Positions 1-64,000 of a stretch of 64,000 bases of DNA are shown here, one piece after another. Position numbers and translations under genes: made by a program. Origin of the DNA: Symbiodinium sp. CCMP2592 (taxonomy: Eukaryota; Sar; Dinophyceae; Suessiales; Symbiodiniaceae); the NCBI GenBank assembly GCA_905221615.1, contig CAJNDT010004957.1, positions 528,952 through 592,951 on the forward strand, in the 5' to 3' direction. Under the pieces are notes generated by a model. That model was not told the origin of the DNA. It ran no database searches and worked only from the letters and a program-made list of their open reading frames with translations. Position 1 is the first letter of the stretch, and each line of letters begins with the position of its first letter.

Positions 1-160
1 TCGCTAAGGGATGGGCTACAGTTGAGAGTGTCATCGACATGGATCCTCCTGAGCCTTTTGGTAGGTACTTTGGTTGTAATCATTTTGAGAAAACCCAGGT
101 ACAACTTCCCAGGTCCGCACATCCGTTTGCATACGTGTTCGACAAGAAGACGGCTGCTCC

Positions 161-180
161 AGCCCGGGGTGACCCGAGGC
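161..180 (+). repeat. short hairpin of the R1 family
   Basis: The form is AGCC, CGGG, loop GTGA, CCCG, unpaired A, GGC. It matches the architecture of ten hairpins right of the insertion (30102-34912), with a different inner stem. Confidence 0.7.
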
Positions 181-1654
181 CACAAGTTCGAGAAGACTTC
201 TGGGAAGTCGACACCGAGCTTGGTGCAGTTGTTCGTCATCACGTGTATCCTAGGAAGAGGTTGTATGTTCCCACCAACAGGGATATTGAGGTTTTCCCAA
301 ACTTGTCAACAACCCGGGTAACCGCCTTCGATGAAGGTCCGATTGAGGAACACGATGTCAACCTTGACCCCAACCTTAAGCGCGAGGAGTGGTGGACCGG
401 CCGATCCTTGTTCCCGTTACCAGGTCACGATGCCGAAAAGATCAGACACGCTCTAGCTGCCTCCAAAGGCAAGCCGTCTAGGTCTAAGGCCGAGGCCAAA
501 AGGGAAGCCAAGGAACAGAAGTTCAAGGGAACAGACACGATTTGCAAAGATGCTATTCCTTCAATGGATAAGCCCGTGAACGTCATGACATACGACATGA
601 AAGACTTCCTGATTTCTTGTGTGGACAGGTACTGTGATCTCGCTAAGGTCTCTAAGCAGTCCCTTACCAATGTTCCAACTCCGTTTTCAGAGAACAGAAT
701 TGCTAAGCCTACCGAGGGGGAATAGCCATCTGGGCGCCTCCAACCAATTGCTAGCAAGGTTCTCATGAAAATCCTATTTGCCGCTAGGATGGCACGATGG
801 GATCTCCTGCGGGCTACTCAAAGCCTCGCCAGCAGGGTGACGAAGTGGAGCAGGGACTGCGATGCAGCACTTCACAGGCTTGTCTGTTACATCAACTCTT
901 CACTTGATGTTCGGATGCAGGGATTTATTGGGGATCGCATCAGTGAGTGTAAACTTTGGCTGTTCTGTGATGCAGATTGGTCTGGGGAACATGATCGCAA
1001 ATCAACCTCGGGCTGTGCACTGTATCTCGTGGGGCCAAACACCTATTACCCGTTGAATGCCTTTTCCAAGAAGCAGACCAGTATCACGATGTCAAGCACA
1101 GAAAGCGAGGTCATCAGTGCTAACCATGGTGTTCGCGCTCAGGGATTGCCCAGCCTCAGCCTTTGGATGTTCCTATGGCAACAGGTTGAGATCAATTCAG
1201 CCAACCATCAGGTTAGGCCAAAGAGACCTCCACCCATCAAGATTGATGGTATTCTAGCAAGAGTTGACCCCGAACTTGACGAGATCAGGTACGGGGGAAT
1301 CCCAGGTGGGCGATCGGTTGCCAATCTTCAGGGTTTGAATGTGGGCTTGAGCGACAAGTTTCGCGTTCAGTTCCTTGAGGACAATCAAGCGACGATCACG
1401 ATCGTTCACAAAGGTGATAGTGAAAAGATGCGACACACTGATCGCACTCAGAACATCAGTTTTGGATGGTTGAAGCAGCAGTTCGAGGTGGAACATTTCG
1501 ATATGGTCAATGTTGATACGCTCGAACAGGTTGCCGATATCTTTACGAAACCCTTCGCCGAGAAGACTAAGTGGCTTCACGCTCTCAGGTTGATCAACCA
1601 CAATCTGTGCCCCACTGTTGCCAACAAAGGTGGCAAGGACTCAGACAGTCATTT

Positions 1655-1658
1655 GGTT
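1655..1658 (+). repeat. target-site duplication of GT1, left copy (GGTT)
   Basis: These four bases abut the outer end of the left inverted repeat and recur directly after the right one at 29415-29418. Keeping a single copy joins the flanking reading frames without loss or gain of a base. Confidence 0.75.
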
Positions 1659-1752
1659 AAGCCTTGGTCCACCTATTCGGGCTTATAAACCACATCCAGG
1701 CTCATAAACAACGCAGAGCAATTGCTTTCAGCCTCCGGGCGACGCTGCTCAC
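1659..1752 (+). repeat. left terminal inverted repeat of GT1, 94 bp
   Basis: It matches the reverse complement of 29321-29414 at 93 of 94 positions; the one difference is C at 1733 against A. The outer end reads AAGCCTTGG. Inside are two imperfect 14-bp direct repeats, GGCTTATAAACCAC and GGCTCATAAACAAC, 19 bp apart, which are possible protein-binding sites. Confidence 0.88.
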
Positions 1753-3064
1753 TAACTCTGCATGCCAAGCGCTTTATCGATTGAACATTATCCAGCCCCG
1801 GGCTTTTTAGTATTCAGGACTAAGATTCATCCTGCAACTCAAACTCCCGACACTAAAACCTTGCCAACTATTAGCCAGCCAGCCTACACCTTGAAACTAA
1901 GCCAAAAGAAATCTTTCAAGCTTCATCGCACCAATACCCATCATGTGAAACTGACCGGTATCTCATTGTCAGTCTGCCAAGTTGAGGATGCAACCTCGGC
2001 CGCAGGACAGACCCAAGTCCAACTTCCGGGAGCTGTCACATCGGTGCCACGTGCTGATGCACTGAGTTTCTGGCACTGACCGCAATGAGTGGGAACCATC
2101 ATAGTAAAAATGCCTCGCCACTTCTTTTGCAACAACAGTTTTGATAATTTGACAAATTTCCAGTGTGTGGGCAACCGCACACAAGCTCAATGTAAGGATA
2201 ATATCGCAGTCATGGCTTCATCATCTGTCACTCTTCGTGTTTGAGTTTGAAATGTCAGCCAGCATTTCGTGCCTTGAACACATTGCCGAAGTCGCCGCTT
2301 GGCCTGAGCACATGGTTTGGGACGCAGTGAGAAGCACCCTTGTTCCCAACCCTTGAAGTGGCACCGTCTTTATTGTTTTATCCGGCTCATTCCAGTTTTT
2401 GGTTTCTACTAGTTTGATTTGAATGGACAGAACTAGATAGCCTCGTCTAGAGTCTGGATGAATCCACAGAACGGATTTGGGGCCTAACTAGCATTTTTAT
2501 GAACCTTCAGTATGTTGAAGAGGCGAGGCCTGAGGCATTCAATGGGGTTTGGAAAGCTTCGACCATCAAGTTCATTTTCGGAACCTTGTTTCACTGGACT
2601 CCTTCATTTCGGGCCTTCGTAGACGTCGTATTCAGGAATCTAGTCTTGGGGACGATTTTAAGGCAACCCCTACTATACACCCAGAGCTCAGCCTCAAGTT
2701 AACATGGTTATTATATTGGTTGCCGCACAATGACACAATTATTATGAATTACCCAAAATCAACCCCTCAGACCCAGCACACACAACGCAGCGACAGTCCA
2801 ATTTCGAAACGAAGGCATCCACCCAGGACCCAGAACTGAAACACCACGACATTTACTACCCCAACAACTTTAAAGACAACGAAAGCCAGCACGGTCTGTA
2901 TCTCGTCTATTAATAATATTGTTATTATTATTATTATTATTATCTCTCTCTCTCTCTCTCTCGCTCTTCCTCTGGCTGGTCTTTTGCTGCGACCACAGCT
3001 CGAGGAGCTACCATCTTGTGAGCGAGCGAGGCATCTACAAAACTAGAGCACGGAAGCTTCGGAG
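1753..3064. other. non-coding left interior of GT1
   Basis: I see no convincing exon here. An ATT trinucleotide tract followed by a TC tract lies at about 2912-2962. The rest is unremarkable and presumably holds the 3' region of the leftward gene at 4087-3065. Confidence 0.5.
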
Positions 3065-4087
3065 TCAATCATCGGCGACTTCTGCATCATCTTCTTTCTC
3101 CTCTTCCTCTTCTTGTTCCTCCGGTCCTTCCTCGGGTTCGCCGAGATCCTCCGTGTCATCCTTTTCGCCAGCCACATCCCCTGCAGCAGCCGCTGCAGCT
3201 GCTGTCAGCATATTTTCCTGGGCTACCTAATAGCCCAAAACCTTTGAAAGCTATCGGGCAAAGTCGTTATTATCAGTAGCTAGAAGACGAAACGAATGAG
3301 GCCTTAGCATTTTGGACTTTGGGACTGGTCTGTCATGTAGTGTGACCCAAACAACAAGACATCAACGAAAAAATGGCCATGTGGCCACCAAGTCTTTGAC
3401 ACTGTCCACGTCCTTGCCGGCCTCGAGACTCGATCTGGCGACCTCTGCGATCTCCTCTTGCTTCTCGTCTGAGACGCCCTCCCGGACCTTCACCTCATAC
3501 CAACAACAAAACCAGACCCTCATAAAACCTGCTGCCTCAACTAATTTTAACCTAGACCCTATAAGCCCTCCAACTTTAACTTTAACTTGAAACCCAAAGC
3601 CCTTAACCATAAGAGAAAATATAACCCACCTCTAAAACCCTAAAACCCGAGACCCGGAGCAGCATGGGGTGACACGGTGGTACAAAGTGAGTGCTGTACA
3701 ACAAGCTAGATAATGACAGTCAAATCAAGTTGCTGACAAGACCTCGGGCGGATTGCCGCCTTTCTGGGTGCGAAGCTTGATGCTCCATCTCCCTGTTGGG
3801 TACCTGGACTTGTATGCCTTCCGGATCGGAGGCTCCTCCGATGCTGCTGCAGGCCTCTTCAAAGAGTTCTTGCAGGATGGCTTCTTCATGACTGTTTTAG
3901 CCACAGCGTTGCAACCAGCTGCAGTCTTGGCTTTGGCCTTGGCTTTGTTTTTCTGTGTCTGGCACTTGCCACTGGGCTTTTTGGTAACAACTGCTGGCAC
4001 TGGCTGTTCTTCCACAGCCACACTGGCATCATCACTGAGTGCATCTACGGATTGCAGTGTAGCACTGGCCATGATGGCTGGGATCAT
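3065..4087 (-). CDS. Lys/Pro/Ala-rich protein with acidic tail, three exons
   Basis: Exons on the minus strand are 4087 (or ATG 4072) to 3743, 3493-3389 and 3217-3065. The introns are GT-AG and all three exons join in phase 0, giving about 195-200 residues. The N-terminal third is acidic, followed by a basic stretch with KKPSGK, KKPSCK and KRPAAA, then TGRWSIKLR. The second exon is a charged helix-like segment (EKQEEIAEVARSSLEAGK). The third ends in a run of Ala and then Glu/Asp up to TGA at 3067-3065. The KRPAAA plus GxWxIK combination recurs in dinoflagellate proteins of unknown, probably chromatin-related, function; that is recollection, not a search. It is the last leftward gene of GT1. 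Confidence 0.65.
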
Positions 4088-4801
4088 GCCGTGGTCAACA
4101 CGGCGACAGCCAACCCGCCCAATGGGTTTCCCCTCGAACCAGAACCTGGAATGCAAAGCAATGACAAACTGACTCGCACACACGTAGCACCATGCTAGGA
4201 ATTGCAAGCAACAGCTTGACACGAGGCAAGGAGCACTAGATGCATCAATGTGATAAAATAATAGTTTGGCACCAGAAGCATCGAAGCTGCTGTTTCTGAC
4301 TGCTTTCAGCAGCAATCTCCGAGAGCTGACATCATGGGAAGGAGCTTGAAACATAAGGCCGTTAATTTCTCTGGTTGAACCTTGAAAACATGCTGTCATG
4401 TTGGGCGAGTGACAGAATGATGATGGCAATGGGTTTGATATGCACTTAAATCTACTCACTCCTGGACCTTCGCTCTCTCGCTGGAGATGTGACTCTGGCG
4501 GTACATCGCCATCGAGATGACAGGAAAAACTCAGAGTCAGTGACACTGACTCTCATCCACAGGTGGTCTGTGGATCAGTAGCAAATCATCTTAAAAGTCG
4601 AAAGGGCTCTTACTCCTTTCTTTGCATGACTCGAGACTCTACACCAAGCGTGTGGCATGTAGTCCTGGAATCTCAACGGCACACTTGAGGTAGTACTTGG
4701 GTTTGAGCGGTGTGATGGGCGAGGTCGCCGAGTATTCAACCTGAGAGATCAGGAAACCAAATACGAAGCACCGGACCCTAGACCCGGAACCCCTTAAAAC
4801 C

Positions 4802-7800
4802 CTATGGTCTGGCCTCCCACACGGTTGAGCACAGGTTACTCTGCGGCAAGCTCTTGAACTGCCCTGCCAATAGTCCCCCGAATTGGGTCGCACGGGGCTT
4901 CTCGGGATCCACTTGGTTGTCATCTCCCACGGCCTTTGGCTCGAAGCAGTGCACTCGTGCAGCAGAAAGCACTTCGTACCGGAAGGCCTGAATTGTCGAG
5001 TCCTGTTCAGTGACCGTATCTTTGATTGATAACTTAACACGTAGTGTGGCGGCTTATTCTTGGGACAGCGACTTTCAGCGGCACACGAAAAATTAAAACC
5101 TGGTTAGAACAGTTCCACAGTGTGGGGGTTAAGTTTCTGGCACTGCCTACAAGTAAGCTAGGCCTTCACATCTTAGTTTCTCACTAAGGGCAATGCAACA
5201 TGGAAAGCAACAACATCGTTAGCGAGATGAAGTGCCAACAACACCGCACACGCCGAGCACCAGAATTCCACCCGAGAAACAAGAACCGAGTTCAACACTA
5301 AACGTGACAGACCCCACGGCTCCTCATTCATCTTCGGCTTCAACTCATGATCGACCAGGGTCATCTCCGTCAGCCCGTGGCTCGTGCACAAATCATGTCC
5401 AATCATGGACAAGCAAGTCGCCTTCTTCGTGATTGGGCTGACTGATTTGTCCACTGCAATCATGACTTTCGTGTCCACCTCGACAAGCCACGGGATGATG
5501 TCGTTCGTGGAGCTGCGGGCGGTGCCTGCCCCAAGTATGCTGACTCATTGAAAGCCCGCTCTCAGACTCCCAACACAATTTGAAACCCTCAACAATGGAA
5601 CCCTTGTGCCTGCCGGTTTCTCCACGAAGCTCCCCAGCCCGAAGCCGAAGAGCTCGCCCCCGGCATTCACAGAGATTGTATCCTCGGTCCTGTTCATCAA
5701 GAAAAGCTTCTTCTTGTTCGTCCATGCGACTGTGATGTTCGCGTTCATAGCCGCGGGGCACTGCATCAGAATCCTGAGTGAAACTCGCTGCAACAGCCAG
5801 CAAATGATGGTGTGCCAGTGAACATCTCTTTCACACACTACACATCATAGTGTAATCAAGCAACTTACATATAAATACATTATTAAACATACATAATAAA
5901 CATGTGCATGTGTAGCATGTGTGTGTGTAAGTTTGAACATACAGTAGTTACGGTACGGCATAATGGAATATAATCTTTAGATACTAATATTATCATAACA
6001 CAACATAGTACTCATAATATTGGGAAAGGATCATGTGATAGGAAATAATATACTTTAACACAAAGTGGCTACGCCACAACCGCAGATAAGCACAAAGCAT
6101 AATCATAAAATACATGTAATAATGAAATGAACCGAATAAGTCGACATGTGACAACCATACATCCTGTGTTCTACAATAAATAGATGTATACAACATATGT
6201 ACTTTATGATATATTGCATTATATGTTGTGGTTATGGCAGCTAATGAACTGAACTCGTAGTTGATACGTGGACCTCCATCATTTCCTCCTGGGCAGCGGC
6301 CGTTTCCAGCCCAACCCATGTGATAACTGCGAGAACTTATGTGTTGATGCTATGGATACAACTGGACAACTTATTGAGCTTACAGCTTTAACTTCATTTT
6401 AAAACTAAACCGTACACTAAACCCCGAATCCTGCGGCAAAGTGGCTCTGTAGAGGCCTCGAACTCATTGATGGTGAGAAAGTCGGGCTCCCATTTCTTGC
6501 CCACGTTGATGTCAAAAGCCTCCTCACTTGTGAAGTTGGGTCGGGCTTGTGTTCTCGGCCTGGGAGACGACGGGTCTCCGCGAGCTGAAGGCCGTGGTGT
6601 GGCGGCTTCTCCGGATCCAAGATACGTCAAGAGCTTCGCCTTCTCCTTCTCGAACGTGGAGATGAGCTCTTGGACTGGCTGCATGTAAGTGCCCAATGTC
6701 TGTTTCACAGACTCAGGCAGCCTGAATCAATGAAATGTTTGTCCAGAACTTTACAAGAACTGATCGTGTGGGACCAAGCGAATAGAACAGACAAGCGACA
6801 CGAACCGTCCGTCCTCACGGGCGAGGACTGTCAAGGCCGGCATCTGAGGTGCGGTTCCGGTGTTCGGGCGCTGCTTCGGGCCGGCCTCTGGAGCGTTGTC
6901 CCACCACTCCTGCACAGGACTACTTCGTTGATATAATGGTTCCAACTCACGGGGACTTGGGAGTGCTGCAGGAATGCTCTCGAGTCTCACTAAGGCCCAA
7001 GTGCAATAATAATAAATAACTAACCTTCATCCTTACCTCATGCTCAGGACGCCAGCCAAAAAACGGAAGGCCGCGAAACCGCAAGCCGCATAAAATATTA
7101 TTATCAGCCTTGAACCTGTAACCCTGAAAGTCAAACTGTTAAACACAAAGCTCAAACTAAAACCCGTAAGTCAAACCCCTGTGCAATCTCAGCCTCTTAT
7201 GAGTAAATTTCGGGACGGCATTAGGTCTTTAAGCATTTATTTAGTAGCTGCTTTCTGATGAATTGCAAATTGCTGAGAAAGGTCGGCACGGATGACGCCG
7301 GCCATGGACTTCCGCTTCCACTCCACATCCTCGAACGAGTAGTCCGCCTCTGAGTGACAGGCCAGGAACCTGTAGTCCACACACTGTGTGTTGGGCTCCG
7401 TCAGCCCTTGCTTCTGCATCGCCCACATTGCCTTGCCGACCTCATTGAAGCTGAACCTGCACGAAGAACAGAATCCACGAGGATGGCTTTAAGTTTCTTA
7501 AGGCCTTGGGTTGTTTCGACAACTCACAGCTTAGTATCCTGCCTGCTTGGACAGAGGTCAATGACTGTGGCGTTTCCGGTTGCTGGAATATCCAAACCCT
7601 GCAGCAGGCCGAGGATCATCTTCTTCGTGGACTCCACACCTCGCTGTGCGGCCTTAGCGACTTAAAAAGTGGCAGGTGAAGTTGCTTGGCAAGGCCTTTC
7701 ATCATGCAGCATAGGAGCTCGTTGAGTGGCCGAAGGGGGGCTCTCGGTCTCGCTCAACAATTCCGACACCCGGGCCCGGGGCAACGGTCCCAAGATGCCA

Positions 7801-7922
7801 CAAGCAGCCTACACGGGATCAGCATCCGACAAAAATGACAATGACAATGTCAATTCCAGGCACCTGCGACTTCCCGAACATTGTGCCAATCCCAGCGGTC
7901 ATCTTGTTGGTGCAAAGCCAAC
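4802..7922 (-). other. exon group 3 of the very large protein (C-terminal part)
   Basis: Exon 7922-7864 ends G and joins TC at 7660 to form a codon. The 7660-7528 exon (LLQGLDIPATGNATVIDL) ends CT and joins G at 7456. Next are FLACHSEADYSFEDVEWK (7456-7252, GC donor), RELEPLYQRSSPVQEWWD (6978-6802), a coiled segment STFEKEKAKLLTYLGSG (6711-6420), KKLFLMNRTEDTISVNAG (5787-5610), DTKVMIAVDKSVSPITKK (5518-5309) and VHCFEPKAVGDDNQVDPE (5040-4802) before TAG. The joints after 6420 and 5610 are not resolved. Confidence 0.55.
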
Positions 7923-10900
7923 CTGGGGATCAGTGAGTTTCTTGGCATTGAACGTGGTTTGGCTTAGGATCCGTATGCCAGGCTGCAGAGCTGGGAGCGT
8001 TTGCGTTTGTCGCCGCCGTGCCCACTGTCTTGGAACGTCAGAGAAACCTCCTGATAATCAAAGTGCCTCGTTGCCACACGTGGCTCAGACTTTACTTTGC
8101 TTTTCAACACATTGACATATTCCGATCTTAACCCTGTTCCTACCTAGAGGCTCATACCCTACCCCTTTTTTATGGCGCCTACTTTTTGAGATGATAACAA
8201 ATCCTAACCATAAAACTAGGTACTCTAAAAAAAGGGGTAAGGTATGAGCCTCTAGGTAGCTTATGACCCCACACGTGAAACTACTATCCTAACCTTCATA
8301 ATTAAGTACGGTGTCATCACTCTAACTCAAGTCTTGACGAAGGGAACATTGCCATGTAGTACTCAAATTTAAAATCTATCATAGACAAGTTGCAACAGCA
8401 GCTTCTCAAACAGTAGCTTGCGGTGTGTCACTACGCTTGCCCCGTCAACCGACCCATACGACACCGGCAGGAGCACGAACAGAGCCGACTCGGGGCTGTG
8501 GGTCGAGATGGACTTGGCCGTCTCCACGGCCTCGTCGACCAGCATGCCTCCTCGGATGGTGTTACTGTGATTAAAGGTCGAGTTTACTGTATTTTTACGT
8601 TTTGGGTTTAGGGTAGTTTAGGGCTTAGCTTCCGCGGACGGATGTCTATCATTCTGAGCAGTATATCTGCTATACACCTAATTGATTCTCAGGGCCTGGG
8701 GCAGAATATAGGTTTCTTGCAAATAAATCCTAAGAAGCCTAGGAGCTGGAGGGCCAAACTGTCAAGTCCAGCAGCATCAAAGTGACCAGGGGCCTGCATG
8801 AGGGTTGCAGTGACAACTACAACCAAGAACCTACAACCAGGGAACAACCACAACTGCCACAAACAAGCACCACCGAAATCAACAACGACAACAAGAAGCC
8901 CGCAGCACCGGCACCACTAGCACCACTAGCAACAAGGCAGCAACAACAAAACAGGACATACTACTTGTGCTGTCTCAGGACTGTGTCTCGGGGCCATGCT
9001 CCCTCCGGTGCTGAATCAGATGGCTGCTCATGTCGATGATGGAGTTCGGAAACAAAACGTAGAGGTGGTTGGCCGTGGACCACGTCTCGATGGCCCCAAT
9101 GCCCTTCTGGTGGCGGACGTGCAAGTACTGCAGGTCGAGGGCACCCTGAAGAGAGGTCCCAAAGACTTAGAGTAATAGGCTTGGACCCATAGTGCCACTT
9201 TGAGCTGGCTTGAAGGAAGGCCTGCGGTTTAAGTCGCTATAAATCTGTATTGGTGGGGTTGAAACCAGTTGCTGGGCCTGCTTCAGGCTTCTGTCCATCG
9301 ATTCCATCGCATACTTCTCCACAGTTTCCAGGTCATTGGCGACCTTGCTCTTGATCTGCTCTCGGGTGGCGATGGCCAGGTTCGCGGCCAGCCTGAAAAC
9401 AAGAATGACCCCCCTCCGCGTTTTCTGTAACTCCACTGTAACAGTGACAGCTGCTAATAATTACTTGTTTAGTGAATCCCTGGAGCCTGCAATCAGTCTA
9501 AACCTGGCCCTGCACAAAGCCCTGAAGCCCAGACCATTGAACTAAGAAACCAGGAGCTAGGGTAGGAAGCTTGAAATAAACCGGAAAACCCATAGCACGG
9601 AAGCCTTGCAAATTCTGGGCCTGGTCTGTTACTTTAAGCACGACGAGTGTATCCCCTAAAGTGTGAAGCTTAATAAGTCTTCAAAGCCAACCGCTCCGAG
9701 TAGCTTCTCGTCAGCTTCAGCCTTGACCGTGTCCACCTGACACCAGAAGTTCAAAGCAGAATACTCTCCCTTATTAGGGCTTAGTTTGGGCGAAGTTGTC
9801 AAGTATTAGGCAGTGTGAGCCATCTTGTGGCAAAGTATAGGCAGGCCTGCTTCTGGAACTTCACAAGGCAGGCCCGAAAGATCGACACCCGAGCGAGGTC
9901 TGCTGGAGGCACGCTATCCGTCATCAGAGCCATGAACTCCGCATCGGCGTGCTTCGCAAGAAACCTCAGATTCAGCTCATTATGTTGGGGGACTGGTTGG
10001 CGGACGGGCGGGCTGGCAGGGTGGCTGTTGCTCCTGGGGTCGTGTGGGGCAACAACAGCTGCACGATGTCCAAGTTCGGTCTCGGTGCGCTTTCTTCAAC
10101 AGCGGCACCTCTTTCAGCACGAAGTCCTCGGGGAGCTTCTTCTGGAGCTGCTCCATGCAGTGGACAAACAGAGCCGCCGCCTTCTGCAAAGGTTCCTTGC
10201 ACGTTTGGAGTGCAAGTTTCATAATGGTGTGATTGCTAGGTTTCGCGAGGATTGAGGGTTTTGGTTGCCAATAGGGATTACGGTTGAAAATTTAAGGTTT
10301 AGGCTGCAAAGGTGAATTGCATTTGATCCAGTACATTTGTTATATTGAATTTAATTTGCTTTGTTTCTACCATAAGCCCCGAATCACTAAAGGAAGTTAA
10401 GTTTCCCTAAACCCTAAACCCTAATAAACCCTAAACCCTAAAACCTAAACGTTAGTATGAGCCCCGACCCCAAGCCCTGGAATAATAATAAAATCAAATA
10501 GTTGTGTATTTACTCCCTGAACCCTCAACTAAATGCCTCAATGAAACCCGTCACTGACTTCTCAATTCCAATCCAAGGGGGCCAACTCCCTTGTCGTCCA
10601 TGGTTTCCTCATTTTCGAGTGCACATTCTCATAGTCGTGACGCACCCGCTGCATCAAGAAATCCAGCACTTCGGTGGTGTTGCCCAGCGTTTCCGCCCAC
10701 GCTCCAGCTGTCGACGGAACGTACCCCGCCGAGAAAAGCCCACTTGCCAAGCTCTCGTGAGTGATGAATCGGAACATTGAGTACTTCCTGCGGCATAATG
10801 AGCTTGGGACCCTCTAGTTCGAAGCCCTCCATTGCTTCTTTAGCTTAGTTATGAAAGCCTGTGATTTTCAATCCCAGCCCGCCCGCCTGACGAGCCTTAG

Positions 10901-13560
10901 CCCAAGTAAGGGCTAGATGTGAAATCCCAACGTTTTCAATCCCGGCCCGTCTCAGCCCTTGGCCCAATGGCTTCCGAGGATTAGAACTGCACAACAGCGG
11001 CTAAACTTGTTCGCTAGGAGCACGAACTAGGACTGTAGTACAACAGCAGCTAAACTTGACTCATAGGCACAGTCAAACCTGCTCGAGGACTAGGCTGACT
11101 AGGACTGTACAACAGCAGCTGAACGAGGCTTCGTATACGTTGTCAACTGAGCACACTTTCACCCTGAGCTCACATCGAATAATACAATAATATTATGCTA
11201 CTCATTATTTAGCCAACAGCACTTGATTGCTGATAATTGTCACGCCCCGCCCTTTGGTCACTTCAAGACCACTTCACACGAAGTCAGTCCTGACCAGTGC
11301 CGCAAGCTGCTCTGTGACGCACGCAGGGACGTGGCTCAAAAGCTGGAACGCTGCCTCTGACTCAAATTTGCCGAGCTTGTAGGCTTCCGCAAGGTCTGCG
11401 GCTTGGCCCCATACCTCGTAGTGAATTGGGTTTGGGATTTAAAATTAGGCTTACGGTTATTATTATTATTGCCATTGTCATTAGTAGATGCCTCAAGCCC
11501 TGCAGCGGTCTTGTCCGCAGCATCCAGCTTCGCCACGAGCTGCAACTGGGCTAGCAAGTTGAAGCAGTTTGGACGCCGCCTCACGGTGCTCGACAAAGTG
11601 ATGCCTGGGGGAAATCTGCGAGCTTCAGCGGCAAACCTCTCTCAACTAAGCTACAGTTACCGCTCGCCTCGGTTTTGAAGCACGATAAGAGAGGGATCAT
11701 CTGACTGAGCAACAGCAATGTTGGCGTGGCATGTTCGCAGTGTCCTGGGCCATTGATTTTGAAGGCCACACAAGGGATAAAACTGTTCTTACAAGAAGAC
11801 AAGACTTATTCCTGATATTTTCTCCCAGACACTCTTGCATTGCCTTCGGCCATACCTACCGCGTTATGTTCAGTTCAACAACGACAGGGATAACAAGTCA
11901 AAGAAAACGACAAGCGGTAAAGAGACTGCTTCTAGATATTTCTAGATTGAAGCACGCCAGCAGCCTCCAAGAACTCAGGAACCTCTTTGGCACAGAGCAT
12001 CACGGTCCACGCCGCGATGGACCTGGTGAATCCCTTGACCATGACAGCGGAAAGCGGCTGCAACAGGAAGCCGTTGTCAGTCTCCGTGGTTTCGGGGCCC
12101 ACGATGTCCGAAGCCTCCAACTGCATTGTTGGCCGCATGCCAAGGTCGGGCCGCTGTGCCCCGGCTGACAGGCGCTCTACACCCGGAAGGTCAGCACTCG
12201 TTTGGAAACTGGGCTCAGGGTCGATTAATGTTCAGGTCATGGCTTTGGGATAGCAGCCATGATTCATTTGTCTGTAAGTTTATGATGCAACACTAACAAT
12301 AACAACTATAACTCCAAAAGAATCAACTCTTCTCAGCATCCACACAAGTGCAAGCAACCCGTTGACAGCCACCAGCTGTCCCAACTGCAGAAGGACATCC
12401 TTGAATGTTTTTCGCTTCGTAGGTTTGAGGATTAGTTTTGGGGTTTGAGGATTAGTTTTGGCTTAGTCTGTAAGTAAGCACTAACTTGCAAACATGACAA
12501 TACATATACCGCCGGAATAACAAGTTAAAGTTAAGACTGATGCTTCGGTCCAATGGCGGCCTCTATCACCCCCTTGACGCCCATGCATGTGTCAATGGGA
12601 AGGTGCCACGGGCGTAGCAGAACCGCTCCCTGCTTCCGCATGCTTTGCTCCGTTGCATACTGCCTGTCAGCCATCAATTCCATTGAGCCCTAATAAGCCT
12701 ACCGCCACAATCAGGAAACTTTCCAAAGCACGGGGTGCGACTGGCCTCCCATCCTCAGGCGGGAAAGTCGTTTCCACCCATCGCAGCATCGCAAGCACTG
12801 CCTCCTTCCAGCGCCAGGCCGGGGCTTCATTGCAACCCAAGACTCTTAGTAGTATCGTCGTAGAGTCTCATACTAAACAAACTTACATCATAAACTAAAC
12901 CCAAAACTTGGAACCCCAAACCCCAAACAACCATAAACTCAAATAATAAATACGCCAAACGGTACAAATCATATTCCTAAACCCTATAAACTAAACCACC
13001 CTAAACCCCATGCTAGACTTACACCCTAACCCTAGTCACGAAGATTAAGCCCCGATAATCTTATTCTCACTCTAAATATTAAAATTATTATCTTGCTCAA
13101 AATGACAGTAGCATTGAGACATAGTCTTCCGTTGTGCTTCAAAGCTTCAGACTTACACCCCAGGGTGATTCTCCACTTTAGTATTAGTCGGTTTAGTAAG
13201 AGTAACAACTAACTAACCTGAGGAACCCAGGGCTCCTTGCTGCCAAGGACATCAGTCCGCCGGAAATAGACATCCATGCTGTCAAACCGCTCGATGCGAT
13301 CAGTACTTAGCACGCCGGGCACAAGGAAAACATTGACCCGACATAAACCCCACGAGCAACACGCTAACACGATCACTTCGTCAACTCTAAGGGTTGGGCT
13401 ACCAATTTGTGAATATCTTCACATGCGGCAGGCGAAGCCCCTCGGGCGTCGGAGCTTCTGTCGTAGCATCCGACTGGATGGACTTCGAGCTGACCCCTCG
13501 CTGCAGTTTCTGAGCTGAGCCTGAGCCCTGGCCACCGCCTGACTTTCGCTTCCCACCCAT
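4802..13560 (-). CDS. very large uncharacterised dinoflagellate-type protein, at least 20 exons
   Basis: ATG at 13560 opens MGGKRKSGGG; the last exon ends with TAG at 4804-4802. Exons with consistent splice sites are 13560-13403, 13305-13218, 12208-11956, 11638-11504, 11414-11280, 9392-9266, 9145-8982, 8564-8387, 7922-7864, 7660-7528, 7456-7252 and 6978-6802. Approximate ones are 12830-12706, 12694-12538, 10834-10560, 10236-10066, 9975-9847, 6711-6420, 5787-5610, 5518-5309 and 5040-4802. Most introns are GT-AG; donors at 11503, 9846 and 7251 appear to be GC. From memory, the order of segments resembles a long uncharacterised family in Symbiodiniaceae; I recognise no catalytic domain. Two places (near 12700 and 10790) seem to need a one-base shift, so this copy may be decayed. 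It could also be two adjacent genes, because 7237 offers an alternative stop. Confidence 0.6.
5830..6410. other. AT-rich intron-like stretch
   Basis: This stretch is strongly AT-rich, unlike the flanking exons. It lies between the exons at 6711-6420 and 5787-5610 and is most simply a long intron. No coding signal is seen. Confidence 0.4.
8140..8259. repeat. foldback (MITE-like) element
   Basis: The terminal inverted repeat CTACCTAGAGGCTCATACC runs on through TACCCC and a T run, facing the mirror copy that ends at 8259. The centre has no coding capacity. It sits in an intron of the very large gene. The AGAGGCTC end resembles elements near 36975 and 38360. Confidence 0.7.
8387..10834 (-). other. 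exon group 2 of the very large protein
   Basis: Segments in order are EGFELEGPKLIMPQ then YSMFRFITHESL (10834-10560, needing one extra base skipped near 10790), EPLQKAAALFVHCMEQLQKK (10236-10066), DSVPPADLARVSIFRACL (9975-9847), VANDLETVEKYAMESMDR (9392-9266), KGIGAIETWSTANHLYVL (9145-8982) and VDEAVETAKSISTHSPES (8564-8387). The 9145-8982 exon ends with CA and the next opens with T, completing one codon. These are mostly charged helical segments without a recognisable domain. Confidence 0.55.
10401..10442. repeat. short CCCTAAA array
   Basis: There are several CCCTAAA units in an intron of the very large gene. It is interstitial, with coding exons on both sides. Confidence 0.7.
11280..13560 (-). 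other. exon group 1 of the very large protein
   Basis: The first intron splits a codon: TG at 13403 joins T at 13305, giving FTNC then TDRIERFDSMDVYFRR. Then come WKEAVLAMLRWVETTFPP (about 12830-12706) and RKQGAVLLRPWHLPIDT (about 12694-12538), whose final CA joins T at 12208. The 12208-11956 exon reads EASDIVGPETTETDNGF. Exons 11638-11504 and 11414-11280 are 45 codons each in phase 0, ending LVRTDF before a GT donor. The frame between FLIV (12706) and the following exon is not continuous, and a 13-base GT..AG there is too short for an intron. Confidence 0.6.
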
Positions 13561-14104
13561 GGCCACAGGAAGGAAACAAACGTCACGAGAAAAGTCGCAG
13601 AGCCTGCTGCGAGATCACAGCACAACAACGAATTTGGGGCAATGGGCACCAACTCAATGCAATGAAGCTACCAGTATAATTGGTAGGAAGTCAAGTTCAA
13701 CCCAGTGCCAGGGCCACTGCCACATCTCCTGAAACGTGATCACCTGCAAGCGCAACACATTGATTGTCGCAAGGCTTCAGGAGGTGGGGTTCGTATGGCT
13801 TGCTCCTTGCTGGCTTCGCTTGCAGCATGGCCGACGATGGATATGAATGAGTTTGATAATTTGGTTTGATTTGATTTCAACATCATTCAGATTCAACACA
13901 ATGACAACTAAAACTAACAACTGAAGTACTTTCGAGGTGGAGGGCAGTTCTACTGGCAGCACATGATATTTCTAGTCCAATCTTAGGGGAACTCGCAATA
14001 AATTCTTCATTGACTTGACGTTGGCAGAAGCATGCAAATGCACTAAATTGCTCTATGTTTCCAGGAGGTGTCGTATTGACGCTAAGCTCTACAAAGAACA
14101 GCAG

Positions 14105-14480
14105 CACTTTGTGACCGGGAGGGGTTGCCCCGGTCACTAACCGATTTTGGGAACTACATTGCCAAATATAGACATACTTGCAAACCCTCCCCAGAGCAGG
14201 CTCCTAAATGTCCATGCCGCACCCCAATTTTTAAGTTATTTCTTGAACGATTGACACGTGGCCCTACGAGGCCTGCCGTTTTGTGACCGGGAGGGCTCGT
14301 CCCGATCACAAGCTTATTTCGCAAACTACATTGACAACTGTGCACAGACATGCAAACCCTCCCCAAGGCATCCTCCTAAATGTCCATGCCGCACCCTAAT
14401 TTTTCTATCATTTCATCACAGACTGATGCCTGGCCTCTGTCAAGGCCACCATTCTGTGACCCGGAGGCCTCGGACCGGTG
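14105..14480. repeat. tandem repeat, unit about 172 bp
   Basis: Copies start near 14109, 14282 and (partial) 14453, each opening TTTGTGACCGGGAGG or similar. They share GCAAACCCTCCCCA and AAATGTCCATGCCGCACC blocks. It lies between the 5' end of the very large gene and the 3' end of the gene at 17403-16063, inside GT1. Confidence 0.75.
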
Positions 14481-14483
14481 GTT

Positions 14484-14563
14484 TAGGGTAAGAGGTTTAG
14501 GGGTTTAGGGTGCAGGGTTTAGGGTGGTTTAAAACTCAGTGTTTATGGGTCTAGGGTTTAGGC
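14484..14563. repeat. degenerate TTTAGGG array
   Basis: Several GTTTAGGG-type units follow directly on the 172-bp repeat block. Confidence 0.6.
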
Positions 14564-14589
14564 ATGCGAAGTGCTCCCATAATACTGAC

Positions 14590-15680
14590 TGTCCTCAGTT
14601 CGGGGCAGAATCGAAAAGAAACCCAGCAACAGTTGAACCCAGCGACTAATGACCTCAACAATCGTGCACTGAACCTGAAGAGATGACACCAACAATCGAA
14701 GGAAATCATCCTGATCAATTGTCCCAGGATACCTGCAACGGTAACAACGATTTTGTGATCGTGCCGAAGTGACTAGAAAAGTCATAAATTGAAAGTGCCG
14801 GGTTGCGGCCGCCGATCCAGCAACCTCAGTTTTGGAAGGCTACGGGTCATGAAACCAACAATCGAGGGACATCATTCGGATCAGTTGCCCCAATGGAACC
14901 CGGCAACAAAAATTTTGTGATCCCCGCGAACAACCAAAGACAGACAGCCACAAAACCTAACTGCCGGCTTGTTGTGACGATCATGACACTACCTGCTCTA
15001 AGTTAGGGAAACCATACGGATCAGTTGCACCAGCGGAACCCGGCAACAACGATTTTGTGATCAGAGGGAACTACCCAGGTCACAAAAATGAAACTGCCGG
15101 GTTGCACCCGCCAACCCGGCAACCTCAGTTTTGTGATCAGGACGGGTTGCCATGATCAGAAAACTGAGGTTGCCGGGTTCCAAATTATTGAACTGAATTG
15201 ATAATAGTATGATTTGTGATCAGAGCGAACTACCCAGGTCACAAAAATGAAACTGTCGGGTTGCACCCGCCAACCCGGCAACCTGAGTTTTGTGATCAGG
15301 ACGGGTTGCCATGGTCACAAAGGCCCGTGTTGCCGGGTTCCAAATTATTGAACTGAACTGATAATAGTATGATGCCAGTGCCCACTGTTGCTGATCACAA
15401 ACCCACCCTTCTAGAAGCAAGCTTCGAGCACAGAACCATCACCTCTGAGGCCACGGCGCTTTCTGATCAGCAGGGCCCCCCATGATCACGAAAGGCAGGC
15501 CTGGGAGGTGGCAAATGAGCATGCAGGATATTAGGGAGGTGCAACAAATGGAATCACAGTCCCAAACCCTGGGATTTGTGACCATGGGAGGGCTCCGTGA
15601 TCAGAAATGGCAGTGTGATTCCAGGCATTCATTTTGTGATCAGCAGCGTTTTGCGAAGCCCTCGATTTGTGACTGACTGG
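14590..15680. repeat. GATCACAAA-rich repeat block with a 159-bp tandem unit
   Basis: Two adjacent near-identical 159-bp units begin at 15054 and 15213. Each contains inverted modules built from TTTGTGATCAG and GGTTGCCGGGTT. Looser copies of the TGTGATC module continue from about 14620 to 15675. It looks like a small satellite built from inverted submodules. No coding signal. Confidence 0.7.
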
Positions 15681-16062
15681 CTCCTCGTCGCAGAGTCTGG
15701 CAGCTGTGTTTTGGCCAAATACTAAAATGCTGGTCTGGTACTGTTACTAGGTATCAAAGACCTTCGTCTTATGTCTACTCTCAAAATACATTATATGAAG
15801 CACGACCACTTAAAATCTAGGCCTTAAACCAAGGTTTAACACTCAAAAGTAAGTAATACACCGAAATATACACCGTGACCCGCCGACTCCACAACTGCCA
15901 GCCTCAACGCCGGCACAAGGCACTTTCACAGTTGCCACGACTCCAGCACTGCAATCGAACATATTTCAACACCTCAGGAAATAAATTATTTTACATATTA
16001 CAGGTCTGAGTCTGCAAAATAACAACTAATGCGAAGCTAAAAACTAGTAAGCAGGCTGGAAT

Positions 16063-17403
16063 CTACGGAACTTCGACTGTGGTGGCTCTAAACGCTTCCT
16101 CCACTATTTCGAGAGCTCTAGCGATAGGCACACCGGCCGCCCAAAGTTGAGCTGCTGCCTTGTGCACATGATGGCTTCGTCTTCGGATCTTATACTTGTC
16201 CAATGCCCGGCGGTCCAAGCGGTGGCTTTCAAGCCGCAGCTGATTCGGGACCTGGCACGCTTTCATGGAAGACATTCAATCTCTGCTGGTTTTGGCGCGA
16301 CTGTCACCTTACAAACTACTACCTTTCAAGCCATTGATTATTATCTTAAGTACTAAGCATCGAACCGGATCGAAGTTCACACCAGGAGCAGCTCCAGCTA
16401 AACCTCGGACACCACGGCCGACTGCTGGCCCTGGAGCCGGAAGGAACCTCAACTGCCACGGAAGACGAGTTTGTTCGCGAATTTACAGTGTCAGCCTTAC
16501 GACTGCAAGCGAGCAGCCTCCCTAAAGATAGAGGTGGCTCCTTGTTCACGTCCCCATTTGCCAGGCGGCACAAGTACTCCGCGACATGGTTCAAGTCGTA
16601 GGGAGACTGTCCTGAGCGGTGGCAGGCTCAGGCTTGCTTCTTACAAAGTTTTAGACTCCAACTTGTAACCCCAGAATAAAAATCAATACAATTCCCAAGC
16701 ACCGTTGCCCCGGGCTATTGCATCCCAGCCCCGGCCTAATCAAGTTTCAGACCCTGAACCCATCCCAAGGATTGAATTACGGCCTTTCTCGAATAAAAAA
16801 ACCTTGAACGGTTCAAAGCCCTGAACGTAATAATTCAATGCTAACTTTACTCCTGAGCGTTACTAATTAATTCGAAAACCACATGACTGCCTAAGACCAT
16901 AGGGTAGTAGCAATGTTGAATTTGGAGCTAGAGTGAAACTTCATAGGTTGCAGGCTTACTCCCTTTCTCTGCGAACAAAAGCACCTCGAGCCCGTTATTG
17001 TGGAGGGTTTCCTTTCAGGGGTTTCAAGATGGCTGCGGCGGCAGCTGTAGCGAGAGATTCGTGATGATGTTTGAAACTGAGCGGTTGCAACCCTTTGAAA
17101 TAATAATCAGACAAGGAAACTTATTATACTGGCCTGAGCTGCCTGCAAACAGTGTCCCACCGTGACTGGCAAACCAAATTTTAAATCAGGCTGACATGTA
17201 CTACTTCATGGACTGCCACACACCACAAACATTGACGGGGGCATGTACTCAGCCACGAAAGCACAGACACAGTCGACATCACACTGCGAACTCAACCCTA
17301 AATTCGTTACGTCCCACATGAATCCATCCCGGGCTCGCATGATGGATGCATGCTTGCGCCAATGCTCAGCAGTTTTAGTCTCCAGCGGACGTGGCTCCGC
17401 CAT
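16063..17403 (-). CDS. small basic protein of unknown function, spliced
   Basis: ATG at 17403 starts a 31-codon exon (MAEPRPLETKTAEHWRK) ending at a GT donor at 17310. A second recognisable segment, about 16607-16480, reads DLNHVAEYLCRLANGDVNK. The last exon, 16251-16063, is 63 codons with a TAG stop and is rich in Arg/His/Ala (KYKIRRRSHHVHKAAAQLW). Intervening exons were not resolved, so the total length is uncertain. I recognise no family. It lies between the DUF7869-like gene upstream and a repeat block downstream, in the same orientation as the other GT1 genes. Confidence 0.45.
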
Positions 17404-18029
17404 TACTGCCAGGGGAAGTCAGCACTTGCACTTAATAAAAGGGAATTGAGTAGCACTCCAATCTGGAGACAATCTACATCGACCAAGTCTGTGATTGCAC
17501 TGATGACATAAGCACTGACAGACCTTTTATCATGTTGTAGTAGTTATATGATCAATACTGCTAAGATTCTACTCCTGCTACTACTACTACCACCACCATG
17601 CACTACTAAGACTACTACTATTATTATTACTACGACTACTTTACATTGTTATTCCCTTTGGTTGCTTGGAGTCCTCATACTTCTTAGCTTTGTTTTATGA
17701 TTGAACCTTAAGCTTTAATGCAGCAGCACACAGTGGCTAGAAAGTCACAACAGTCAAACCAGAGCCTTCAGGAACAATCCCTGAAGAAGCCAGATTGGCA
17801 GCCACGCTCTGCGGAAGGTACCGCAGGACCCGACCGTTGCCATCCCAATCCTCATTTTGCATCCATTGCTTCGTCCTGGGGACACAGCATTTCTTTTACT
17901 TCGAGGTCACGAGACCGGCTTCCCGACACGGAGTAGGCTGATTGTTGCTAGTATATTACAAACAAATCTCAAGAAGCTGGAACTTGCTGTAACTTTCCGT
18001 TCAAGGCCACATGCCTCGTAGCTGCAAGA

Positions 18030-20880
18030 CTAAGACAAGACACTCGGGGGTTTATCAGGGTAGTTTGCATCACTCATTCCCGTCCTGAGGACAACATCCC
18101 CTGGGCTGAGGGCCACGTGTTGGCGGTCCCAGTATGCGTTGTCAATCAAGTTCTCGTCCACTTGGCCTTGTCATTCTTGAAAGCAGTAGCCCTCGACCCT
18201 GAAGTAAACTTGATCCCACACTGAACGTTCAACCCAGAACGTTGAAGCCTCAATCCTCTAAATCTGCCTGCATTGTAAATTTGTGCCTGGGCCTGTGGAA
18301 CTACGGAAAAGTTCACCGCTTACGATCTAGGGTTTCGGGTTTTAAGGTTTAGGGTTTACGTTTAAAGCCTTATTACCCTGGGACCCTTAAACCCTCTACT
18401 GTGGCTTGTCAGCTGGCCTCTGAGGTCCTGCAGCCTGTCCAGTGCAAACACGTGTGGTGCACCTGCACCACCGATGCCAACCAGTTGGCAGCCCCATGTG
18501 GCAGAGTGCAGGAAATGTTTCCTGAGTGGATGACATGTAAAAACAGGCGACTCAGACTTGAAGACTCACAAATAATCTTCCCGCGAGTTGATCCGGGGGG
18601 TCGTGGGTCGTTACATTGTTGCAGTACTAATAAACAACGCTGAGAGATTGCACAATAGAGCCCAGAATCCAGTCCCGGACCTGCTCTAGCCGCACGACGA
18701 CTTTCTCACGTTCGTGGACTCTGACCTGCCGAACAGTGAGTCAAACAGACATGGCTGGCAATGGGCTGAAGCCTGGCAATTGGCAGACCACCTACTTTGA
18801 ACGACTAATAAGTAGATGAGTTTGACACCGTGGTCAGATTGTCGTTTAGACTTTAGGCTGCTCCGAGCCTGAGGCTGGTCGAGGAACGCCTGCAGCTTGT
18901 GGCGGAAGTCACATGGCAGGTGGAGCTCGTTGTTTTCCTCCAGCATTGCGGCCACGTGTCCGAAAAAGCCATCCACGTCCTCGTGGCTATGGCCACTTTG
19001 AAGAAAGCGTGCTTCGGCTCGCCCGACTTTCTTGGCAGCAACTAGTGCAGCGAGGAGTCGAACTATTGTATTGTTCTTCGACTCTCGTGCCGTGTTGTCT
19101 GCCTGGCACAGGATCTCGCACTGTCTGAGGTCTATGCCGCTCTCGGTCAGCCGGCCCAAAGAATGCAAGATAATGTCTGCCATTGCACTTGAATCTTTGC
19201 ACACCCACTGCTCACTCGTGGCGAGGACGACGGTATGGCCGTGGACAATGCAGGCGACAAGCTCAATATTCGGCCGTACGAAATTACTGAACTCTTTCGC
19301 CTCCATAGCCAGCGACCTCGGCCATCGGAATTTGGATTTATCCATTCCGTCCACGATAAGGCAGATCGTCTGGTAGCCATTGGTGCCAACCGCTGCTGCT
19401 CTGCTCTGGGCTCGTGCTTTCCAATATACAACACGATCGTTGTATTGTCTTCGAAGGTGCACGTTGTAAAGCTGCATTTGAGCAGCATGTGCTACACGGT
19501 CCCGGCTGAGCTTCTTGAGGATGGCTTTGTGGCGAACACAAGTGTTGCACTTACCGTGCGCCGAGTGCTCCCTGATGGCCAAACATTGGTGGAACGATTG
19601 TCTCCAAACCTGGCTGATGCAACAATAATCGAACCGACCTGCTGGTTTAGAGTCTTATTTCACTGCTGCAAAAGAATCCACTGATTATGTGCAAAGGTGG
19701 CCCTCAACGTCCCGCTGAGAGTTTATCCGAGGCTTCAGCCCTGAATCAATCCGACAATCGAAATAAAAATACTGTCAACTTCCAAGCTGCTAGGCGGAAA
19801 AGCTTGAGGGACGGCGGCGTCTCAGTGCCCACCATACGTGCCTTCATGAGGTTGTGGTAGTCCTTGAAGGTTCCAGGTGGAAGGTACCGCATCTGGCGAA
19901 ACCGTGCTGGATCGCTGCTTCGGGCCAAACCTTGCTGTTCTGTGGCCAGCTTGGGCCTCCGTCCACGATGCCGGCGAAACCGCATAGCTCTGTGGCCATC
20001 AGTGAGGGGCTGGGTCCGGCCGCCTCTCGAGACAGTCGGCATTGGCTCCGCACACTGATCGTACTGTTCCTGGAGGAACTGGGTAACCAGGCCCCTCTGC
20101 TTGAAAAGCAGCTGTCTGGAAATGCCGCCCATTGTAAACTTTTGTCCCACAAAGCGGCCGTCTACAGGACAAGGTTCGGAGTTCAGAGCTGCCTTCCGCA
20201 AAGTCCGGAAACGAGTGCTTCCAATCCCAAGCAAGATGCGGAATGCATAATGACACACATCACGCCCGAGGAGCTTCCGCTGACGTGTTGCCAATGCAGC
20301 TCGGCCGACGCAGCCGGGGCCCTGCAGCATATCAAAAACCTGGTGGTTGCACGATGACTGCAGAAGGTTCAGATACTAAACTCATCCTACTCTAAACAAC
20401 AAACTAGCATCATACCCTCTAAACCCTGGACCCTTCCTCTGACCTGTCCGAACGAAATAAAACTCTAAACTACCCCTGTTAACTTCATATCTTTAAAGTT
20501 TCAAGACTCCAAGGAACTTTCTGGTCCGCATCCCGCTTGTCCAAAGTTTTCAACTCGCAGCGCAGGTCCAGCAACTGCTTCTGTAGTTCCGGAGGCTGGA
20601 ATTGTTGTAAGCAGTTCTTTCTTGCACGACATCTGCAGGCCTTTTGAACAACTCGGCCCAAACGGCTTCGCTCTGAGTCGAGCACTATGCGAAGCGCTCC
20701 GGCCTTCCGCTTTCTTGCAGAGGGCTTCGAGCCAGAAGCAGGTTCCGAAGCCGATGGCCTCACATCCTCGTCATCCGACAATGTGTCGACAGCATGAGCC
20801 CGCACGGGAGGAGCTGCACATGGCTCCTCGTCCGACAAGCCAACATCACCTTGCAGCATGGAGCCCTGCCATGCTGCCAA
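18030..20880 (-). CDS. DUF7869-like RNase-H-fold protein, candidate GT1 transposase
   Basis: Exons with matching phases are 20880-20518, 20339-19791, 19609-18827, 18725-18670, 18521 to about 18405, and probably about 18167-18030 (TAG). Introns are GT-AG (178 bp), GC-AG (181 bp), GT-AG (101 bp) and GA-AG (148 bp). The N-terminus is acidic with DTLSDDEDV, then CRCRARKNC. The second exon has LLGRDVCHYAFRILLGIG. The third has a Cys pair (CNTCVRHK) and the core: Asp in IVDGMDKSKF, Asp in QADNTARESKN and SGHSHEDVDGFFG. Then come VRDWKHFL (spanning the GA-AG intron) and IGGAGAPHVF. These three acidic/His motifs are the DUF7869 signature, related in fold to DDE transposases. No reading-frame damage is visible. 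Being the only nuclease-like gene in GT1 makes it the best transposase candidate; that is inference. Confidence 0.75.
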
Positions 20881-23150
20881 GTCAGATGGTTGGCAGCAGC
20901 AGCTTGCTCAGCAATACGCTGCCATCGTGCCGTCACCACGCAGAGGACTTGGGACTGACTGCTAGAACCATACGATGCAGAGTACTGTACTGACTATCAA
21001 AACCTTCCTGCAGTGTTTAGCTGACGTGCTATAGAATCCAAGTCTCTCGGCCAGAATGACATTTACGAGATTCGGCTATCAGTTTAGCTAAGTAGATGCA
21101 GCTCAACCTGTCACTAGTGCTCCGACAACCTACACACTGTCCTATCAGTAGCACTTCTACGGTGCAAGATAATAAGCAACGAATGTCAGAAGTGATTTGG
21201 CCTTGTGACAAACGGGACTTGAGCAACAGAACTTGACTGTGAGACCGGGCTGATTGAATCCACATCCCTCCCGCAACTTCTCCAAGGGCCTGAGCTAATT
21301 TAAGGTTGGATAGGAGAATCAAGGGGGTTCAGAGCTGATCAGTGGCTTCAGTTGAGTTTCGCATGCCAATCATCAACTAATTTAATTTAACTTCCCAGTT
21401 CATGTTTGTTGTGCTCTGAACGAAAGGATGTCGTTGAAACATGACAATGAACAACATATACGTACAAAACATAGACTAGAAGGTAACTGTTCACATGACA
21501 CAAATTACAACACATTTAGCTTATTATGCACGACGGAACAAATCTACTACACCTTTAGTTTATCGATCTACTCTGTATATAATATGCTGATAGTCAGTAT
21601 ATAGATGGTCACACATAACAACAAGTACGTATTGACTAAAACTGACTATTTGTAAGGAATATACTACACACACTATATAATATGCAGATATATTAAACAA
21701 ATAAATAATCACATACATTTACGACCCCCGATGGCTGCTCAAGCATGGATGAATGACTGTTGATAATTACTTTTAGATGTTGTTGAGACTTGGACTCCGT
21801 TTCTGGTTCCACCGCAGTGATAGGTTGCCATTGTGCAATCTACGAACTCTATGCTGCCCGGGTGGCTAACTTGGAACTTTACACGTCGTGTCAACAAACA
21901 CACTGGAGCTGAGGCCTGCTACACTAATGATTTCCCTAGCGCTTCGTCCCAAATAGCCGTAAGTCTCAAACCTGAAACCTAAAATCCTGAAGCGACCTGC
22001 CGAACCAATACCAACAACAGCCCAAAGCCTATAAACCCGGCACACTCAGACACTGAAACCCAGATCCCTAACCCACAAGTCTTCCTGAAACCTGAACCTC
22101 AATCGCACAAGTTCCTGTGACCGTCCATAATGACATAAAACCCGAACCCACCTGACGTGCTGAAACCCTAAATCCTGGAACCTATATGGGCACCTTAACC
22201 CTGAGCCTTAAGCCGGAATCACTGACACCCAGAACACTTAACCCACAAAAAACTTTGAACCTCAAACTGGAACCTAAAGTGGAATTGTCCTACGACTGTA
22301 ATCGCTTGCTTAATCCCAGCACCCCACCTACCTGGCCTGCTGGAACCGACATTACGTCCCAAGCCTACTACCCTGAACCACGATCATGGAAGATGCCCAG
22401 AACCCACCAGTGAACTTGAAACTTGACCAAAACCTGCAAATCAAAACTTAAGCCGAAAACCCCACCTACCTGGCTGGCTGAGCCCCAAGCCTTGCAATCT
22501 AAGATATCCTCAAACCTGAACGACTCTGAACATCACCAAGAACTGAACCCTTAACCCACAAGTTGATTGAATGTCAACCCTACACTCATCAAAAGCGCTG
22601 CACACTGAGCATCAATGCTGAATGTGAAGGAACCGGAATCAAAAGCCAAACACTGAACCTTAAACCTCAATCTCGCCTTTTACTTGGCCAGTTACTAATC
22701 GTTACTTTCGCCATTGTCATTCTTGTTGCTACTCAAGAAACTGCATTTGAACGTACTAAATGCGAGCTAATGCAATAGCAATCGAAATTGCCATGATGAC
22801 ATGCTCCTACACGAGAAACTCACACTTTCTCTCGCAGTGTCACATCCTCCAGGCTCTGGCGAGCTGTTCTAATCGCTGCTAGTCACCATCATGATGACAT
22901 CGAATCACATCGAAGGTGCTCCAAACAAAACCCGACACGATGACGTCGAATCGTATCGACCGCCGTGCTCCAAACACAATCGGATGCCACGATGAGCCTG
23001 GCTTGGAGGAGTGAGTGTTGCATGTCAGGCCTGCTTCCAAGTCAGTCCTGCCCAGCATTGGAATTAGTGAGTAGTGGTTGACATCGTATTTCCAGCAGGC
23101 TCAACATGAGCATCCTGCGGCAGGAACCCTCAAAACTTCCGACCGCCACA
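20881..23150. other. intergenic stretch inside GT1
   Basis: It holds the putative 5' region of the DUF7869-like gene. An AT-rich part lies at about 21400-21720. From about 21970 to 22680 there are repeated CCTGAAACC/CCTAAA-like words. About 22800-23060 contains short repeats of ATGATGACATCGAATC type. No exon is supported. Confidence 0.4.
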
Positions 23151-25266
23151 CTACTGTGCAGCATGCTGATGCAGCAGAAGATGCATTGCCATTTGGGCTT
23201 GCTTCGGGAAAACTATGTTGCCCAAGGCCTTCAGCCGGAGCTTGTCACCCATCGTTTGCGAGGCTGACAACCAATCTTTCAGGGCAGGCTTCGTGCAGGG
23301 ATTCCACACCCTTGAGGCATTCTCCTCGGCCTGCTCTTTCGTAAGAAGAGCAATCTCCACTGGGAATTTGGTGCCACGCTTCATGGCCAGAAAGAATGTC
23401 CGGCCGCGATACACCTCTGGCCGTTGCCCATCTACCCCCAACCGTACATTATTTGACACTGACACAAATCGACAATGACAGGTCTTTCGTTCTGCAACAA
23501 GACTTCAAAGATTGTAACCCAAGCCTAGCTAGTGGTCACGCTATTGATGTTGCTTGTTAGTGCTAGCAGAGATTGAAATGCCAACAAGATCCGGGGTCCA
23601 TTAAATTTAAACCCTGAGTCTGAACAAGCCATAAACCCCAACACCCTGAACAACTCCGAACCCGAAGACCTAGGCTAACATTAACACTGAAACCTGAACA
23701 ATAATCAGCTCTTGACGCTGAGATCTTAGACTCCTTGGACCCACAAAAAATGACTCAAGCATCGAACCCTCAACTGCCATTAAAAAAACGCAGTCTTGCA
23801 GCCTCGCAACCTGAACCCCAACGTTGCTGGCGGCCACCGTCACCCAGTGCACGTCCATGTCGCGGCGGTTGAACTCCTGCAGGCCAGAGGTCCAATCCCT
23901 CGACTCGACGGTCATTCAAGTCTAAGTTCTTGTCACTCCAACTCAAGCGTGCATCGGACAAGCAGCCAGTCAGTTACCACACCTCGAAGAGATGCTCAGC
24001 TAGGTCCCGCATCTCGTGCGACAAGATCCCCGCCACGTTCTCGAGGAAAATGAAATACCTGAGAAATGACAAGTCAAGGGAGGGCTCATTTGGCTTAGGG
24101 CTCAAGGGTGTAAAGCTTTAGGGCTCCGGGTGAAAAGTTAAAGCCTAGGGGCTGAGGCTCCCTAATGCCCACGAATAATAATGAAATGTAGAAAGTAACT
24201 GGCAGCCAGATGACAAGCCACAACAATTTCTGCTTGAGCCTGCTTGATCCAGACTAAGAAAAACTAGCAACAAGTCTGCCAGTGCAAGGTCACCTGTCGT
24301 ACAGTGATTCTAAACAGCTGCTCCGGTACGCAGTCGGGCAAAGATCGTATACACGAAATACGTGTGATACCAAACCAGTTCGGCTATCGTCTCGCCCGGC
24401 TTGAAGGCCCGACCGTGACACTCCTTGACACGGGAATCCCGCTACGACTCCCTGAGCAAGCCCCTCCACAGGATTCGGAGTGAAGGTCGCTACGTCGCGG
24501 TAGGTGGTTGCACCCGGGGCAAGGCCGTCACGGATCCTGCTGCTGATTACGTCGCGGCAGTAGGCATCAGATTCCACCTGACGTCAAGCATTAAGCTGTG
24601 CCACCCAACATCAAAATGCCCAAGATGGTGTTCGGAAGTCGATAGCACTTACATTACACTTCGTGCCAGCCAAAAAACGTCATGCCCAGGATCATATTCG
24701 GCACCAAGGACAATTACAATATTGTGAAGAGTTCGCCGCTGCATTAAGTGTGCCACCCATTAGCACAATGCCCAATGCCAAGATGGTGGAGCAAGGTGAG
24801 AGGCGATTCTGATACAGGGTGCAGTTAATCACGATTCCTTGTGCCAACCAACAGCAATGCCCAAGATGGTTTTCAGCAGTAGACAGTGAGACAGACAATA
24901 CAGCGTGCAATTAGTTCGTGTTGTGTTAGCTACAGTACAGTAGCAGAGTACTTCATGGAGAGCTTGAGCCTTATCACCCTTAGGTTACTCAGCACCTAAT
25001 TGCAAAGAACATACTATTCTCCCAATTCAAGCCTAAAGTCGAAGCATCCTTTGCTCGAGCAAGAACTTCAGAAGGCAACCCAGCCAAACTAAGTTCGGCA
25101 CGTAGCAGACAGGCTTCACGAACCTAGGATGAACTTGGATTGGGTTGAAGCCGAGCAGCTACTGACTGGCTTAAATGTGATGGAAAGTGCAGCCGTTCTG
25201 GGCCCGGCACTCCTGAATCCCGAGTTCCAGCCCAAGCACTCCTGTGAAGAGTGAGATGATCGGCAC
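23151..25266 (-). CDS. C5 cytosine DNA methyltransferase, spliced, all core motifs
   Basis: The enzyme would methylate cytosine at C5 in DNA using S-adenosylmethionine. Exons are 25266 to about 25208 (motif I, ISLFTGVLGLELG), 24577-24294 (VESDAYCR, then motif IV GFPCQGVS with the catalytic Cys), 24058-23983 (motif VI, FLENVAGIL), 23876-23817 (motif VIII, VHWVTVAASNVG) and about 23431-23151 (FFLAMKRG, then motif X ALGNIVFPKQAQ), stop at 23151. Introns 2 and 3 are GT-AG with exact phases (AG plus G makes an Arg codon). The first donor must be GC or GA. The last joint is unresolved. The core is about 255 residues with a short recognition region, closer to bacterial-type enzymes than to large eukaryotic DNMTs. 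N-terminal exons may lie upstream (27-28.5 kb). It is a plausible self-methylation or silencing-escape factor of GT1; that is inference. Confidence 0.82.
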
Positions 25267-27030
25267 CTGCAAACAATGCGAAGAACTCAGGCCTAACTCC
25301 GAAAAGACAGCAAACGTCTTAGACATTAAGCACGAAGGTCTGGATAATAAGCCAACACCCTGAACCCTGCAAAAACGCCAAAGCCTCAGAATCTTAATTT
25401 GAAACCTAAGCCGCAGCCGCAAAATACCTCAAGACCCTCACCAGGTTAGCTTCTGATTCTTTAGAGTTGCAACCCCCCCAAACCGCGAATGCCTTGAACC
25501 ACCAGCCTCACAGCCCGAAACGAAACCGGGTATTGTTTGAGTACGTGAGTCTAAATTTGGTGGAAACCTCCAATAGTCCATCATTCTAAATACGAACATA
25601 CCCTAGCCAGCCGGACTATTCAATAGGCAGATTTAACCTAAACTTCCCAAGTCCTTCAATAACAGCCAGCTCAATAATCCAAAGAAAACTTGAATCTTCA
25701 ACCTTCGCTGCCCGTTTGAGCTGCAATGGAACACCACAGAGCCGTGAACACTCCAAGAGCACAAGTGGGAAGTGAAGCTGAAACACCTTTGAGCCCTTAG
25801 CCTTAGCTTTCATCCTGAAGCCCGAAAAAACTTTTCTTACCAACTCTTCCATTCTGAAACTCTACCCCTTTTGCCCCAAGCCCTGGACCTTCGATTTCTG
25901 TTTCCAAACTTAACCCCAAAACCCAAAGCTGTTATCCCACATGAAGACTTAAAAAACCCGGGACGTATGTTAGGCGAACGAACTGATCATGTGGCCTTGG
26001 CGTGGCTGCTGGGTGGAAACAATCGATTGAAGATCGAGCTGTCCACCGTTCCAGCTGCAGGCTGGGTCCATCCGGCTGGCAATCCTGTGGCTGCAGGAAT
26101 TAGCCCGACCCTATCTTAAACCCTACACCCTAATAAGCCCCAAGCCCTCTTCTAATTTTGAAAGCAGTTAACTTGACCACCTGCAAAGTATTCCCCCAGC
26201 TGCGGTGTCAAGTACCTCCCTTTGGGTGACCCAGACTTCTGGCATTCTGCAGTGTAACGATCCCACCAAAAGATCTGGTTGGCCAGATCCTGCCAAAATA
26301 ACCAAGAGCCATTGTGACACTGACATCTGCAAGGCTTGAGTCCTTTAAGGTTATTAGGGGTTTGGGTTTAAGACCTTGAGCTTTGCCTGACGCCCTCGAA
26401 GAGAGAGGTAGCTGGTATTCGCTGCAGAAGTGGAGCCGAAGCATCCTCGGCATAATCCAAACTTTGAGTCCTAATTGATATTGGATGTCGTATATTATAG
26501 CATACAAATACTGAATGAATAATAAATAAATCAGAGTATAATACACATGTTAATTGCGGTGAATGACCGATCTTATTCAATGTATGGGCCGTTATTGAAC
26601 CGCCTTCTTTCCCGTGTTTGGTTTATCATTCGGATCCTTAGGGGTGTAGGGGGAGGGGGGGTAGGGGGCCTTAAGGCCCATAATAAGGACTAATAAAGCC
26701 TATTTACAGAAATATAGTCCCCTACACCCCTGCCCCCTACACCCCTAAGGATTCCTATGAGTTTACTAGCCAGGCTTTAGGCTCTCTCATTCGCTGTCTC
26801 CACGGATTCCTTGATTGAAAATGTCTATGGATTTGGACTTGGGAACAAGCGGCCTGGCCTCAGACTTGAAAGTACTTGGAAGGTGGTCTGCGGAGCCCCG
26901 GCTGCAAGTATGGTTTTTAGCCAAGTTTTAGGCACTCAACGGATAATACACTGACCACTGACTACCATGTTGTTATCATTTGTCTGTGACAGTGAACAAG
27001 CATAAATATCAGCATCGGAATCAGCATTCA
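25267..27030. other. stretch with no resolved exon
   Basis: A GC-rich patch at about 25980-26110 could be a leftward exon (TQPAAGTVDSSIFNRLF) but lacks a partner. The remainder is low in coding signal. It also contains the foldback element at 26632-26755. Confidence 0.3.
26632..26755. repeat. foldback (MITE-like) element, G-rich ends
   Basis: The left end GGATCCTTAGGGGTGTAGG and the right end CCTACACCCCTAAGGATTCC are inverted copies. The centre is about 80 bp. No coding capacity. Confidence 0.7.
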
Positions 27031-27084
27031 TCCCCGACTCAACTTGCCGCTGAATGGCTCAACGTCCCCCATGTATTGAGAATG

Positions 27085-28447
27085 CAAGGGCCTTCAAGCA
27101 TCTTGGTTTTGGTCTCCTTGTCCTTCTTGACACCCTTCTTGGCCTTGCCACCGTTGTTCTTGGGAGGCACCTCGACTCGCCAAGCAGGGCTGCAAAACAC
27201 ATGGCGACATAATGTACGACAACGATGTACTAGTAGTGGCATACAGCAAGTCAAGCGCAATGCAAGTCTAGCAGTCTAGCAGCAACTGTCATCTGCAAGG
27301 GCGGAGCTGTCGGCAAGGCGAACGGCGCAGAAGTAATGCCTTTCTCACCATCCACGAGGCGGTAGCCGAACTTGGGCAGGCTTCCGCGAGGCTCGTCGTC
27401 CTCTGCCTGGCGCTTCAACTTCAATGGTCAAACTCGAAATTATTTACTCATAGCAGCTGTCATAACAGATCCGGCTTCTTCGGGGTCAGTCCCATGTCAA
27501 TGCTGCAATGCACAAGTTTGGAGCAGCTCCGCAGAAAAGCTGGGTGCAGTGGCCTCCTTCGTCTGCATGCCACTGGAATCTTGGCAGCTTGACCTGAGCA
27601 TAACTTTGCAGTCAAGCATTGGGTTGACACCGGGCTTCGAAGAGACTTTCAAACTATAATCAAAACTTAACTTGTGGCCAAATTTAATTTCCCCGATGTG
27701 CCACATTGAACTCACCAAGTATGGCAATGAGGCCTTCAGCTGATTGCTCGCCCTACAGCTGGAAAGCAAACTTCAACCCGAATTGCAGAAATCCGGCAGC
27801 AGGAACTCTCAAACAAACTGACTGGCAAAAAGCTAGCTTTCGCGAGATAACCTTTCAAACCTAACTTTCATACATGAAGCTTAACTGACAACTAGTTTCA
27901 CGTTGACCAACACACCATGGACCGAAAGACTGCAATAGGTTTATGAGACACTACCCATACATCTGAGACCGCAGCTTTCGCTTGACTGGCCGGGCAACAG
28001 CCTGCCATGGAGTCCAATCAATTGGACGTCTCAGCCAGCGGTTTTGTTATTTTCTTGAACGGAGCAATGCATGTGTGTTAATTCAATCCGCACCTCATCA
28101 TCGCTGAGAGCGGTAACGTTGCGGCACCTCTTCGACATCGTCCCAAGGATCCTTCGGAAACGGATATTATGAACAATATTAAATATATGACAGTGAGGGT
28201 TTAGGGTGCAGTTTGACAATGGGCAGACAGGACTTGATATCCATTCAATGAACGAGGAGTTGAATCTTGAAGCCTCGCCGTCCCCAAAGCGTCCCACAGC
28301 ACGTTTCAGGCTTCTCGCGAGCTGGCATAGAATCTGCGTTTTCAACCTCGATCAACCCCCTCCAACCCTCTGGCAGCCCCGGCTGGTCCTCTGGCAGTTG
28401 CACTGGAAGCCAGAAGCACAAATCACACACGACGTGACAGCCAAATG
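27085..28447 (-). CDS. cluster of leftward exon-like segments, product unknown
   Basis: About 28447-28245 reads WLPVQLPEDQPGLPEGWRG; an overlapping second frame (SLKRAVGRFGDGEASRFNS) also looks natural, so the true frame is unclear. A short exon 27754-27715 (GEQSAEGLIAIL) ends in GTGAGT. Exon 27418-27349 (EDDEPRGSLPKFGYRLVD) ends in GTGAG. About 27193-27090 gives a Lys-rich segment (KKGVKKDKETKTK) but does not join in phase. These may be the N-terminus of the methyltransferase gene or a separate gene. Confidence 0.4.
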
Positions 28448-29320
28448 CTGCGAATCGTGAATTGTGAATTCAGGATCAGGGCTCAGCAGCTAAGACCAAC
28501 TCGGCATCTGTCTTCAATCAAGCTTTCGACTGCTGGCACTGCACTCAATGAGGCCGCGGCTCATCTGATCGGCATCCACCCCGGAGCAGGGTTCATGTTG
28601 TAAGCTTGAAGGCTTTAAGGGTTAGTTGGTGGCTTGAAATTTTACGGGCTGGGTCTTGGGGCTTACTGAACCTAGTGCCATCTACAGTGCTGGGTCAAAA
28701 TCTCCCAATGGTGCATTACAGCACAGAGCGTACATCCGAGCCTGCTGCTACTCTGCTGAATCTGCGTTTTCAGCGGCTCTCATAGATTTCAGACAGTGAC
28801 AGACTCTCGCAAACACTCCAACTGACACCCTCTTCGTCCCAAGGCTTCTAGCAACTCTTAGCACTATACCGGTTTGAAATTATTGTTGCTCTGGGTGAGT
28901 TTCAATAGCAAGCTTCTCTGGCCTGGTCTGCATTCTTCAATAATCATTGATCGTCATATAATGACTCAACCTAGAAAGCCTTCAGGTCTCCAGAGACATT
29001 AAAATTTCAATTCATTATTCACACAGTGGACAGAGATATTTCCTCCCGAAGCTGCCTACACGGAGCAATTAACAGAACCGGAAAATACACAACACGAACC
29101 ATATGCGACGAATTGGCAACATGTCAGTGATCATAATATTGCAGCGAAATCAATGCGAACCAAAAATAAGTAATTTGCAGCGTTGCTAAGACAGTAAGAT
29201 AAGATTATTTTTTCTCGGGGGCTGCCCGAACTGCGGCGTGGAGGGAACAGGTCTGCTGCTCCGGAACAGGAGGGAGCAACAACAAACGATTCTGAAGGCC
29301 ACCAACCTCATGCACATTTC
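28448..29320. other. right interior of GT1 without coding signal
   Basis: No exon or strong repeat is seen. If the leftward genes start near 28.4 kb, this stretch holds their upstream sequence. Confidence 0.4.
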
Positions 29321-29414
29321 GTGAGCAGCGTCGCCCGGATGCTGAAAGCAATTGCTCTGCGTTGTTTATGAGCCTGGATGTGGTTTATAAGCCCGAATAG
29401 GTGGACCAAGGCTT
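29321..29414 (-). repeat. right terminal inverted repeat of GT1, 94 bp
   Basis: Reverse complement of 1659-1752 with one mismatch. Its outer end is at 29414 (ends AAGGCTT). An apparent in-frame start at 29401 falls inside this repeat and so is not a native start. Confidence 0.88.
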
Positions 29415-29418
29415 GGTT
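29415..29418 (+). repeat. target-site duplication of GT1, right copy (GGTT)
   Basis: The same four bases as 1655-1658, directly after the right inverted repeat. Confidence 0.75.
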
Positions 29419-31474
29419 GCGAAACCTCAGATTGCAGCCGCCAGCCATGGCCGGCCAGATCTTGAAGCCACTGCTGAGGTTCTACTTCAGGCTAAGGATT
29501 TTAGTTTTGAGGGTTTGCAATCAGTTGCATCACAACTTCCGGTGAAGGTGAGCAAGAGACGCAAGTCTCGTCTTACCACGAATGACAATTCGTATTACCA
29601 CAATTGGGGTTTCTTTTCGTTCAGTGGAATGCAAGGGATTACCAACATCACCAAACGGTACCCTTTGGCGTGTAGATACATGAACGAGTGGATCAGCAAA
29701 CATGCACGTCGCGACTTCACATGGACTTCGATCGCGGTGAATCGTGACGCCAAATCCTTGTTGCATGCGGATTCACGGAACCTTAAGGGAAGTGAGAACT
29801 TCGCGATTAGTTTTGGGGATTTTTCGGGAGGATTGTTGTGGGTTGAAGGGATGCCGGGCCAAGCTCCGGCCACCCAGACTAAGGACAATGGAAGCGTTGT
29901 TACTGGTGGAACTCACAACACAAAGCACTCTCCGTTGTATTTTGCCCCCGACCTACACCACTGCGTGATGCCCTGGAAGGGCACCCGTTTTGGATTGATC
30001 GCTTTCACTTCTTCCCAGGTAGGTAGTATTAACAACGAAGTAAGAGAACAATTGGAGATATTGAAGTTCAGGCTGCCCCAACCAGCTGCGGTCGCTGCTC
30101 CAGCCCGGCTTTCGCCGAGGCCAATTGCATGCACCGATCAGGGGGGTCTGGGACTTGAACGATGGTGGATTGCGGTTCGCCACGAAACTCCATTACAATG
30201 GTTGCCTTTGACCCGCCTCATCACTTCTGTTCGCGATGAGGGGGGAGCAGTCATTATCACTTCACTTTCGCTTGTCACGGTGGTGATGACATCGCTCTCT
30301 AAAGGTGACTTGAGGAGGTTACAAAGGAGTCTTGTTGAGATTGGTGAATTGGCTCACTTGTTTTCCAGTAACTTCTGTGTTCTCTTGTGTGGGCCCGTCG
30401 ACGAATTCATGTTCGACGGAATTAATGCCGGAATTGCACGACTTGAAAACGCATATCTGGTGTGCGCAGGGCTCCAGGCATTGCCACTTGCGAACTTTGC
30501 TAAGGAAAGCTTCCGCTCAGGAAACCAGCATCTGATCGCTAAGGCATCTTACAAGCACGAAGTCGCAGATCATGATGATTTAGAGGATTTCACACCTTCA
30601 CATCTTGCTAATCTTGCGAACTTTAGGAAGGTGCTTGCCTGCCCCTGTGCAGCGGCTCATCAGAGCACGCCAGAGATGATTAGTGATCCCCGAGTGCGAG
30701 CAGAAGGCGAGAACAAGCCGTCGGCGCCAGCGACGATTGCCGCATCGGGTGACTCAATCAAGCGGGAGTGGGCTCACTACCATATGTGGGCCGGTGTCTT
30801 CGGACACGAGCTCGGACTCAACCCAGACCGTGACTGGGAAGAGAGCGTGAAACAGCTCTACACAGGCGCAATCGCGCAAACCGCTTTGTCTACGTGTCTG
30901 GGAGATGTTGATCATGGCTATAAGGCCCTCCCTAAGGTGGCACGGATCAACGACGAGGGGTTGTCGCGTTTCCAGCCCGGCGATAGCCGTGGCCGAGAAA
31001 AAGCCTGCATCATTGTTTCCGACTCTACCCTCATTTTCAAGGCTGGGGCGAGAACATTCGTTGAGATGGCGGAAGACTTTAAAGCTCTGACTGGGCCTGG
31101 TCATATCCTTCAGCAATACACGAATGTCCGGCAAAAGGCGATTTGGGGAGGCAACCTCCACTCGATCGTTGAGGCAGTTCACACGCTCTTGCCGCAGATC
31201 ATCAACGAATCGTTAAATCCCTTGCATCTCGAGGTCGATATCGTTGTTGTGTGGATGGGCAACGAACTGTGCGGTCGCAGAGGTGTCTTCGTCGACCCAG
31301 GAACGCCACACTGGCAGATTGGTCCTGAAGGCGTTGCCGCGGAAGGGATCTGGGCGGACATTGCCGCACGTGTGTGCGGTGAAATTGGCCGTCTAGCCGC
31401 CCTTCAGGGCAGGCCAACAGTTGGGTCGATACAAATCCTCTCGGATGCCGACCCACTGGACTATGGGCTGCCAG
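29419..31474 (+). CDS. R1 polyprotein segment: 2OG-Fe(II) oxygenase-like and SGNH hydrolase-like domains
   Basis: The frame continues from the RNase H side (VAKPQ follows HL across the insertion). The first domain, about 29590-30010, has YYHNWGFFSFSG, then the iron ligands HxD in LLHADSRN, and the distal His and Arg in DLHHCVMPWKGTRFG, as in the jelly-roll fold of 2-oxoglutarate/Fe(II) oxygenases. The substrate is unknown. The second domain, about 31000-31460, has IIVSDST (block I-like), VVWMGNEL (block III-like) and LSDADPLDYGLP (block V-like), an SGNH/GDSL hydrolase pattern with imperfect residues. About 120 residues of the middle are unassigned. Similar oxygenase modules occur in dinoflagellate copia polyproteins (recollection). 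Plus-strand coding becomes unnatural after about 31474, where an inverted segment begins. Confidence 0.7.
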
Positions 31475-32035
31475 CGGAATCCTTTCGCTCAGCACGGGCA
31501 CGTGCTTCCGCCTGCTCTTTTGCACGCTTTTGCGCCTGCTCGCGAGCTGTGGCCCATTCCCAATTCAGGACATCCTGAGGTACCTCACGCATTCCAGTGA
31601 CCGGGAGATCAGGTGGAGGAACATAAGGGGATTCCCATGGGTCAGGGCATTCATTTGCAGCTTCGCGAATCTCGGCCTGCCTTAAAAGGCGGCGGGAGAG
31701 CTGGGACCTATACAGCGCCTTGTCGAAGACATACTGCATGGAATATACCCGCGTTCCTTCTGGGTCGAAGGGGAAACGGCGGGCCAGCTCATCCAGCGTC
31801 TCTGAGGGCATCTTTGCGAATAAGTGGTCAGCTTGACACACTTTAATCCGCTGCCCGATAACAGAGGCCAAGGCTGCGCGATGCGTAGAGTCCTCGCGGA
31901 AGTGGTAGTGGTCGTGCTTTGGGATCTGGCATACGCTTTCTTTGAGCGAAGCGGTGTATAACCCCCTGCTCCTTGCGTATCCGAGGAATTTTCGGATAGC
32001 TGTTCTGTATCCAGCCCCACTTAGTGGTGGCCCAT
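31475..32035 (-). pseudogene. inverted piece of the R1 polyprotein
   Basis: Natural coding here is on the minus strand: RKFLGYARSRGLYTASLKES to ERKDSAG, ending in an Ala/Arg/Glu helix. The 7-bp words CTGCCAG (31468-31474) and CTGGCAG (32036-32042) flank it as an inverted repeat. Flipping the segment keeps the reading frame on both sides and links 29419-31474 to 32041-34521. The R1-type hairpin at 31674-31693 also has the reverse orientation expected of an inverted piece. The hairpin at 32013-32031 does not, so the right breakpoint may differ slightly. Its function within the polyprotein is unknown. Confidence 0.65.
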
Positions 32036-34521
32036 CTGGCAGTGCATCTTCTCGCGATGTACCGGAAGTGTCCTTTGACGATGTCATCGAGGCCATCCCT
32101 TATCGCACTGAGTCACACCGCACTCTGTCTGCTGCGAAAGAGGGCATGACCAAGAAGGACCGGGACCCTTCCAGCGGCCTTTTAAGGGCTCGCCCACACG
32201 ACTACATCGGGGTAAAATTCCAAGATGACTTGGACCTGATGGAGATGTGCGGCTTCATCGATGAAGATGTCTGTCCGGAGGATCCTGAGGGGAGCGAGAT
32301 CGTCCAGATCCTCCCCGATTCTATCCCGAAGGACCACCTCCCTGAGTTAGGCCTCAAACCCTATGTTGAGCGCTACCTCACAGGTGCTGTCCGAGGGTCG
32401 AACGTGAAGCTCAGCTCACGGAGAGGCAAATGGGTACGCATCCAAGACCTCATTCAGCACATGTGGAAGAAGCACCGTGTGGATCTGGGAACTCGAGGTA
32501 TCTTGTCCATAGTCGCCTACGATAACAAATCGAGGTTTAACTTGGCAGGCCTCCCCACCGATCCGCGTGCTGACTTCATCGAGACGGACATTTGGCCGTC
32601 GTGGATTTGTGCGTCACACGGTCACAGTGAACGCATAAAAGATCAGGTGACTGATTCCTCGATTGCTCTGCATTGGTTCACGAACGAGACGCGTGAGGAG
32701 CTTGGTCCTACAGCCGCCTATCAAGGCAGGCCATTCCTTGCTCTTGGGGAGTTTCCCCCACGCTTGTATCATCGAACCACGCATGATTCAGCTTTCAACA
32801 TTCTCTCTACTGGCTTCACAGCTGGCTTCAACCGGAGCGGGAAGTTTCACAACTACTTCGCGAAGGCCACGCTGAGCGAGCTTGAGAATAAAGCTGGCAG
32901 CCGAGCAAACCTTCCTTATGAAGTTGTTCTCGACACTCAGGAGGTGAACCGCTATGCCTACCTGTTTGAAACAACTTCCGAAGGCATACTCACGCGCGAC
33001 CCAGTGCCAGGATCTTGTGTGCTCTACATCAGGGACACGATCAAAGGCATCATTCTGTGGTCGCGTCAGTCCAGCGAGGAAGAGGACACCATCATCCCGG
33101 AAACTGCCCAGGATCCCATTGTCGATCCTGGAGCAGCTGAGCCGGAACAGTTCCCCGATGTACCGGAGGAACCTTCAGCCCCACTTAGTGGTGGCCATGA
33201 AGAGGTCGAGACAACAGCGTCTGCAACAGCAGACGAACCTATGGTTGAAGTTGAGGTTGAGGTGGCACCACCAGCATCATCGCCAGAACCTCTTGCGCTC
33301 AACGACGCCACAGCATCCGACTTCCTTCCGGAGGAAACCACAACATTGGACCAGGGGGGTGCTTCTCCACCGGAGGCACCGACTGAGTCCAGAAAGCGTG
33401 TCCGTTTCCTCGAGCCGGAAGATCCCGTTGAAGTCGAGATCGAAATCGAGCCTGAAGAAGGAGATGTGAAAAGGGAGGAGGAGATTAAGATCGAGCCGAT
33501 GTTCGAGCAGGCACCGCCTCAGCCGGAATCGACTCCTTTGGCTCTCCCTCCAGCCCCCGTTACGGGTGGCCGCCACAGGGCATGTCCCCACTGCGGTACT
33601 CAACACCTCGTGGGACAGATGATATGCTTGAGCTGTGGCGTGCACATCGTGAAACCTTCTCAGCAGAACGCACGCAAGAAAGCGCGTTCAGCTCGTTGGT
33701 TCGCTGAAGAGGCAGCCGCCGCCGCTGCGGGCAAGCCACGTTCCCAGCTTACACCGGAGGAGGTCATTCATGAAATGACCAGAGATTCTTCAACACAGCG
33801 GGGAACGACATCGCTCGACGCAGAGGCGCTGGACAAAGCCCGGCAGCAGCTCAAGATGGCTACAAAAGGAGGCTACACCAGCATCGTACACCGGTTCGAT
33901 AACGATGTGGACTACACAATGAGTTCCATCGGCAACGGGTACGATCGAGAGTTTCTGGCCATCGAAGACGTGCTTACGCATGCTGCCTTGCCGAACCATG
34001 GCCGTTCAAAGGAGCAACGACAGTTAGCTGTCGGTACCTATGGTGGAAGCTCCGAAGGGCCACGGAACCAGGAGATCGCTCGGTTGCTCTACCTGCACGA
34101 CTGCAATCCAGCCGCCCTTAGGGCAGGCCTGATCTCCGCAGTGAGTGACGATCCGTTTTGCATCATGTGGCTGGGAGGGGCATACAGTTTGCGCAAATTC
34201 GTAGATGTTTTCCTCCAGCACAAAATCGTGAAGATGATTGTTACTTTCTCAGAAGAGGCACTCTATGTTGATCCAAGACTCGGCTATTCTGCTGAGGACT
34301 GGACTGAGTGGCTCCGTGAGAAATTCGCGGAACAGGTAGGAATTGCACGCCGTGCATACGAAGAACGACAGCGCAACGCTGAACGCTCTCGCATCGCGCA
34401 AGCCAAAGCTGATGCCCGCAGAGCAGAGCAACAGCGCTATCAGGAGCAGGGATGGGATCGCGGCTACCAGCGAGGATCCCACCCCTATGGGCGCTCCTCC
34501 GGTTCCCGGGGATGGTACTAA
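32036..34521 (+). CDS. R1 polyprotein C-terminal part: Tpt1/KptA-like domain, acidic linker, zinc ribbon
   Basis: The plus frame is open from 31942 but native sequence probably starts near 32041. A Tpt1/KptA-like domain covers about 32404-33040: SSRRGKWVRIQDLI, YDNKSRFNL, SHGHSERIKD, RLYHRTTHDSAFNILSTGF and GSCVLYIRD. These match the family order of an N-terminal winged-helix part, the NDKQRF and QGHS motifs, and the LYHGT..IL..GL start of the ADP-ribosyltransferase half. Tpt1/KptA transfers an RNA 2'-phosphate to NAD+. Next comes a long Glu/Pro-rich linker (33060-33560), a CxxC...CxxC ribbon (CPHCG and CLSCG, 33571-33640), a helical region and a Gly/Arg/Tyr/Ser tail ending at TAA 34521. Whether the enzyme is active is unknown. 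Confidence 0.72.
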
Positions 34522-35179
34522 GTACCTGACCCACATTTCGTGGTTCCGTCACGTTAACCGGTACTCCGAAATACAGCCCCTCTTAGAGGTGGCCGAATTT
34601 CCTTAAGACCAAAAAAATTTCATCTTGCATCATCTGGCAGTCACTTTGTGACAACTCCGACACCAGGTCTTTGGACCTCGAGGGGATTCGTCAGCAGCTC
34701 CAGCGGATGATGTATTCGTCCCATGCTGCACATGTCTTGCGACTTGTATCCACGCCATCATTCAAGGCTTGCTGGATCGTCGCCATTTTATAATGCATGT
34801 CGCGACTTTAAACTGCGCGCTAAAAGAATTAATCTGCTTCCGTATCTTCCGCTTTACGGTAGTAGAAAGCCTATGAGCCCCGAGCCACAATCCAGCCGCC
34901 TTTACGGCAGGCCACACAGCACCAAGCTTCCGTGCATGTTTGCGCCTCAGACTGACGCTTCGGCGAGGGGGGTGTAATTTGTGCACGTGTGAAGTAGCAT
35001 GTTGTGTGTACTGCATTGTGGCACAAGTGCTCTAACAGGAAAAGGTGCGTAGTTACCGCATGGTACAAGCTGCTTGTTATCACTTGGACGGACATATACA
35101 ACAGTGCGTGTGTGCAGTGGTTTACAACAACTATAACCCTAAACCCAAAAAGCTGAATGTCACAAAACCCTGAACCTTA

Positions 35180-35460
35180 AGTGGGTTGTTAGAAACCCTA
35201 AACCTGAGCCCCAAACCCCAAACCCTAAACCTTAAACCCTAAACCCTAAACCCTAAACCCCAAACCCTAAACCTTAAACCCTAAACCCTAAACCCTAAAC
35301 CCTAAACCCCAAACCCTAAACCTTAAGTAAGCCCTTGAGGGTTCAGGTTTGTTGCTGGAGGCTCAGGTCTCTCTAATGTAGGAACCTTTATTTCAGACAC
35401 CTTGGGGCCTTTTCTTAGGGTTCCTTTAAAGGGGTCTATAAGGGTTACTATAAGGGATCT
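35180..35460 (+). repeat. dispersed repeat copy with a CCCTAAA array (35212-35327)
   Basis: CCCTAAA/CCTTAAA units are followed by a unique block (GGTTCAGGTTTGTTGCTGG, GTAGGAACCTTTATTT). The same arrangement recurs at 42735-42920 in the same orientation at high identity. Confidence 0.7.
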
Positions 35461-35567
35461 AGAAGGATACTATTATAATGTAGGAACCTTTATTTAAGAC
35501 ACCTTGGGGGCCTTTATTGGGGATCTATAAGGGTTCCTCTAAAGGGTACTATAAGGGCTTGGGGGTT

Positions 35568-35677
35568 TAATTTAGGAACCTGATTAAGAAACCTTGGGCC
35601 TTTATTAGGGCTTCTTATATGAATCCGACTATTTTGGGGTTGTAGGCCCAGGGTTTCTAAATCAGGTTCCTGCATTA
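35568..35677. repeat. foldback element, TAATGTAGGAACCTGATTAAG family
   Basis: Ends read TAATTTAGGAACCTGATTAA and, inverted, ATCAGGTTCCTGCATTA. Related copies are at 43129-43238 and 61646-61860. Confidence 0.72.
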
Positions 35678-36212
35678 AATTAAACCCTTCCCTAGCCTAT
35701 CCATCACCAGAGTGGCAAAAGCCCGAAAAGGAGCCATCAATCCCAAAGCACTTAGCCCGTGCCCAAGAAACTGCAAGAGGCCGAAACCCCACAATCCCAC
35801 ACTCCCCAAGCCTGAATTCCGAGAAAAAGGGCGCAAAATCCTGAGCCGTTTCATAAAGAATCAGTGGAGTGAACAGGCTAAGTAGAGTTGCACGTACTCT
35901 ACTTTGGGGCTATCCGATGATATGACCCTGAACTCATGACTTTTACCAACCCTATTAAACCCCACTTCTCGGTAGCCAGCATAGATGACTATCAAACAAC
36001 TGCCTACGTCGTCGGACCCCTAAACGAACCAATATCAGAATCACACCCCATGCACCTTTACAGAGGCCCTACGAAACCCGTACACAGTACAGAAGCCCCC
36101 AGACTTCCAAAAGACCCTTAAACTTTCCGGAATTCACCTCAAAACACATTAGGGATCATACTAAAACTTGATGTGTCTGTGTGTATGTATGTATATACAT
36201 AAGAATATGTGA

Positions 36213-36217
<5 letters not shown>

Positions 36218-36258
<41 letters not shown>
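36218..36258. repeat. AT dinucleotide tract
   Basis: A run of about 20 TA units; a second tract lies at 36517-36546. Confidence 0.9.
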
Positions 36259-36261
<3 letters not shown>

Positions 36262-36399
36262 CCACTGCGTTTATTTATTGCTTGGGCTAATTACGCTATC
36301 TCGAAGCGGTGCCCCTATCTCGTTTCATCATGTTAAGTACTGGCAGAAAAAGTCGATCTCGTTCAAGTATCGTTAGTACTAGATATACTTGATCTCGTT

Positions 36400-36513
36400 T
36401 GAAGCGGTGCCCCTATCTCGTTCCCCTAGTAGGGCTAGTTCCGACAACAAAAATACTGCACGGAGGTATCTCGTTTCAAACTACTGTAGTATAAACGCAA
36501 ATAAAAGCCGTCG

Positions 36514-36550
<37 letters not shown>

Positions 36551-37459
36551 TTATATTTATATAAAGATCTGATCTTCATTATGATAGATGTTGCAAGGTC
36601 TGGGCCCTGCAAACTCTCCTAGGGAAAGCTCTTGGTGGGGCCTCTCGGGCTTCCAAGTCGTCGCGGAGGTCGTGGAGTTGCCGCTGCATGACCTTCGGGG
36701 TTGAGGGTTTAGGGTTTAGCGACCCTTTTTGCCGCCGGTTTAGGGTTTAGGGTTTAGGGGTTTAGGGTTTAGGGGCCGCAGGCCTCGTTGTCCAGCAGTC
36801 CGGTTACAGCAAGAGCCCCTCTTTCCCCCGCTTCTTCAAAGCAAGGAGAGGAGTCGAGCTGAGACCACAAATTCTGATACGACACTACCTTACTTTACTG
36901 ACCTAAACCCTAGACCGGATTAGTGTACTTAAGCCAGGGCTCCATACTAATTTAAGCTGGAATTCTAAACAAAACCATACCCGTAGGCTCCACAGCGGTT
37001 CGTTTTTGGGAAGACCCTTGTTGGAATCTAAATATGAACCCCAAAAGGAACTACTACGGAGCCTCTAGGTAACCAAGGGCACTATCACGCGTACCATAAG
37101 GGGTACCAGAAGGCGGTACTGCAAGGGCTGCTATTGCTACTATGGTGTACCACAACCCTCTTGGCCTGCTGCGATAACTAAACCCTTGCTTGCATCCAGG
37201 ACTCCTGAGGGTGTTGCAAAAACAACTCAACCCTAACCCCTAAACGCTTAACCCCTTTTACGTCTGCATGATCTGGGTCTTTTTAATACTCACACTGGGA
37301 CAAGCCTGGCAAGGTCTGCAGCAATACTGGGTCTGAACTCGTTGACAGGCTTACCCGACCGGTGTCGTCACGTCCAGTAAGCCAAGCTCTCAAGCACAAT
37401 GGGCGTACAAGGACAACCACAGCTGACACCCATGTCTCAACATCATGTTGACATCAGTC
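36400..37459. other. non-coding stretch with TTTAGGG array and foldback element
   Basis: It contains the second AT tract (36517-36546), a TTTAGGG array at about 36703-36772 and an imperfect foldback at 36975-37074 (CCATACCCGTAGGCTCC against GGAGCCTCTAGGTAACC). No exon is supported. Confidence 0.5.
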
Positions 37460-37755
37460 GTTTGACCTGATTTTGTTGCCTGGCTTCTTCTTCTTTCCTG
37501 AGACGAGCTGCTCTCGGACTGGGCCCTGCAAGCATTCCCAGGCTTCTGCGGCTGCTGCTCCCTCCTTTGCCCGCTCAGACAGCTCCGGCGGAGCCTTCTT
37601 CGAACGAGCAGCCTGCTTTTGCTGGAGCTGTCACAAATCGGCCCATAATCGGTCGACCCTGTCACGGGTCGCCTCATCGGCACAAGACGCCGGGGCCGCG
37701 TTTATGGCTCGAGCGAACCTCTCGGCGCTGCGGGATTTGCTGGGCATCCCTTTCT
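37460..37755 (-). pseudogene. coding-like charged segment with one in-frame TGA
   Basis: The minus frame opens MPSKSRSAERFARAINAAP and, after a TGA near 37630, continues as KQAARSKKAPPELSERAKEG and EAWECLQGPVREQL. Codon use is GC-rich and alanine/charged as in an exon. No family is recognised. It could be a decayed exon or a gene read with the stop removed by splicing. Confidence 0.3.
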
Positions 37756-38359
37756 GATCCGGGTTTCCTGTCGCCCACTCGCACGCAGCAGCCACAGCTT
37801 CATGAGGTCCCTCATCCGGGTTTAAGGTTTAAGGCTTGGTTCCTTCGCAACTGCACTGGCTGCGGGCGGCTTTCACTACTGCCTCTGGCGGATTGAAATC
37901 TGAAGGTTGGCCCCAAGGCTTTGCTGGGCAACTCCGAATCCTTCATGATCAGAGTAGGGGCCTTGTTTCTATTCAGTTCTATTTTCTAAGGGATGAGTGG
38001 ACATTGTGACTATGGCAAATTCAATGTTCAGACCTCTCTATTAGCAACGAACGTCAAAGCAAAGGGCACGAGAAAATTGAGCAGTGTAGCCCGTCTCGCA
38101 AATGGGTACTGTGGCAGCATGCGAGCGCTTCAGGATTTTGTAAGTTATCGGCTTACCGTTGAGGTCTCATTCTGAGGAACTTCTGTTAACTACATCATGA
38201 TATCACGGCCTCCCGCAGTCTCTACAGACAAAGTTCAAACGCGCAAACCATACCGCTCCAAGCAAGTGCACTGTGTGCATTGGGCACGCGGGTACATATA
38301 CATGCAGGCATTCATGGTTGCGTGCGCGGAAGTACAGTAAGTGCGAATTTGAAAGAAAA

Positions 38360-38468
38360 CCATAGCCATAGGCTCCATAATAGTTCCTTTTGGGGATTAC
38401 CTTTTAGGAATCTCAATATTTCGAACCCAAAAAACGAACCATGATGGAGCCTCTAGGTGATGGCTATG
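38360..38468. repeat. foldback element, CATAGCCATAGGCTCC ends
   Basis: The left end ACCATAGCCATAGGCTCCAT and the right end GGAGCCTCTAGGTGATGGCTATG are imperfect inverted copies, with inner CCTTTTGGGG and CCCAAAAAACG also facing each other. Confidence 0.65.
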
Positions 38469-38860
38469 ATCGCGACCCTGCACAGCATTTGCACATGCCT
38501 AGCTGAAGAGAAAACACTCACGGCCTCAATGGCTTTCTCCGTCTCCGTTTTGATCACCTTGCAGAAGCCCCCGAAACCCTACACCCCTAAACCCTGCCAT
38601 TAACGAGAAAACCCTAAGCCTTAAACACCGAAAGTGAACCAACAGCACTTCGGCGGGTGTTTGCATTCGGCCTTGCTTCATAGTTCTATAGGACTTGGTT
38701 TGCGAGGTTTTGAGTTCAGCCTAGGGGCCCTTTGGTTAATTTAAGGGGGGTCGGTCCAGAAACCCTACACCTTAAATCCCCCAAACTTGTAAGGGTGATA
38801 CAATGGTCCTACAACCTATTCCAGAGCCAGCGCACCATCGGAGAAATGGGAAGGGGGGAG

Positions 38861-38969
38861 CCCGGAGCCCCCAAAACCCCTTAATTAAGGAATATACCTT
38901 AAATTATAATAGGATCCCTTATATGATTTAAGGTATATTCCTTAATTAAGGGGTTTTGGAGGCTCTGGG
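38861..38969. repeat. near-perfect 109-bp palindrome
   Basis: Two arms of about 48 bp run from CCCGGAGCC through CCAAAACCCCTTAATTAAGG and AATATACCTTAAAT to a short AT-rich spacer, then the inverted copy. Only a few mismatches occur near the outer ends. Confidence 0.8.
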
Positions 38970-39200
38970 AGGGCAGGCTTTGAGAAATAGTAGAAGGTCT
39001 TCGAGGGTTATGGCACAGTATGACTGGCTGTTATCGCTGAATCGTATGACCTCTACAGTGTGCCCGTTTCTGCCGGTTATCGACAATGGTAGGGTTCTCG
39101 CCGGTCGTCGCCAGTCTGATTTGTACAGTACCGGTTGACAGTGGCCTTGAACACAAATTGTGGTGGCAGGCCACACAGCCTCAAACCATACATCAAACAG
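38970..39200 (-). other. weak exon-like segment
   Basis: The minus frame reads CVQGHCQPVLYKSDWRRP and NGHTVEVIRFSDNSQSYCAI, which looks natural, but no splice partner was found and its end runs into the palindrome. Low confidence. Confidence 0.2.
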
Positions 39201-40915
39201 CCTTGGATTCTGACGAGCGGCCAAAAGGGGGTTTAAGATTCTTGAGGTATGGATTCCTTAATATGAACCCTATTATGGGAACTCTAATCCCAACTAAACC
39301 ATCACAGGCTAAAAACCCCTTTCGGCCTCCTTTGACATTCCACCTGAGCCCTGTTCATAGCCGCGGCCGGGTTTCAGGGCTTTGGAAGTTTAGCGGCCTG
39401 CGGAATTCAGAGGCGTTCTGACGCGCCAGGGTGTAAGATCCCCCGCGCCATCTCTGAAAACAAGGTGGTTCTTAGGATCAGGATCACGCCATGATAGCGT
39501 GACTGGCTGGGGTTGGTGCTGCTCTTCGTAGTGGGGCACGTTTTGTTCGATCATTGCTTGATGTCTCGTTTCATAAGTGGTGGAGTGTCTTCTTGTACTG
39601 GAAATGACCCGTCGTGAAGTGCTATGGCTATGGTTGCGACCACGAACACATGCAAGTTATTATCATGAACACGGCTGGCCGCAAAATTCACGTATCAGTG
39701 GCAGTACAGCCACCTCTTACCGGCGACTTTAATGCAACCGACGCGGAGTCGTCACACACCCCCTTTAAGGAACCCTTATAAATCCGTGTAAGGAGCCCTT
39801 ATAGATCCCGTTGAGGAAGCCTAAACCCAAAATCGTAAACCCCAAACCCAGCGCATCCCTACACCTTAAACCCTAAACCCCAAAAAGTCCTTAAGCTCAG
39901 CTCGTTCGGGCCTCCAAGGCATCGCAGCGCTCCTGGGCAGCTCTCTTCTGCTCGGAGGCGGCGTCGGCTTTTTGCCTCCGGGTTCACTATATGGGTATTT
40001 TTGTTTTTCTTTTCCGTCTGCTTTAGGGTTTCGAGTTATGGGTATTTCGCTTTTTTGCGTTTAGGGTTTAGAGTTTGAGGCTTAAATTATGTACTTAGGA
40101 ACCTTTAAAGGAACCCTTGAAGGCGGTGTTAGGCGTTGTTTTCCAGCCTGTGTTTTTTGGTGGCTCGGTCAAGAAACTCTTTAAGAAGTTCTTCCAAGGA
40201 TTTTTACACAGGGCTTGGTTATGGTGTTTTATAGGGCTCCCCTAAGGGTTCTATACTGCTGGCTCTCGGGCCATGCAGGTTTTACATCGTTTGGGGCTTG
40301 GGGGATTATTGGCAACTCTAAGGGTTACTACTGCTTGCTTAACATCGGGATTCCCTCTTTACGGAAGGACCATGGCTTTGTAGCCTTAAGGGGTCCCAAG
40401 AAAAGGTTTCAATTTTTTCGGGTTCCTTGAAAAACAGGATTTCTCTACAGGCTTTAACAAGGTCTTGGTAGGTTTCCAGGTTCAACCCTGACCAGGCCTG
40501 TTATTCAGGCTTTAGGGTTTTCTTCGGGCTAGGCGTCTGCATGGGCTCGGTTTACTACAAGGGTTCCCGGGTTCTAGAGGGTTCTATTAGAAGCGGCTTT
40601 TTGGTTTTGCGGTTACGGGCCGTTGGCTTTGGATTTCAGGGTCTGGGGCGGACAATGCCGGCGATGCAGCGACCAGGCACTTCCCGTGTGGTTTCGGTTT
40701 AAGGTTCGAGCTGTTCTGAAGGTGTTGCGGCTCCTGTTTGCGTTGGCAGTTGTACTTGGTTGCACTCGCGGGCTTGTAAGATATACCCTAACCCTAGAAA
40801 CCTAACATCAAACCGGTCTGGCACTACTTGGCCAAGGTATAGGGCTGTGGAATGCTCACGGTTCCAAGTTGCAGGATTTCGTTGGGCTTGACGTTAAGGT
40901 TAAGGGTCTACAAAT

Positions 40916-41023
40916 GGGAGTTTCCGGAAATTAGGTGTGCCTTCTTAGCTTTTGGGGTCCTTATAACAAGGATCCTACTATTTAGGGTCCTATAACAGGG
41001 TCCCCTAATTTTCAGAAACTCCC
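40916..41023. repeat. foldback element, GGGAGTTTCCGGAAATTAG ends
   Basis: The right end CTAATTTTCAGAAACTCCC is the inverted copy with few mismatches. Confidence 0.65.
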
Positions 41024-41143
41024 AAATTTTGGTTTTACTAAGGTTTGTTTGGAGCTTTGATGGTTTAGACCGGGCTCGGGGCTTAAGGGGTTGGTTTCAA
41101 GTCCCAGGGAGGGGTTCCAGATAAGCCCTAATTCCTACACCCC

Positions 41144-41243
41144 ACCTTAACCCTGAATAACCTACCTTTTAAAACTTTTTAGGCTTCTTTATAATGAGTT
41201 CCTTAATATGTCCTTAAAGCGGTAGGTTATTCCGGGTTAAGGT
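41144..41243. repeat. foldback element, ACCTTAACCCTGAATAACCTACC family
   Basis: The right end GGTAGGTTATTCCGGGTTAAGGT is inverted. A second copy lies at 61384-61471. Confidence 0.7.
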
Positions 41244-41282
41244 AATGCCTGAACCCTAAACCTAATCCAAAAGATCTCTAAT

Positions 41283-41519
41283 CAAACCTTAATCTCCAAA
41301 CCCTAAACCCTAATCCCCAAAACCCTTGTCCCTAAACCCTTTTCACACCTGGAGTACGCATGTCCCTAAACCCTAGACCCTAATCCCTAAACCCTTATCC
41401 CTAAACCCTAATCCCTAAACCCATAATCCTAAACCTTCATCCCTAAACCCTAAACCCTGATCCCCAAACCCATAATCTCAGACCTTAATCCCTAAACCCT
41501 AATCCCTAAACCCCAGACC
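41283..41519. repeat. CCCTAAA/CCCTAATC interstitial array
   Basis: Degenerate telomere-type units over about 240 bp. It is interstitial, since ordinary sequence continues on both sides. Confidence 0.7.
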
Positions 41520-41525
41520 CCACAA

Positions 41526-42640
41526 GGATGTTGCAGAGCTTTCGTCTCCAGGGGATCTCTCGCTGCCGAGATGAAAGGCGCTCATGCACCCGAAACAAAT
41601 GGTCCTAGTAGTAATAACTATGAAAAGAATATATAATTGTAGTAATAGTGCTAATACTCAATAATAATAGTACTAGTAGGAATAGTAACAACTATAATAA
41701 TACTGATAATAAGAAAAATTGCTAATACTTGTAATACTGGTACTTGAGAGCCACACGGGCAAGAATGTGATCAAAACGCGAGCTCGGAATATGATAGGCT
41801 GAGAGGGAGAAGAACTGCGACAGTTGAAAAGGAGCTCGACATTTGGGAGAGAAAGAAGGGAAAGAAAACACCCCTGTAATGCCACTAGACCACTCGTTCA
41901 AGGGCTTTCGCACCCTTTAGCCGAAGGCTCTTGAACGATGCCCCCCCAAACTGCATCTGGCCTGTAGACCTCGACGTCCGATTGAAGGGATGCTAGCTCC
42001 TCGGGTTCAACTGAAGAGGGTGGGGATTGCATGGCTTGGGTTTGGGGTTTCGCAACGTGGAGGCTTCGATGCTCACTCTCGCACAGGGCAAGCAAGGCTT
42101 CAATGCAAACTGTCTCACAACGCTAGGATGAAATCCCTAAGCAAACACCACTCGCCATAGGACCGAAGGGCATGCCCAAACTCAAAAACGGATCAAACAC
42201 CCATATAGCTGTGTCACCGCGATCCGACTCTCCACAATTAACACACACGTCTTCAAGTGGAGAGAAAAGCGCAATCAAAACACAACTTGAACGCCAATGG
42301 AGGGTCGGAGGGAATACTTAAATGAGGTGGAGACGACTCGTCAAAGGATTACACCCTGCGATTCTACGCTTTATCCCTATCCCCTTCACAAAAACAACCC
42401 AGTATGATACACGATATACTACATTTATAGACAGGTCGTGTCACAGAAAAGTAATATGCATATATATATATATATAGTAGAGAGAGAGAGAGAGAGTTTA
42501 CTTAATACTACAGTTTAACGTTAATACCCCTCAGATAAAGGCTCCTCCTTGGCCGAGCGGAGCTCGGCTTCCGTGGCTTTGGCAGCGGCCGAAGCTTCGC
42601 CCACCTCGGCGGGAAGAAACGTCATGTGTAATGTAGGAGC
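41526..42640. other. non-coding stretch
   Basis: It contains an AT-rich ATA-type tract (about 41610-41720), a short AT tract and AG tract at 42460-42498, and no supported exon. Confidence 0.4.
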
Positions 42641-42734
42641 CTTAAGTGGGAAATGGGATCTATAAGGGTTCCTTTAAAGGGTACTATAAGGGTACCATGA
42701 GGGTTTGGGGGGGTGTAATGTAGGAACCTTAAGT

Positions 42735-42920
42735 GGGTTGTTAGAAACCTAAACCTTAGCCGCAAACCCCAAACCCTAAACCCTAAGTAAGCCCTTGAAG
42801 GTTCAGGTTTGTTGCTGGAGGCTCAGGTCTCTCTAATGTAGGAACCTTTATTTAAGACACCTTGGGGCCTTTTCTTAGGGTTCCTTTAAAGGGGTCTATA
42901 AGGGTTACTTTAAGGGATCT
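42735..42920 (+). repeat. second copy of the 35180-35460 dispersed repeat
   Basis: Same order of words: GTTAGAAACC, a short CCCTAAA array, GGTTCAGGTTTGTTGCTGG, GTAGGAACCTTTATTTAAG. The array is shorter than in the first copy. Confidence 0.7.
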
Positions 42921-42933
42921 ATAAACATCATTT

Positions 42934-43034
42934 GCGTGGTCGTCAAAACTATGGCCTCTTTTTGGGTACCCCAAATATTAGGTGCCGTATTATAATCAGG
43001 ACCCAAAATGGGACCCGAATATTGACAACCACCC
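42934..43034. repeat. foldback element, GTGGTTGTCA family
   Basis: GTGGTCGTCA at the left faces TGACAACCACCC at the right. Inner TTTTTGGGTACCCC and GGACCCAAAATGGG also mirror each other. A related copy is nested at 61699-61798. Confidence 0.7.
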
Positions 43035-43128
43035 ATGTGATGTAGGAACCTTTATTAAGAAACCATTAGGCCTTTATCAGGGATCTATATGGGTTCCTTT
43101 AAAGGGTACCATAAGGTTTTTGGTGGTT

Positions 43129-43238
43129 TAATGTAGGAGCCTGATTAAGAAACCTTGGGCTTTGTTTAGGGTTCCCTATATGAGTCCTACAATTTTGGGG
43201 TTATAGGCCCAGGATATCTTAATCAGGTTCCTACATTA
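43129..43238. repeat. foldback element, TAATGTAGGAACCTGATTAAG family
   Basis: TAATGTAGGAGCCTGATTAA at the left faces CTTAATCAGGTTCCTACATTA at the right. Confidence 0.75.
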
Positions 43239-43639
43239 GTTCTCGAAATCAGGGTTTCGACTCACACACTCGCACAAAGGCTGCCATGGCTTAAGGCGAT
43301 AGGTCTGCTGAGATTGCTACCCAGGCTTTTGGGTATAGGGGTTTAGGGGTCCTTTTTAGTTTTTGTGCACCCCTTGGGGCTTAGGGCTTGGTAGGGCTTT
43401 ATGGAGGTTTCTTATGTGGATTCCATAACATCCAGTGGGTTGTTTTGGGGTCCTTATAGGGGTGCCCTACTCTCTTGGGGACTTACCAAGGGACCCAGAC
43501 TAGAGAACTACTCCCGTGACTCTACTGACTGGGATTTAGGGCTTTGGAATTGAAGGTCTATGCGGTTTAGAAAGGGCTCTGGGTTCATGTAGACCCCTTG
43601 CGATTCTGACCCTTGGTATGTTGGGATACTTCGACGGAT

Positions 43640-43835
43640 TCGAGGTTTGGCTAACCCAGCGGTTCCCGAATTCCAAAGTCTGACAAGGACGGCCTTGGGG
43701 GTGCAGCGGTTGCGGGTTTCGGGGGCAGCTCTAGAACAAGCCACTGCTCCCTCAACATGCATGGTGGCATCCCTTAGTGACGGAACACTTCGAATAGTAG
43801 ATGCTGATGTCTGCAAGACCACTGCCTTGAAACAA
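43640..43835 (+). other. weak exon-like segment
   Basis: The plus frame contains MVASLSDGTLRIVDADVCK, which resembles a WD-repeat strand, but it is isolated and no splice partner was found. Confidence 0.2.
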
Positions 43836-43859
43836 GGCAGGGAACCACACAACCGTTAA

Positions 43860-44242
43860 CCCCGAACCGTAACTACAGCCGTATATCCCTGACTACGCGG
43901 CACCCTCGTCTCGAGAGTGGCGGCTGTGCTGCGGCTGTCCTTGCGAAAGACGAGATGAGCAAGAGATAGCGAGAGAGAGAGAGAGAGAGACAGAGAGAGC
44001 CGTATAGGATAATTCGCCTCGGCCCCGGCCGAAGCGGTCAGAGGTTCCTATTCGGATTCTCCTATTCCCCACCTCTTAATCCCCTCCCCACTAACCCCCC
44101 TGGCCACCGCCCCCCCCCCTAAAAAATGGAAACGTGTCGATGAGCCCCAAGGTCCGGCGGTGAATTTTCGCCTTGTCCAGTGGATTTTGGCTTTCTGTAG
44201 GCAGTCTCCCCTCCCCACCTTCTCCCCCTCCCCCCCTCCCCC
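43860..44242. other. GA tract and C-rich target region of L1
   Basis: An AG tract lies at about 43972-43996. From 44080 to 44242 there are long C runs. The L1 insertion site is inside this C-rich sequence, which resumes at 60203. Confidence 0.7.
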
Positions 44243-44490
44243 TGTGCCTATACACCCACAAGGAATACTCCTTGTTAGGAGGTGTATGACCAGTTATTCC
44301 CTAAGGATCAAAGGGCAGCGCCCTGCACACGGACAGTAGTTGTTTTGTCTTGCTACGCAAGGAGAGCTTGTCTTGTCTCAATATGGTAAAACCACTGTGA
44401 GCCAATGGGCAGCGGAATGTATATGTATGAGCATGCAGCCATTGCTGTAGGTACCTGTTAGAGCTACCCCTTTAGAGGTTTATGGTTTCA
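44243..44490 (-). repeat. L1 3' LTR (left copy)
   Basis: It begins TGTGCC and ends GGTTTCA on the plus strand. Compared with the right copy it has five substitutions and one single-base gap, five of these six within the first 55 bp. A hairpin ATACACC...GGTGTAT encloses an inner CTCCT-TGTT-AGGAG stem-loop (44268-44281). Confidence 0.92.
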
Positions 44491-44791
44491 AACAGACACT
44501 AATTTTCTTTTACCGGAAGCATGGCCGCACATTCACACATATACTATTATGCCCACTGTCACAGTTGCGGAGTCTGGACTCATGATGAAAACAGCATATT
44601 ATTTAAGCTAGGTATAGCACTGAAGTACACTGCTGAGGACACTCCTTTTGCACACACTCATGCATGTTGGTCAGAGAGATCGTCTGTACAAGATCATGTC
44701 TGGTGATATTTTCTACATCGAATTATGCAGCCCTTCACTTTGCTCTTGTTAGAGCTTTGTGAGTCACTGTTGTGAAACTCCGAGATTTTCC
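44491..44791 (-). other. L1 3' untranslated region with polypurine tract
   Basis: On the element strand, AAAAGAAAA (about 44502-44512) lies roughly 13 nt before the 3' LTR and is the likely plus-strand primer. No convincing coding sequence. Confidence 0.55.
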
Positions 44792-47700
44792 TTATCTCAG
44801 ATTTGGATCCAGGTTTGGATCATAGGCTCGAGCGTAGACGTTCGGATGTGGCTCATCCGGGTCTGAGTGATCTTCTTCGGAACTTGAATAAATTCCGAGT
44901 AGTCTGTTCTCAGCCCTGGTGAAGGCGGCGTCTGCAGTATCATATCCATGGTTGGATGTTGTCGCCTTTGGCTCGGCCTTTGGCGCAGCTTGTGAGCTGA
45001 CTGGAGTTGCCTTGGCTTTAGCCGGTTGTGGCTGCTTAGCCTTTGCCCGTTCAGCCCTTCTTCTTTCAAGCTGTCCGTCTGAGGACGCCCATGATCTTTC
45101 ACTTTCATCTCCTGAAGGAGATAAGGCGTGGGCATAAAGGCTATTCCAGTACTGTGCTGCAGAAGGAGTTAGGACTTCTTCATTGTCAGATTCTGACTGG
45201 TCTTCCTCAGAGCTTTGGTCGTCAAAGAGTGTCTCGAGGACATTTTTGAGATTGTTATTTCTTCGCTCTATCTCTAGTGAGGAATGGACCAATTGGTTAA
45301 AGACTGTCCTTGAGTCCTTCAGTGCTGTTAGAAGGATTTCCACTCTGGATAGAGTATCTTGGATGGTGTCAAGATGTTCCTTCCTTTCCTCCTTGTCTCT
45401 CTGGATAGAGCTTCGCAATGATTGTGCGATTCTGAGGAGGTCTGTGTATTTCGTAAGAGGCATAGTTACCGTTTGATTGTCATGTATGACAGTTGTTTCG
45501 TCGCCGCTTAAGTTCCTGAATAGGACTTCCACGACTGGTAGAAACTCCGTGCTCCACGGTTCCTCTTCATCATATGTTTCTACGTGCTGTAGCACGCGTT
45601 GTGTAAACTGATCGGCTGCTTCTACCGTTGCATCGATAGAGCTGACGTGTCTTGCTGCCATGTTTCGGCACGTAATGTTAATTGCCTGGCCTTGATTGGC
45701 TTCGTTAAGTGCAGCGTCTGCATAGGTGCAGAGTCCACTGTTGTGGGCTTCTCTGGCTGCCTTTCGTTGAATGCGCCGATTTTGACCTCCTCTTCTGGTA
45801 GGACCTTTTGGTCTCGGAGGATCTGAAGGTACTGTTCCTTTCGCCTTTGGCGGAGGACTCTTAGGTGGAGGTGACATGTTTGCCTTGTTAGGCACTGGTG
45901 GCATTGCCTTGGGCGCTGACGACGATGCGGCACTTGAGAGTGCAGATGTACCTTTGGCTTTTGCCGAGGATCCCTTGGGGATCGATGTATAGGTAATCTG
46001 CATGGCTTCTTCGGCCATTTGTGCATGCAATGCATCTTTGAATAATTGCGTCATATGAGGAGTGGTACTTGCATCATCGTAGGTCTGGAAGCGCTCAATG
46101 TCTCTTTCGGTGCCACGTGGACGTGTATCACCTCTTTGAAAAGGATCGTTCCTGCGAATCTCCGCAACTTGTACTGCATGGAGGCAGTTTTTGCACAGCA
46201 CCTTCCTGCAAACATCTCTTGCTTGCTTGAGCTGGTAACAGCTGTCTGAGAGATGGTAGACTTCGCTTCGGGAAGTATGCCAGATAGGTCGCAGATCAGT
46301 TGTTTCTCCGGAATTGACCCTGTTGGGTCCTAAAGGTTCACGCGTCTGCGGTTCATCCTCGGGTTCGAGGAATGGAACTCTTTGGTTCGCTGCTGCTTTT
46401 GATTTTGGTTGTTGGCGCTCCATACATCTGATAGGAGGCCTGGTAATCTGCTTCCACATCCAGTGTAAGCCCATTAGCAGCAGAAACACATTCCACGCGA
46501 TGCTGAAGACGGAGAAGTCCTGCTCACTGGTTAGTGAGTTTGGAAGTGAAGTTTCATCAGTCTTGATAGACTCTGCGTCCGCTCCACCTTGGTTGCGGTG
46601 TCCGAACCAGCCCGACAACCCCGCTGCTGTAGCAGCTGTTCTGAGTGCCTTGCCGCTCGGAGCAGGCGGTGGACGCGATGCCTTCCTTCTTCTCCTCCGG
46701 CTGGAGGATTCGTCCTCTTGTTCCTCTTCATCTCTCTGAGCAGACATCAAGTTTGATGTTTCTCTTTCGTGTTCTTCGATGTCACTTTTTGTTGGTGACG
46801 GTTCCTCTTCTAGTCCATCCAGCTCTTCCAAAGACATGTTGAGCTTGTCAACAATATTGGTTCTTTGAGGCCTGGACCTTGATCTTGGTAGATCTTGTTG
46901 TGAAGAGGACGATGATTCCTGGTTCCTTCTTGGAGGAGGACCTTCAGGCTCGCTGGGACGTTCAGGCTGTGGCCATTCCCAGAATCTTCCGTATCTGTGA
47001 TGGCTACCTGATGGTTGCGATCTGTCGTACCAGCTGTTGCCGGATGAGTAAACGAATGAATCTTTGTAACCCCAGTATTCAGCATTACGCTGCTTGAAAG
47101 CCTTTCGCTTGTCAGCGATCTTCTGAACCTGGGCATCTGACCGGTTGTGTTTCCCTTTTGTAAGGATTGGTTGTATCGTGAAGCCCAAAGGGCTGTGCCA
47201 ATCTTTGTCAGAGGGACTCAACCATAGGTCAAGGTTAGAAAAAGTTGAATAGTACTGCTTGACTGAGACAAACAAACGGATATCAATATCCCTGTTATTG
47301 TTCATGTCCTGCCACATATCTGAGATTCGCTCCCAGTATGTTCTTTCGGCGGCAGGTGTAACATCTCTTGGACTAGGTGACGCCGTGTGCGGCGTTTTAC
47401 TCCAGTCAAGGATATAACTGTTGATACAGTCAAGGTCAGCAACTTTCTTCGCCGGGTCCGCCGGTAGACGATCTGCACGTGCCAGTCTGTGCTGGTCGGA
47501 GTTGTTCAAGCAAAGATGTCGCACTTGTGAGTGCCTTCCTGCTATTTTGTTGAATGCTGCAAGTTTCTTCTCCAGGTATAGAGAAAACAAACTGTTTCGC
47601 GGGTGAACGTCTCCACCTTTTAAGGTGAGCCTCGACGCAATATTATTGAGATCTCCCGCTATTACATCCGGTTTAAAAGGGAGAATCTCGTTGAGGAACG

Positions 47701-50344
47701 CGTTCACCAGTTCGCGTCTCTGTTCTTCCTTATGAGTCATGTATGAGTTGAAATGGACGATCGCGATGGTGATGACCTTGTAAGGCCCTTTTGTACACCA
47801 CATCTCGTCAAGATCGTTCGATGCTTCTTGTGAGAAGATCTCTGCGTATGACTCAAAGTCTTCCTCTGGTGGCTCATCACCCTCGACATGGCCGTTCCAT
47901 TCACAGAGAACCGGCGAGGGGTCGAGGTTCGACAGTGTCAGGCACGCCTCTGGTGAGAGGTAAGAGCCATCAGTGGGTCCATCCTTGTCAGGATTTTTGC
48001 CCTTGAGTGGGTCATATCCGATAATCTGCATGAACTCGTCTCTCGTCATCCTTTGGCCAGAATATGGGTGGACCCATTCTTTTGCCTCCTGGATGGTACT
48101 GTGGTACCCAAAGGTGAGGCGGCATACCGCACCGTGGCATGCCCACAGTCGCTTCTTGGGACCACCATTCTTAGGCTTCATTGTTCGATGACGGTAAAAG
48201 TGGTGGACGAGAGCGATGTCTGTTGTTGGGTCACCCTTGACTCCAATATACATCGAGGGTGCCTCAGGCTCCTTGGGAGGAGAATGGATTAGCATCCCCC
48301 TGTATTCATGTTGTCGCATGGTTGCGATCGAATACTCTGACGCAAGTGCTCCTGCCTCGAGTACGAGGGTAATATGAGCTGAATTGTTGAAGCACATGTC
48401 AATAAGAGGGTGATAATCGAATCCCTTCTCAGGTTTGAGCTTCTTTTTGGGATTCCCTGCGGGCACCGGCGCTCGATCCATATTTCCCCAGTTGAATACC
48501 ACTAGGTTTAGCGATACGCTGTCTGGGTTTGAGCCTTCAATGTATTCTCTCTTCTCGTTAACACCGGCCATCCTATTGCGAACTATCTCGTAATGTGCGT
48601 CGAGCACCAGTTTGTCTTCGTAGCCAGTAAGAGAGAGAAAAGAAGCCGGGTGGCTTGTTCTAGAGTCCTTGATATTGATGTGACTCTTGTTAATGCTCTT
48701 GTATTCCTCCAGGGTTGGAGCCTCTGTGGAGCTGTCATACGTATTCGGAGGATTGTTCCTAATATCATCAAGGCTGCATGGATCAACGCCTGGATGGTCC
48801 TTCTCGAACAGATTTCTTGCGTGGTCGCAATACATGTTGATTTTCTGGACTGCCAAATCTACGTCCTCATGTGTGAGGATGGCCTCGTATAAAAACTGAC
48901 GCTCTTCTGAGGTCATTCCTGCTGACACTTTAGAGGTCTCGAGGCAATCGATTGGCAAGACGCACTCGCACATCCGTTGTTTACCCTGTGGGGTAAGTCG
49001 ACAGTCTGCACATACAATCGTACCACAGGAATAGCAAAAATAGCCTGTAGGCTGTTTGCAGAGATCGCAGAGAGGATTGTCTGGTCGAGGCAACATCCGT
49101 ATCCTTTGGTTAAGGCTCATGGCTGTCCTGCGTACTCCTACAAATCTCTCCTTGGTAGGAGGTGCAGAGGAGGAAGATGCCGACTCTCTGGGTCTGTCCC
49201 ACTCCTCTTCGTCAGGAGCCTCAGAATCTTTGATCATGAGTGGACTTCGGATTTTTCGATTCCATCGACTAACCCAGATTCTCTCTTGCATTTCCTGTTG
49301 CATAGCCGGGTTAGACGATGACTTCGAGATTCGGTGCTTGCGATTTTCTCGAATTCGAGCGCTGATGCGCTCATGTTCTCTTACGAGGTCTTCCTCATCA
49401 GCAGGCTCCTCGTATTCGAGGTTGAGCTTGCTTCTGTTGACTCGATAATAAGTTTCTGTTTCAGGATCGAAGAGAACTAGGAATTTTTCCTTCTCCTTTT
49501 TAGGAGATTTTGGTTTCCTTGGCTCTTCGTCTGAACTCTGAACATATTCTGTTTCAGGCTTTGGTTGGTCAAGTTTGACCTTCTCAAGTTTCTCTGTGAT
49601 CTCTTCCGTGGGAGATTCTTTCTTCTCCTCTGACGCTGCAGGTGCAGAGTTCGTCTTGTGAGACGGATTAACATCAACTCGGAGTTCTGAGGATGACGAA
49701 GATTTTGAGCTCTTTTCGCTCTTTTCGCTTGATGCCGACTCAACGTCTGATTCTTCGTCACAATCCTGGTTAGGATCTGGTTCCTCAGGTTCCGTCTCTG
49801 TTCCAGAAGATTCTTCCTTGGGAGGAACTACGTTGGCAGAAGTATCCTGAACAGGTTCTGGAGGTTTGTGACCTGTCGTTATCTTAAGAACTTCAGTGGC
49901 GCTTCTGGTGCCGTCGGAGTTCCAGAGCTGTCCCATAAGACTGTCCGGATCCTTGTCTGCCTCGGCCTGCCGGGCGAGCTTGGATCTCGGATGGATGTCC
50001 TTTGTAGTAGTCTCCGTTTTCGGAGGTACCTCACCTGCAGAAGCGGTTTGCTCCAGGTTTGGAGCTGTGTCAGCCTCTGTATTTGGCAGAAAGAAAGACT
50101 TCTTGTGAGAAGATCTAGCCTTGGGAGGCTCTGGAGGCAGATTTCGCTTTGACACCTTCCGAAGTGTCGATTCGATCTCTTGGCCGTAATTTGCGCACCA
50201 TTTCTTCGACTCGTAAGTCGCTGACGGCATCTGTTCGGAGCAGTGGTCTGCCCACCATGGTCCGATGCTCTTGAGCTCATCGTATTGCGATGATACCCAG
50301 AGTGGTTTCAGAGGGTGCGAATACGGCGCTAAGAGTACGGGCAT
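44792..50344 (-). CDS. L1 ORF4: 1,850-residue protein with EEP nuclease-like domain
   Basis: The N-terminal 370 residues are Glu/Ser/Lys-rich and disordered. At about 425-455 there are paired Cys motifs (CDLCKQ, CYSCG, CADC, CEC), a B-box- or RING-like zinc site. An endonuclease/exonuclease/phosphatase-type region follows: LVVFNWGNM (about 615), VLEAG (about 656), AIVHFNSY (about 860), DVIAGDLNN (about 893) and SDKDWHSPLGF (about 1044). These align with the N, E, H, GDxN and SDH-like motifs of the fold, with Lys in place of the canonical His in SDH, so activity is uncertain. Later come a hydrophobic segment (about 1281, FSIAWNVFLLLMGLHWMW), a His/Cys cluster (CYQL, CRKV, CKNC) and coiled-coil-like helices. 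The start overlaps the end of ORF3 by 68 nt in another frame. Most copia elements lack such an ORF. Confidence 0.85.
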   Translation of the reverse strand: MPVLLAPYSHPLKPLWVSSQYDELKSIGPWWADHCSEQMPSATYESKKWCANYGQEIESTLRKVSKRNLPPEPPKARSSHKKSFFLPNTEADTAPNLEQTASAGEVPPKTETTTKDIHPRSKLARQAEADKDPDSLMGQLWNSDGTRSATEVLKITTGHKPPEPVQDTSANVVPPKEESSGTETEPEEPDPNQDCDEESDVESASSEKSEKSSKSSSSSELRVDVNPSHKTNSAPAASEEKKESPTEEITEKLEKVKLDQPKPETEYVQSSDEEPRKPKSPKKEKEKFLVLFDPETETYYRVNRSKLNLEYEEPADEEDLVREHERISARIRENRKHRISKSSSNPAMQQEMQERIWVSRWNRKIRSPLMIKDSEAPDEEEWDRPRESASSSSAPPTKERFVGVRRTAMSLNQRIRMLPRPDNPLCDLCKQPTGYFCYSCGTIVCADCRLTPQGKQRMCECVLPIDCLETSKVSAGMTSEERQFLYEAILTHEDVDLAVQKINMYCDHARNLFEKDHPGVDPCSLDDIRNNPPNTYDSSTEAPTLEEYKSINKSHINIKDSRTSHPASFLSLTGYEDKLVLDAHYEIVRNRMAGVNEKREYIEGSNPDSVSLNLVVFNWGNMDRAPVPAGNPKKKLKPEKGFDYHPLIDMCFNNSAHITLVLEAGALASEYSIATMRQHEYRGMLIHSPPKEPEAPSMYIGVKGDPTTDIALVHHFYRHRTMKPKNGGPKKRLWACHGAVCRLTFGYHSTIQEAKEWVHPYSGQRMTRDEFMQIIGYDPLKGKNPDKDGPTDGSYLSPEACLTLSNLDPSPVLCEWNGHVEGDEPPEEDFESYAEIFSQEASNDLDEMWCTKGPYKVITIAIVHFNSYMTHKEEQRRELVNAFLNEILPFKPDVIAGDLNNIASRLTLKGGDVHPRNSLFSLYLEKKLAAFNKIAGRHSQVRHLCLNNSDQHRLARADRLPADPAKKVADLDCINSYILDWSKTPHTASPSPRDVTPAAERTYWERISDMWQDMNNNRDIDIRLFVSVKQYYSTFSNLDLWLSPSDKDWHSPLGFTIQPILTKGKHNRSDAQVQKIADKRKAFKQRNAEYWGYKDSFVYSSGNSWYDRSQPSGSHHRYGRFWEWPQPERPSEPEGPPPRRNQESSSSSQQDLPRSRSRPQRTNIVDKLNMSLEELDGLEEEPSPTKSDIEEHERETSNLMSAQRDEEEQEDESSSRRRRRKASRPPPAPSGKALRTAATAAGLSGWFGHRNQGGADAESIKTDETSLPNSLTSEQDFSVFSIAWNVFLLLMGLHWMWKQITRPPIRCMERQQPKSKAAANQRVPFLEPEDEPQTREPLGPNRVNSGETTDLRPIWHTSRSEVYHLSDSCYQLKQARDVCRKVLCKNCLHAVQVAEIRRNDPFQRGDTRPRGTERDIERFQTYDDASTTPHMTQLFKDALHAQMAEEAMQITYTSIPKGSSAKAKGTSALSSAASSSAPKAMPPVPNKANMSPPPKSPPPKAKGTVPSDPPRPKGPTRRGGQNRRIQRKAAREAHNSGLCTYADAALNEANQGQAINITCRNMAARHVSSIDATVEAADQFTQRVLQHVETYDEEEPWSTEFLPVVEVLFRNLSGDETTVIHDNQTVTMPLTKYTDLLRIAQSLRSSIQRDKEERKEHLDTIQDTLSRVEILLTALKDSRTVFNQLVHSSLEIERRNNNLKNVLETLFDDQSSEEDQSESDNEEVLTPSAAQYWNSLYAHALSPSGDESERSWASSDGQLERRRAERAKAKQPQPAKAKATPVSSQAAPKAEPKATTSNHGYDTADAAFTRAENRLLGIYSSSEEDHSDPDEPHPNVYARAYDPNLDPNLR

Positions 50345-51707
50345 GCACTACCTCTGGTGTAGCAAACATCCCTGCTTGCGACTGCCACATGTTTGTGACT
50401 TCGTTCACTACGTTATTTGCGTCGAATACTAGAAGCAGTGCCTTGTTGGCACGCAACATGGTCGGATTAGGATTCGCCAGGTCTAGCGTTGAAAACTGAA
50501 CAGTGTCCCTGTTGGAACGACTGTTTTCATTCACGAGAGCTTGAAGACCTGGTGATGTAACCACCTGCGATAGGAGGTTTGATGGTACCAGACCGTGCCT
50601 CAGGATTGAGGATAATGCCTGTAGGTCCGTGGCATGCATGATGTAACAAGGGTTGTTCTGTCGAACAAAATCCTCCATGCCTACGGGTCTCGGCGCGTTA
50701 GTGGAGAGACGCTGTGCACGGGACTGCACTGGATTGCTGCCCGTTGCCATGAAGTCTGAGATGGTCATGTGTGACCTTGGCCTCTCTTCTTCAGGATCTG
50801 GTTCTTCAACTCTTGGTAGAGTTCGTCGTGAACCGTGTCCTCCCACTGCCGAGAGGAAAACTTTGGTCATGGTCAGCACATTTGCATCCGGTGGGATGGT
50901 AACGGCGGCATCTGTGGTTTCGGCCTTGCCATCTTGGTTATAAACCATAGTGACCACGAACCTGGACTTAGTGTTGAGGAGGACACCAAGCGCGATCTCT
51001 TGCGGTGTATACTGTGCGAGCTGTGAATCGGCCAACTTGAACATGTCCAGAAGATAATTGTGTTGGCCAGTAAAGAGATCAGGGCGATCGTTCTGAAGGT
51101 GTCTTGTTGAGTGTGCCAACCACCTTCCGACTCTGTTGGTCTTGGAAAGAATGTGGAAGCACATCTCTGGTGAGAGACCTGTTACCTCTGCCAGTCTTGG
51201 CACTGAGGAGGAATAGTCATATTCTCCGGATGCATCAAGACTCACACATTGTTTTACCTCCGGTGGGAGGCCTGTCTGAAGGTGATGTGCAAGCATCGTA
51301 CAAAACTGGCGTGGATCACGAGCGTGATTACCCACGTTGTTATCCCAGTATACAAGGGGACTGTTGTCCCATGGTCCTTGAAGGACTCCTTCGTAGAGCC
51401 TGACTCCATGTCTGGAGATTGGAGTGAGCCTTGCTCGACTCGCATGGCCACATCGTGAGATCAGTTCAGCAAGATCTCTTGGATGCGGATTGAACACCTG
51501 TTGGTGACCCATGTAAATGTATGGAGGCTCGTGATTTTTCTCACGTTTGTGAAATCGGTGTCCACCGTGTTCGGTGTGTCGACGTGATGCTTCCCGACGA
51601 GACTCGGGGTACGAGCTATCCATGTGTGGATGTCGCTCATGGTACGCCTGTACTGCCCTGGGTAGGGCGTGTCCATCACGGCTACGGAAGTTTGATCGTG
51701 TGCTCAT
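50277..51707 (-). CDS. L1 ORF3: Tpt1/KptA-like protein (476 aa)
   Basis: The first 90 residues are Arg/His/Glu-rich. The middle contains LLNTKSRFVVTMVYNQDGK (about residue 243), similar to the NDKQRF region of Tpt1/KptA. The C-terminal 130 residues carry PCYIMHATDLQALSSILRHG (about 357), then RDTVQFSTLD, LLLVFDANNV, and a final W.S.AG.F.T.EVV pattern. This order matches the ADP-ribosyltransferase half of RNA 2'-phosphotransferase (LYHGT..IL..GL, R..VHLS, the V.D strand and G-hx-hx). The match is weaker than in R1 and the QGHS motif is not seen, so a diverged or non-enzymatic relative is possible. A gap of 225 nt separates it from ORF2, so expression needs splicing, reinitiation or a separate transcript. 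Confidence 0.75.
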   Translation of the reverse strand: MSTRSNFRSRDGHALPRAVQAYHERHPHMDSSYPESRREASRRHTEHGGHRFHKREKNHEPPYIYMGHQQVFNPHPRDLAELISRCGHASRARLTPISRHGVRLYEGVLQGPWDNSPLVYWDNNVGNHARDPRQFCTMLAHHLQTGLPPEVKQCVSLDASGEYDYSSSVPRLAEVTGLSPEMCFHILSKTNRVGRWLAHSTRHLQNDRPDLFTGQHNYLLDMFKLADSQLAQYTPQEIALGVLLNTKSRFVVTMVYNQDGKAETTDAAVTIPPDANVLTMTKVFLSAVGGHGSRRTLPRVEEPDPEEERPRSHMTISDFMATGSNPVQSRAQRLSTNAPRPVGMEDFVRQNNPCYIMHATDLQALSSILRHGLVPSNLLSQVVTSPGLQALVNENSRSNRDTVQFSTLDLANPNPTMLRANKALLLVFDANNVVNEVTNMWQSQAGMFATPEVVHARTLSAVFAPSETTLGIIAIR

Positions 51708-51932
51708 TACGGCACGATGACCAAACAGGATCAGGAATGCTTGGTTAGCTCAAAAAGGCTGATTGCTGTGAGGCTCGAGGCTGAAAGCGGCTGCGGATGA
51801 TACAGAACATATAGTTCTCATGAACATGTCCGATCTTGATGAAAACGCAGCCTGCAGACACAAATTTTCTTTTAGACGAAAAACAGTCTAAATAGAAAAT
51901 CCAGCACATGGTTGTGCTACCAGCAAACAAGA
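51708..51932 (-). other. spacer between L1 ORF2 and ORF3
   Basis: On the element strand it holds a T-rich stretch and TCTGCAGG at about 51850, which could serve as a 3' splice site for an ORF3/ORF4 message. This is inference only. Confidence 0.3.
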
Positions 51933-54779
51933 CTACCACCATGTTCCTTGGCAGTAAAATAATCGGTAAATCTCTGTTGAGACATCAATTCCAAGGAAGG
52001 CTACCGCTGTAGCGGCATTCTTAAGGTTGTCTATGATCCACCGAACAGTGAAAGCTTTATGTTGAAGAAGTTCACGGAAGGGTGGATGAATGTCTGTTTC
52101 TGGTAAATTTCCTGTTTCCAGAGCCTTGATAAGCTCATCAGGTTGCGCCGAATGCTTTGTTAATGCATCAGCTAGGCAGTACTTCGAGCTTACATGAGCT
52201 AGGTCATCTAAAGATCCAGAGTTGGATTCCTTACGAAGCATCTGTATAAGATGGTGAGTTTCCTTCTGCTCTGGAAGGTGTGTCGTGCCTGCTGTTGTCA
52301 CAAGATTGTTCGCATCTGTTCTGATATGTATAGGTACGGTCTCTGATGAGAGATCTGCCCAAAGTCCCTTGAGGAACAGGCAGGTACCAAAGCAACGCAT
52401 CAGTGCGTTAAGCTCTGCCACTGTTGTGGACATTGTGGTTGTCGTAATCTTGTGAGACTCATAATCCACCAGGCTACCTCTCGAGGATGTTTCCTTAATA
52501 GAGGATTCAGAGAAATCGTTCTTCTTGGAAGAAGCAGCTGCTGCTGATTGTTTCATTCCCTTTAGCTTTGGATTTCGATCTTCAGCAAGGAAAATAACAT
52601 GTGCTCTCTGAGATGATTTGTCATCATTGTTCCTGTAGGAAGCATCAGGGTAACCGAGGATTCTGAGATTTCCTTTCAGCGGCCAAAAACGCAATTCTAC
52701 TTCGGTAGACTTCAAAATCCTAACAAGCTTGTTCAATTCTCGAATATCACCGATAGTAGGCTTGGCAGCCTTGCTCGCACACCGACTGAAGCGATAACAG
52801 ATGTGAGCTTGAGTCCGGCTTTGTAGCCAGTTGATCTGTCCTAAAACACTTCTATAAGCAGTGTGCTGCTGTGGTGTGCATTGTTGCTCATTGTTGAGCT
52901 TCTTATCAAAAACAATTTCTTCTAGAGCTTCAACAGCTAGGTTCTGATTTACTGAGATATGTGCTGGCACTGATGCTGTAGCATCCTTCCAGACTAATCT
53001 CTGTCCTACAAACATGATATCATTCGTGTCTTCAGAACCTACTGCAAACTCCTTTTTGATCGATTCAATCACGGCCTTACGAAAGGTGTCATCACCGGCC
53101 ATGCACAGGTCATCTACATGCAAACAGACTACTCCATGTACCTGTCTACCCTTGGCATTGTTGCCTGCTATGGGATCTAGGAGATAGTCAATCGCTGATT
53201 CCATGGTCTTTGGCTGAGACTTCTTGAGCTCAGCATCTGCTGTTGCAGACTTCTTACCATACAGAACATATGTACAGCGATCCGCACGGGTTGGCACCAG
53301 GCCATAAGACAGGAGTGCCTTATCAACGATGTTCCACCATCTTCGAGGTGCATCGTTAAGTCCATAAGCGGGTTTCTTCATCCTCGCTGCAATGTAGGGA
53401 GGATAACCTGCTTCAGGAGGAATCTGACAGATTATGTCTCTCGACTCATCATAGGCTTCACCCTGCAGGAAAGCAGTCTTTAGGTCGATGTGTGTCAGAT
53501 TCCACAGCTTGTTAGCTGCTAGTTGAATCGCTAAGCGGAAACCTGGGCGACTCGCAGCAGGACTATCAGTTTGCTGAATGTCCTTCTGTCGATCCTGGAA
53601 ACCTCTCAGGACCCATCGGGCCTTGCACTTAAGGAAGTTTCCGTCCTTGTCTCTTTTTAGAGTCAGGACCCATCGACCAGTGACATAATTTCGGATGTTT
53701 CCGAGTTTCCGTGTATCGACGAGCTCAAAGACATCATTGTCTAGCCAGCTCTGATATTCTGCTGCTTTCGCTTCATCAAACTGTTTCTTCATCTCACGCT
53801 TTTCCTTGGCAGTTGCCTCCTTCCGTTGTGCCTTCTGGGTCAGATTCGCTGAGTTCCTGGGGGAACTTAGGGATAAGGCCTTGTCCTCTTCCGTGAGAAG
53901 ATCGTACTCTTCACGAATGTCAGATCGGAACCTTTTGGTGGGTTTATACCGTGTTCGGTCTGACCTCACTCTTGATGTTACCTCTCTGATGTCTACGGGT
54001 CCGCCATGCATGTACCGAGGCATGGAGAAAGAACCTGTGTTACTGCACAGTTTCTGTTCTTCTGTGAGAAGGACCCAGTCCTTCTCATCTACGACCAAGT
54101 CACCTTCCTCATCAGAGTAATACCTTGTGTTTTCTGACTCGGCATCGCTCTCCGGTTCTGGTGAACCAGAAGTGTGAGGAGGAGCGGACGGTTGTCCGGG
54201 GTCGTCTGGGACCAGTTCTTCTTCAGTGTCTTCTTCATCTTGTTGTAACGGAAGAATGGGTCCCTGTGGATGTGCCTTCGGTTTAGGTTTTGGTGTCGGC
54301 ACCTGTGAAGGTGATTTCTGTTTGTGCGGCGAAACTTTCCTTTCCGATGAAGACCTTGGCGACACATCACCCCCCAGACGCCGAGGAGACGGAACGCGAG
54401 GAGGCGGATGCACGCGAGGCTTAGCCCGAGCAGGAGCCACGGGCTCATCGGAGGAAACGGCCGGTAGTCGCGGTGGAGGTATGGGAGGAGGAGGACGCGA
54501 CGGCGGCGTGCCGGGAGGCATCGGCTGATCTGGTTCCGGCATAGAGACATCGTCAGATGTGATCCGTGAGCGATTAGTGCTCATTGGTTCTGACGGGTCT
54601 GACGGCGAAACCTCTTCGTCCGACATGATACATCCGGCGGTGTTCGCACGGACGGTGAAGTCTTGCCGCCTGTCATCTGGAATAGCACCCCCGAGAAGGT
54701 TGATGGGTGTACCTTGTTCCAGGAAACCTGGTGCGGCAAGCAACACGTCATAGTCGAATTGGGCTTCTTCTTGTTCCAA
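51933..54779 (-). CDS. L1 ORF2: reverse transcriptase and RNase H
   Basis: After about 300 Pro/Ser/acidic residues comes the copia RT: GRWVLTLKRDKDGNFLKCKA, FQDRQKDIQQTDSPAASRP, HIDLKTAFLQGE with the first Asp, KKPAYGLNDAPRRWW and the catalytic VVCLHVDDLCMAGDD near residue 556. RNase H follows: Asp in GYPDASYRN (about 713), Glu in TTVAELNAL, Asp in IRTDANNLV and the copia terminal motif CLADALTKH. No disabling stop is present. The frame opens at a TTG inside ORF1 rather than at an ATG; it is one base behind ORF1 and overlaps it by 199 nt, so it is probably made as an ORF1-ORF2 fusion by -1 frameshifting. Confidence 0.93.
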   Translation of the reverse strand: MEQEEAQFDYDVLLAAPGFLEQGTPINLLGGAIPDDRRQDFTVRANTAGCIMSDEEVSPSDPSEPMSTNRSRITSDDVSMPEPDQPMPPGTPPSRPPPPIPPPRLPAVSSDEPVAPARAKPRVHPPPRVPSPRRLGGDVSPRSSSERKVSPHKQKSPSQVPTPKPKPKAHPQGPILPLQQDEEDTEEELVPDDPGQPSAPPHTSGSPEPESDAESENTRYYSDEEGDLVVDEKDWVLLTEEQKLCSNTGSFSMPRYMHGGPVDIREVTSRVRSDRTRYKPTKRFRSDIREEYDLLTEEDKALSLSSPRNSANLTQKAQRKEATAKEKREMKKQFDEAKAAEYQSWLDNDVFELVDTRKLGNIRNYVTGRWVLTLKRDKDGNFLKCKARWVLRGFQDRQKDIQQTDSPAASRPGFRLAIQLAANKLWNLTHIDLKTAFLQGEAYDESRDIICQIPPEAGYPPYIAARMKKPAYGLNDAPRRWWNIVDKALLSYGLVPTRADRCTYVLYGKKSATADAELKKSQPKTMESAIDYLLDPIAGNNAKGRQVHGVVCLHVDDLCMAGDDTFRKAVIESIKKEFAVGSEDTNDIMFVGQRLVWKDATASVPAHISVNQNLAVEALEEIVFDKKLNNEQQCTPQQHTAYRSVLGQINWLQSRTQAHICYRFSRCASKAAKPTIGDIRELNKLVRILKSTEVELRFWPLKGNLRILGYPDASYRNNDDKSSQRAHVIFLAEDRNPKLKGMKQSAAAASSKKNDFSESSIKETSSRGSLVDYESHKITTTTMSTTVAELNALMRCFGTCLFLKGLWADLSSETVPIHIRTDANNLVTTAGTTHLPEQKETHHLIQMLRKESNSGSLDDLAHVSSKYCLADALTKHSAQPDELIKALETGNLPETDIHPPFRELLQHKAFTVRWIIDNLKNAATAVAFLGIDVSTEIYRLFYCQGTWW
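54581..54779 (-). promoter_or_regulatory. ORF1/ORF2 overlap, candidate -1 frameshift region
   Basis: ORF2 is one base behind ORF1. On the element strand the overlap opens with GTCTTTTGGAAC, where the T run could permit slippage; it is not a canonical X XXY YYZ heptamer. A TGA in the ORF2 frame just upstream (about 54806) sets the 5' limit for the shift. Confidence 0.5.
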
Positions 54780-57700
54780 AAGACAAGAACGCCATCAGTT
54801 ACACTGGTGAGTGCTTTGACTGTTCCAAATGTACCTCTGTATAGAGTACACTGTTCGAAACCAGACCCTGGTAAGAGTCTTGATCTAAGGCGAGTAATGT
54901 CTGACACCAAGGCATCAAGGGACGGTGATGGTTTGGAATGATGCAATGGTAATTCAGTTTTACTCGATAAGGAATTTACTCTAGCAACAAGTGATCTGAT
55001 TTTCGGATCTTGCAGGAGTTTTGAATCCTTGAGAGGATTTGTTGTCAAAAGTGAATACTCCTGATCAAGAAGTTCCGAAAGTCCCTGGAGGCATTCATCT
55101 CCAGAGTATTCTAGTATGTCTGTGACCAAAGACAGATGAGATGCATACGCATCTCGCTTCAGGAATCTTGCCAAACACGAGGCAAAGGTCTCACAGAATT
55201 CATAAGGATACACTTGTGCGAGTTTCGTTTTAAGACCGTAGCCTTGAATACCCTTTTCGTCTCCTGGTGGAGATGTTGGAGATTTCGTTTTGGCAGAATG
55301 CCTCTGGAGAGGAATTAAAACTTGCGGTGGCAAGTTGTGCATAAAAATCGAGGATTTCGATTCATAGTATCCTGTTGGATCTTTCATGCCATAGGCCTGT
55401 AGGTTACAGACCTCATAGCTGATCTTATGATTAGAAAACAGGCGTTTTGCTTCTGGTGAAGACCAGAGCCTGCTGTAGTATGGGTTCTCAAGAACAAAGT
55501 AACGTCCGAGCTTCATTTGGTGGTCTGCGACCGATTCACAGAATTTTAAAACAGAAAGTCTCTTGGCAGAGCCTTTCTTCCACTGTGAGTACCAGCTAGA
55601 CCACTGAGAATGGTCCGGTGACATAACAATAATAGTAGGTTCTTGTTCCTTGATGATCCTAAGAAGATTGGAGCGACCTTGCGGTTGCTCAAGATCTAGA
55701 CCGCTACGCAAATCGACTGGCTGACCTACTCGCAGACCTGACAGGGCAGCTTTGTGACTCATGCGGGGAGATCCGCCGTAGAGTTCTAGGAAGTCAATCT
55801 TCCCAGTGCTGGTGACCTGCCAGTGACACTCTTGATGTGGAACCGTTAGGTCTGTCGACTGCAGGGAAGCATCGAAGGTGACCATGCAACTTGCGTGGTC
55901 AGAACCTTCTGACGTCAGAGTTTCCTCATCAGGCGCGAGAGGAATCTCCACATCAGATGTTATGTCATAATTTTTCCTCAGTTTTGAGATATTGACGCGG
56001 ACGATGCGTGTTCCAAGATCCACACCTACCATGGATCCTCCGAGTTCGGAGATCACCTTTCCTTTTAGCCAAGATCCATGTTTGGACCCAGTGGATCCAA
56101 TCTTAGACTTATCTTCTGACCAGTAGAAAACCTTATCTCCCAAAGAGAAAGGTCCTTGGGTCATTGACAGTCTGGCTGCAAGATCTCTACGCAGATCATC
56201 AGATTGGCGTGCCTCTTGGTAAGCCCTGTTGGCAAGCTCCTTAATGGCTCTCGCAGTGACTTCCGTATCAGTTGGATTACCTGTCAACTGATTGGGATCA
56301 GCGTTCTCTGGTGTTATAACATCTCGAGGACGCCTTCCAAAGGCCATTTCTAAAGGAGTAACTCCTCCGTAGGTAATCGAAGAGTTTCTTGCCAAACATG
56401 CTTGGCGAACGAGGTTGCCATACTTCATGGTGATTCCGTTATACTGCGGGTCACCATCCTTCAGGATCTGAAGTATGAGCTTAATCTGATGCTTCAGCAA
56501 TCTTACAGCAGCTTCGGCCCTGTTGGGCCATGGTGTTCCAGGTCCTGTTGCCACAGGCTTGATATTCTGCCGATTGTAATAAGCCTCCATTTTTGGAGTC
56601 ATGAATGCTTGATCTCCAACTACAACCTTTGGGTTGATCTGAAATTTCTCAAAGTAGTCATTCATAATCGACATTGTAGTATGTTCTTCTTTATCCTGGA
56701 CTACTTCGGCAGTCAACAAGTTTGTTGCTCCATCATAGAGAATAAGAAATACTAAGCGACTATCCTTGCCGGGAATTGGAAGCTCACCGTGATCTACGAA
56801 GGTGAGATCACCGAAAGTCTCTGATCTTAAACCAGAAATCTTCGCTCTTGAAGGAGCTCTCACATGTTCCTGGCAGGCTGAACACTTTTTGACCAGTTGG
56901 TCATATAGCTCGTATATCTCCTTTGGGATCTGTAAGGCTTTTGTGCGTCGCTTGAACTGATCCGTACTCATATGACGGTGCTTAAGGTGAAGCTTATAGA
57001 GTTCTACAGGGTCCTTAAGCTTCTCATGAATCCTGCGAAGAGCAATGGGAAGAGATGGCGATGGTTCCGCGACAATCTCTTCACCTGTAGGTGAGTCTGT
57101 ACCAGGAGCCGGGTATTCTCTTGACTCAAGTGGTCTTACCTCCGTCCCGTCATCAGCTCCTGGGACCTTAGACTTCTCTTCAACAGGAGGTTTAACCGCA
57201 TATTTGCGGGATTTCTTCAGAAGGTTTTTAAGACCCTTTGGAGTCTTTATCTTCGCAGGTGGGACCTCAAGTCTTTCTTCTTCTGGAGGTTCATGTGGTG
57301 CAGAGGATTCTGCAGGTTTGTCCCTAGAGCCTGATGATGGTTCCGATGGTCCGGAAGGCTCAGGAGCATCACCAGATGGTTCTGGTGGATCAAGTTTCTT
57401 GGCAGATGATTCTGCCGGATCAGATGGAAGAGGCTTCTTTTTACCTGAAATCCTCTTCGGTGGTGGATCAGCTGCTCCCTCAGGTGCTTTGTCGCAACCC
57501 TTGAGGTACGTGTGAGCCCTTTTCTGTCCGGCACAGGCTGGACAGCGACCTTCCGGTATCCTAGTATAAGGCTTCTTGGCTCCTAGAGCAGTCTCCGTCG
57601 CACTGAACGACGTACCTGACTTAGGGAGATACTTCCTGGTGGAAGTGAAGCCTAGAAGGTCCAATACCAAATGGTTATTGGTACTAATCGGAAGAGGGGT

Positions 57701-59878
57701 TTTATACAAACCGAAAGCTTCACACGTTGCTAGGTCAGCTGTGGGACTACACTCGAGGGTCATTCTTAAATTCCTCATCTGTTCGATGGAAAACAAAATG
57801 GGGACTCTTCCCTGATCCAAAACTTCTATGGTTGTATCTCTTCTTGGAGTTGTGTTAAACCATAGAGTTACACGCTCCTTGATAAGAGCTGTTTCACTAT
57901 CTGCGAAAGAGAACTTCGTGTTCGAAGGTGAAAAAGTGAAATCAATCATGCCTGGGGCATGTTGCTTCACGGCCTTGATAAGCCTGTTCACCGCATAGCG
58001 GGAACCCATAGCCCTAGTACAACCTGAGTCAAGTATGACAAAGGTAGGGTTCTTATCAAGATTGATCCGCTCTGTGAGAGCAGATAGGACGGTGTGCTGC
58101 AACGGAAACACTGCTGTTGCAGTCTCCACACCTTGCCCCTCGGATGGTTCAGAGACCTGGGGCACGTAACTCACTGATGAGTTGAACACGGGTTCTTGGT
58201 GCGCGACCTGGGGCACGTAACTCACTGATGAGTTGAACACGGGTTCTTGGTGCGCGCTCGGATCTGTGCCTCTACCTGATGATCCTGCTTGATTTCTTCT
58301 CTTCTTTCTCCGTGTTTTTCTTCGTGAGGCTTGTGATGCATAGTATGTATAAGACGTTTGATCGTCATAAGCGGCATAATTCCAACTGGAGTCAGTATAA
58401 TAACTGTCCTCATACCATGAATCCCAGCTCGGTGCGGTGGAACTTTCATAGGCCTGTGGAGATCCAGTTTGGTCTCCTTGTAAGGAGGCAGACTTAGCTG
58501 TATCCTTACCTTTGCCTTTTGCTTTTGAGCCCTTGAAGGAGCTTCCTTTATCTCCTTTGTCCTTTCCTTTTCCTTTGCCTTTTCCACCTTTTCCTTTTTC
58601 CTTTCCTTTACCTTTACCGAAATAGCTGGAATCAGTTGGATCATGTTCTGCCTGGTTGGCTCTCCCTTTTCCGCGGTATGACCTAAAACGGCCACGTCCT
58701 TTTCGCTTGCCACCCTTTGCTCTTCCCGGTGATCCGGGACGCATTCTTGGTCTTCTTCCCTTTTTGAATCTCCTTGCAACGAAGGCCTCATGGTCATCAA
58801 CTGTCCAGAAGACAGCTTCTTCATCCTCGGCGGCAAGAAAGCCTTCCTCAAGGGTGTCTTCGTCTTGGAGCCAGAATCCATCGACTCCATCGTATTCACC
58901 CTGATCGAGGATGAGGAAGTTTCGACCTCCGCGTTTACGGCGTTGGTCTCTCCTTCCATGGCGGTCCTTCTTGTGAGAAGAGTGCCGAATGTTGGGATCC
59001 TGCAGACCAGTTCTGGTCGTTGAGAACTGATCGAACATGGTCTGCCGTACCACAGGGTACGTATAGGTCTCAATTCGGTGACCTTGGTTGGTCAATGCTG
59101 TTACCAACCTCTCACGTTGCATCTCGTTTAGGTCGGACTGCACTAGGAAGAGAAGAGCTAGGAGATTATCATTCAGAGGAAACGCTCTTCGATGATTGTC
59201 AAGGCGTTCCTTGTTCCATGTTTCGAAATAGCGTGCGGCGTATGTGTCTCTCTCGGCTGCTTCCTGTAGGCCCAGGAAGGTTCGGTCTGCCTGCACAGCT
59301 TGCATGAAATCTGGATGGGCATCTTCCAGAGCTATCTCTGGTAAGAGATCCATCCATGAGTTTTTCACGCGCTGTAGCACGATCTCAAACTTAGCAATCC
59401 AAGTCACAAAGTCTTGGTTGCCCTTCCATGCCTTGAATAGGCCGAGGAAACGCCACAGGAAAACGTACTGTTCTCCTTTCACGAAAAATGGACGCATCTT
59501 CTTCTTGAAGTAATCTACTCCATCTGGGGCTGCAAGCCTTTCTCGGTTAAGTGATTCTTTTTGTACTGCGGCCAATCCGGAGAGCCTCGTCTTGAGAGAC
59601 GGACCTCTTTTGGTGTCATCCAGCGTTGTTATGTCGCACCAGTCGTCAATCAACTGTTCATACTCAAACCACGAAGTGGTGCCATCATAGGCAGGCGCGA
59701 TCTTGGGCGTTATGCCTAATGATGCAAGCATGCGGTCAGATGTTGCAAATGACTGTGCGACATAAGTGGCTGGACCTTGGGAGGTCTCTTCGTTCTCATA
59801 TCCCCCGGAGGATTGGGAACTGCCGTCGGCTTCGCTATGCGAGCTCGACATTGTGCTGCCTCTTATCCGCTTGGTCAA
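54581..59878 (-). CDS. L1 ORF1: gag, protease, integrase and methyltransferase-like domain
   Basis: Gag-like sequence covers residues 60-290 (EYEQLIDDWCDI, WNKERLDNHRRAF). A Lys/Gly-rich RNA-binding stretch (about 400-460) replaces the zinc knuckle. The protease has FVILDSGCTRAMG at about 612. Integrase has the HHCC zinc site (HLKHRH, then CSAC, about 964-1000), then Asp in FVDHGEL, Asp in VVGDQAFM and Glu in NRAEAAVRL (about 1117). Residues about 1358-1500 resemble a C5 methyltransferase: FLELYGGSPRMSHKAAL (motif I-like), VMSPDHSQWSSW where PPC should be, and LENPYYSRLW (motif VI-like). The catalytic Cys is absent, so this part is probably non-catalytic. A 51-bp direct duplication at 58154-58255 repeats 17 residues. 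Translation probably starts at MTKRIR or the following Met. Confidence 0.93.
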   Translation of the reverse strand: MTKRIRGSTMSSSHSEADGSSQSSGGYENEETSQGPATYVAQSFATSDRMLASLGITPKIAPAYDGTTSWFEYEQLIDDWCDITTLDDTKRGPSLKTRLSGLAAVQKESLNRERLAAPDGVDYFKKKMRPFFVKGEQYVFLWRFLGLFKAWKGNQDFVTWIAKFEIVLQRVKNSWMDLLPEIALEDAHPDFMQAVQADRTFLGLQEAAERDTYAARYFETWNKERLDNHRRAFPLNDNLLALLFLVQSDLNEMQRERLVTALTNQGHRIETYTYPVVRQTMFDQFSTTRTGLQDPNIRHSSHKKDRHGRRDQRRKRGGRNFLILDQGEYDGVDGFWLQDEDTLEEGFLAAEDEEAVFWTVDDHEAFVARRFKKGRRPRMRPGSPGRAKGGKRKGRGRFRSYRGKGRANQAEHDPTDSSYFGKGKGKEKGKGGKGKGKGKDKGDKGSSFKGSKAKGKGKDTAKSASLQGDQTGSPQAYESSTAPSWDSWYEDSYYTDSSWNYAAYDDQTSYTYYASQASRRKTRRKKRRNQAGSSGRGTDPSAHQEPVFNSSVSYVPQVAHQEPVFNSSVSYVPQVSEPSEGQGVETATAVFPLQHTVLSALTERINLDKNPTFVILDSGCTRAMGSRYAVNRLIKAVKQHAPGMIDFTFSPSNTKFSFADSETALIKERVTLWFNTTPRRDTTIEVLDQGRVPILFSIEQMRNLRMTLECSPTADLATCEAFGLYKTPLPISTNNHLVLDLLGFTSTRKYLPKSGTSFSATETALGAKKPYTRIPEGRCPACAGQKRAHTYLKGCDKAPEGAADPPPKRISGKKKPLPSDPAESSAKKLDPPEPSGDAPEPSGPSEPSSGSRDKPAESSAPHEPPEEERLEVPPAKIKTPKGLKNLLKKSRKYAVKPPVEEKSKVPGADDGTEVRPLESREYPAPGTDSPTGEEIVAEPSPSLPIALRRIHEKLKDPVELYKLHLKHRHMSTDQFKRRTKALQIPKEIYELYDQLVKKCSACQEHVRAPSRAKISGLRSETFGDLTFVDHGELPIPGKDSRLVFLILYDGATNLLTAEVVQDKEEHTTMSIMNDYFEKFQINPKVVVGDQAFMTPKMEAYYNRQNIKPVATGPGTPWPNRAEAAVRLLKHQIKLILQILKDGDPQYNGITMKYGNLVRQACLARNSSITYGGVTPLEMAFGRRPRDVITPENADPNQLTGNPTDTEVTARAIKELANRAYQEARQSDDLRRDLAARLSMTQGPFSLGDKVFYWSEDKSKIGSTGSKHGSWLKGKVISELGGSMVGVDLGTRIVRVNISKLRKNYDITSDVEIPLAPDEETLTSEGSDHASCMVTFDASLQSTDLTVPHQECHWQVTSTGKIDFLELYGGSPRMSHKAALSGLRVGQPVDLRSGLDLEQPQGRSNLLRIIKEQEPTIIVMSPDHSQWSSWYSQWKKGSAKRLSVLKFCESVADHQMKLGRYFVLENPYYSRLWSSPEAKRLFSNHKISYEVCNLQAYGMKDPTGYYESKSSIFMHNLPPQVLIPLQRHSAKTKSPTSPPGDEKGIQGYGLKTKLAQVYPYEFCETFASCLARFLKRDAYASHLSLVTDILEYSGDECLQGLSELLDQEYSLLTTNPLKDSKLLQDPKIRSLVARVNSLSSKTELPLHHSKPSPSLDALVSDITRLRSRLLPGSGFEQCTLYRGTFGTVKALTSVTDGVLVFWNKKKPNSTMTCCLPHQVSWNKVHPSTFSGVLFQMTGGKTSPSVRTPPDVSCRTKRFRRQTRQNQ
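58154..58255 (-). repeat. 51-bp direct duplication in ORF1
   Basis: 58154-58204 and 58205-58255 are identical and in frame, repeating QEPVFNSSVSYVPQ. Confidence 0.9.
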
Positions 59879-59930
59879 GCGTTCGGCGAGGCCGACCGCT
59901 GTAGCGGACTTTGTGAGGCGGGCGGCCCTT

Positions 59931-59947
59931 TCCGGGCTCCGCTACCA
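59931..59947 (-). promoter_or_regulatory. L1 primer-binding site
   Basis: On the element strand, six bases after the 5' LTR, the sequence is TGGTAGCGGAGCCCGGA. Its complement ends GCTACCA, as expected for the 3' end of an initiator-Met-type tRNA (CUCCGCUACCA). Confidence 0.7.
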
Positions 59948-59953
59948 GAAAAC

Positions 59954-60202
59954 TGTGCCGATACACCCCCAAGGGATACTCCTTGTGAGGAGGTGTATGA
60001 CCAGTTTATTCCCTAAGGATCAAAGGGCAGCGCCCTGCACACGGACAGTAGTTGTTTTGTCTTGCTACGCAAGGAGAGCTTGTCTTGTCTCAATATGGTA
60101 AAACCACTGTGAGCCAATGGGCAGCGGAATGTATATGTATGAGCATGCAGCCATTGCTGTAGGTACCCGTTAGAGCTACCCCTTTAGAGGTTTATGGTTT
60201 CA
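59954..60202 (-). repeat. L1 5' LTR (right copy)
   Basis: A 249-bp copy of 44243-44490. It should carry the promoter for leftward transcription of L1. It is followed by CCCCCCC, matching the CCCCC before the left copy. Confidence 0.92.
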
Positions 60203-61380
60203 CCCCCCCTCCCCCACCCCCCCTCCCGCCCCCCCCCACTCCCCCTTCCCTCCCGCCCCTCCGCTCGCTGACAGGTGCGAGCTTTCTGGAGTTTTCGACG
60301 ACACGGGACTGCAATGTAGCATCTTCATGTGCGTCTCAGGCTTGTTTTAGACGCCCTTTCGTTGGGATAGGCGGAGTAACGTGGTTGAAAAGGCTGTGAT
60401 GCTTCCCTAATCCAAGACGCCCACGAAATCCACAGCCTCAACGGCCCATACTCAAGGCATCCCGCCGCTTGCAAAAGTCTTGGTATCCAGTGTTTCGGAA
60501 TGACGACACCAAAATTCGTACTGATACTACCACTACTAATACTACTCACAATCATCCTGCGTCGTGTTGCTATGAACATTACTTTTACTATAAGTGCGAT
60601 TCCAACTGTTACTTTTATCCTACAAGAGGCTTGCTGCAGATAGTAGTCACTCGCCGCATGCGCGTACAGCCGGGCCGAGGCGGACGACGCGCAGCGTTTC
60701 AAATTTAAGAGTTTGGAGTTTAGGGCTTGCGGGTCCACGGAAGGAAGGAAGAGAGAGAGAGAGAGAGAATAAGCTTGCGAGACAGGCAGAGATAGGGAAA
60801 GAAAGAGCGAGAAGACAGCAAGTACGACATTCAAAGTGCAGCATGCTTAGCACACACGCAAACCTGAAGGTCCACATATGCACTGGTCACTGGCCTGATT
60901 GTCTTGTCTGTGCTCCTTAACTGACCATTGATGAAAGATGTCCTACATGTGTTCCACATTTGGGTGGCCAGATAGAAAACCGTACGACTTAGATCTTCCC
61001 TTAAACTAGCATAACCTTTGTTTCTCTAGGTTCTTATGAAAAACGATGATCTAGAACCTAAAAGGATCCTACAAAAAAGTAGGTTTTGGAATATCAACAT
61101 AGGGTTGAGAGAACCTTCAACCCCTCAAATCCATAAGCCCCGAAGCCGTCAGCCGTATAACCTTCAAATAGCCCCTGAGTTTGCTGAATAACCCAGAAAC
61201 AAACATGTACAAACCCGAAACCCTCAAACTGAATCCGAAAACCTCTCCGCAAACGCACAGGTGTTAAGCAAGAAAATGTGGCTTGGAGTTTGGCATAGAC
61301 TTATGTGCCTTCCGCTGGTGGAGCTGCGCCAGGGTTTAAGAACTGCGACGTAGGATTAAGGGCTCCAAAGATTTATGGGG
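60203..61380. other. C-rich target flank and non-coding sequence
   Basis: C runs continue to about 60265. A GA tract lies at about 60750-60770. No supported exon or RNA gene. Confidence 0.5.
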
Positions 61381-61383
61381 TCT

Positions 61384-61471
61384 ACCTTAACCCGGAATGA
61401 CCTACCCTTTCAAGGACTTGTTAAGGAAATCACCAAAAGGAACCCTAAAAAGGTAGGTTATTCAGGGTTTA
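61384..61471. repeat. foldback element, ACCTTAACCCGGAATGACCTACC family
   Basis: A second copy of the element at 41144-41243; the right end is GGTAGGTTATTCAGGGTTT. Confidence 0.65.
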
Positions 61472-61645
61472 GATCATGGGGCTGTGTTACCTTAAGGCTC
61501 GAGGGACTTTTTCTTCAAGGCCTTTGGGCCCGCAGACCATACTGATGTAGGAACCTGATTAAGAAACCTTGGGCCTCTATAAGGGATCTATAGGGCCTAC
61601 TATAGGGGTTCCTTTGAAGGGTACTATAAGGGTTTGGGGGGTTTT

Positions 61646-61860
61646 TAATGTAGGAACCTGACTAAGAAACCTTGGGCCTTTACTAGGGTTCCTTATATGG
61701 GTGGTTGTCAAAATTGGGGTCCCTTTTTGGGTCCCTGTGATAATACGGCACCTATTCTCAGGGTACCCAAAAATGGACCTTAATTCTGACAACTACCCAT
61801 ATGATTCCAAAATTTTGGGGGGTTACAGACTCAGGGTTTCTTGAACAGGTTCCTACATTA
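61646..61860. repeat. foldback element with a second foldback nested inside
   Basis: The outer element is of the TAATGTAGGAACCTGA family. Inside lies a GTGGTTGTCA-family element (61699-61798, TIR GGGTGGTTGTCA with one mismatch) flanked by ATAT on both sides (61695-61698 and 61799-61802). Confidence 0.75.
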
Positions 61861-63586
61861 GGGCTACTGGGTCTAGGGTTGGCCTTATCGAATGGAATGA
61901 CCTCGCTTGTTTGCGTGAAACGCCCTGAAACCTGGAACCTGTAAACCAAACCCCTGTAAAGCTGAAACATGCCGTCCTCGAGCTGGCTTTGGAGCTCTTG
62001 TGCCTGGGCCATCGGTCAAAATTGAGTTCGCACATTCAGGCTTCAGGGCTTTGGCTTGGGGTAAATTCTGAGTTTGTGGACTAAGGCTTTTTTGACTTGC
62101 CTTCTCAACACCGAAAGCATTGAACCCCTGAGTCCTAAGCTAAATCCTACAAATGCTGCACACTCAACCCTCCAGCCCACATCTGTGGAGCGCGTGGGTG
62201 TGGGGCTTGCTAGGGCTCAGGGTTCGGGGTTCTTGAACCCGAGGCCCAAGACCCTCAACCCTAAACCCTGAACCTTAAACCCTAAACCCTGAACCTTAAA
62301 CCCTGAACCTTACACCCTAAACCCTAAAACCTTTTTTTTTACATCTGGACTTGATGAATGCCACCTTAAACCCTAAACCCGAGGATTTCGATTCTTCGAT
62401 CCTGTTTCGGCTGTTGTGTGTGGATGCTCCAGGGCTTTGCGGCTCTAAGCCCGAAACGGTTCAGACGGTAGGGTTTTAACATAGTTCAAAACCCACAACT
62501 ACCCTAACTGACTCAAACCCAGAACTCGGAAATCAAAATATAGGGGTATTACCTTAGAGCGGCCGGGGTTAAAGTCCTGCATTCGCACTCCGGATCTTGA
62601 AGTTGCCATGCACCAAACTTCGACCGGCTTTCCCCCGCCCCCCGATGCCCCTGTGTCCGGCTCACACCTAATGCCTTGCGTCAAGCAGGGCAGCTGCGCA
62701 AAAAGCCTTACAATGTATGACCCTTATATGACAACCTTATAGAACTCTTGACACTTGAGGGTGAAGGCTTCATAAAAGCCTTATGAGGCCTGTATATGGC
62801 GGCCGGAAAGAAGCCTGAGCAACAAATCTGAGAAGATTGCCTTCGCTGCCGCAGCACCCTCCTTCTCTTTAGTCTCCTTGAGCAAGACAAAGGGACAAAG
62901 CAGTTCCTAAACCCTAACCCTGAAAGGGACTCCAAAGGGTCCTAAACCCTGAAAAGGGACTCCAAGGGGCCCTAAACGTTGAACGTGACTCTGAGGGGTC
63001 CTAAACCCCAAAAGGGACTCCAAGCTGTTATGTAGGGTTCTCATAGTGTGACTGTAAGGGTTCCAAACACATTGACTGTAACCATAGAGGGTTCTAGGAT
63101 TTAGGGTTATTACAAGCGTTCCAATAATGTAAGGGTCAGAAAAAGGTTTCAATTTGGCCTTTTAGGCTTTCGGGGTTTATGGTGTCGAAATCTTATAAAG
63201 GGTTTCTTGTTGGACCCAGATTCGTGACACCCTAAACCTCAAGCAAGGTTCTAAGCCCTAAAAACCCGTCGTTTGTCCCTTAGAGGCCGCAAGTCTGCTT
63301 GCATTCCTCATCCTCGAACCCCAAACCCTATAGAGCCCAACCTACTTGCCGGGTATCATGGGGAATTAAACCTTTTTGATTCTATAGGGGTTATGTAGGG
63401 ACTATACTACCCCAAAAAGGTTCAAGGTTACCTACTCTACTACTAGGCTCTACAAAACTACAACAGAACCAAACTGCAACCCAGTCGCGCATGCTAGCTT
63501 TGGAAAATTTTCGAACTCGAGTCTCCTTATATAGTACGTGTGGGTCGCCCTTAAGCCCCAAAGATCCACGCTCGAAGCGTTTTCTA
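61861..63586. other. non-coding stretch with CCCTAAA/CCCTGAACC arrays
   Basis: Arrays lie at about 62246-62332. Three or more imperfect copies of a GGGACTCCAAGGGGTCCTAAACC-like word occur at 62925-63025. No exon is supported. Confidence 0.5.
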
Positions 63587-63692
63587 GGATGCCCAGTAAG
63601 CTAGGAATAAAAAGGGCTCCCTTCTTGGTATTGCGTAACTTTATAAGGAACCTAGGACTACAAAAAGGGAGTAAGGGTACTACTGGGCATCC
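63587..63692. repeat. foldback element, GGATGCCCAGTA ends
   Basis: A 12-bp perfect inverted repeat bounds 106 bp; inner AAAAAGGG and CTCCCTT words also face each other imperfectly. Confidence 0.6.
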
Positions 63693-64000
63693 CAGTTGTT
63701 AGAGATCCTTTAGTAACTCGTCCGGAACCTCCAACCCTACATCCTATAATCTTTCCTGGGGGCTAACTCCATGACCTCTGATGTCGAAATCTTGAGCCTC
63801 ACTTCCGAGTTTAACCCTAAACCCTAAACCCCTAAACCCTAAATCCTCCTTCTGATCCAAAAATCGACCCAAAAATCCTCGACCTCCTTAGACCTTATTA
63901 ACCCTAAATCCTCCCTTGTAGTATATTTGTAGAGTGAGCAGGGTTTTGAGGGGTTGTGTAGTGAGATATGCCAACATGTCCTTGTTTATAATATTGTACA
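63693..64000. other. right edge, non-coding
   Basis: It contains a short CCCTAAA array at 63812-63843 and otherwise nothing recognisable. Confidence 0.5.

Follow-up and report, generated by a model that had tools for sequence, protein, structure and literature searches.

The stretch of Symbiodinium sp. CCMP2592 DNA that we analysed (64,000 nucleotides, hereafter the window; C4881:528952-592951 of a 1.098-Gb assembly) contains a 27,756-bp segment, 1659-29414, bounded by 106-nt inverted ends that are 96% complementary. We conclude with considerable confidence that this segment is a DNA transposon inserted into a nuclear retroelement, and that the DUF7869 protein encoded inside it is its probable transposase. 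The best reading is that the element belongs to an unclassified group of DDE transposons, with a transposase-methyltransferase module that is conserved in Symbiodinium. The features are collected in Table 1.

Table 1. Features of the element and its flanks (window coordinates)
Feature	Position	Strand	Basis
Left half of the split retroelement frame (311 aa), with a copia-type RNase H end recognised by eye	726..1658	+	
GGTT, left copy of the target-site duplication	1655..1658	.	sequence
Left terminal inverted repeat, starts AAGCC	1659..1764	+	sequence alignment
Third predicted gene, many exons, low confidence	3401..10156	-	home-made splice/coding model
Likely 3' exons of the DUF7869 gene (18502-18410, 16615-16511, 16449-16075 region)	16075..18502	-	P0004 (18502-18410); P0002 (16615-16511, 16449-16075)
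Likely transposase gene, DUF7869 (PF25273), main exons	18627..20859	-	gene model, Pfam, P0001
Predicted C5-cytosine DNA methyltransferase, six exons	23151..25266	-	gene model, Pfam
Right terminal inverted repeat, 102/106 identical to left	29309..29414	-	sequence alignment
GGTT, right copy of the target-site duplication	29415..29418	.	sequence
Right half of the same split retroelement frame, 719 aa	29419..31578	+	

Ends, target duplication and empty site

A preliminary description of this DNA had proposed a giant transposon bounded by terminal inverted repeats (TIRs) within a retroelement frame, and the empty site, the 4-bp duplication and the predicted transposase fold inside the segment all agree with that proposal. 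It had reported inverted ends matching at 93 of 94 positions. We recovered the same match over the first 94 bp and could extend the ends to 106 bp, with 102 positions identical (alignment counted by eye). When the first 20 end bases were allowed up to three mismatches, they were found at only two places in the window, both of them the termini, and two matches occurred in 0 of 100 shuffled controls. The GGTT duplication claimed for the outer edges is present immediately outside both ends. The left inverted repeat also contains direct sub-repeats, GGCT(T/C)ATAAA at 1680-1689 and 1699-1708, which are possible transposase-binding motifs.

Removal of the segment had been said to restore a single reading frame. 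Fusing the flanks with one GGTT indeed gave a 1030-aa open frame, and the other two downstream frames at the joined flanks stop after 14 and 41 codons. For the empty-site test, the query was the right-flank frame alone, without the joined letters. Nine homologs were found, five of which (P0025-P0029) also contain the left-flank sequence; in all five the left-flank match stops at residue n and the right-flank match starts at n+1, leaving zero gap, and the remaining four are too short leftward to cover the left side. The zero-gap junction in five of nine homologs indicates that the extra DNA is exactly the insert plus one GGTT. The names that had been given to the two sides, RNase H and oxygenase, found no support from profiles, as Pfam gave no match for the left-flank or the right-flank frame and the RNase H end is recognisable only by eye.

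The DUF7869 gene, a likely transposase

The ORF at 18686-19654 matched the DUF7869 profile at E 6e-19 (68.8 bits against a cut-off of 26). Our gene model has exons at 20859-20518, 20339-19791, 19609-18869 (the catalytic core) and, tentatively, 18725-18627, with GT or GC donors. The first three match a deposited Symbiodinium sp. CCMP2592 protein (P0001) at 97-100%. Further exons are matched by P0004, from a metagenomic contig, and by P0002, from Cladocopium (Table 1); since these matches reach down to about 16075, the deposited model is probably truncated at its 3' end.

The predicted DUF7869 core has an RNase-H/DDE fold, and the nearest folds listed by VIA-align are the Mos1 and Metnase transposases and retroviral integrases, a listing that does not exclude other folds as neighbours. 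The DDE/D assignment draws on this predicted fold together with invariant acidic residues. A first full-length model was poor (pLDDT 60.5), and Foldseek returned nothing below E 1e-3 with it. A PDB sequence search found no relative of the DUF7869 ORF, and three PDB matches to the family alignment (E 0.5-0.9) were taken as chance. Pfam recognised DUF7869 in all nine family members examined, and none of the other matches listed up to E 1 was to a mariner family; one of the nine had a weak match to Transposase_24 (E 0.07), superfamilies including CACTA/CMC, Sola, Ginger and Academ having been compared through Pfam only. IMG/VR contained no relatives by protein scans or by an exact-end scan, and the name DUF7869 was not found in the open-access literature searched. 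The preliminary description had been able to name no element class; the likely transposase falls in a Pfam family without a stated function.

DUF7869 is abundant in the assembly, where match counts throughout this work are lower bounds: there are at least 79 matches, at least 76 of them outside the window. A near-identical family occupies at least 24 places at 99-100% identity over a 150-bp piece, and 21 of its loci, reference included, extend up to 3.9 kb at 99.3% identity or more.

Scanning prokaryote genomes with the DUF7869 alignment yielded eight contigs of one cyanobacterial 'Trichormus' metagenome-assembled genome (MAG). These contigs are probably eukaryotic contamination: a repeat cluster of L001 includes two tRNA-Thr genes, and L002 contains a Gypsy integrase, recognised by its Pfam zinc-binding domain (E 2.1e-23). 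Pairwise alignment resolved separate copies of 6.0-7.8 kb where both ends exist (L001, L002 and L008); their inverted ends are 33-37 bp long and start AACA(C/T). Seven right ends (without L004) stop at a similar point, as judged by eye, and then run into differing flanks. The L002 element sits in the Gypsy integrase with AACA on both sides, and excising it with one AACA restores the frame. No target duplication was seen at the ends of L001 and L008, the latter of which has a disrupted DUF7869 ORF. Four of the eight loci (L001, L002, L003 and L005) also contain a second ORF, 566-594 aa long, of which L008 has a 278-aa fragment; this ORF has no counterpart in the window at E 1e-2, and the two that were scanned had no Pfam match above the cut-off. 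A resemblance of the L001 ORF to Pox_Ag35 (E 7e-4, below the cut-off) was judged to be low complexity. The MAG and window elements thus have DUF7869 in common and differ in their inverted-end sequences and second gene. Since the MAG elements are 6-8 kb long and their second gene is a different one, the giant size may characterise the Symbiodinium lineage.

The differing TIR sequences could also be explained if the element is real and DUF7869 is a passenger or accessory gene, the ends being moved by a different transposase from elsewhere; the third predicted gene described below might encode such an enzyme. However, DUF7869 is the gene common to the window and MAG elements, its predicted core matches known transposases, and Pfam scans of the X-filled frames found no other transposase, although short exons can escape them. 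We consider a passenger role unlikely and favor the DUF7869 protein as the transposase of this element.

The methyltransferase, the remaining interior and other copies of the ends

Upstream of the DUF7869 gene in the window lies a second spliced gene, with exons at 25266-25211, 25123-25102, 24577-24330, 24058-23983, 23876-23775 and 23414-23151, GT donors and AG acceptors. The spliced model is 255 aa long and open throughout; we chose its exon borders, those of the last exon included, and its N-terminus may be incomplete. Pfam DNA_methylase (PF00145) matched at E 6.6e-19 over only the N-terminal half (profile positions 3-153 of 324), and the protein contains the PCQ and ENV motifs (FPCQG and LENV). 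Among solved structures it is closest to M.HaeIII (E 1.3e-9) and M.HhaI, and a protein search returned nine relatives, seven at 35-38% identity and two at 30%. We conclude that the gene product is a predicted C5-cytosine enzyme of bacterial type.

This gene pair recurs in the genome. Three of four divergent DUF7869 paralogs (C261, C2336 and C5197) are preceded on the same strand by a methyltransferase within 2 kb; the closest paralog, C4961, has none in the 8 kb fetched upstream. The methyltransferase has at least 43 matches in the assembly, 39 of which lie outside the window in 35 loci. A same-strand DUF7869 match follows within 10 kb for 33 of the 39 matches (30 of the 35 loci), against a chance expectation of about 3.5e-4 per locus, and five loci are unlinked. 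Seven linked loci fall outside the near-identical family; identical scores suggest that C118 and C1269 (linked) and C994 (unlinked) may be mutual copies. The genome-wide linkage argues that the pair is an old module rather than a chance capture at this site. What the preliminary description termed cargo includes a methyltransferase that adjoins DUF7869 genes elsewhere in the genome.

A six-frame Pfam scan of the interior, with X at stops and E up to 0.01 or 0.05, detected DUF7869 and the C5 DNA methylase, both on the minus strand, and no further domain, with the proviso that short exons may escape scoring. The third gene model has up to 15 exons (10156-3043), was trained on this window and is least certain at its 3' end; it had no Pfam match up to E 5. 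An endogenised virus or a Polinton-type element would be compatible with the size, the inverted ends and the bacterial-type methyltransferase. Yet the six-frame scan, itself weakened by introns, found no capsid, packaging ATPase, protein-primed polymerase (PolB) or rve integrase, both identified genes are split by introns, and the target duplication is 4 bp, so that a viral or Polinton origin appears very improbable.

A search of the assembly for other copies of the ends, proposed in the preliminary description, located one further locus, and there they do form an inverted pair, about 2 kb apart. Both ends begin AAGC and both flanks are CTAC, a duplication that proves little because the flanks lie within a CTA microsatellite. 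This locus is probably a non-autonomous relative. The 106-bp end has at least four matches, two in the window and two elsewhere; the latter, 86% identical over the first 50 bp (as at C4778), are duplicate copies of this one locus, on contigs that are 98.9% identical. Among the matches in the assembly, the element described here is the one large element found with window-type ends. The fetched stretches around the C261, C5197 and C2336 paralogs contained no inverted ends, and none were located for the near-identical DUF7869 family. A candidate common end of that family, C4890:565249, proved to be an assembly gap, and the homology continued in repeats. C5118 was a fragment matching part of the catalytic exon at 90%, with no end copy in the 9 kb fetched. 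Gaps and duplicate contigs in the assembly could favor a chimera or an insertion made without transposition, but the exact 4-bp duplication, the inverted ends at the precise break and the zero-gap empty site in five of nine homologs make this explanation the least credible, with hardly any probability left to it.

Proposed mechanism and comparison with known systems

We propose that the DUF7869 protein would bind the terminal motifs, cut the element out of the donor DNA and join it to target ends cleaved with a 4-bp stagger. More tentatively, the methyltransferase could mark element DNA or mask cytosines of the ends, and methylation might tune transposition or let the element escape or exploit host silencing. 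We tentatively favor an enzyme that works for the element itself and controls transposition or silencing through methylation of the element's ends or chromatin; alternatively, it could have been captured and retained for the benefit of the host, or it could act against silencing. In viral mariners, the role of methyltransferases is described as largely unknown in passages of Bao and Jurka (PMC3627910).

On balance, we lean toward a broader view in which DUF7869 represents an undescribed eukaryotic DDE superfamily that makes 4-bp duplications and extends from dinoflagellates to at least one distant genome; in Symbiodiniaceae it would have long been paired with a bacterial-type C5 methyltransferase, giving self-methylating giant transposons. 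Dinoflagellate genomes are huge and contain many genes of unknown function. If our interpretation is true, the DUF7869 genes of this genome (at least 76 matches beyond the window) would be explained as transposase genes, and the system would make it possible to test directly why host silencing enzymes are captured again and again by mobile elements. DNA transposons would also join the methyltransferase-bearing elements of Symbiodinium, so far retrotransposons in passages of de Mendoza (2018, PMC5890265).

Of the solved structures, the Tc1/mariner transposases Mos1 and Metnase are some of the closest in fold to the predicted DUF7869 core. A TA target duplication is the mariner hallmark, whereas the duplications here are GGTT (window) and AACA (L002); moreover, the window element is 27.8 kb long with introns, and DUF7869 members lack a mariner Pfam family. 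Teratorn and other giant eukaryotic transposons are likewise very large DNA transposons; Teratorn is a piggyBac-herpesvirus fusion, whereas the Pfam scans detected no viral genes in the window element. Within the titles, abstract starts and passages of the open-access literature searched, no DUF7869 element is described, nor is any DNA transposon of a dinoflagellate chromosome that carries a C5 methyltransferase.

Two published systems share the methyltransferase. As described in passages of Bao and Jurka (2013, PMC3627910), Mariner-1_OLpv of a phycodnavirus also pairs a DDE transposase with a C5 DNA methylase, but it is viral in location, its transposase is of the mariner type and it encodes an endonuclease as well, whereas the window element is nuclear, with spliced genes and a transposase of another family. 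SymbioLINE-Dnmt and SymbioDIRS-Dnmt3 are likewise Symbiodinium mobile elements with C5 methyltransferases; in passages of PMC5890265 they are LINE and DIRS retrotransposons, unlike the DNA transposon in the window, and SymbioDIRS-Dnmt3 is placed in eukaryotic Dnmt3, whereas the window enzyme is nearest to M.HaeIII and M.HhaI among solved structures. Taken together, we conclude that the window element is a DDE-type transposon whose superfamily is probably undescribed and whose partner gene is unusual and conserved.

Near-identical DUF7869 copies and a cyanobacterial assembly

We found near-identical copies of the DUF7869 plus methyltransferase family at no fewer than 24 places in the Symbiodinium sp. 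CCMP2592 assembly (for example contigs C4890, C1112, C402 and C4967, plus about 20 other places), suggesting that this family spread recently or that contigs were duplicated. We looked for the ends of this family in the same assembly and did not find them. Separately, eight contigs of a public cyanobacterial MAG (uncultured Trichormus, ERR2144891), L001-L008, appear eukaryotic, and therefore this MAG is probably contaminated.

Repeats and neighboring reading frames

The 27.8-kb element contains three repeats, which are possibly small nested insertions. Downstream of the retroelement frame that the element splits is an ORF matching PF01885.

Features within and around the element
Feature	Window position	Strand	Remark
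Three repeats (jointly): one tandem duplication of 159 bp, two inverted repeats resembling hairpins	15024-15373, 26626-26760, 8140-8259		inside element
RNA 2'-phosphotransferase (Tpt1/KptA, PF01885)	31909-34521	+	Pfam E 2.2e-9
Second large retroelement	44792-59941	-	RVT_2 reverse transcriptase (Pfam) in ORF 51933-54794
Telomere-like CCCTAAA repeat, short interstitial arrays	10405-10450, 35193-35326, 41364-41513, 62251-62332

A second retroelement

Part of a long ORF (54581-59941) in the second retroelement resembled, by eye, a degenerate C5 methyltransferase, and this stretch had no match in Pfam. Copia elements of Symbiodinium are said in PMC5890265 to lack a C5 methyltransferase domain; if real, the methyltransferase-like stretch would qualify that statement.
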